A DNA stretch of 32,298 nucleotides, taken from assembly GCA_009602725.1 (NCBI GenBank), contig WELB01000350.1, forward strand, positions 32,576-64,873. The letters are read 5' to 3'. The position numbers were made by a program, and so were the translations under genes. Below the pieces are notes generated by a model. The model was not told the origin of the DNA. It searched no databases and saw only the letters and a list, made by a program, of their open reading frames with translations. Source of the DNA: Spirogloea muscicola. Its lineage: Eukaryota; Streptophyta; Zygnematophyceae; Spirogloeales; Spirogloeaceae. Shown piece by piece: positions 1-32,298 of the stretch (its first letter is position 1; every line of letters begins with the position of its first letter).

Positions 1-139
1 GGGGGGGGGGGGGCAGCTCGTCCCCGTCGTCGCCGCAAACACCCTCCGCATTCCGTAGGCCCACCCACCAGCAGCAGCTCTGCTCCGCGAGCTTCTGGCG
101 CACTTCTTCCGCCCCTCTACCTTCGCCAACTCGTGACGC
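1..139. other. Window edge: G-run and GC-rich sequence, no gene
   Basis: The window opens with a run of 13 G. The rest, to the start of the first retroelement tail, has no recognisable domain. It may be the upstream continuation of that element in a broken frame, but I cannot show this. Confidence 0.4.
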
Positions 140-157
140 TTGTCAAGGCCAGAGCTG

Positions 158-440
158 GCCTCCCCTTCATCCCGACTGCGTCCATCTATGTGCCTTCAGC
201 GGTCCCAGGCGATCGCTTTGCATCGCCGGGCTGGTCGCGCCCTTGCAGCAGCCTCTGGTTTGCGCAGCGGGGTTGCTCTTCCTCCCCTCAGCTCATCTGA
301 CTTCCTACCGCTGACACGGGGGTACTGAGGGCGCCCCCTGTCTGCCTAGCCTTTGGCTCCGTCACGAAAACCTGTATGCATCTGGCTGGCAGTTTACAGC
401 CGGTTCTTCAATATCAGCAGCCGCTTTCTTTCCATTTTCA
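158..440 (+). mobile_element. Retroelement 3' tail, family G (C-terminus plus 3' UTR)
   Basis: The reading frame shows the basic helix shared by all tails here (SRLRPSMCLQRSQ, then ALHRRAGRALAAASG) and ends FLPLTRGY-stop at 326-328. The 3' UTR holds a weak hairpin of the CTGGCTGGC...ACAGCCGG type near 380-400. A second copy lies in reverse orientation at 30005-30290 and matches through both the coding end and the UTR. The upstream nuclease and reverse-transcriptase parts are missing, as expected of a 5'-truncated insertion. Confidence 0.7.
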
Positions 441-735
441 TGCGTACGGCGCGCCTTCTCTCGGATCCTCTTGTCCTAGAGAAGGCTGCATATCTGTCTT
501 TCTTGCGACGACAAGTTTCGGCCTGTTTGCAGCGTGCTCAAGCTAATGCCTTGCACCAGAAAGCTGGACGAGCTCTAGTTGGTGGTAGAAGGGCTTCGTA
601 TCTGACATCTAGAATCCTTCACGGTTTGACCCGTGGTTACTGAGCGGGTCAATCTGCTGTAGGTTATGTAGGTCATTAGATGTGCTTGCCTTTGTACTTG
701 GCAATTTGGCCTGGTTTGTTTCAAATACACGTAGT
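440..735 (+). mobile_element. Retroelement 3' tail, family D
   Basis: The frame from about 474 reads AAYLSFLRRQVSACLQRAQ, then ALHQKAGRALVGG, and closes GLTRGY-stop at 641-643. The 3' UTR begins TGAGCGGGTC and contains TGTGCTTGCCTTTGTACTTG. The same coding end and UTR are found in reverse at 22186-22450 and 27232-27478. Just upstream, near 436-460, is a degenerate copy of the GCGCATGAA / GCGCGCCTTCTC terminal motif, so this tail abuts the end of the preceding element. Confidence 0.75.
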
Positions 736-741
736 TTCCTT

Positions 742-778
742 GTCAATTCTTCCTGGGCTGGCTTTGCCACAGCCCCCG
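742..778 (+). repeat. Degenerate terminal hairpin, plus orientation
   Basis: TCCTGGGCTGGCTTTGCCACAG followed by CCCCC is a decayed copy of the GGGCTGG...CCAGCCC hairpin that ends most retroelement tails in the window. Confidence 0.5.
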
Positions 779-889
779 CCCCCTTCAGCTGCAGCCTCGC
801 ACTGTAGTCGGGGGGATTGCTTTCCGGCTGCTCGTCTACCTGATTCCTGATTGGCGGCCCCTCACTCGTGGTCGCTGAGTGTTTCATCC

Positions 890-1650
890 TACCGGCCAAG
901 CTCTGAGACGGTGCTTCTGCGCTGGACAAGAGGCACCCCGACAAGACCAGAAGCAGCCGCCGCAATGCTCCCTGCCCGCAAGTGCACTGCGTGAGCCAGG
1001 GAGCGTCGGAAGGAGACAGACGGCCGCATTCAGATTACCTGGGCAAGTGACCCAGCAACGTTGAAGCCGGCAGCTTCCCTTGCTGACCCTGTCGACGATC
1101 AATGGCCTGTCGGGCAAGTTGCTGCAGAAGGTCTAGCAAGCAACTGCCAAATACCCTGTGTACGTCTATCACAAGCGCAGCAAACTCAGCTCCAGCTGTA
1201 TGATCAGCATAATTGCGCTGCTTGCCACGGGCCGCCGTGCCGACAGCGTGCCCTGCTGTCGACGCCGATTTGTTGGGGTTGGCTGAGTCGACGGAGTCGG
1301 TAGTCTCGACATCTTCAATGATGCGGGGACAACTTCCAGCCTGAGGTGGCGACCAGGTCAGCGCGCCGGGGTTGGAGCTGACCGTCCGCCCCCAGCTGGA
1401 TGGGCATGACAGACGTGTTCTCCACGGCCACTGTGTAGCCAGCCTCCAGGAAAAACGCCATACATGCCGTCCCGCAGAAACACAGTGCGTGTGTATTAAG
1501 AGATGGGGCCATGTGTGGCCAAGTACGAAGGCAAACCCTAAGCCCGCAGGAGGTCGTGGGACCTGGTCCGCTCTCCCCCGTGTGCACAGCGGAGCATGTG
1601 CTAAGCCAGCTCCGCAGCGCCGGCGTTGCGTGCTCCGCACTCACACTGCA
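890..1650 (-). mobile_element. Retroelement tail, family B, decayed
   Basis: On the minus strand two frames together restore the family B order: VHTGESG near the knuckle, FFLEAGYTVAVENTSVMPI, RRADLVAT, then in another frame PRIIEDVETTDSVDSANP, RNYADHTAGAEFAALVIDVH, LLDLLQQLARQAIDRRQG and finally RRSLAHAVHLRAG. The frame breaks near 1315-1340 and again near 1035-1060, so no protein can be made. A stretch near 1487-1545 resembling the family D UTR (GGCCATGTGTGGCCAAGTAC) lies inside it. The close relative is the minus-strand copy at 18300-19120. Confidence 0.75.
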
Positions 1651-1744
1651 CCACACCGACGAGGCAGAACTTGGTTCAGAAAACCAAGTTGTGCCAGTAC
1701 ACCGCTTCAGGCAAAAGCTGGTGCAAAGAGTGAAGCTTCAGGAA

Positions 1745-2170
1745 GCGAAGCCCGGTGCTAATGGGGGGCTAGGGTGACAGCGTGCTCGCGCGACCAGGAA
1801 GAAAGGAGGCGCAGGGTGCGCATGGAGTGAAAAGGGTGGCCACTTCCAGCCAATATACGGAGGAGAAGATGATCTCTTCCAGTAGAGGCGATGGCTGCAA
1901 TTGGCGAGCCCGGGGAAATGATGAACAAAGTTCAACGGGGCCAGAAAAAAGCCTTAAAGCACCAGCAAACAACAGCTCTTCCAATGGAAGGCAGGGGCTG
2001 TAAAAGCCAGCCCAGATGATATGGACAAGGTCCGAAAGGTCCACAGTGGCTACTGGGTGCTGCTCAGGCGAGAGGTGGCGCAAAAAGTGGGCATTCATAA
2101 GTCGAAGCCCAATGGTGAGGTCAACCAAGGTAAGAGTGTGACGTTAGCGCCCACGGGTGAGCACATTCAA
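1745..2170 (-). mobile_element. Composite of retroelement 3' UTR pieces
   Basis: No conserved protein block is left. The stretch holds a GCGCAGGGTGCGCATGGA motif near 1808-1826 (the second terminal signature of this window), a minus-orientation hairpin at about 1990-2012 (GGGGCTGTAAAAGCCAGCCC) followed by GATATGGACAAGGTCC, and CCCACGGGTGAGCACAT near 2150, which is the complement of a worn CTCACCCGTGGG tail end. Confidence 0.5.
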
Positions 2171-2185
2171 AGCTTCGAGGTCTGT

Positions 2186-2275
2186 TCATTCTTCTTGTGG
2201 GCTGGCCTCTCACTTTTGTTGGCTGGCTTCTGCCAGCCCCTCTCTTCTATGGGCGAGCTCTTTCTTCTTTCACAG
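2186..2275 (+). repeat. Double terminal hairpin upstream of the methyltransferase
   Basis: A GTGGGCTGGCC half-copy is followed by a full GGCTGGCTTCTGCCAGCCCC stem-loop and CTATGGGCGAGCTCTTTCTT, the consensus 3' terminus of the retroelements. It sits about 300 bp upstream of the methyltransferase start. Confidence 0.7.
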
Positions 2276-2576
2276 CCAACTGGCCGCTCCTGGAAGTCTC
2301 TTTCTTCTTGTTTGAATCGTCCGACAGGCCAAGCCTCTCGGGGAGCAGGAGGAGCGCCGCCACGGAAGCCAATGGCCTGACTAGGAGCGCGCCCAGCAGC
2401 CGGGCGGGTGATTAGCCGGAGCTTGGGAGCAGGTGCCGGCTGAGCGAGAGCGAGAGAGCGAGAGTGGGGCGAAAAGAGGGCCGCGGACGAGGCAGTAGGC
2501 TGAAATCGAGCCGGCCAGGCGGGGCGCTTGCTTGCTTGCATCACGGCGGCATCAGGCGCGGCCCCGCCCGCCCGCC

Positions 2577-3626
2577 ATGGCCCCCCCCGCCGCCGCCGCC
2601 GCCGNGCGCGGCAAGGCGGCGACGGCGCTGTCGGGCGGCGGGCTGGCGCGCGACCAGGTGGCGCGCGGCTGGGCGCAGTACGACGCCTTCTTCACGCAGG
2701 CGCAACAGAAAGAGGCGGGGGGCCCGGCGGTGCGCGAGAAATCGGGCGCGCCGGCGCTGGTGGACACGTTCTACAACCTGGTGACCGACATCTATGAGTG
2801 GGGGTGGGGCCAGTCGTTCCACTTCTCGCCCGCCGTGCCCGGCGCCTCGGACCGCGAGGCCACGCGCCTGCACGAGGTCCGCGTCGCCGCCCTGCTGGGC
2901 CTGCGCCCCGGCCTCACCGCGCTGGACGCCGGCTGCGGCGTCGGCGGGCCCATGCGCGCCATCGCCGCTGCGTCCGGCGCCCACGTCGTCGGCGTCACCA
3001 TCAACGAGTATCAGGTGCAGCGCGCCCAGGCCCACAACGCCAAGGCCGGCCTCCAGCACCTCGCGCGCGTCCTCCAGGGCTCCTTCCTCGCCATGCCCTT
3101 CCCGCCGTCCCACTTCGATGCCGCCTTCAGCATCGAGGCCACCTGCCACGCCCCGCGCCTCCAGGACGTCTACGCCGAGATCCACCGTGTTCTCAAGCCC
3201 GGCGCGCTGTACGCGTCGTACGAGTGGGTCACGACGCCGCTCTACGACCCCGCCGACCCCGCGCACGCCGCCATCATCGCCGAGATCAACCACGGCAACG
3301 CGCTGCCCGAGATGCGGTCCCACACGCAGGTGGTGGCCGCCGCGCGCGAGGTGGGCTTCGAGGTGCTGCGCAGCGAGGACCTGGCGCTGCCGCCCGCGCT
3401 ACCCTGGTGGCGCCGCCTCCAGCTCGGACGCCTCGCCTACCTGCGCAACCACGCGGTGGTCACCGCCCTCTCCTGGGTTGGCATTGCGCCCAAGGGCCTC
3501 GTCGAGGTCCACGACATGCTCACCACCGTCGCCGCCGCCCTCGCGCGCGCCGGCGAGCTCGGCATCTTCACGCCCATGCACCTCCTCCTCCTGCGCAAGC
3601 CGCTGGACCCGCCTGCCGCCGCCTGA
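2577..3626 (+). CDS. SMT1: Sterol C-24 methyltransferase (SMT/ERG6 family)
   Basis: Transfers a methyl group from S-adenosylmethionine to C-24 of a sterol side chain (cycloartenol in plants and most green algae), an early committed step of ergosterol/phytosterol synthesis at the ER. The 349-residue frame is uninterrupted. It shows the sterol-binding block YEWGWGQSFHFS at 73-84, the SAM motif LDAGCGVGGP at 116-125, GVTINEYQV at 139-147, IEATCHAP at 186-193, YEWVTT at 215-220 and EINHGNALPEMRS at 236-248, then a C-terminal sterol-methyltransferase domain. The start is the ATG in CCCGCCCGCCATGG; the open frame runs 45 bases further up but has only a TTG. One unresolved base lies at 2605 in a GCC run. 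Residue 169 is Ser (QGSFLAMPF) where relatives often have Asp. It is intronless, unusual for an algal gene of this kind. Whether it prefers cycloartenol (SMT1) or a later substrate (SMT2) is not decidable here. Confidence 0.95.
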   Translation: MAPPAAAAAXRGKAATALSGGGLARDQVARGWAQYDAFFTQAQQKEAGGPAVREKSGAPALVDTFYNLVTDIYEWGWGQSFHFSPAVPGASDREATRLHEVRVAALLGLRPGLTALDAGCGVGGPMRAIAAASGAHVVGVTINEYQVQRAQAHNAKAGLQHLARVLQGSFLAMPFPPSHFDAAFSIEATCHAPRLQDVYAEIHRVLKPGALYASYEWVTTPLYDPADPAHAAIIAEINHGNALPEMRSHTQVVAAAREVGFEVLRSEDLALPPALPWWRRLQLGRLAYLRNHAVVTALSWVGIAPKGLVEVHDMLTTVAAALARAGELGIFTPMHLLLLRKPLDPPAAA

Positions 3627-5084
3627 GCGCCCCCCCTCCCCCTCCCTTGGCGCCTGTGCGGCACTCCGGCCGCCAGCTTCACCCCAGGTTGGCTTGCCGG
3701 ACACTCACTGTGATGCCTGCCCTCACTCCACTGCGCCCCAAGTTTGCCGCTCCCCCTTCATTTGTCGAGCAACGAGAAGGATAGGTGGGATCGATGTTGT
3801 CATCTGCAGTCCTGGTCACCCTGTGCCGGTGGCAGCTGGCTCGAGCGTACTGGGGAGAGACTTCTTGTGTCCTTCAGTTTGCGGTCGAAGCTGTACTCCC
3901 AAAGTCAGTGCCTGCTGAGTGAGGGTCTTTGGCTGGCGCCACTGATGCTTAGATGTTGGGCAAGCTCATTTCTCACGCTAGGTTCATGCCTTGATGCTGA
4001 ATATGGCAAGGCTGCCGCCTGTCTCTCGCTCGCTCGAGGATTAGCTTGTGCCCACATTGTCCTGAGGCACTGCACCCCCGCCCTCAAGTGCAACTGCAGA
4101 GCCTTGTGTGCATTCCAGTGGTGCTGTCTGCAACGCGCTGTCGACCGAATACCAGTCTTGGTCCAGTGCCTTGTCATCTTTCGCAGATGCCTTGTGTCAA
4201 TGACTGTAGCAGCTGCCACTTGAGACTCTCATTGTTCTGCATTGTACATTGCGCTCCTAAGAATGACGGCTCTGTAATCTTTTGCAGGTCTGTCATTCTG
4301 TCCAGTGGCTGCAGCAAGGTTCTGAGGTTGTTCCTCCAACATCATGGACTAGAAGACTGTTTCGGATTGCCAGGCAACTTTGCCTCATTCAACACTTAAA
4401 TCTTCGTTCTATTGTCTTGCCCCCAATGATAAGTAGTATACACTTGCTCCTCTCAGCTTTGATTTAGGACTGCAGGGAGGCTGCTTGCGCTGTCCGCAAT
4501 GCCAGGACTTCCATTGCCGGTTCCACATTGTTCTGCTTGCCCTCCAAAGGAGGCCGTAATGTATCATCTGCGGAAGTGTCAGCGCAGCTGCTCTTAGGCC
4601 CCAGCACTCCTGAGGAGTTGGCAGCATCACCCAGTTGCCGCCTCTCTTGCCCGTGGCAGCTTGCCAAGGGCATGGCAGTGATGCGCAGACTTCATTTAAG
4701 CAGGTCTTTGCTCTAGTTGCCGCCCTCAGGTACCCTTGTGGTCTACATGATGCAACAGACAATGAGCTTGCAGCCACTGGTATTGAGTGATTGACATGCT
4801 TTCAAGCAAGGTGCGATGAAGTTGCGCCAAGCATCACTGGCCCTTAATGACAACGGACATAGTCAAAGAGATTCAAGACGCCCCTGCTGCAGGCAGCTGG
4901 CGGCCTCTCAAAGCCCTAATGCCAAAAGGGACAGCCTAGCTTCATGACTGAGGTGCACTGCTTAGGGGGTGTATGTTGCAAGATAACAGGGCGTCAAGCT
5001 GTCTCCCTTGTGCATCACTTCAAAGATGGGTGCTGCCTCCACAGTGGCCCTTTGACATGGAACCTCCCTGCTTTGTATATGCCA
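3627..5084. other. Convergent intergenic region (3' UTRs), no gene
   Basis: This lies between the stop of the methyltransferase (+) and the stop of the START-like gene (-). No conserved protein block, hairpin terminus or retroelement tail is seen in either strand; base composition is lower in GC than the flanking exons, as expected for algal 3' UTR and spacer. Confidence 0.6.
4273..4277 (+). terminator. Possible polyadenylation signal TGTAA
   Basis: TGTAA is the usual chlorophyte polyadenylation signal. This occurrence would give the methyltransferase a 3' UTR of about 660 bases. A pentamer occurs often by chance, so this is a candidate only. Confidence 0.3.
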
Positions 5085-6992
5085 TCATTGATTACGGCAT
5101 CGGGAAACTGCCTCCTCGCACACGCTCCTCAGATTGGCCTGGATCTCCTGCCCTATGCGGCCCTCCACGATGCCCACTGGAAGCCAAGCTTGCGGGCGAA
5201 CCTCGACAGTGTACGATAGGTCGGTCTCTTGCTCCAACAATTTGCTCTGCATGGGCCAAGGTACGAGCCATCAGACCTGGGGATTTAGGAGTTGGCACTC
5301 TTAGATATGGATCGAGCCAAACTGCCGGTGTACTATCACTCTGTTCTGCTCTTCTCTTTGTCACTGCCAATGTCCGTTGTGCTGGCTTGCTTGAGCAACT
5401 GCCTGCAGACAAGCCACATACCACCCCCAGCCTCCACAGGCACTCAAGCTGCACGATGCTGCTTGCTGTGAGAGGATTGCCTCTCTGTTGGCCTTGTGTG
5501 GCAACGACACTTCGAATGCAAGCAAACTACAAGTGCAAGCAACTGCCCGAAGCATTCTTGCTGATGAAGTACCACTAGCTTCGAGTGTAAGGAAATGCAA
5601 CAAGCAGGACAATTCAACACACACTGAAGGAAGGACTTCAGCAACTGGAGATGCTCCCTCTTATGCAGCCTTTGCATGAGGTGCGCTGCTATCCCCGCTC
5701 ACGCTGCTAGGAGCACATCCTAGATTGGGTGCTGTGTGGTATTCCGCCCTGCCATACTGTTCCTCGAATGACTTGACATGCTACGGTCATGTAGAAATTA
5801 GCTGGTGATATGAAGGGCAGTAATTGACCTGCATCCGCCAAGTGCCATTGAAAAGCTGGAAGTCGCCCTCCACCATAGTGAAGGCAATGTCCCGTTGTCG
5901 CCCTGCGTCAGGCAGCTCGACCTCCACACCTTCCTGCACGTCCACCATTACTCTCGCCCTGAACTTGATGCCAAGTGCCACCTCCTGCTCCCCTACCTGG
6001 CCAGATCATACAGCAGCAGCATCGTCAGGCAGTCAGCGATCACTACTACCCAGAAATGTGCAGACCGCTTGTATGGAGCTGCAGTCTAGCTGCATGCCAT
6101 AGAATGCCCACCTAACCTGCATGAGGCGGGCGCCCGTGGGAAGGACTTCCACGACCTCGTTGACAGCAAGGGAAGGAATGAACTCGGCCAGGTGGGCATA
6201 GTCAGTCAGCGAGTTCCAGATGGCCTCAATTGGAGCGCCCACGCGGATGCTCGCACTCACTCGTCTCGTATTTCGACCAATCTTCTCCACCTTCACTGAC
6301 CACGCCGGAAACAAGTCAAGTAGGCTCGAGCAATCACCAACCCACAATGCCATGAGCAGATAACATGTTTCTCCGCGATGGACAACCGAGAAATTGTGGC
6401 TTGAGGCTGGCAGACGTGTGCGCAAAACTCAACGAGGCTCAGAGATTGACTATGAGGGCTTTCCAGCTGCCGGAGCGAGCTCTGCGACGTCTGCATCAAA
6501 AGGAGGGCAGTGGCGCGCAGCCTGCCACAGCTCGTCCCAGCCGGCAGCTGGAATGCGACGACCCCTGGCAGGCAGCAAGGGCCATCTGGTGCGAAGCTGG
6601 CGCATGCCTGAGATCTCCTCTTGCTCGTCGGGTTCGGGCCCAGGTACATCAGCATCCTCGGCAAGGGCGCCTTGGCCCGCCAGCAGCTCCACATCGTCGT
6701 TCCTGGCAGTTGCGCCACTGAACGTTTCGCCTCTCTGGGTCTGCTCGGCACGGGGCGTGGCCAGGCACCGGCGCCACTGCAAGCCTCTGCGTGCGGGCTC
6801 CGGTCGCCCGTGCGCTGCACGGCGTAGGCAGGCGGTGCCGCGGACGGCGCTGGCGGCTGTTGGCGCCAGAGCAGCGGCGAGAGGTGCAGCCGACGGCGAG
6901 GCCGCCGGGCCGTCCGGTGGCCTCGCCGTCGAGCGGAGGCGCCGGAGGCCATGGCTCGGGGCCAGCGACGCGGCGGTGGCGGCGGCCGCCAT
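5085..6992 (-). CDS. Plastid-type START-like protein (polyketide cyclase/COQ10 superfamily), four exons
   Basis: Proposed exons on the minus strand: 6992 to 6608 (or 6563), 6295-6117, 5996-5829 and 5246-5085. Phases agree at every join and give 297 residues with the shorter exon 1. Exon 1 encodes an Ala/Arg/Ser-rich, acid-poor leader typical of a chloroplast transit peptide (MAAAATAASLAPSHGLRRL), then an acidic linker. Exon 2 carries RRVSASIRVGAPIEAIWNSL and TDYAHLAEFIPSLAV. Exon 3 carries VGEQEVALGIKFRARV and FTMVEGDFQLFNGTW. Exon 4 carries LSYTVEVRP, WLPVGIVEGRIGQEI and NLRSVCEEA. This order is that of the SRPBCC/START-like proteins of plants and cyanobacteria (plant 'polyketide cyclase/dehydrase and lipid transport' family), thought to bind a lipid or other hydrophobic ligand. 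Introns 2 and 3 are GT-AG. Intron 1 needs either a GC donor after position 6608 or a GT donor after 6563; both keep phase. The ligand is unknown. It converges on the methyltransferase. Confidence 0.85.
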
Positions 6993-7164
6993 GAGGTCCC
7001 GCTGCGGGGAGCGGGGGCGGGAAATGGAGTGTGTGCTGGGTGATGGCGGGCATTGAGTGGCCAAGTATCACCGAGGCCAAGCACATTGACAGATGACAGG
7101 AGGCGGGGGTGGCGGGAATGCGGGCCTCCGGGCGGCTGGAAGAAGCCCCTCCGGGGCGGTGGGT

Positions 7165-7285
7165 CTCGTCTGCTCCTGGACGCGGTACCGATCGACGCAT
7201 ACAAGGCTGGCGCACCCACGTCAACCGTGTCTGGTTGGGCCACGTCCAGCGCGGAGCGCAAGGAGCGGCACTACCAGGAAAGAGA
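7165..7285 (+). mobile_element. Retroelement nuclease fragment, family C, truncated at both ends
   Basis: The plus frame reads LLLDAVPIDAYKAGAPTSTV and then SSAERKERHYQ, matching the nuclease block of the minus-strand copy just downstream (VVLIDAYKAGAPTSTVSG, ERKKERHYHDHP). It stops matching exactly where the GAGAGAAGGCGCGCGGGG terminus of the inverted copy begins (near 7280). It lies within about 200 bp upstream of the START-like gene start. Confidence 0.75.
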
Positions 7286-7872
7286 GAGAAGGCGCGCGGG
7301 GCGCATGAATTGAAAGGGAGGCCAATTCAAGCCAATACATTGTTCAGGCAGAGTCGAGTGCAGACTAAACAATGCTACATAATACGGAGACCTAATCTAA
7401 GGTACCTAAGATGACATTAGTACCCACGGGTGAGCACAAACAAATCTGACAAGCTAACTTGGGGAGCTGGAGCGCCGCCACGAAAGCCGGAGGCCTGACT
7501 TAGAGCGCGCCCTGCACGTTGATGAAGAGCCAATGCTTGCGAGCGCTGCAAACTAAGCGAGAGCCGCATTCTATAATATGCAACTAAGGCCTGCGGAATG
7601 CTGGAGTGGCCCAAGCTGCCCCCCCGACTTCGACGACGCGCATCAACCAGCCGGGCCAGATGCTGGATCAGGGAGGACCATTTCACGCCGTAGCCTCCAT
7701 AGATATCCATGGCACACGGGTAAAGATGGTCCCCTCGAGGATGATCATGGTAGTGCCGCTCCTTCTTGCGCTCCGCGCTGGACGTGGCCCAGCCAGACAC
7801 GGTTGACGTTGGTGCGCCAGCCTTGTATGCGTCGATCAGTACCACGTCCAAGAGCAGACGAGGCCCACCAGG
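7285..7872 (-). mobile_element. Retroelement tail, family C, with open C-terminal frame
   Basis: Minus frame 7851-7417 is open: VVLIDAYKAGAPTSTV (nuclease core Asp), KKERHYHDHPRGDHLYP, AMDIYGGYGVKWSSLIQHL, YRMRLSLSLQRSQALALHQR, AGRALSQASGFRGGAPAPQ, then LFVLTRGY-stop at 7417. The Asp-Val ... Lys-x-x-x-Tyr spacing fits a PD-(D/E)XK nuclease as found at the C-end of R2-type non-LTR elements. Its 3' UTR runs to the GGGCGCATGAATTGAA / AGAAGGCGCGCGG motif near 7285-7310. Upstream parts are absent. Confidence 0.8.
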
Positions 7873-7874
7873 AA

Positions 7875-8040
7875 AGAGAGAAGGCGCGCGGGGCGCATGA
7901 ATTGAAAGAAAGCGCGGCCAGATTGACTGGTGGCTGGGAAAGGCCAGCCCGAAGGAATGGACAAGGTCTGAAGGAGCCGGAGTGCGAAGGACTAGGACTA
8001 AGACATCAGCCAGGGAACGCTCAGTAACCTCTAGTCAGGA
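7875..8040 (-). mobile_element. Short retroelement 3' end
   Basis: Minus strand: LTRGY-stop is encoded at about 8021-8038 (complement CTGACTAGAGGTTACTGA), followed by a UTR with the terminal hairpin at about 7932-7953 (GCTGGGAAAGGCCAGCCC plus GGAATGGACAAGG) and the GAAGGCGCGCGGGGCGCATG motif at 7883-7902. Both terminal signatures of the window occur in this one piece. Confidence 0.6.
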
Positions 8041-8515
8041 GATGCTACCAGGACCATCCCACAAGGGCACCATCTTTATCCGTGTGCCATGGATATCTGC
8101 GGAGGCTACGGCGTGAAATGGTCCTCCCTGATCCAGCATCTGGCCCGGCTTGTTGATGCGCGTCGTCAAAGTCGGGGGGGCAGCTTGGGCCACTCCAGCA
8201 TTCCGCTGGCCTTGGTTGCATGTTATAGAATGCGGCTCTCACTTAGTTTGCAGCGCTCGCGTGCATTGGCTCTTCATCAACGTGCAGGGCGCGCTCGAAG
8301 TCAGGCCTCCGGCTTTCGTGGCGGCGCTCCAGCTCCCCAAGTTAGCTTGTCGGATTTGTTTGTGCTCACCCGTGGGTACTGATGTCACCTTAGGCACCTT
8401 AATTTAGGTCTCCGTATTATGTAGCCCTGTTTAGTTTGCCCTAGACTCTGCCTGAACAATGTATCGGCTTGAAATGGCCTTCAGTTCATTTCATGCGCCC
8501 CGCAAGCCTTCTCTC
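8041..8515 (+). mobile_element. Retroelement tail, family C, plus orientation
   Basis: Open frame 8089-8382: MDICGGYGVKWSSLIQHLAR, MRLSLSLQRSRALALHQR, ASGFRGGAPAPQVSLSD, LFVLTRGY-stop. The 3' UTR (ACCTTAATTTAGGTCTCCG, then TTGTTTAG.. GAACAATGTATCGGCTTGAA) ends TTTCATGCGCCCCGCAAGCC TTCTCTCC near 8515. It is the head-to-head partner of the family C copy at 7285-7872 and starts further 3', so it lacks the nuclease Asp block. Confidence 0.8.
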
Positions 8516-8524
8516 CCTCCAAAT

Positions 8525-8765
8525 TAGAAAGTCGCGCGGTGCGCATGAAATCAAAAGGGATGGCCATCCAAGCCAGTACCCTGTGAGGTAGTGAGAGAAG
8601 GCGCAAGGTGAGCACAGAATGAGAGGTGGATAAAACCAAAGAAAGTAAGAATAGGAAGGGGAGGGCTGTGAAAGGCCAGCCCAGAAAAGAGTGGACAAGA
8701 GTCACCTTGACGACACCCAGAAGCAGCAGCCAAAGCTAGGCCTGCCCAAAATTGCACTGCCAGCC
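8525..8765 (-). mobile_element. Retroelement 3' remnant with terminal motifs
   Basis: Minus strand reads GLALAAASGCRQGD, the AAASG stretch found just before the end of the tails, then degenerates. Two GCGCATGA-type motifs (8530-8550, 8599-8620) and a hairpin (GGGCTGTGAAAGGCCAGCCC, about 8661-8680) follow. Confidence 0.5.
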
Positions 8766-9212
8766 TGAGGACGCTGGATTGAGACAGAGAGCCGCCTGGG
8801 GCTACACAACTGAAGCCCTACGTCAAGGATCTGCTAAGGTATTTGTGTGGAATCCGGTTGAAGGGGGAACTCAGAGAAGAAGCAGCTCTGAGGGATGCGA
8901 GGCCTGGGAGGTGTTGGTAAGCTCTTCAAAAGGGAGTGGAAAGCCAGCGATCAGAAGATCACACAAGGTGAAAGAATGTAGCTCTTGCAAGAAAGGGGAT
9001 GGCCGTGAGAGGCCTGCCAAAAAAGGATCAGGAGGAAGGAAGAAGAGGCTCTTCCTCCAATCCAACGGCTGTAAAAAGCCAGCCTATGACAATTGCACAA
9101 GATCCAAGAAAGAGGAAGCTCTGCCAAGGAGTCAGATGGGTGAGAAAGACCAGCCCATCCAGGACAGGCATTGGCTGTGAAAGGCCAGCCCAAAGGAAGT
9201 GGACAGGGTCCA
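8655..9212 (-). repeat. Array of terminal hairpins, all minus orientation
   Basis: Hairpin cores lie at about 8661-8680, 8935-8950, 8996-9018, 9065-9082, 9137-9157 and 9172-9190. Each is a variant of GGCTGTGAAAGGCCAGCCC followed by an A-rich step and GGAC-AGGTCC-like sequence. The last three are only 40-70 bp apart, with AAGAGGAAGCTC-like spacers. No protein block is present between them. Confidence 0.6.
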
Positions 9213-9560
9213 AAGGGGCCAGAAAGCAGAAACTACGCAGCTGCGCAAATGGCTACAATGAAAGGGTGCTCAATAGTCTCTGGTCACCAGCCGCAAGTTG
9301 GATTATAGCAGCCGGAGAAGACTTGCGCCGTCGATACCCAGAGGCAGCAGCCAAGGCGCAACCTGTCCACGTATGCACATCAAATTCTTAGAAACGCTGG
9401 AGCGAGGGATGGTAGGCGCATCTGGTACACCTGGGCAAGTCTCACGGCGGCATTGAAGTTGAGCTGCTCGCCCTACTGTCCTTGACACCAGCTTACTGCT
9501 CGCCGTGCAAGCTGCTGGAGAAGGTTGAGCCACCGAGTCTGCGAACGTGCCGCGGACGTC
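9200..9560 (-). mobile_element. Retroelement tail, family B-like, decayed
   Basis: Minus strand in changing frames: LNLLQQLARRAVSWCQGQ, stop, then QLNFNAAVRLAQVYQMRLPS, and later LAAASGYRR and a worn copy of the RGY end (CCAGAGACTATTGAGCACCC). It corresponds to LDLLQRLAREAIERRQG ... SLSQVFRMRLAVS of the better copy at 18300-19120. Frame breaks and stops exclude function. Its UTR runs into the hairpin at 9172-9190. Confidence 0.65.
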
Positions 9561-9763
9561 AATTGATGGTCAAAATCGCAAAGAGCTTTGGAAAGCAGGA
9601 AGCCAGTAAAGCAGGTGGCCGCTCAGAAACCCCAGTGTGCAGCCGCATGTCGGACTGACCGAAGACAAGGCCGAGCAACCAGGGGGGTGGCAGTGAAGTG
9701 CCAGCTAGATAACGAGGAAGGCCAGCTTCACAGTGCACGGACAAGGCTGCTCCGCCTGCTAGT

Positions 9764-10215
9764 GTGTCGGACTTGCCGCTACTGACTACCTATACCGAGT
9801 GGCTAGATTTTCTGTCACTTGCTTCTGTGAGAAGCACACGCTGTTCGACTCGTTCGGGCCTTCTTCGCTCGTTTGAGGGTTCGCTTTCCACACCCCCCGC
9901 TCACTTCAGGCTGATGGCCGAGGCCCGGTGTGAATGGCCCAGACGAGGGAAGCTGTCAGCCTCTAGCTTTCGGGAAGGGAATTGCTGTCCGGCGGCTAGT
10001 CTATCTAAGTTGCGGCTCCTGAATAGAGGGTACTAAAGTGACTATCCTACCTGGGAAAGCACTGGGATAGCGCTTTGAGAGCCACTTTCCTTCTTCCCAG
10101 GGAAGCAACGCGCGCGGGGCAGTCCGGTCACGGGGATGCTCATATTCCCTATTGTCCATTCTTTTTGGGTTGGTGCCAGCCCCTCTTCTCTATGGGCGAG
10201 CACTTCTTCTTATTG
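9764..10215 (+). mobile_element. Retroelement 3' tail, family E
   Basis: Open frame ends LSKLRLLNRGY-stop at 10036. The upstream part of the frame has no recognisable block. The 3' UTR of about 150 bp closes with TTGTCCATTCTTTTTGGGTT, GGTGCCAGCCCCTCTTCTCT and ATGGGCGAGCACTTCTTCTT, the shared terminus, with one side of the stem damaged. Confidence 0.6.
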
Positions 10216-10254
10216 AGCAGACGGCCTCGGAGAAACTATAGTCTAGGTAGCGGG

Positions 10255-10640
10255 CAAGGGGCTGGGGAAAAAGCCAGCCCCCGGCAGGCGAAAATGCGGC
10301 TGCCAAAAGCAAAAGAGCGGCTGTATGAGCCAGTCAGGTGTATACGAAGAGAAAGACTCTTCCAGTAGATGGCTGGGATTGGCCAGTCCAGGGAAAAGAG
10401 TGAACAAAGTTCGAAGGGGTTGGTAAAGCACAGCGACTCAAGTGCCCATTGAGTGCTCAGTAGCCTCTGTTGGCAGCCTCAGGTCAGGGAAACTGGTCGC
10501 CGGTCGGGGTAGCGGGTCCCTTGGCCAGAGCCAGAGCTGCAGCCAAAGCGCGAGCGGCACACAGGTGCAGCGCGCGTGCCAAGGCAGCTGCGGCGATACT
10601 GGCAGGCGTTAATGCGGTACACCTGGGCGATACACCTGCG
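10255..10640 (-). mobile_element. Retroelement remnant, family A-like, minus, head-to-head with next
   Basis: Two hairpins in minus orientation (about 10259-10282 and 10370-10392) are followed by sequence that on the minus strand reads ALARALHLCAARALAAALAL in one frame, equivalent to MARALHLRAGRALAAASGSG, preceded by AQVYRIN in another frame. Frameshifted and non-functional. Confidence 0.6.
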
Positions 10641-10920
10641 GTACGGACGGTGTTGCGTGAGAGGTACTGGCTGAGCCACAGGAGAGAGATGAACAAGGGG
10701 ACATACTTCCAGGAGCATAGCCTCTCCGACCTGCGCCTGCTTAGCAGGGGTTACTGAGTGGTTAGTAGCTGCTTTGTTTTCTCTTGTGTGCTTGTCATTT
10801 CTGCTGCTTCGCCTTAGGGCTTCGCCTGGCTTCCCCCCCCCTCTTCTTGTACTCTGTTCCTTCTTTTTTGGGCTGGCTGTTCCAGCCCATATTCTCAATG
10901 GGCGAGCCCTTCTCCCCGAT
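10640..10920 (+). mobile_element. Retroelement 3' tail, family A
   Basis: Frame ends with TYFQEHSLSDLRLLSRGY-stop at 10755-10757. UTR: TAGCTGCTTTGTTTTCTC, TGTGTGCTTGTC, then TTCTTTTTTGGGCTGGCTGT TCCAGCCC and CAATGGGCGAGCCCTTCTCC. The terminus ends about 220 bp upstream of the start codon of the wall-type protein gene. Confidence 0.75.
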
Positions 10921-11138
10921 GAAGGTAGTGCTCCCCGGGACAGGCAACGGAGGGCCAGGGGCGGATCGGATCGGCGCCCCTACACACCTGCCGGCCGAGC
11001 CGGGCGCCCCCGCCGCCTCGCTCCACCTACCTGCCCCGCCGGCCCCCTCTTTAGCCCGCTCCCCCACCACCTTCCCCCGCACTCGCCCCCCCGCTTCTCG
11101 CCTCCCCCCCCGCCCCGCCCCGCGCCGCCCCGCCCGCC

Positions 11139-12441
11139 ATGGCGCTCCGCTGGGCCTCGCTGCTGCTCCTCCTCGCCCTCGCCGCNNNNNNNNNNNNNNN
11201 NNNNNNNNNNNNNNNNNNNNNNNNNNNNNNNNNNNNNNNNNNNNNNNNNNNNNNNNNNNNNNNNNNNNNNNNNNNNNNNNNNNNNNNNNNNNNNNNNNNN
11301 NNNNNNNNNNNNNNNNNNNNNNNNNNNNNNNNNNNNNNNNNNNNNNNNNNNNNNNNNNNNNNNNNNNNNNNNNNNNNNNNNNNNNNNNNNNNNNNNNNNN
11401 NNNNNNNNNNNNNNNNNNNNNNNNNNNNNNNNNNNNNNNNNNNNNNNNNNNNNNNNNNNNNNNNNNNNNNNNNNNNNNNNNNNNNNNNNNNNNNNNNNNN
11501 NNNNNNNNNNNNNNNNNNNNNNNNNNNNNNNNNNNNNNNNNNNNNNNNNNNNNNNNNNNNNNNNNNNNNNNNNNNNNNNNNNNNNNNNNNNNNNNNNNNN
11601 NNNNNNNNNNNNNNNNNNNNNNNNNNNNNNNNNNNNNNNNNNNNNNNNNNNNNNNNNNNNNNNNNNNNNNNNNNNNNNNNNNNNNNNNNNNNNNNNNNNN
11701 NNNNNNNNNNNNNNNNNNNNNNNNNNNNNNNNNNNNNNNNNNNNNNNNNNNNNNNNNNNNNNNNNNNNNNNNNNNNNNNNNNNNNNNNNNNNNNNNNNNN
11801 NNNNNNNNNNNNNNNNNNNNNNNNNNNNNNNNNNNNNNNNNNNNNNNNNNNNNNNNNNNNNNNNNNNNNNNNNNNNNNNNNNNNNNNNNNNNNNNNNNNN
11901 NNNNNNNNNNNNNNNNNNNNNNNNNNNNNNNNNNNNNNNNNNNNNNNNNNNNNNNNNNNNNNNNNNNNNNNNNNNNNNNNNNNNNNNNNNNNNNNNNNNN
12001 NNNNNNNNNNNNNNNNNNNNNNNNNNNNACAAGTCCCCGCCGCTCAACAAGTCCCCGCCGCTCAACAAGTCCCCGCCGCTCAACAAGTCCCCGCCGCTCA
12101 ACAAGTCGCCGCCGCTCAACAAGTCGCCGCCGCTCAACAAGTCGCCGCCGCTCAAGAAGTCGCCGCCGCTCAAGAAGTCGCCGCCGCTCCAGAAGTCGCC
12201 CCCTCTGGCAAAGAAGAGCCCGCCCGCTGGCAAGACAGGCAACAAGAGCCCGCCGAACAACATCAAGAAGAGCCCGCCTCCCAGCAAGAATACCAAGACA
12301 AGCCCACCCCCGGCCAAGGGCAACAATAAGAGCCCACCTCCAAGCAAGAACATCAAGAAGAGCCCCCCTCCGAGTAAGAACATCAAGAAGAGCCCTCCCA
12401 CCAAGAAGTCCCCTCCCATCGGTGTGAAGGTGAAGTACTAG
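11139..12441 (+). CDS. Secreted Lys-Ser-Pro-Pro repeat protein (wall/extensin-like), interrupted by gap
   Basis: The start ATG lies in CCCGCCCGCCATGG and is followed by MALRWASLLLLLALAA, a textbook signal peptide core. After an 843-base run of N the other end is a Lys/Pro-rich repeat: six KSPPLN units, two KSPPLK, one KSPPLQ, then irregular KKSPP and NKSPPP units, ending KKSPPIGVKVKY-stop. Ser-Pro-Pro tracts are typical of hydroxyproline-rich glycoproteins of green-algal extracellular matrix (pherophorin and extensin types); the dense Lys is notable. The two ends are in different frames as assembled, so gap length or introns are unresolved and the middle domain is unknown. I join them because the signal peptide and the repeat lie on one strand with nothing else between. 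Confidence 0.65.
11186..12028. other. Assembly gap (843 N)
   Basis: A continuous run of N. It begins just after the signal peptide and ends inside the tandem 18-bp coding repeat, so the gap probably reflects repeat or GC difficulty. Its length need not be real. Confidence 0.95.
12031..12210 (+). repeat. 18-bp coding tandem repeat (KSPPLN)
   Basis: Ten consecutive units of AAGTCCCCGCCGCTCAAC, the first four identical, later ones with CCC to GCC changes and AAC to AAG or CAG changes. It keeps frame throughout, consistent with a translated repeat. Confidence 0.9.
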
Positions 12442-13019
12442 GCTGGCAGCTCTTGGTAACAGTGCCTAGTAGTGCCCCAAGCTGACCGACTTGTCAGGCG
12501 ACAGCCGACGGGCTGAAGGGCGTCACCCGCCTGCTGGCGCTGACTGCAGATGTCGAGAGATTTATGAGATTACGAGATACTTATGTAGGCAGCTGCCAGG
12601 GCTGTGCATGCGCTGTGCACAGCCTTGGCGCTCTCTGGCCAGAGGCGGCTTGCTGCTGTCAGATGCTATGGTTGCCCACACCCCCGACACACATGCAACT
12701 GGAAGTTGCTAGCCAGATTGCCAATACCTCCTCTAGATTGGTGGATGCCTGGCCGTCATCAGCGGCCACGCACTACGCGCCATAGACGCGTACTGCCAGG
12801 CAGGGCATGCTGCAGATGGCGTGGACAGATTATTTCATTCGTATGCTCATTCTTTTTCCCCCATTGAGTGTTGGACATGAACAGAAGCGCATCGGTCGGC
12901 GATGCGGGGTTGCAGGAAGGGAAGTAGGCCTTGTTGGTCGGGTGCTGGTCATCAATCGAGGGCACTGTGTCTGCACAGGCAGGCGTGCCTGCATGCACGG
13001 ATTTGCAGGCAGGTAGAGC
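12442..13019. other. 3' UTR/intergenic, no gene seen
   Basis: Downstream of the repeat-protein stop. No conserved protein block, retroelement tail or terminal hairpin recognised. Confidence 0.5.
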
Positions 13020-13800
13020 CTATGTGCAAACCACGTTACTGATGTGAGGCGCCAATACACGTTGTTGCTCAAGGAGGAATCGTCCAGTTATGGACGAAGC
13101 CACTTGAGCCCAGCAGCCAAGGTACGCTGGTCTGCATAAGCGGACCAAGGGGCGACAACCAAGCCCACCGTGGCCTATGGGCAGCGTACATTGCACCAGT
13201 GCTGCTGGAGACTGCTCTAGGAGTGGGTGAGCAATCAGATCGGCAAGGCATTGCTGAAGCTTGACATCAATGGATGCATAGATAGCATCCAAGCTGACCG
13301 ACGGTGGGACCGTACGCACGAGGTAGCACGGCCGCTGTGCCACACTCCTGGTCAAAATGGCCATTGCCAACTGAGAGTCCCCGAGGCTGGGGAGCTCTGG
13401 CAGGACCTGCATGTATCCTTGGAGTCGAGCAAGGACAGCACCCTCCGAGAAAGACGGGTCCCCTAGTGGCTCTCCCAAGATCCTCAAGCCGCCCTCTTGA
13501 GTCTGACAAGATGTCGGCGACGAGGGGAAGAGGGAAAGAGGGATGCCAATGGGGGACCAGGCAGAGCACTTAGCTGGATTGACCCAAGCCCGATAAGTTG
13601 GAGCTGGTGCTGAAGCGTGCCAAATGCTCGCAGCACCTCCTCTGGGGGGCCGAGAAGCGTGGTATCATCCGCATAGCTCGGGAGGAGAACGCCAGGGTGA
13701 GCGCTTGCCGTGTTACACAAAGCACGGTGATGCGCCAGAGCGAAGAGGAAACCACCCCTTGGCGTGTCCCCGTCTTTGACTGCAGAACAGCCAAAGAAGT
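13020..13800 (-). mobile_element. Non-LTR reverse transcriptase fragment (YADD)
   Basis: Minus strand. Frame from about 13790: KDGDTPRGGFLFALAHHRAL (the G-x-x-Q-GDPLGP block of non-LTR reverse transcriptases, worn), LLPSYADDTTLLGPPEEVLR with the catalytic YADD at 13664-13675, then QLQLIGLG. A one-base shift near 13580 moves to VNPAKCSAWSP, GGLRILGEPLGDPSFSEG, LPELPSLGDSQLAMAIL, CYLVRTVPPS and LPIGHGGLGCRP, AYLGCWAQVA, the thumb and post-thumb blocks. Upstream fingers and the expected C-terminal knuckle and nuclease are missing here. The layout 'RT, GGLG block, knuckle, nuclease' is that of the elements whose tails are scattered around, so it may belong to the same group. A frameshift makes it non-functional. 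Confidence 0.85.
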
Positions 13801-13879
13801 CCCTGCCCCCAAGTCCTTGCCTACGGTGACTCTGCCAACCGGCCTTGCGCCTGCTGCTGGAACCACTTGTGCATTGGGA

Positions 13880-13960
13880 AGCCACAGCAGCGGTAGCGGC
13901 AGCAGTAGCGGCAGCGGCAGCAACAACGGCAGCGGCGGTGGTAGTAGCCGGAATGGTGGA
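13880..13960. repeat. GGCAGC/GGTAGC microsatellite
   Basis: Imperfect hexanucleotide repeat of GGCAGC, GGTAGC and AACGGC steps. It gives the poly-Ala and poly-Leu/Pro stretches in shadow frames and has no coding meaning that I can support. Confidence 0.7.
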
Positions 13961-14130
13961 CATAGGAGGGGCGGCCGCCAAAAGGGGGCACTATCGGGGG
14001 GCACGTCTGTGTCTGTGGGGGCAATTTCAGGGGGCACATGCGAGGATGGGGAGGGGGGGTTGCGTACCTCGCTCGAACTCAGGCCGTCACTGTCCGTGGA
14101 AGTGGCGGCAGTGGCCGCCCCGCAATCTTC

Positions 14131-14571
14131 CTAGCTCGGGTGGCGGGTTGTTGGGCAAGTCCGCTTCGGGCGAGGAGGTGGCAGCCGCACGCTGGAGAAT
14201 ACCATACACGCTGCGGCATGAGAGGCAGGGTGCACGAGCGTGCTCGGCTGCGGTGCGACGAACAGTGCTGCAGGTGAGGGAGGCGGGATGGGAGGCGACT
14301 GGCAGAGGAGGACGAGCTCGGCTGCAGGCGGGGCAGAGGAGGCCGTCGCTAGGCGTGAGGCGACGGGCGGAGCAGGTGCGGCTGGCGCGGGCGCGGGGAG
14401 CTGCTGCCCGAGCGAGGGTGGCTGGGGAGCTTGGCAGCCGGCGAGGCGCCCCCGGGCCTGGCGCGGCATTGAGCGGGGCGCTCGAGGTCCTGGGGCCTCG
14501 ATGCCTGGCGCAGCCACGAGCTCGGCGGCGGCGTGGGGCAGCGGGGCCGCCGCCATCGCCCCACCCGGCAA
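14131..14571 (-). other. GC-rich open stretch, possible 5' exon, unidentified
   Basis: Very GC-rich and open in two frames on the minus strand. An ATG in a good context (GGGGCGATGGCGGCG, 14556-14554) begins MAAAPLPHAAAELVAAPG. The neighbouring frame has paired cysteines (LLCPACS and PCLSC). The composition is like the first exon of the START-like gene, so it may be the first exon of a host gene, but no family is recognised and no splice partner was found. It ends near the reverse-transcriptase fragment. Confidence 0.25.
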
Positions 14572-14623
14572 CGGTGCAAGGAGCTGTCTGAATTAGTACA
14601 GCGCGTCCTAATTGACTGGCGGC

Positions 14624-14934
14624 TGTGAGGGGCCAGCCCAACGAGAAATGCCCGCCCACAGAGAGAAGGCGCGCGGAGCGCATGAAATCGAAGGGAGACC
14701 ATAATGAGAAGGCGCGCGGGGCGCATGAAATGAAATGGAGGCCAATTCAAGCCGATACATTGTTCAGGCAGAGTCTAGGGCAAACTAAACAGGGCTACAT
14801 AAGACGGAAACCGAAACCAAGGTGCCTAAGGTGACATTAGTACCCTCGGGTGAGCACAAACAAATCCGACAAGCTGACTTGGGGAGCTGGAGCGCCGCCA
14901 CGAAAGCCGGAGGCCTGACTCAAAGCGCGCCCAG
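14624..14934 (-). mobile_element. Retroelement 3' end, family C
   Basis: Minus strand SQASGFRGGAPAPQVSLSD and LFVLTRGY-stop (TAA, near 14838-14840), then the family C UTR with TTGTTTAG-like and TGAACAATGTATCGGCTTGA sequence, ending in two successive copies of the CATGCGCCCCGCGCGCCTTC motif (14705-14730 and 14664-14688) and a terminal hairpin near 14624-14642. The duplicated terminus suggests a second truncated insertion on top of the first. Confidence 0.75.
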
Positions 14935-15165
14935 CCGTGGTCGACAAGTGTATCGAATGCGCCTGGCCGTCTCGCTGCAGAGGTCATGGCCTGGGCGTTG
15001 CACCTTCATGCCGGCAGAGCCCTCGCGTGTATCCTCGCTGCTGCCTCTGGCTCTGGCCAGGGGGCCCCTTCCACGAGCCTAGCATCTCCGACCTGCGGCT
15101 GCTTAGCAGAGGTTACTGAGTGATTCGTAACTGCTTTGTTTCTCTGTGTGCTTGGTTTTCTTAGA
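14935..15165 (+). mobile_element. Retroelement 3' tail, family A, head-to-head with family C
   Basis: Begins QVYRMRLAVS-like (RQVYRMRLAVSLQR near 14939), with a frameshift in the middle, and ends ISDLRLLSRGY-stop at 15117-15119. UTR GTAACTGCTTTGTTTCTCTG then breaks at TTTTCTTAG near 15165, well short of the hairpin. Confidence 0.75.
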
Positions 15166-15249
15166 CAAGGCCGCCTACACCATCGCCGTGCTGCAGCTCC
15201 CCAAGGCCGACTTGCGCATGCGCGCGAGAGAGACTTCAATCGGCCTCCT

Positions 15250-15712
15250 CCCCGGGGCCAGGGGAAGCGCTAAGAAACAGAAACAAAGCAGCTACGAGAC
15301 ACTCAGTAACCCCTGCTAAGCAGCCGCAGATCAGAGATGCTGGGCTCCTGGAAGTGGGTCCCCTGGCCAGAGCCAGAGACAGCAGCGAGGGCTCCGCCGG
15401 CACGAAGGTGCAGCGCCCGGGCCATGGACCTCTGCAGCGAGACGGCCAGGCGCATTCGATATACTTGCGCCAGCGACCCGGCTGCAGGGAAGTCTACCGG
15501 CTCTCCATGGAAGCGCCGGGCGATGGTGTGGCGGGCGAGCTGGGTGAGCAGCTCGAGCCACCGAGCGCCCAGCGCCCCATGTGTGTCGATGGCCAACGGG
15601 AAGAACTCGTCTTCCCGCGGATGATCCGCGTACTTCAGCTCTTTGGCCCGAGCAGCGCAGGCGACCGCATACCCAGCCGTGGTGGCACAGTCAGCTGGGT
15701 GTGAGCGGTGCT
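15250..15712 (-). mobile_element. Retroelement tail, family A, minus
   Basis: Minus frame from about 15705: HPADCATTAGYAVACAARAK, ELKYADHPREDEFFPLAIDT, HGALGARWLELLTQLAR, PVDFPAAGSLAQVYRMRLAV, LHLRAGGALAAVSGSGQG, ISDLRLLSRGY-stop at 15303-15305. The upstream nuclease Asp block is cut off. The UTR is cut near 15250, so this and the previous copy are joined tail-to-tail with about 85 bp between. Confidence 0.85.
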
Positions 15713-15754
15713 CCCCGGGGGCAGCGGCGTGGCTTCGGGCCCTCCCCATCAATG

Positions 15755-15951
15755 AAGAAAGTGCTCGCGCATTGAGAATAGGGGCTGGAAAAGCCAGCCC
15801 AAAAAGAATCAACAAAGGACGAGAAGGGGGCCAGGGGAAGCGCTAAGAGAAACAAGCACACAAAGAAACAAAGCAGCTACGGATCACTCAGTAACCCCTG
15901 CTAAGCAGCCTCAGGTCAACGACGCTAGGCTCCTGGAAGTGGGTCCCCTGG
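15755..15951 (-). mobile_element. Retroelement 3' end, family A (palindrome left arm)
   Basis: Terminal string AGTGCTCGCGCATTGAGAAT, hairpin GGGGCTGGAAAAGCCAGCCC (15781-15800), the CTTCCCCTGGCCCC UTR in complement, the stop and the last dozen codons. It breaks at 15951, where the spacer of the palindrome begins. Confidence 0.8.
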
Positions 15952-15979
15952 ATAGCTCTTCCAAATTGACTGGATCGAT

Positions 15980-16144
15980 GTCCCGCGCGCTGCACCTGCG
16001 GGCCAGCAGAGCCCTCGCTGCTGCCTCTGGCTCTGGCCAGGGGACCCACTTCCAGGAGCCTAGCGTCGTTGACCTGAGGCTGCTTAGCAGGGGTCACTGA
16101 GTGATCCGTAGCTGCTTTGTTTCTTTGTGTTCTTGTTTTTCTTT
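15980..16144 (+). mobile_element. Retroelement 3' end, family A (palindrome right arm)
   Basis: Starts at ARALHLRASRALAAASGSGQ and ends VVDLRLLSRGH-stop: the final Tyr codon is CAC (His), and the left arm has TAC at that place. UTR breaks after TTGTTTTTCTTTT at about 16144, with no hairpin. Confidence 0.75.
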
Positions 16145-16146
16145 TC

Positions 16147-17060
16147 AATGACGCCCTCGCTCTCCCCGATGAGGTATTTGGCACTGCCGTCCACCGGCTC
16201 CTATGGCTGCCGCCTTCATGTCTCCAGGGCGTGCGTCAGTGTGTGTGCGGCGATCGAGGGGCCGAGTCTGGGGAGCTGGCCGCTCATGTTCTGCGCTGCG
16301 CCCACGGCGGCGAGTGGACAGCGGCCCACGACCGCCTCCGCGATGCGATGCATGGCATCCTGGTGGAGGCTGGCTTCTCGGTGGCAGCGGAGCACTCCGG
16401 CGTCATGCCGCTCCAGGAAAGGGCCGACGGTCTACACGCCCAGCGCGTAGACCTGGTGGCCACCCCACAGGCCGGCGGGCCACGTCTTTTCCTGGACGTG
16501 GTGACCACCGACGCATACGACCGCTCACACCCAGCCCAATGTGCCACCGAGGTTGGGTATGCGGTCGCCTGCGCCGCTCGGGCTGAAGAGCTCCAGTACG
16601 CCGACCATCCGCGGCAAGACGAGTTCTTCCCGTTGGCAATTGACACCCATGGGGCGCTGGGCGCTCGGTGGCTCGAGCTGCTCACCCAGCTCGCCTGCCA
16701 CACCATCGCCCGTCGCTTCCATGGGGAGCCGGTAGACTTTCCTGCAGCCGGGTCGCTGGCGCAAGTGTATCGTATGCGCCTGGCCGTCTCGCTGCAGAGG
16801 TCTATGGCCCGGGCGCTGCACCTTCATGCCGGCAGAGCCCTCGCTGCTGCCTCTGGCTCTGGCCAGGGGACCCACTTCCAGGAGCCTAGCATCTCCGACC
16901 TGCGGCTGCTTAACAGGGGTTACTGAATGATTCGTAGCTGCTTTGCTTCTTTGTGTGCTTGTTTTCCTTAGCGCTTCCCCTGGCCCCCTTCTCGTACTCT
17001 GTTCGTTCTTTTTTGGGCTGGCTTTTCCAGCCCCTATCCTCAATGGGCGAGCACTTTCTC
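16147..17060 (+). mobile_element. Longest retroelement tail, family A: knuckle, nuclease and 3' UTR
   Basis: Open to the stop at 16924-16926. In order: NDALALPDEVFGTAVHRLL, a knuckle (CVCGDRG ... LAAHVLRCAHGG ... AAHDRL, C-x-C-x12-H-x3-C), VEAGFSVAAEHSGVMPL, the nuclease core QRVDLVATPQAGGPRLFLDV VTTDAYD, then EELQYADHPRQDEFFPLAID, LGARWLELLTQLA, MRLAVSLQRSMARALHL and ISDLRLLNRGY-stop. The D-x(13)-DVV spacing and following Lys/Gln-x-Tyr fit the restriction-like endonuclease of R2-group elements. The 3' UTR contains GCGCTTCCCCTGGCCCCC, the hairpin at 17015-17033 and CAATGGGCGAGCACTTTCTC. No reverse transcriptase precedes it: 5'-truncated insertion. Confidence 0.85.
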
Positions 17061-17089
17061 TTCTCCCTGCACGAGACCATAGAGGGTAG

Positions 17090-17400
17090 GGGCTGGGAAG
17101 GCCAGCCCAAAAAGGATGGACAAGGTCCAAAGAGCCAAAGGTAGCCGGAAAATCAAACAGCGCTCCCAAATTTGACTGGTGGCTGTCAAGAACAGCGCTT
17201 CCACATTGAGAAGAAAAGGCTGAGTGGTGGCTGTGAGAGGCCAGCCCAAAAAAATGGACAAGGACGGGAGGGGCCGGAGGGCGCAAAAAGCAAGAACCTG
17301 ATTGCTAAGACGGCAGCAAGAGCGCTCTTGGTAGCCTCGAGTCAGTAAGTGCAAGTCAGAGTAAGTAGAATAAGAAACCACACAGCTAGACACTACACGA
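17090..17400 (-). mobile_element. Retroelement 3' end with lost stop, plus extra hairpin
   Basis: Minus strand reads SDLHLLTRGYQERSCCR: the stop after the conserved Tyr is replaced by a Gln codon. UTR follows to the hairpin at about 17228-17247 (GTGGCTGTGAGAGGCCAGCC C). A second minus hairpin lies at 17090-17111, facing the plus hairpin of the previous copy at 17015-17033. Confidence 0.65.
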
Positions 17401-17449
17401 CCGCAGAAGGAAGCTCAATACCCACGAGTGAGCAGCAGCCCAAAGGAAT

Positions 17450-17605
17450 GTTACTCATTCTTTTGGGCTGGCCGTTCTCAGCCCCTCTCCTTCAAGCTAC
17501 TCCGCCTTGATGTTGCTCACTTGCGGGTTCTGAGCTTCCCTCCGCATCGTCTCGTCTTTTGTACTGTAGTCCATTGCGGCACCTTTTTCTTGCCGACGGT
17601 TTCCA
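17450..17605 (+). mobile_element. Terminal hairpin and family B UTR fragment
   Basis: CATTCTTTTGGGCTGGCCGT TCTCAGCCCC is a plus terminal hairpin (about 17467-17488). It is followed by GATGTTGCTCACTTGCGGGT TC-TGAGC and CCGCATCGTCTCGTCTTTTG, which matches the end and UTR of the family B copies at 24777-24850. Confidence 0.6.
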
Positions 17606-17607
17606 CG

Positions 17608-18225
17608 CCCCGTCGCGTAGACCTGGTGGCCACCCCAAAGGCCGGTGGGCCACGTCTTCTCCTGGACGTGGTGACCACCGACGCATACGACCGCTCACAA
17701 CCATACCAATGTGCCACCGAGGTTGGGTATGCGGTCGCCTGCGTTGCTCGGGCCAAAGAGCTCGAGTATGCCGACCATCCGCGGAAGACGAGTTCTTCCC
17801 GTTGGCAATTGACACCCATGGGGCGCTGGGCGCTCGGTGGCTCGAGCTGCTCACCCAGCTCGCCCGCCACACCATCGCCCGTCGCTTCCATGGGGAGCCG
17901 GTCGACTTTCCTGCAGCCGGGTCGCTGGCGCAAGTGTATCGTATGCGCCTGGCCGTCTCGCTGCAGAGGTCTATGGCCCGGGCGCTGCACCTTCGTGCCG
18001 GCAGAGTCCTCGCTGCTGCCTCTGGCTCTGGCCAGGGGACCCACTTCCAGGAGCCCAGCATCTCCGACCTGCGGCTGCTTAGCAGGGGTTACTGAGTGAT
18101 TCGTAGCTGCTTTGTTTCTTTGTGTGCTTGTTTTTCTTAGCGCTTCCCCTGGCCCCCTTCTCGTACTCTGTTCATTCTTTTTTGGGCTGGCTTTTCCAGG
18201 CCCTATCCTCAATTGGCGAGCAGTT
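17608..18225 (+). mobile_element. Retroelement tail, family A, with one-base deletion
   Basis: Nearly identical to the second half of the 16147-17060 copy, starting at RRVDLVATPKAGGPRLLLDV. The sequence CCGCGGAAGACGAG (about 17778-17791) lacks one C present in the sister copy (CCGCGGCAAGACGAG), shifting the frame from KELEYADHPR into nonsense; the sister frame then continues EDEFFPLAIDTHGALG to ISDLRLLSRGY-stop at 18093-18095. UTR and hairpin (about 18184-18202, one arm with a GG for CC change) follow. Confidence 0.85.
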
Positions 18226-18235
18226 TCTTTCTTTT

Positions 18236-18378
18236 CTCTTTGGCTTTGGTCATTGTCCATTCTTTGTGGGCTGGCTTTGCCAGCCCCTCTTCTCTATGAG
18301 AAGGTGCTCGCCCATTGAGAAAAGGGGCTGGCAAAGCCAACCCAAAAAGAATGGACAATTTTCAAAGCCAAAGAAAGA
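18236..18378. repeat. Palindrome of two family B termini
   Basis: Left arm 18236-18295 (CTCTTTGGCTTTGGTCATTG, TCCATTCTTTGTGGGCTGGC, TTTGCCAGCCCC) pairs with right arm 18319-18378 (GGGGCTGGCAAAGCCAACCC, AAAAAGAATGGACAAT, CAAAGCCAAAGAAAGAG). Arms of about 60 bp differ at a few positions. The centre contains AAGGTGCTCGCCCATTGAG. It is a tail-to-tail junction of two retroelement 3' ends. Confidence 0.8.
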
Positions 18379-19120
18379 GATGCTGAAAAAGGACTACACT
18401 ACAAAGTGCAAGATGGTGCAGAGGGAGATGCAGATGGCTGCTCAGTATCCACGTGTGAGCAACAGCAGATCAGAGATTTTGCATTTTGCATTTTGCCGAG
18501 ACCCGGAAGCAGCAGCCATAGCACGGCCAGCCCGCGCGTGGACCGCATGAGCCAAAGAGCGCTGCAGCGAGACCGCCAGCCTCATCCGAAAGACCTGCGA
18601 GAGGGAGCCGGCAGCATTGAAGCCTGGCGAACCCTGCCGTCGCTCGATGGCCTCCCGGGCAAGCCGCTGGAGGAGATCCAACCAGCCACTGCCAAATGCC
18701 CCGTGTACGTCAATGGCCAGTGCCGCGAAGGCATCGCCTGGAGGGTGGTCAGAGTACTTGCGCTCCTTACTCCGAGCCGCCAGAGCGACCGCGTGCCCGA
18801 CGAGCGTCGTGGGCCTCGCGGGGTTGGCCGAATCAACGCAATCGGCAGTTACCACATCAGCGATGATGCGCGGACCTTCTCCGGGCGGGATGGCAACGAG
18901 GTCCGCGCGGCGGGTGTGAAGCTGTCCATCCGCGCCCCGCAGGATGGACATTATCGTGGAGTTCTCCACTGCCACCTTGTAGCCGGCCTCCAGGAACACA
19001 CCCTGCATGGCGTCTCGCAGGAGGTCGTGCGAACCTGTCCGCTCGCCCCCGTGTGCACAGCGGAGCATGTGGGCCGCCAACGCCGCAGGGTCATCGTGGC
19101 GGGCACCGCACTCGCTCTAT
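18300..19120 (-). mobile_element. Best family B retroelement tail: knuckle and nuclease, open frame
   Basis: Minus frame to stop at 18442: ECGARHDDPAALAAHMLRCA (knuckle, begins near 19118), VFLEAGYKVAVENSTIMSIL, RRADLVAIPPGEGPRIIADV VTADCVD (nuclease core), RSKERKYSDHPPGDAFAALA, IDVHGAFGSGWLDLLQRLAR, EAIERRQGSPGFNAAGSLSQ, VFRMRLAVSLQRSLAHAVHA, then SDLLLLTRGY-stop. Protein differs widely from family A but the block order is the same. The UTR ends in the palindromic hairpin at 18319-18340. At its 5' side it is cut precisely against CTATGGGCGAGCACTTTCTC (19116-19136), a bare terminus of another element. Confidence 0.85.
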
Positions 19121-19129
19121 GGGCGAGCA

Positions 19130-19490
19130 CTTTCTCCTTCAAGGGACGAGCATTTTTCTGAAGGAATGGACACGGTCTGAAGGGGGTCAATGGTCCCACG
19201 AGTGAGCACATGCATATCCGACAAGCTGAACTGAGCTGGCTCGAGCACCAGACCGCAGGAGGCCTGAAGGCCAGCCGCTGCCAGCCCCTCTCTTCTATGG
19301 GCGAGCTATTCCTCTGTGAAAAGCCAGCCCGAAAAGAATTGAAGGCCCCCGGAGGTCTCCTCGCCCTCCGGCCCTTCAGGAGGCGGCAGCAGAGGTTATT
19401 GAGTGATTCTCCTGTAGCTCTTTGGATTTTGTCCATTCTTTTTTGGCTGGCTTCTGCCAGCCCCTCTCTTCTATGGGCGAGCTTTTTCTC
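19130..19490. mobile_element. Mixed termini: worn minus tail and three hairpins
   Basis: Minus strand near 19195-19235 reads LSDMHVLTRGT, a worn tail end. A plus terminus (CAGCCCCTCTCTTCTATGGG CGAGC, 19280-19307), a minus half (GTGAAAAGCCAGCCCGAAAA, 19316-19335) and a full plus terminus (19439-19495, with GGCTGGCTTCTGCCAGCCCC and CTATGGGCGAGCTTTTTCTC) follow, ending about 430 bp upstream of the BTB gene start. One unresolved base is at 19508. Confidence 0.6.
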
Positions 19491-19508
19491 GATTCCCCTC
19501 CCCCCCCN

Positions 19509-19927
19509 CCCGGCGCTCCCTGAAAACACGCTGCTGCCGAGCTTGTCGGACCACCCCGCCGCAGCTGGCCAGCAGGCAGCGCCCGGCAGCCGCGCCACCA
19601 CTCTAGTGGTCTCAACGGCCGCAAGCTCCTTCGGGCGCTGCCTGTCGCGCATTCGCTGCAGAAGAGGCACTCATCCCCACACTGCTGCAGCCGCCTCGCC
19701 GCGTGCCGCGCCCCCTCGGTGGCCCCCCAGATGCCGAGGCGAGCGGCGCGCCGCGGCGGCCAGCCCTCGAGCCGGACCCTGCGGAAGAGCGAGCCGGGTG
19801 AGACTGCGGCCGCCGAGCTCTTCGTGACGATGGTGCTAGCAACTTGAGCCCCGGCCGCCCGCAATCTGCTGCAGCGGGCGTGAGCTCAACTCGCTGGCAG
19901 GCCCCCACTCACGCGAAGCGGCCTGCA
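19509..19927. other. GC-rich upstream region of BTB gene; unidentified minus frame
   Basis: A minus-strand frame (from about 19864) starts MRAAGAQVASTIVTKSSAAA and contains CGDECLFCSECATG, but I recognise no family and it stops near the hairpin. It may be a divergent first exon or simply the promoter/5' UTR of the BTB gene. Confidence 0.25.
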
Positions 19928-21456
19928 ATGGCAGCTGCCGGCAGCGGCGGCCACGCTCCCGGCATGGCGGCGCATCCTGCGACGGCGCAGCCCCGCTTAA
20001 ACGACCGCGAGACGGCGGACCTCCGACTGAGGATGAAGGACGCCTGCAGCGGCCGCGCCATCGAGCTCTACCTACACAAGGACGTCGTGTGCCCGCAGAG
20101 CGCCTTCCTCGAGGCGGCGTGCTCCGCAGCCTGGGCCGGCAGCGGCCGCGTGACGACGGTGGAGATGGCGGCGATCCGCGAGCGCACCGGAGTCTGCGAT
20201 GCCAAAGCGTACCTTGCCGTCACCAAGGGTATGTAGAACCAGCTGGCGCTGGCAACGCCGCTACGCTGCTTTCACGACGCACTTGGCGTCCTATTTGCGT
20301 CAGCCGAGCTGCTGTTCCAGGACGGAGTCAACCTCGCCGCGGAGTACCTGGCCATGATCCCATGGACAGAATTGGAGGAGGCTACTATCAAGGCGCTTGC
20401 CACCTCCATTCCGCTCGACGTTGGCCGCCTCATCAAGCTCCTTGCGCGCTGCGCCAGCGACACGGACCCTTCTACAGGCTCTGAGGCGGTGCGGGGCGTC
20501 ACGCGCGCGCTGGTCGAGGCCGCGCTCAGCCGCATTGCGCTGAGCCGCCAGCATGAAGTGGCAAAGGTCATAGCTGCGGAGGCCCCCCTGATGGCCATGC
20601 TCAAGAACATCGCCGCCAGGGGCGGCGAGGCCCTCCGCCGCGGTGTGGAGCACGGCGTCCTGGATGTACGATGCGAGGCCAGCACGCCTGCTGGGCAGGC
20701 TATGTACTTCCTAGGGCTACTCTTCAAGTATGGCTGGCTGCTTACCCAGCTTCAAGACCTGGAATCCTGGAAGACGCTTGCCGCGCTGCTCGCGTCGCAG
20801 GATTGGCTGGCCACTACGATCAGGCTTCCGGCCGACGACGAGACGGTCCGCATATTTCTAGGGAGCGGCCTCCGCGGCCGTGCAACGGGGCGCCTGGCCC
20901 TCGAGGACCTCGAGCGGCTCTCTTTCCTCCGCACGTGGGTGCCCACCTTGCTTTTCGTCAGCACCGTAGCTGCTCCGTAGCTGGCCTGGATGGAGTATAC
21001 GCTGTTACGTGCAAGGTGCTCAGCACTCTCTGCATCTAGGAGCAGGCTGCCGCCATTATCAATCTTGGGGAGGTAGTGCAGAAGCGGGGCACTGAGGACC
21101 GGTGGCAAATATTATTGAATTGGAGACACTGCTACGCAGATTCAACAATGCCTGGACCAAGACGACAGGCAGCCGGAGGTGAATAATTAGACCTCTGCTC
21201 AGAGTGAGCTGATTCGTATGCTGTGCGCATTTCTGACCACCATCTGGCCATCTGACGTAAGCCATACACATTGAGCACTTGTCAGGCTTGCCTGACCAAC
21301 TCTGCCCATGCTCCGGAGTGACATTGCACACTTTTGGACTCACCATAATCTTTCTGATCGTTCTTGACTCTGACAGCTTTCCTTCGTTCTTGTAGGTTAT
21401 CAGTAGTGGCCCTAGAGGGCTGCAAGTGTAAGCTGCAGGCTAAGTGCGAGGGCTAG
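19928..21456 (+). pseudogene. BTB/POZ-domain protein gene, interrupted (copy 1)
   Basis: The ATG at 19928 opens MAAAGSGGHAPGMAAHP, then the BTB core LRLRMKDACSGRAIELYLHK, DVVCPQSAFLEAACSAAW. One TAG at 20234-20236 (KGM-stop-NQLAL) interrupts the frame, which then continues open in the same phase for 248 codons: HDALGVLFASAELLFQDGVN, LAAEYLAMIPWTELEEATIK, ALVEAALSRIAL, TPAGQAMYFLGLLFKYGW and LSFLRTWVPTLLF, to TAG at 20980. These alpha-helical repeats resemble the region after the BTB fold in chlorophyte BTB proteins, usually substrate adaptors of CUL3 ubiquitin ligases. Beyond 20980 the shifted frame gives LETLLRRFNNAWTKTTGSRR, a GT-AG intron 21179-21395 and a last exon ending KLQAKCEG-stop at 21456, each matched by copy 2 at 28334-29609. 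Two stops and a shift suggest decay, but a sequencing error at the single TAG cannot be excluded. Confidence 0.65.
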
Positions 21457-22185
21457 CGTGTGGCATACGCGAACTCAGCAAGGACACTGTATGAGAAGAA
21501 GACACCTTGATGCACCTGACGCCTCTCTGGTGGAGCTGAAGAGCCCAAAACCCAGTGTGCCTATTGGGTGTGCGTGGACAGGACAAGAAGAACGCTGAGC
21601 AACCAGCCTGTCCTAAAAGCCTGTCCTAGGCAAGGTCTGCACCACAATGCAAGCTGAGCCAGAGGCCTCAGCAGGAGCTTAACAGGCCACTTCTAAGGTC
21701 ATGTAGCGGTGCGACACTGCCACTGGCCTGGTTTTGGTAAGAAAGATAACTGGGCAATTGGCTCCGCTCTTCTGCTCTTCACATGCAAGAATAAAAGGGC
21801 ATGGGACTCGCAAAGTGAGGATTAAGGCATTCCTCCACTTGGGGCCCCGACCAAAACTTTGCTAATCTATTAATCTGTATATATTATTCATTTATTGACT
21901 TGACCATTTAGCCAGCGCAGTGACGTGCACAGGGCATGCGCCCTTACTCAGCGTAGAACAGGGGAGGACTAGGGGGGAGGACTAGGGAGGACTAGGGGGC
22001 TGGCCCCCACGTGTGCATTTTCACGGCAGCTATCAGCGAGTAGCTGCCCGTGCTCGAAGCAGCAGGGCTCTGCTGGCCGTGCCGAATGAGCTGGCCTGAG
22101 GGTGGTCTTGCGCCAACGATCCTGCGGCAGCTGGGACCACGGGCGCCGCGGCCCTCGACCTGGCTTAAAGGCCGCACCGCAGGAA
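21457..22185. other. Intergenic/3' UTR, with short tandem repeat
   Basis: No gene recognised. At 21961-22000 the unit GGAGGACTAGG is repeated about three times. AT-richer sequence near 21860-21910 (TATATATTATTCATTTATTG) is unlike the rest of the window. Confidence 0.4.
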
Positions 22186-22450
22186 GATGGAGTGTGTATG
22201 AAGAGATGGAGGGCCTGTGTGGCCAAGAACAAAGCAATCACATTGACCAATGTACATCACCTGCTGCTAAGCTGACCCGCTCAGTCACCACGAGTCAGCA
22301 CATAGAGGTCGCTAATACCGGACGGCGATTGACAAGCTTGTGCCACCAGCTAAGGCTCGGCCAGCTTTCTGATGTAAAGCATGAGCCTGAGCTCGCTGCA
22401 GACAGGCTGACACTCGGCGTCGCAAAAATGACAAGTAGGCTGCCGGCATG
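22186..22450 (-). mobile_element. Retroelement 3' tail, family D
   Basis: Minus frame AAYLSFLRRRVSACLQRAQ-like (in part SVSACLQRAQAHALHQKA, AGRALAGGTS), then a frame change before the worn end (complement TGCTGACTCGTGGTGACTGA GCGGGTCAGC near 22275-22300). UTR matches the family D copy at 27232-27478 base for base over long runs, down to GGCCACACAGGCCC near 22210. Confidence 0.75.
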
Positions 22451-22479
22451 CCCATCTGGGCTGGAAGCATATCCTTACA

Positions 22480-22505
22480 AGAGAGAAGGCGCGCGGGGCG
22501 CATGA
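22480..22505 (-). repeat. GCGCATGAA/GGCGCGCGG terminal motif
   Basis: GAGAGAAGGCGCGCGGGGCG CATGAAAA is one of the best copies of the second terminal signature. It also occurs at 7285-7310, 7880-7905, 14664-14730 and 31976-32000. Confidence 0.6.
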
Positions 22506-22540
22506 AAATACAAGGAAGAAAGGCGCGCAGTTGTTTCTGT

Positions 22541-22640
22541 TACTTAGCGCTTCCCCTGGCCCCCTTCTCGTACTCTGTTCATTCTTTTTCGGGCTGGTTG
22601 TTCCAGCCCCTATTCTCAATGGGCGAGCACTTTCTTCGCG
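22541..22640 (+). mobile_element. Family A 3' UTR alone
   Basis: Starts in the middle of the UTR (TTACTTAGCGCTTCCCCTGG) and runs through TACTCTGTTCATTCTTTTTC, GGGCTGGTTGTTCCAGCCCC and CAATGGGCGAGCACTTTCTT. No coding sequence: an extremely 5'-truncated insertion. Confidence 0.8.
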
Positions 22641-22659
22641 CATGAATTGAAAGGGACCT

Positions 22660-22920
22660 TTTCAGGCCGGCTTTTCACAGCCCTCGCCCCCCATGAAAGA
22701 AAGAGCCTCGGAAAGAAAGAGCTAAACCACTTTGAACGAGCTCACTTCTTCTTGTGGAGGTCAGCCCGAGCCTTCCAGAGTTCTGGTAACGAGCCAAAAA
22801 GCTGTTGCAAGGAAGAGGCGACCTCGCGCTCCGGCCCCAGAAGGTGGCAGCAGAGTCATTTCCCTCGGGTAAACCCTCGGGGGGAAGATAGAAGCAGCTT
22901 CTGCAGAGGCGACGAAGAAA
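22660..22920. other. Hairpin half-copy and unidentified sequence
   Basis: CAGGCCGGCTTTTCACAGCC CTCGCCCCCCATG at 22662-22693 is a worn plus terminus. The remainder shows no recognisable block. Confidence 0.4.
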
Positions 22921-23150
22921 GGGCGCGCCCATTGAGGATAGGAGCTGGAAAAGCCAGCCCAAAACGAATCAAAAAATGAATCAACAAAGTACTAGAAGGG
23001 GGCCAGGGGAAGCGCTAAAGAAAACAAGCACACAGAGAAACAAAGCAGCTAAGGATCACTCAGTAACCCCTGCTAAGTAGCCTCAGGTCAGAGACGCTAG
23101 GCTCCTGGAAGCGGAACCCTGGCCAGAGCCAAACGACGAAGCTCGCTGGC
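22921..23150 (-). mobile_element. Retroelement 3' tail, family A, minus
   Basis: Terminal string CGCCCATTGAGGATAGGAGC, hairpin GAGCTGGAAAAGCCAGCCC (22944-22962), UTR, then VSDLRLLSRGY-stop at 23060-23062 preceded by FRFQEPS. Homology ends near 23150. Confidence 0.75.
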
Positions 23151-23369
23151 GGAGCCGACGCTGCGGCAGGCGGCAGGCGGTGTCTGGCAGCCCCGCTGCC
23201 GGGCGCGGAAGTGGCACTCCTGTGCGCGGCGTGGGGTGACAGCGTCCCCAGTGACCAGGGTCTGAGCAGCTCAAAACACAGGCAAGCACGTCTCGCGAGC
23301 ACAGGCCGCCTGCAGCTGTACCGACCGGCAGCCGCGGGCCAGCACGTACAGGGAAGACGCTTCAGTAGT

Positions 23370-23600
23370 GGGCGATGGCCTTGAGAGGCCAGCCCAGATG
23401 ACAGACTGAACAAAGTAGCACGTAGGGGCCGCTAACGGATGCCTGATCAGCGGACGGTAAACCACAAGTCCTACTGAAAGTAGTGAGAGGGCTTGCGCAG
23501 CTTTCTGGTGCAGCATGTGCCTGAGCTTGCTGCAGGCGTACTGACACACGGGGCCGCAATAACAAGAGACATGCTGCGGTCAAGTCCGCCATAAGCACAT
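23370..23600 (-). mobile_element. Retroelement tail, family D, strongly decayed
   Basis: Minus strand LLLLRPRVSVRLQQAQAHA corresponds to LSFLRRRVSACLQRAQAHA of family D. The following frame is lost. A minus hairpin (GGCCTTGAGAGGCCAGCCC, about 23380-23398) lies at the 3' side. Confidence 0.55.
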
Positions 23601-24330
23601 CCTCAGATTGAGAATCCTAGGTTGGCGATGCCCCAAGCATGGTGTGGAGAGGAGGACCTAGGACGCCATAAGTGTCAACTGCAGCTGGTCGGAGGCGATC
23701 ACACCTGGGGCAGTCAAATCAGGCTGCCGCGCACATTCGTTCCCTGCAGGCCCTCCGGCGCTCAGCTTCGCACTATTACGTGCATGGCCAGCAGTTAGAT
23801 CGATGCAGCGCCATTGTACTCCTCCATGACAATCACGTCAGCTATTGCACCGTGGTCCTCCGCCACATTGTACATTTTCGACGTTCAGAGCGCGACCGTG
23901 TGACGTCCAGTCTGGTCATAGGTGGCAAGCAGCATGATGTCCTCTTCCTCCACTGTCATACAGGCATTGGCTTCTCGCGTCACTCCGCCAGGGCATCCGG
24001 GAAGCATGTTGTGAACCCCCGACATAGCCATGGTGGAATTGAGAAGACGTTGGATGGTGCGCATTGCATGAGTGCTGTATTAACTTGACATTCGCTGCAG
24101 TAGGGAAGCTCCTGATGTCTCCCGAAGAATATGTCTGATCAAAATTGGTCACATATCTCACATGATGACAATGTGGCGTGGTGCACCTAAATCCTAAATG
24201 CACTTACTTGACAAGAGACACTTAGAAGTCTTCAGTCGAACGATGGCTACATGCTGGAGGTGCTTCTCTGGCGTGCATGCGAATCTGACGATGTCACTAT
24301 AGACCAGAATGAAGCTGCTTCAATTGCCCA
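23601..24330. other. No recognised gene; short minus frame with one TGA
   Basis: No retroelement block or terminal hairpin. On the minus strand, 24070 to about 23800, an ATG-started frame reads RTIQRLLNSTMAMSGVHNML, then EEEDIMLLATYDQTGRHTVA, a TGA, and in the same phase TSKMYNVAEDHGAIADVIVM. The composition looks protein-like but I recognise no family. It could be exons of an unseen gene or chance. Confidence 0.25.
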
Positions 24331-24334
24331 GCAA

Positions 24335-24915
24335 TCTATCATCGCTGATGTGGTGACTGCAGATTGCGTTGGTTCGGCCTACCCCCGCGAAGTCGGCGAC
24401 GCTCGTCGGGCACGCGGTCGCTTTGGCGGCTCGGAGTAAGGAGCGCAAGTTCTCCGACCACCCTCCAGGCGATGACTTCGCGGCACTCGCCATTGACGTA
24501 CACGGGGCCCTTGGCAGTGGCTGGTTGGATCTCCTCCAGCGGCTTGCCCGGGAGGCCATCGAGCGGCGGCCGGGTTCGCCAGGCTTTCGTGCTGCCGGCT
24601 CCCTCGCGCAGGCCTTACGGATGAGGCTGGCGGTCTCGCTACAGCGCTCTTTGGCTCATGCGGTCCACGCGCGCGCCGGCCGTGCTACAGCTGCTGCTTT
24701 CGGGTCTCGGCAAAGTGCCGTTTTTCCTGCTTCGAGTTACTCTGATCTGCTGTTGCTCACACGTGGATACTGGGCATCCATCTGAGTCTCCCTCTGCACC
24801 GTCTCGTGCTTTGTAGTGTAGTCCTTTTTCGGCACTTCTTTCTTTGGCTTTCGACATTGTCCATTCTTTTTGGGTTGGCTTTGCCAGCCCCTCTTCCCTC
24901 TGGGCGAGCTCTTCT
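24335..24915 (+). mobile_element. Retroelement tail, family B, plus, with insertion and stop loss
   Basis: IIADVVTADCV, then one extra C in CCTACCCCCGCG (sister copy CCAACCCCGCG) shifts the frame to TLVGHAVALAARSKERKFSD, LAIDVHGALGSGWLDLLQRL, AREAIERRPGSPGFRAAGSL, MRLAVSLQRSLAHAVHARAG and SDLLLLTRGY. The stop TGA is changed to TGG, so the frame continues WASI to a TGA at 24783-24785. UTR and hairpin (about 24873-24891, GGGTTGGCTTTGCCAGCCCC) end with TGGGCGAGCTCTTCTCT. Confidence 0.8.
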
Positions 24916-25425
24916 CTGTATCATCTGTTTGTTGCAGGACGTTAGTGAGGTCAAGGCCATATCCAACTTGTGGAGGCGGGCAGGAGTGCAGACCGGCCTC
25001 GTCGTCCGCCATCTTCATTTGCCAATGTTCCCGCCACAAGGTGCATCCTCGTTCACACTCGTGAAGTGCATTGCATCTTTAGCTCGTTCAGAGGCCTATT
25101 AAATGAGGGGAAGTGGATTGGGTACCTTCTTGGTTGTCAATCTGTACGTCGATAGTCCTCGTAAAAGCTTCTCGAACGTTCTGCCACTGGGGCCAAGACC
25201 AAGTCGGTTTTCCACGGGCCTTACTTGAAGGTCTCATTCCCTTTTGCTGAGCATTTCCGATCACTTGTCGCTGGTGGCCATCGTTGCGAAACATCCTAAT
25301 TGTGTTGGCAACCGAAGACGTACCCTAATTTACACAGAGTGGTCCCCAGACATGCGTACTTACGTCCTAGGCAATCGTGTAGTCGTCATTGCGAGGCCTA
25401 GAAGAAGACATGGCTCTTCCAAATT
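24916..25425. other. No gene seen
   Basis: No conserved protein block, terminal hairpin or repeat recognised on either strand. Confidence 0.4.
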
Positions 25426-25429
25426 ACGG

Positions 25430-25615
25430 CAATGGCTGTGAGAGGCCAGCCCATAGGAATGTACAAGGTTTAAATGGGGCGAAAGAAGCAGGATACTATT
25501 TTCCAAGACGTCAGCAAGCGGCGCTCAATAACCTCTAGTCAGCAAGTGCATGTCAGACTTGATTGGAGGGCGGTAATGCGTCGCCCTGACGGAACCCGGA
25601 GGCAGCAGCCAAGGC
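25430..25615 (-). mobile_element. Retroelement 3' end, minus
   Basis: Minus strand GHALAAASGFRQGDALPP, then in the next frame SDMHLLTRGY-stop (TGA near 25530-25532), UTR, and hairpin GGCTGTGAGAGGCCAGCCC at about 25435-25453. Confidence 0.65.
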
Positions 25616-25647
25616 GTGACCTAGAAGACGGACGCTTCCAGTAGAGA

Positions 25648-25669
25648 GGAGAAAGTGCTCGCCCATTGA
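25648..25669 (-). repeat. Left half of a retroelement terminus split by the DNA transposon
   Basis: GAGAAAGTGCTCGCCCATTG A is the family A terminus in minus orientation. In other copies it runs on directly into GAATAGGGGCTGG; here the PIF/Harbinger element starts after TGA and the GAATAG half is found at 27220-27225. Confidence 0.75.
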
Positions 25670-25828
25670 GGGCCTGTTTACACTGGGTCACCGGGTCGCC
25701 TCGAGGGGTACGTGTCGCGCGGTGTATGGAACGGCCGGCTTTTTACAGTCTTGCGGGCCGGGTCATGGTCACTCGCCACGGAGGCGCCACATTGGACGCT
25801 GACGAGGACTCATTTCGGGCGGCGTTAA

Positions 25829-25990
25829 GGAGAAAACGCGCGCGGTTGCCACGAGGGCGGCCGGAACTGGGCCCTCCTCCCAAGGAGGGCCCAGTTTTGG
25901 GACCCCCCCCNAAGGAGAAAACGCGCGCGTTTGCCACGAGGTCGGCCGGAAGTGGGCCCTCCTCCCGAGGAGGGCCCAGATTTTGACCGC
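25829..25990. repeat. Tandem duplicated palindromes inside the DNA transposon
   Basis: Two direct copies of an approximately 80-bp unit (GGAGAAAACGCGCGCG ... TTGCCACGAG ... GGCCGGAA). Each contains a long perfect stem: AACTGGGCCCTCCT (25865-25878) with AGGAGGGCCCAGTT (25883-25896), and TGGGCCCTCCTC (25953-25964) with GAGGAGGGCCCA (25967-25978). Confidence 0.85.
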
Positions 25991-26083
25991 CCCCGTCCAC
26001 CCCCCTTCGGACCCCAAGGACGCTGCCCGGCCTGCCCGAACAGAGACAGCTGGCTCCCCTTTCCCTCCAAAAGACACAGATAT

Positions 26084-26965
26084 TCAAATATGCGAGTCCC
26101 CCGACCCTGCTCTCCTCCCCCCCTCCCGGCAGCTCTGGCCTGCAGCGCTGTCATAGCGCCATCCCGATCGCCAAGGCCGCGCAGTCCCAGGGCAGCTGCA
26201 GCTGGTGGTCGCCATGGCAGCAGCTGACATACCGCCTGTAGTCTGCGACAACGGCAACATTGCCTCGTCGCCAGTGACACCTATACGAGCGCCAACAGCG
26301 CCAGCTGGTGGGGGCACACTGCTGCGCGGGGGCATGGAGCCAGTTCGCATCCTCGACCCCAACGTTGCCATGCTGAGCATCTCCTTGTGCGTCGGCCACT
26401 TGACCTGCTCCAGCAGCAGGTTGTCTTTGATGGCCTCCAGCACCTCCCTAATGAAAATGCTCGCCGTGCACTCCGCTATCCCGAAATGATCGGATGTGGC
26501 CCTAATGTAGCTTCTGGTTGCCAGGCGGTGCAGCGTGATCGCAACCCTCGCTTCCACCGGCACAGCTGCTCTGAAATTCGTGTCCCGCTTCTCGATCGTG
26601 CCGCCGAGAGCCCGGACCAACTTGTCAAAGACTCTGCGCGACACTCTCACGCGCTTCCGGAAGTCCTGCTCGGTGAAGTCGACCTGCAGCTGCCGGAGCC
26701 AGCCGGTCGTCTGGGTGGAGCTCCACAGGAGGCGCGGTGCTCTCTCCTTCTTCCCCTGCAGCATCATCAGGGCCACGGCAGCCTTGAAGTCAAACTGCGG
26801 CAGCAGATCCGCCTCCGCCTCCGCCTCCGCCTCAACCTCCGCCTCCACCTCCGCCTCCACCTCCGCCTCCGCCTCCGTCCCCGCCTCCGCCTCCGCCGGG
26901 CACAGCTGCCAGCGGGCCAGGACGGCTATCGTGATGCAGCAGATTCGCCTCCGCTCGGGACCCAT
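26084..26965 (-). pseudogene. PIF/Harbinger transposase (DDE superfamily), C-terminal half broken
   Basis: The ATG at 26965 starts MGPERRRICCITIAVLARWQ. An acidic Glu-Ala repeat (about 26812-26900) precedes QFDFKAAVALMMLQGKK. Conserved N-half blocks of the family follow: FRKRVRVSRRVFDKLVRAL, AAVPVEARVAITLHRLATRS, SDHFGIAECTASIFIREVLE and LLEQVKWPTHKEM. The catalytic part should come next (a G-A-I-D-G-T-H type block). Instead the frame turns to low-complexity sequence, while another frame keeps GNVAVVADYRRYVSCCHGD, resembling the V-V-D-x-R region. So the protein is frameshifted just after the WPT block and I see no complete DDE triad. It is probably inactive. Nearest intact relatives are unknown to me. 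Confidence 0.8.
26810..26900. repeat. CCTCCGCCTC microsatellite
   Basis: Hexa-/nonamer repeat of CCGCCT and CAACCT/CACCT steps. On the minus strand it encodes the Glu-Ala-Glu-Val stretch of the transposase. Confidence 0.8.
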
Positions 26966-27231
26966 GCCTGCAGGCCTGGTCGGTAGCAGGAGGGGGGAGC
27001 GTGCGCCTGCGCGGGCGCTCGACCAGGCGGCGGGAGGCGGCGCTGCTGCCGGGGTTTGAAGCTGCTGCCCTAGCGCGCCGGGCAGCCGATCCGACCTGGC
27101 GGGGCTTGCGAGGTGATAATTCACGTGCAGGTGGCCTCGGCTTCCGTGGCGGTGACCAAACCCTTGACCCCGCGGTCAGCACGTGCGTGACCGCGCGACC
27201 CAGTGTAAACAGACCCTGAGAATAGAAAGGA

Positions 27232-27478
27232 AATGCGTGTATATTAAGAGATGGGGAGGCCATGTGTGGCCAAGTACAAAGGCAAGCACATTGGACAAAT
27301 GTACGTCACCTGCTGCTAAGCTGACCCGCTCAGTAACCACGAGTCAGCACATAGAGGTCGCTAGCTGACGCTCGAATACCGGACGGCAATTGACTAGCTC
27401 TTGTGCCAGCAGCTAAGGCTCGACCAGCTTTCTGATGCAGAGCATACGCCTGAGCTCGTTGCAGACAGGTTGAAATAG
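27232..27478 (-). mobile_element. Retroelement 3' tail, family D, intact end
   Basis: Minus strand, from about 27475: CLQRAQAYALHQKAGRALAA, GTRASQLPSGIRASASDL, YVLTRGY-stop (near 27335-27337), then UTR GCGGGTCAGCTTAGCAGCAG down to CACACATGGCCTCCCCATCT. It has no ATG of its own. It is the cleanest family D end in the window. Confidence 0.8.
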
Positions 27479-27592
27479 GGGCTCGAAAAACCAGCCCAGA
27501 AAAGTATCAACAAAGGACGAGAAGGGGGCCAGGGGTAGCGCTTAGAATAACAAGCACACAGAAACAAAGCAGCTACGGATCACTCAGTAACC
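27478..27592 (-). mobile_element. Family A 3' UTR, minus, head-to-head with next
   Basis: Hairpin GGGGCTCGAAAAACCAGCCC (27479-27498, one arm changed), GGGGGCCAGGGGTAGCGC, and CACTCAGTAACC, the complement of GGTTACTGAGTG at the stop. It joins the next copy at ACC|ACCGATGC with no spacer. Confidence 0.8.
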
Positions 27593-28024
27593 ACCGATGC
27601 AAACGACCGCTCGCACCCAGCCCGATGTGCCACCAAGTTTGGATATGCGGTCGCCTGCGCCGCTCGGGCTAAAGAGCTCAAGTACGCCGACCATCCGCGG
27701 GAAGACTTCTTCCCGCTGGCGACTGACACGCATGGGGCGTTGGGCGCTCGAGTTGCTCACCCAGCTCGCCCGCCACGCCATCGCCCGTCGCTCCCATGGG
27801 GAGCCGGTCGACTTTCCTGCAGCCGGGTCGCTAGCGCAGGTGTACCGGATGCGCTTGGCCGTCTCGCTGCAGCGGTCGATGGCCCGCGCGCTGCACCTGC
27901 GGGCCGGCAGAGCCCTCGCTGCTGCATCTGGCTCTGGCCAGGGGGCCCACTTCCAGGAGCCTAGCGTCTCTGACCTGAGGCTGCTTAGCAGGGGTTACTG
28001 AGTGATGCGTAGCTGCTTTGTTTC
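27590..28024 (+). mobile_element. Retroelement tail, family A, plus, with 8-bp deletion
   Basis: TTDANDRSHPARCATKFGYA, CAARAKELKYADHPREDFFP, then an 8-base loss in GGGCGCTCGAGTTGCTC (sister copies GGGCGCTCGGTGGCTCGAGC) breaks the frame before LELLTQLARHAIARR; the rest follows to VSDLRLLSRGY-stop at 27999-28001. UTR is cut at GCTTTGTTT. Confidence 0.8.
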
Positions 28025-28035
28025 AGTAGAGGGCG

Positions 28036-28056
28036 GTGGCTGTGAGAGGCCAGCCC
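28036..28056 (-). repeat. Terminal hairpin, minus
   Basis: GTGGCTGTGAGAGGCCAGCC C, one of the well-preserved solo copies, next to the cut end of the preceding tail. Confidence 0.6.
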
Positions 28057-28333
28057 AGAAGAGTGAAAGAACGAAGAGGGGCTGGTTCTGCGCAACCAAC
28101 ATGGGTTGTTGAGCATAACAGTTGGTCACCCGGCTCAGCCGTGTTGACGCCCACCGTCGTCGTGGCCGCCACTTGCCGGGGGGTCGGTCAGCTCGCACTG
28201 CGGCCATGTCGCGGCACTCGCGCCGCATCCTCTGCTGTGGGCGGCGGCTCGTCGGCAGGGCCGCCCCATGCCCATGCGCAGAGGCAACCTCGGCAGCTGG
28301 CGGCGGTGGCGGCGGCGGTGCCGCGCTCCCAGC

Positions 28334-29609
28334 ATGGCGGCGAAGGACTCCGCAGCGGCGGACCCCAGCTCCGACGACCGCGAGACGACGCGCTTCGACG
28401 ACCGCGGGACGGCGAACCTCCGGCTGACGGTGCCGGCTGCCGGTGCAGGCTGCCGGTGCAAAGAGCTCTTTGCACGCCACGATGGCGGGCCCATGCCAGG
28501 GCGTGCGACATTGCGCCCGGTCAGCTGGTCGAAGCCGCGCTCAGCCGCCTCACGCCGGGCTCCCGGCTCGGAACGAGGGCCCACGATGGCGCGCTCACGG
28601 CCATGCTCAAGAGCCTCGTCAAAACACGGGCGACGAAGCCCTCCGGGAGGGCGTGGAGGGCGGCGTCCTCGATGCCGTACGCAGCGAGGCCGATCCGCTC
28701 GAGGACCGGGAGGAAGACCAACTAATACTGCGACGAGCCGACCGACTATTCTTCCCCCCGGCTGCTCCTCATATGCAGCTGGCTGCTTGCGCTGGTCCAC
28801 GAACTGGGCTTTCGGCAGACGCTAGTCAAAACGCTCGCGTCGCAGGGCTGGCTGGGCTCCTGCCTCCGCATGTTCAAGGCAAAGAGCGACGTGGTCCGCA
28901 GCATCGACGGCATCGTGCAGAGCTTACTCCGCGACCTTGCAACAGGGTGCCTGGTCCTTGAGGCCGATGAGCGGCGTTATTTCCTCCTCATCTGGGCTCC
29001 CACCTTACTTTCTGTCAGCAGCCACTGCTGCACGGGCGGTGTTGCAGGGGGCTTGGACGAGCTGTATGCTGGTATGTGCGGAGGTCCTCAGCACCTTCAT
29101 TGTCAAGGAGCAGGCCTACACCATCACGATGTTCACTAGTATGACTGAAGATGGTACTGACGATCGGCGGCCTTTATACAGTAACCTGAAGAGACTGCTG
29201 CTCAACTTCGCTAAGGCCTGGACTATCCCGACGTGCCGCCCAAGGTAAGGACTGGACCGCTAGCTGAGGCATTCGTCCACCGGACGTTTGACCAGTTTCC
29301 CACTCTTGTGCATCTTACGTACCTCATGCAGGCTCAGCGCTTGTCCGGCTTGCCTAAGCATTTCTGCACAGCCCTCCGCGGGGTCGAGGTGCAGGCTCAG
29401 TATACAGCTTGGCTTTTCTTGGCATTCCTATCTCGGCTTGTTCTTGCAGGTCACCAGTAGGAGCCCCAGAAGAAGAAGAAGGAGAAGAAGAAGTGCTTTT
29501 GAATAAGCACGACGAGTGTGGAAGAGCAGCTCAAAATGAGTGGACGAGGTTCACAGGCGCGGGAAAAGCTCCAGAAGCACTTAGCTTGCGGGCTGAGTGC
29601 AAGGGCTGA
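28334..29609 (+). pseudogene. BTB-domain gene copy 2, deleted and frameshifted
   Basis: Starts MAAKDSAAADPSSDDRETTR with NLRLTVPA, parallel to LNDRETADLRLRMKDA of copy 1, then loses almost the whole BTB core and jumps to LVEAALSRL. Shifting frames then follow copy 1: LTAMLKSLVKTR, GDEALREGVEGGVLDA, LATGCLVLEADERRYFL, APTLLSVSS, VLSTFIVKEQAYTITM, LYSNLKRLLLNFAKAWTIP. A GT-AG intron at 29245-29449 sits exactly where copy 1 has 21179-21395, followed by a last exon with a Glu-rich insert and the end RAECKG-stop at 29607-29609. A dead paralogue about 8.4 kb from copy 1. Confidence 0.7.
28456..28475. repeat. Perfect 20-bp palindrome
   Basis: GTGCAAAGAGCTCTTTGCAC, at the point where copy 2 of the BTB gene loses similarity to copy 1. 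Possibly the scar of the deletion. Confidence 0.7.
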
Positions 29610-30004
29610 ATTGTCAAGAGGCAGCTGTCAAAGCCATTGCAAACAGCTGATGCAGAGTATAAGCCAGGGTTGGTGCCCAGCCACGGTTGGTGCCGTACGC
29701 TACCTAATGAAGGCCCAGGACTCGAAGTTCCAAGACTCGAAGTTCCAATGTCAAGTCATATAAGGAGTAGCCAGGATCAAGAGGGCTTGCAGAGCCCCAG
29801 GCAGTTGGCCAGGGCAGGCACGCGACAGGCACGACAGTGTGGGCAGATGAGGGGTAGAGGGGGGGAGGGGCGACGAGAATTACAGGGCTTCTGTTTTTAT
29901 GGGCCGGCGCCAAGCTAGCAGAGTGCATCAGAGTGGACACATAGTGCATCTACACTATGTAGAGCCGCTGGGCAACAGGGCCCTCTCGGTGTCCCCCGGC
30001 CAGC
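29610..30004. other. No gene seen; short direct repeat
   Basis: GACTCGAAGTTCCAA is repeated in tandem at about 29718-29747. An inverted repeat CACATAGTG ... CACTATGTAG lies at 29938-29963. Nothing else recognised. Confidence 0.4.
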
Positions 30005-30290
30005 AAAGGTCAGATGAGCTGAGGGGAGGAAAAAGAGAAAGCGGCTGCTGATATGAAAGAATCGGCTGTGAAATGCCAGCCAGATGCATACAGGTGTTCA
30101 TGACGGAGCCAAAGGCTAGGCAGACAGGGCGCCCTCAATACCCCCGTGTCAGCAGTAAGAAGTCAGATGAGCTGAGGGGAGGAAGAGGAACCCCGCCGCG
30201 CATGCCAGAGGCTGCTGCAAGGGCGCGACCTGCTTGGCGGTGCAAAGCAAGCGATGGGGACCGCTGGAGGGACATGGACAGTTGCATGCG
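30005..30290 (-). mobile_element. Retroelement 3' tail, family G, minus
   Basis: On the minus strand it follows the 158-440 copy: GCAGGTCGCGCCCTTGCAGC, CCTCAGCTCATCTGACTTC, CTGACACGGGGGTATTGAG, then CTAGCCTTTGGCTCCGTCA and CTGGCTGGCATTTCACAGCC. The frame is broken before the LTRGY end. Its 3' side repeats 23 bases of its own coding end (30009-30031 equals 30162-30184). Confidence 0.7.
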
Positions 30291-30294
30291 GTAG

Positions 30295-30730
30295 CACGAC
30301 ACAAGTGTTGAATATAAAAATATGGTGAATCAGCGCGTCGGCTGCTGAACATGGTAATATGGTGAATCAGCTGGCTGGGCTGGGTGACCATCCCGTCTGT
30401 CTCGTTGGGCCGTGAGAGTCTCCCCTGGATAAGGGAGGATAAGGGAGGATTTCTTTTGGATAAGAGAGGCCTCGGGCACGCATCGGACTAACTCCCCACA
30501 TCTGAGGCCACGCGGTGCTTCCGGGCGCCCTAGCCATGGCTGCCACCCACCTTAGGGTAAGGGCGGAGCCTGTACTGTCTGTCTGACTGACTGTCTGAGA
30601 TCTGAATCTGTCTGGCGCCATGAGCGCATCTGCATCCGTGCCGCTGTGTTGAGGGCGGTCTACTGGGCCCGTGGACAAGGGTAAACGTCCGATGGAGGAC
30701 TTCGACAGGAGGAAGGAAGAATCTGAGAAC
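30295..30730. other. No gene seen
   Basis: Short repeats only (AATATGGTGAATCAGC twice near 30320 and 30357; GGATAAGGGAGGAT twice near 30428-30451). No protein block. Confidence 0.4.
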
Positions 30731-30739
30731 ACTGACTAC

Positions 30740-31200
30740 AACAGACAGGAACAGGTACAAGAGCAGGTACAGGAGCGGCAGGAACAGGTACAAGAGCTGA
30801 TACAGGAGCGGCCAGCCCAGGAAATATAACAACGAGACCCAAAGGCACGGAGCCTCCAGTGCTGCGCCCTGCTTGCGGTGCCGCTGGTCAGCTTGAGAGG
30901 CCAGCAGCAAACAGCGTAGAGGACCACGCGCTGAGGACCACCGATGCCCGTAACACTCGTGGATGTCCACGGCCAGCAGGGTGGTCCTTGTACTTGTGAC
31001 TTTTCTCTGCTCGGCCACCTTCACAGCATAGCCCGGCACAGGACTAGAGGGCCCTTATTCGCCGTCGGTGAATATGACGTCCATGAGGAGCCGCGCCTCC
31101 CGCGCGATGCCATACACAGCATCACAGACAGCGTCGCGACAAAGGTGAGCCCATGCGCTCGCTGCCCTGTGAGATGCAGGAGCCTATATCTACAGCATGC
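30740..31200 (-). mobile_element. Retroelement nuclease remnant, family H
   Basis: Minus strand EARLLMDVIFTDGE, stop, then PGYAVKVAEQRKV and LLAVDIHECYGHRWSSAR, parallel to PRLLLDVVTTDAYD, GYAVACAARAKEL and PLAIDTHGALGARW of family A. The basic helix and RGY end are missing. A minus half-hairpin (GCGGCCAGCCC) lies at 30808-30820. Confidence 0.6.
30746..30811. repeat. 33-bp tandem repeat, two units
   Basis: CAGGAACAGGTACAAGAGC then AGGTACAGGAGCGG, followed by the same 33 bases with two changes in the middle. It is built from a shorter CAGGTACARGAG step. Confidence 0.8.
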
Positions 31201-31209
31201 TCCTAAATG

Positions 31210-31970
31210 AGGCCACAGTCCCACAGAGTCACCCCAGCCAAGTACAAGGAGTGTGAATCAAGCCGGCGGAGCAGAGCATCGTAATCAGACTTAAGCTCTT
31301 TCTGTCTGTGAAAGATCGCACTCTGTATTCGCCTGCCGGCATACGAGGGCAAAGCATGGAGCCCAGATCTACAAGCGACGAGTTTCAGAGGAGCCCCTCC
31401 TCTGAAACCCGCCGAGCCTGGCCACGAGCATCCCCTTGAAGAGCATCTCGGAGACGCCCGATTGCTCGCTCACCATGAGCTACATTGGTCGTGTGGGGCA
31501 AGGATGGCGCCACCAGGTGCAGACGGCTGCAGAGCGACCAGCTTGAGACGGCTCACTTCGGTAAGGACGAGTGGTGCCTCCGGCAGACTAGGTTCGGACA
31601 TCGAGGAGAGGAGAGGCAAGCCTCCTCGCAAAGGGACAGAGGCCGGGAGGGGCCAGCCCTAGGGCCCGGACAGAGGTGGGAAACACGGGGCAAGCAGCAT
31701 CTCAGGCGCGGCCGACACGGGGGCGAAAGCCATGATCTTGCGGCTGCCGACGTCGAGGGGACGCGGGGGAGGAGGGCACGTGACGGCGCACGGCGATGCC
31801 GGCGTGCTGTGGGGGAGGGGACTGGAGCGAGGAGCTCGGTCGACGGGGCGCAAAGGTGCGTGGTGGGACAGAGATGGCGCACGGTGTGCATGAGCGAGGC
31901 AGGGAGATGGATCGGCGTGGGATAGGAGGAGGCCAAGCCGAGCCCGTCCACTGGCCATGCCAGCACGGGC
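31210..31970. other. No gene seen; one strong stem-loop
   Basis: Open GC-rich frames exist on both strands but none shows a known family. At 31382-31408 GTTTCAGAGGAG pairs perfectly with CTCCTCTGAAAC across a three-base loop. Confidence 0.45.
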
Positions 31971-31971
31971 T

Positions 31972-32060
31972 AAGAGAGAAGGCCCGCGGTGCGCATGAGA
32001 TTGAAGCGAGGCCAGTTCAAGCCAATACATTGTTCAGGCAGAAAATGCAGAAAGTGCAAA
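31972..32060 (-). mobile_element. Family C 3' UTR end, minus
   Basis: GAGAGAAGGCCCGCGGTGCG CATGAGATTGAA then GGCCAGTTCAAGCCAATACA TTGTTCAGGCAG, matching the family C termini at 7285-7350 and 14705-14770. Similarity stops at about 32041. Confidence 0.75.
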
Positions 32061-32107
32061 GAATGCAGCGCAAAGCATTTGGCTACTTGAAATGACGCCC
32101 TATACTA

Positions 32108-32298
32108 GGAGGGCCGGAGGTGCCAGAGCGGGGGGAGCCGTGCTGACGGGGGCCATGTCGACTCGACCTGTACCGCTTGTGGAGCTGCTAGAGGAGGGTA
32201 AGGAAGCAGCAGTGGCAGGAGGGAGGGCGGGTGGGGGAAAGGAGGGCCGGAGGTGCCACAGAGCGGGGAGAGCCGTGCTGACGGGGGCCATGACGACT
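32108..32298. repeat. Direct repeat of about 57 bp, period about 133, cut by window end
   Basis: GGAGGGCCGGAGGTGCCAGA ... GCCGTGCTGACGGGGGCCAT at 32108-32163 recurs at 32241-32298 with few changes. A minus frame across it repeats MAPVSTALPAL / MAPVSTAPPAL. It may be the start of a longer tandem array beyond the window. Confidence 0.75.

Follow-up and report, generated by a model that had tools for sequence, protein, structure and literature searches.

The fragments crowded into the window, the whole 32,298-nucleotide stretch of Spirogloea muscicola DNA analyzed here, are the 3′ ends, mostly 5′-truncated, of one non-LTR retrotransposon group. The group consists of LINEs that encode a single protein, and the C-terminal peptide of this protein may be a latch, a reading that we rank first and hold with about even confidence. 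An earlier note on this DNA had seen about twenty fragments on both strands with a common five-residue end, and this was borne out when all frames of both strands were searched: 22 R-G-Y-stop ends were found in the window, and 20 of these read L-x-R-G-Y-stop. In 300 first-order Markov simulations the latter motif was found 0.02 times on average and once at most, and the remaining five permutations of R, G, and Y, in the same motif form, were each found zero times in the window, ruling out a chance origin of the window tails. The two ends without Leu, at 19402 and 10457, are atypical among the 22. Twelve of 13 tail coordinates listed earlier were exact, whereas the one given as 27335 is really 27330. 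In a tblastn search with full-length proteins of the families plus the end of family F, coding remnants of the group occupy 8,878 bases of the window, and most window tails were assigned to families A–F, with some remnants at a mere 33–43% identity. The remnants and associated features are as follows.

173–328, plus strand: family D 3′ remnant, ending LPLTRGY-stop at 328; 90% to D residues 1320–1370 (tblastn)
482–643, plus strand: family E 3′ remnant, HGLTRGY-stop (tblastn)
976–1714, minus strand: family B coding remnant with knuckle and nuclease, broken in frame and without tail (tblastn)
7417–7869, minus strand: family C 3′ remnant, 98.7% to full-length copy L013, FVLTRGY-stop
8059–8382, plus strand: family C 3′ remnant, FVLTRGY-stop; inverted repeat with 7281–7740
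9743–10036, plus strand: family F-like remnant, 33% to F, LLNRGY-stop
10653–10757, plus strand: family A tail, LLSRGY-stop (tblastn)
13029–13786, minus strand: family D reverse transcriptase/thumb remnant, 76–86% to L017 residues 771–1022
14837–14980, minus strand: family C tail, FVLTRGY-stop (TAA) (tblastn)
14945–15119, plus strand: family A tail, LLSRGY-stop, upstream frames broken
15303–15707, minus strand: family A 3′ remnant, LLSRGY-stop (tblastn)
15888–15950, minus strand: family A tail, LLSRGY-stop (tblastn)
15966–16100, plus strand: family A tail with decayed end, LLSRGH-stop (tblastn)
16150–16926, plus strand: the longest open remnant of family A in the window, with zinc knuckle, endonuclease, basic helix, LLNRGY-stop
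17009–17059, plus strand: family A 3′ UTR hairpin and 3′ terminus, GGGCTGG..CCAGCCC then ATGGGCGAGCACTTTCT
17611–18095, plus strand: family A remnant, LLSRGY-stop (tblastn)
18442–19113, minus strand: family B remnant, knuckle, endonuclease, LLTRGY-stop (tblastn)
22342–22473, minus strand: family E remnant (tblastn)
23060–23119, minus strand: family A tail, LLSRGY-stop (tblastn)
23416–24019, minus strand: old family E-like coding remnants, 39–43% (tblastn)
24381–24770, plus strand: family B remnant, LLTRGY with stop lost, continuing to WASI
25525–25621, minus strand: family G tail, MHLLTRGY-stop, 58% to the F end
27330–27476, minus strand: family E remnant, YVLTRGY-stop (tblastn)
27587–28001, plus strand: family A remnant, LLSRGY-stop (tblastn)
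30135–30305, minus strand: family D tail, FLLLTRGY-stop (tblastn)
30857–31480, minus strand: old family D-like coding remnant, 34% (tblastn)

Full-length copies were found elsewhere in the same 153 Mb genome, each with one ORF of 1,137–1,558 residues from stop to stop. The candidates were 13 loci (L007–L019), of which L010 was dropped for a long run of N and L015, L016, and L019 because no ORF passed the filter, leaving nine usable ORFs from families A–E; without the near-duplicates L008 and L012, seven ORFs were aligned and scanned. Families F and G are represented by tails alone, the F locus L136 being mostly N. The order within the ORF is a C2H2-like finger, reverse transcriptase (RT), zinc knuckle, and restriction-like endonuclease block, after which come a basic helical extension, a variable linker, and the C-terminal peptide. 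RVT_1 matched above cut-off in all seven ORFs scanned (E 2.4e-13 to 6.5e-19), placing a reverse transcriptase upstream of the tails in each of the five families with a usable full-length ORF (A–E) and ruling out duplicated host genes, the alternative that the earlier note had set against its own view of the fragments as retroelements. That view stands, and the RGY-type ending is common to several families and not confined to one recent family. Calling the families divergent is apt in a relative sense, as B to E have 66% to 44% identity to A over the ORF. A genome-wide RVT_1 search gave 985 candidates, of which 150 were scored, all at 75.9 bits or more, vs. 50.7–68.9 bits for the seven ORFs; as they outscore the seven ORFs, these 150 presumably represent other RT families.

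The alignment of the seven ORFs also contained the expected knuckle and D...DVV...K-x-x-[KH]-Y block. Residues D1200, D1215, K1245, Y1249, and H1159 are invariant, the fourth position of the last motif is K or H, and the restriction-like nuclease signature given in PMC5678591 (D, D-V-V, K-x2-K-Y, and an H starting the first helix) is present in sequence; G-x-x-W or F takes the place of G-x-W after the fourth strand. The block had no match in a Pfam scan of the seven ORFs and is, by its motifs, a putative nuclease.

On sequence, the elements are RLE-type LINEs, an assignment that does not imply membership of R2 and for which clades were compared by description only. The resemblance of the knuckle and nuclease layout to the R2 group had been pointed out earlier, and the nearest solved structures are indeed R2 proteins (best PDB relatives at E 7.9e-7 with a single sequence and 6.2e-11 with a profile). 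Like R2 (R2Bm, avian, and turtle), as presented in excerpts of PMC10499050 and PMC5678591, the elements have a single ORF, an N-terminal C2H2 finger, RT, a linker, a zinc knuckle, and a C-terminal restriction-like endonuclease with a K-x2-K-Y type motif. In contrast to R2, which resides in 28S rDNA, the copies sampled here lie, as judged by flanks only, in many contigs, amid varied flanks, and in each other. The four residues of the knuckle are invariant here, although their spacing, C-x1-C-x11/12-H-x3-C, is that of a variant knuckle and does not match the C-x2/3-C-x7/8-H-x4-C given for CCHC knuckles in the excerpt of PMC5678591. The conserved R-[GN]-Y end, compared among the present elements, may be a further difference. 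In R2 a Myb domain accompanies the N-terminal finger; Pfam returned none in the seven ORFs, and divergent domains can escape Pfam.

A second likeness is to Dualen/RandI of Chlamydomonas, RLE-bearing green-algal LINEs with 3′ ends in short repeats, for example (CTATTT)n, SINEs having (CTTT)n (PMC3747384 and PMC8226300, excerpts). Dualen encodes an APE endonuclease plus an RLE-like one (PMC3636483, excerpt), a combination that was not found here in a comparison by description only, Exo_endo_phos having no match in the seven ORFs at limits of E 1 and 0.1. A genome-wide Exo_endo_phos search gave 10 matches, counted irrespective of their position relative to the elements. Utopia resembles the present elements in its N-terminal zinc fingers, RT, zinc finger, and RLE, but its target is the U2 snRNA genes (PMC4640811, excerpt). 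The copies sampled here have varied flanks. Utopia, NeSL, R4, CRE, and the other RLE clades were set beside the present elements by description only. A single scan each of IMG/VR and a prokaryote genome collection found no relatives, as expected for a eukaryotic element.

In each family sampled in this one genome the sequence S-x-S-D-[LFV]-x-x-L-[TSN]-R-[GN]-Y directly precedes the stop. Seven of the last 12 residues are invariant, vs. one of 16 in the preceding linker. The suggestion that the extreme C-terminus is conserved beyond the rest is therefore right in part: the tail is far above both the linker and the mean of the RT core (42%), yet of 767 twelve-column windows along the ORF, 73 equal or surpass it in conservation. 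That the tail falls within the conservation range of the ORF would suit a tail that simply completes the endonuclease fold, was passed down along with it, and has no special role. We consider this unlikely, however, as a basic helical stretch and the 16-residue linker separate the tail from the nuclease and the usual end is exactly Tyr-stop.

The RGY end, called constant earlier, is not fixed in all families: genome-wide, most of the sampled tails have Gly in the penultimate position, and those of family F and subfamily A2 have Asn. Of the 17 family F tails, which were fetched with a query itself ending RNY, 16 have RNY immediately ahead of the stop (15 of the 16 short ones and L136), and the remaining one has lost its stop. 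The codons of the Gly to Asn change differ (AGG AAT TAC in A2 vs. CGT AAC TAC in F), and A2 and F fall in separate places in the nuclease tree. In the window itself, the F-like copy has RGY and not RNY. In a sample of 80 tails selected manually down the rankings, an in-frame RGY-stop was present in 13/20 from A, 9/20 from B, 13/20 from C, 11/18 from E, and 2/2 from D, and missing from 32. Four of the 80 end RGF-stop (three E, one B), two of which, L131 and L132, are alike enough that they may represent a small RGF subfamily, and two sampled B tails end in RRY; Tyr and Gly are thus not beyond change. The R-[GN]-Y end was not mentioned in the excerpts that our literature search returned.

A near-constant short ending of this kind probably matters to the enzyme. 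The earlier note had also allowed that the RNA around GGTTACTGAG might be what is conserved, in which case a signal for reverse transcription or translation termination would account for the ORF end and its stop. TGAG does follow the Tyr codon in full-length copies of families A, B, D, and E, and the 3′ UTRs of A, B, and C fold better than most shuffles (z −3.45, −1.91, and −2.32, respectively). However, there is no shortage of codon changes: the seven invariant tail residues are encoded by 20 different codons among five families, vs. 18.5 predicted from the same residues elsewhere in the ORF, with AGC/TCN for Ser and AGG/CGN for Arg among the sets, and a count unmatched for residue type (2.86 vs. 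2.6 codons per invariant residue) has the same outcome. As its codons vary as freely as elsewhere, the tail is conserved as protein. In addition, family C has TAA followed by T, two of eight D tails have TAA, the Gly to Asn change requires two substitutions and occurs with two sets of codons, and the folded hairpin of A and B is far downstream of the stop, close to the 3′ end (the hairpin alignment has 17 rows, some cut short, and little variation). Mainly on codon variation, we rejected an RNA signal at the ORF end as highly improbable.

Gly and Asn both favor tight turns, which led us to suspect that the tail folds back. The linker would allow the peptide to reach back to the RT-linker-nuclease body and bind there in cis as a C-terminal latch. 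The [GN] residue would form a turn of positive phi, and the terminal Tyr, with its carboxylate, would be buried or bonded; the docked latch would then hold the nuclease in place for first-strand nicking. Alternatively, the partner of the peptide may be nucleic acid or a host protein. Short linear motifs typically look as the tail does here, brief and conserved at a free end after a poorly conserved linker, and the tail could serve to dock a host factor of nuclear import, replication, or repair, outside the element's own fold. The one point against this is that about ten residues, several of them hydrophobic, plus a turn residue are more than most docking motifs need; we think docking to a host protein rather doubtful. 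An AlphaFold2 model of the tail region from window sequences had a mean pLDDT of 41.7 and was discarded. Vertebrate R2 proteins have been used with C-terminal TwinStrep or FLAG tags (PMC12180492, excerpt), so a free C-terminus is no general need of RLE LINEs.

If the latch does exist, it would be a new way for a LINE protein to tie its endonuclease to its polymerase, with relevance to gene insertion, for which R2 proteins are now in use. A broader proposal, that the elements are an undescribed RLE LINE clade with its own knuckle spacing and with a latch that governs the nuclease and that retrotransposition requires, is one we advance tentatively; were it true, the latch would be a mechanical part not recognized in R2 or other LINEs. 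The shared tail is a handy marker for finding families of the group, and the genome is a source for RLE LINE biochemistry outside animals, having near-identical open full-length copies in two families and open copies in three more. Copy pairs on different contigs are 99.95% identical over 4,105 bp in family A and 99.93% over 4,284 bp in family B, indicating recent activity of both families, in which the common element barely exceeds the ORF plus 3′ UTR.

A LINE protein nicks DNA and primes reverse transcription from its own RNA, often stopping early. The 5′ truncation and common 3′ end typical of this process are present: many matches with short open frames still reach the last residue of the query, and copies of A–D share their 3′ ends as far as a Y-rich terminus, beyond which they differ, and have no poly(A) there. 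Target-site duplications are the weak point, as 6–8 bp repeats were seen by eye in three of nine full-length copies, with a fourth possible. The 3′ flanks of 36 tails and the nine full-length copies are varied, being Y-rich or other elements, a poor fit to one fixed insertion site. By analogy with LINE biology, the element protein would nick DNA, often at pyrimidine-rich sites, and prime reverse transcription of its own RNA at a 3′ UTR that has no poly(A), usually stopping early and so leaving the short 3′ ends in the window; new copies would often insert into older ones, producing the nested pile that the window contains.

The RGY-stop ending that the earlier note described as shared across retroelement families is real. 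Scanning every frame on both strands located 22 R-G-Y-stop ends in the 32,298-base window, 20 of them as L-x-R-G-Y-stop, versus a mean of about 0.02 in sequence simulated with matching base-to-base frequencies and none for the five other orders of the three residues before a stop. Twelve of the 13 end coordinates read from the sequence alone were exact and the other was five bases off. Nesting with strong 5' truncation explains how about twenty tails accompany 8,878 bases of coding remnants of the group. Two R-G-Y-stop ends, at 10457 (-) and 19402 (+), lack the upstream leucine; the latter, which has a family-type hairpin downstream at 19439, may be a short derivative or a decayed copy. Two opposed family C tails form a 460-nt inverted repeat (7281-7740 versus 8059-8518, 92% complementary).

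The genome (153 Mb, 471 contigs) is eukaryotic judging from its genes and elements, possibly that of a green alga. Searching it with the window tails returned at least 141 matches for family A and at least 150 for each of families B to E, as well as at least 150 for family F (query, the tail beside the A2 subfamily locus L009) and at least 150 for the family G tail with a permissive cut-off (E 1); each list may include tails that belong to neighbouring families. In families A to D, some matches end open frames of 1,200-1,500 aa, lengths that runs of N may inflate. The full-length copies proposed for a genome-wide search were found, with nine usable ORFs among 13 loci fetched, and a reverse transcriptase (RT) does lie upstream of the tail, RVT_1 being above the Pfam cut-off in all seven ORFs scanned. 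The RT is preceded by a C2H2-like finger, whose C, C, H and C do not vary across our alignment and whose Pfam scores in A ORFs are weak and below cut-off. Behind the RT lie a linker, a zinc knuckle and the nuclease block, where seven ORFs share D1200, D1215, K1245, Y1249 and, farther upstream, H1159 without exception.

This D/D/K/Y/H pattern matches the restriction-like endonuclease (RLE) of RLE LINEs described in PMC5678591, where the catalytic lysine sits in K-x2-K-Y; the knuckle is spaced C-x2/3-C-x7/8-H-x4-C there and C-x1-C-x11/12-H-x3-C here. No APE nuclease, the defining feature of Dualen, was found in these ORFs. We therefore classify the elements as RLE-type LINEs; the nearest solved proteins are those of R2 retrotransposons, in an alignment spanning the RT, an affinity that falls short of placing them in R2. 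The available parts of PMC4640811, PMC5348765, PMC10499050, PMC12180492, PMC5678591, PMC8226300, PMC3636483 and PMC3747384 contain no mention of an L-[TSN]-R-[GN]-Y ending.

The RGY end is not fixed in all families, a point that the earlier note had marked for checking. All 36 tails with 3' flanks, top-ranked and thus biased to recent copies, carry RGY. Among 80 tails hand-picked down the search rankings, some chosen since their match stopped before the end, an in-frame RGY-stop was counted by hand in the frame of the match in 48 (13/20 A, 9/20 B, 13/20 C, 11/18 E and 2/2 D), and L-x-R-G-Y-stop occurs in some frame in 55. The 32 that lack the in-frame ending are truncated or frameshifted, carry insertions or an N run, have lost the stop, or end differently. 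The different ends are mostly seen singly (HGY, RVY, RGS, RGN, RGC, RDS), with RRY twice in B and RGF-stop in four tails (three E, one B). Two similar family E tails, L131 and L132, both end RGF-stop and are perhaps a small subfamily with phenylalanine replacing the terminal tyrosine. Family F departs from this: 15 of 16 short tails end RNY-stop and one RNY with its stop lost, and the long F copy L136 also ends RNY-stop. The F query itself ended RNY and so favours such copies, and the window's own F-like remnant has RGY. SRNY is the ending of subfamily A2 (L009), and LLTRNY that of a family-G-like tail in L153. The codons are AGG AAT TAC in A2 and CGT AAC TAC in the F tail beside it, and a nuclease-end tree (10 rows, 115 columns), which does not settle the forks among A, B and F, places A2 with A (100/96) and apart from F. 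Given these RNY ends, the rule is L-[TSN]-R-[GN]-Y-stop, with arginine and terminal tyrosine kept in most tails.

The earlier note had also held the extreme C-terminus to be conserved beyond the rest, which is correct relative to the adjacent linker (7 of the last 12 residues invariant versus 1 of 16 columns) but not relative to the well-conserved parts of the ORF. Across families A to E, 294 of 959 columns (31%) from the pre-RT region onward are invariant, with 42% in the RT core and 33% in the knuckle plus nuclease; since 73 of 767 twelve-column windows are at least as conserved as the tail, it equals good enzyme parts and no more. The idea that the RNA around the ORF end matters finds no support in the codons: 20 different ones encode the seven invariant tail residues in five sequences, versus 18.5 predicted from matching residue types in invariant columns elsewhere, with serine as AGC or TCN and arginine as AGG or CGN. 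There is no sign of base-level constraint, and selection on the tail therefore acts at the protein level.

Glycine and asparagine are the residues that most readily adopt positive phi angles. The repeated Gly/Asn swap, the variable linker before the peptide and the end at tyrosine are what one would expect if the peptide turned back and docked through its free terminus. The most likely role, to which we give about half of the probability, would be to sit in cis on the RT-nuclease body as a latch; binding of a host protein would come second, at about a quarter, followed by a tail with no special role. Such a latch would belong to this group of elements, because vertebrate R2 proteins have been used with C-terminal tags (PMC12180492).

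Families A and B share a predicted 3' UTR hairpin near the 3' end (GGGCUGG/CCAGCCC, with an outer closing stem with AUGGGC), its sequence being too uniform to prove the pairs. Judged by other LINEs, this hairpin would be the likelier handle on the RNA for reverse transcription in these two families. Folding z-scores against shuffles were -3.45 for A and -1.91 for B; family C has a different fold (-2.32), and D is no better than shuffles (-0.16).

Nearly identical copies occur in family A (99.95% over 4,105 bp, on different contigs) and in family B (99.93% over 4,284 bp), which points to recent activity. In the 36 tails with 3' flanks, copies within each family match as far as a terminus rich in pyrimidines (A, ...GGGCGAGCACTTTCTT; B, ...GGGCGAGC(AC)CTTCTT; C, ...CGCGCGCCTTCTCTC; D, ...CAGCCGCTTTCT) and then diverge, with no poly(A) at the 3' ends. 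Pyrimidines make up 92-96% of the first eight bases past the last G/C-rich block that copies share, a stretch belonging largely to the element itself, and C or T still accounts for 74% of the four bases after it, versus 47-62% farther out. Reading by eye gave short target duplications in three of the nine full-length copies, with a possible fourth case:

L011: AATTCAA, filler bases at a junction
L013: CTCCAG
L012: TCTCTTCT, in a copy that lacks the usual 3' terminus and has filler bases at a junction
L007: CTTCTGG, possible fourth case

Insertion into other copies is recurrent: one pyrimidine tract of E copies took in both an A copy and a C copy, at points within about ten bases of each other (L032, L054), and an A tail contains a B copy (L036).

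The window also holds the following features:

2499-3626 (+): host sterol methyltransferase gene (Pfam Methyltransf_11 7.1e-21, Sterol_MT_C 7.5e-19), its frame open with one N amid retroelement remnants
6033-6428 (-): exon-like frame, weak below-cut-off match to polyketide cyclase/lipid transport domains
12029-12430 (+): tandem KSPPLN-type repeats adjoining a long run of N, apparently an assembly gap or withheld sequence, and giving the impression of a repeat-rich structural protein
26087-27175 (-): frame that we take to resemble a PIF/Harbinger-type transposase, with no Pfam match up to E 0.01

Elsewhere in the genome, a separate multi-copy RT group, with frames of 1,237 aa and RVT_1 scores of up to 139.9 bits, is found repeatedly on a few contigs (e.g., C235, C267, C412, C445, C61) and could be a centromeric cluster.
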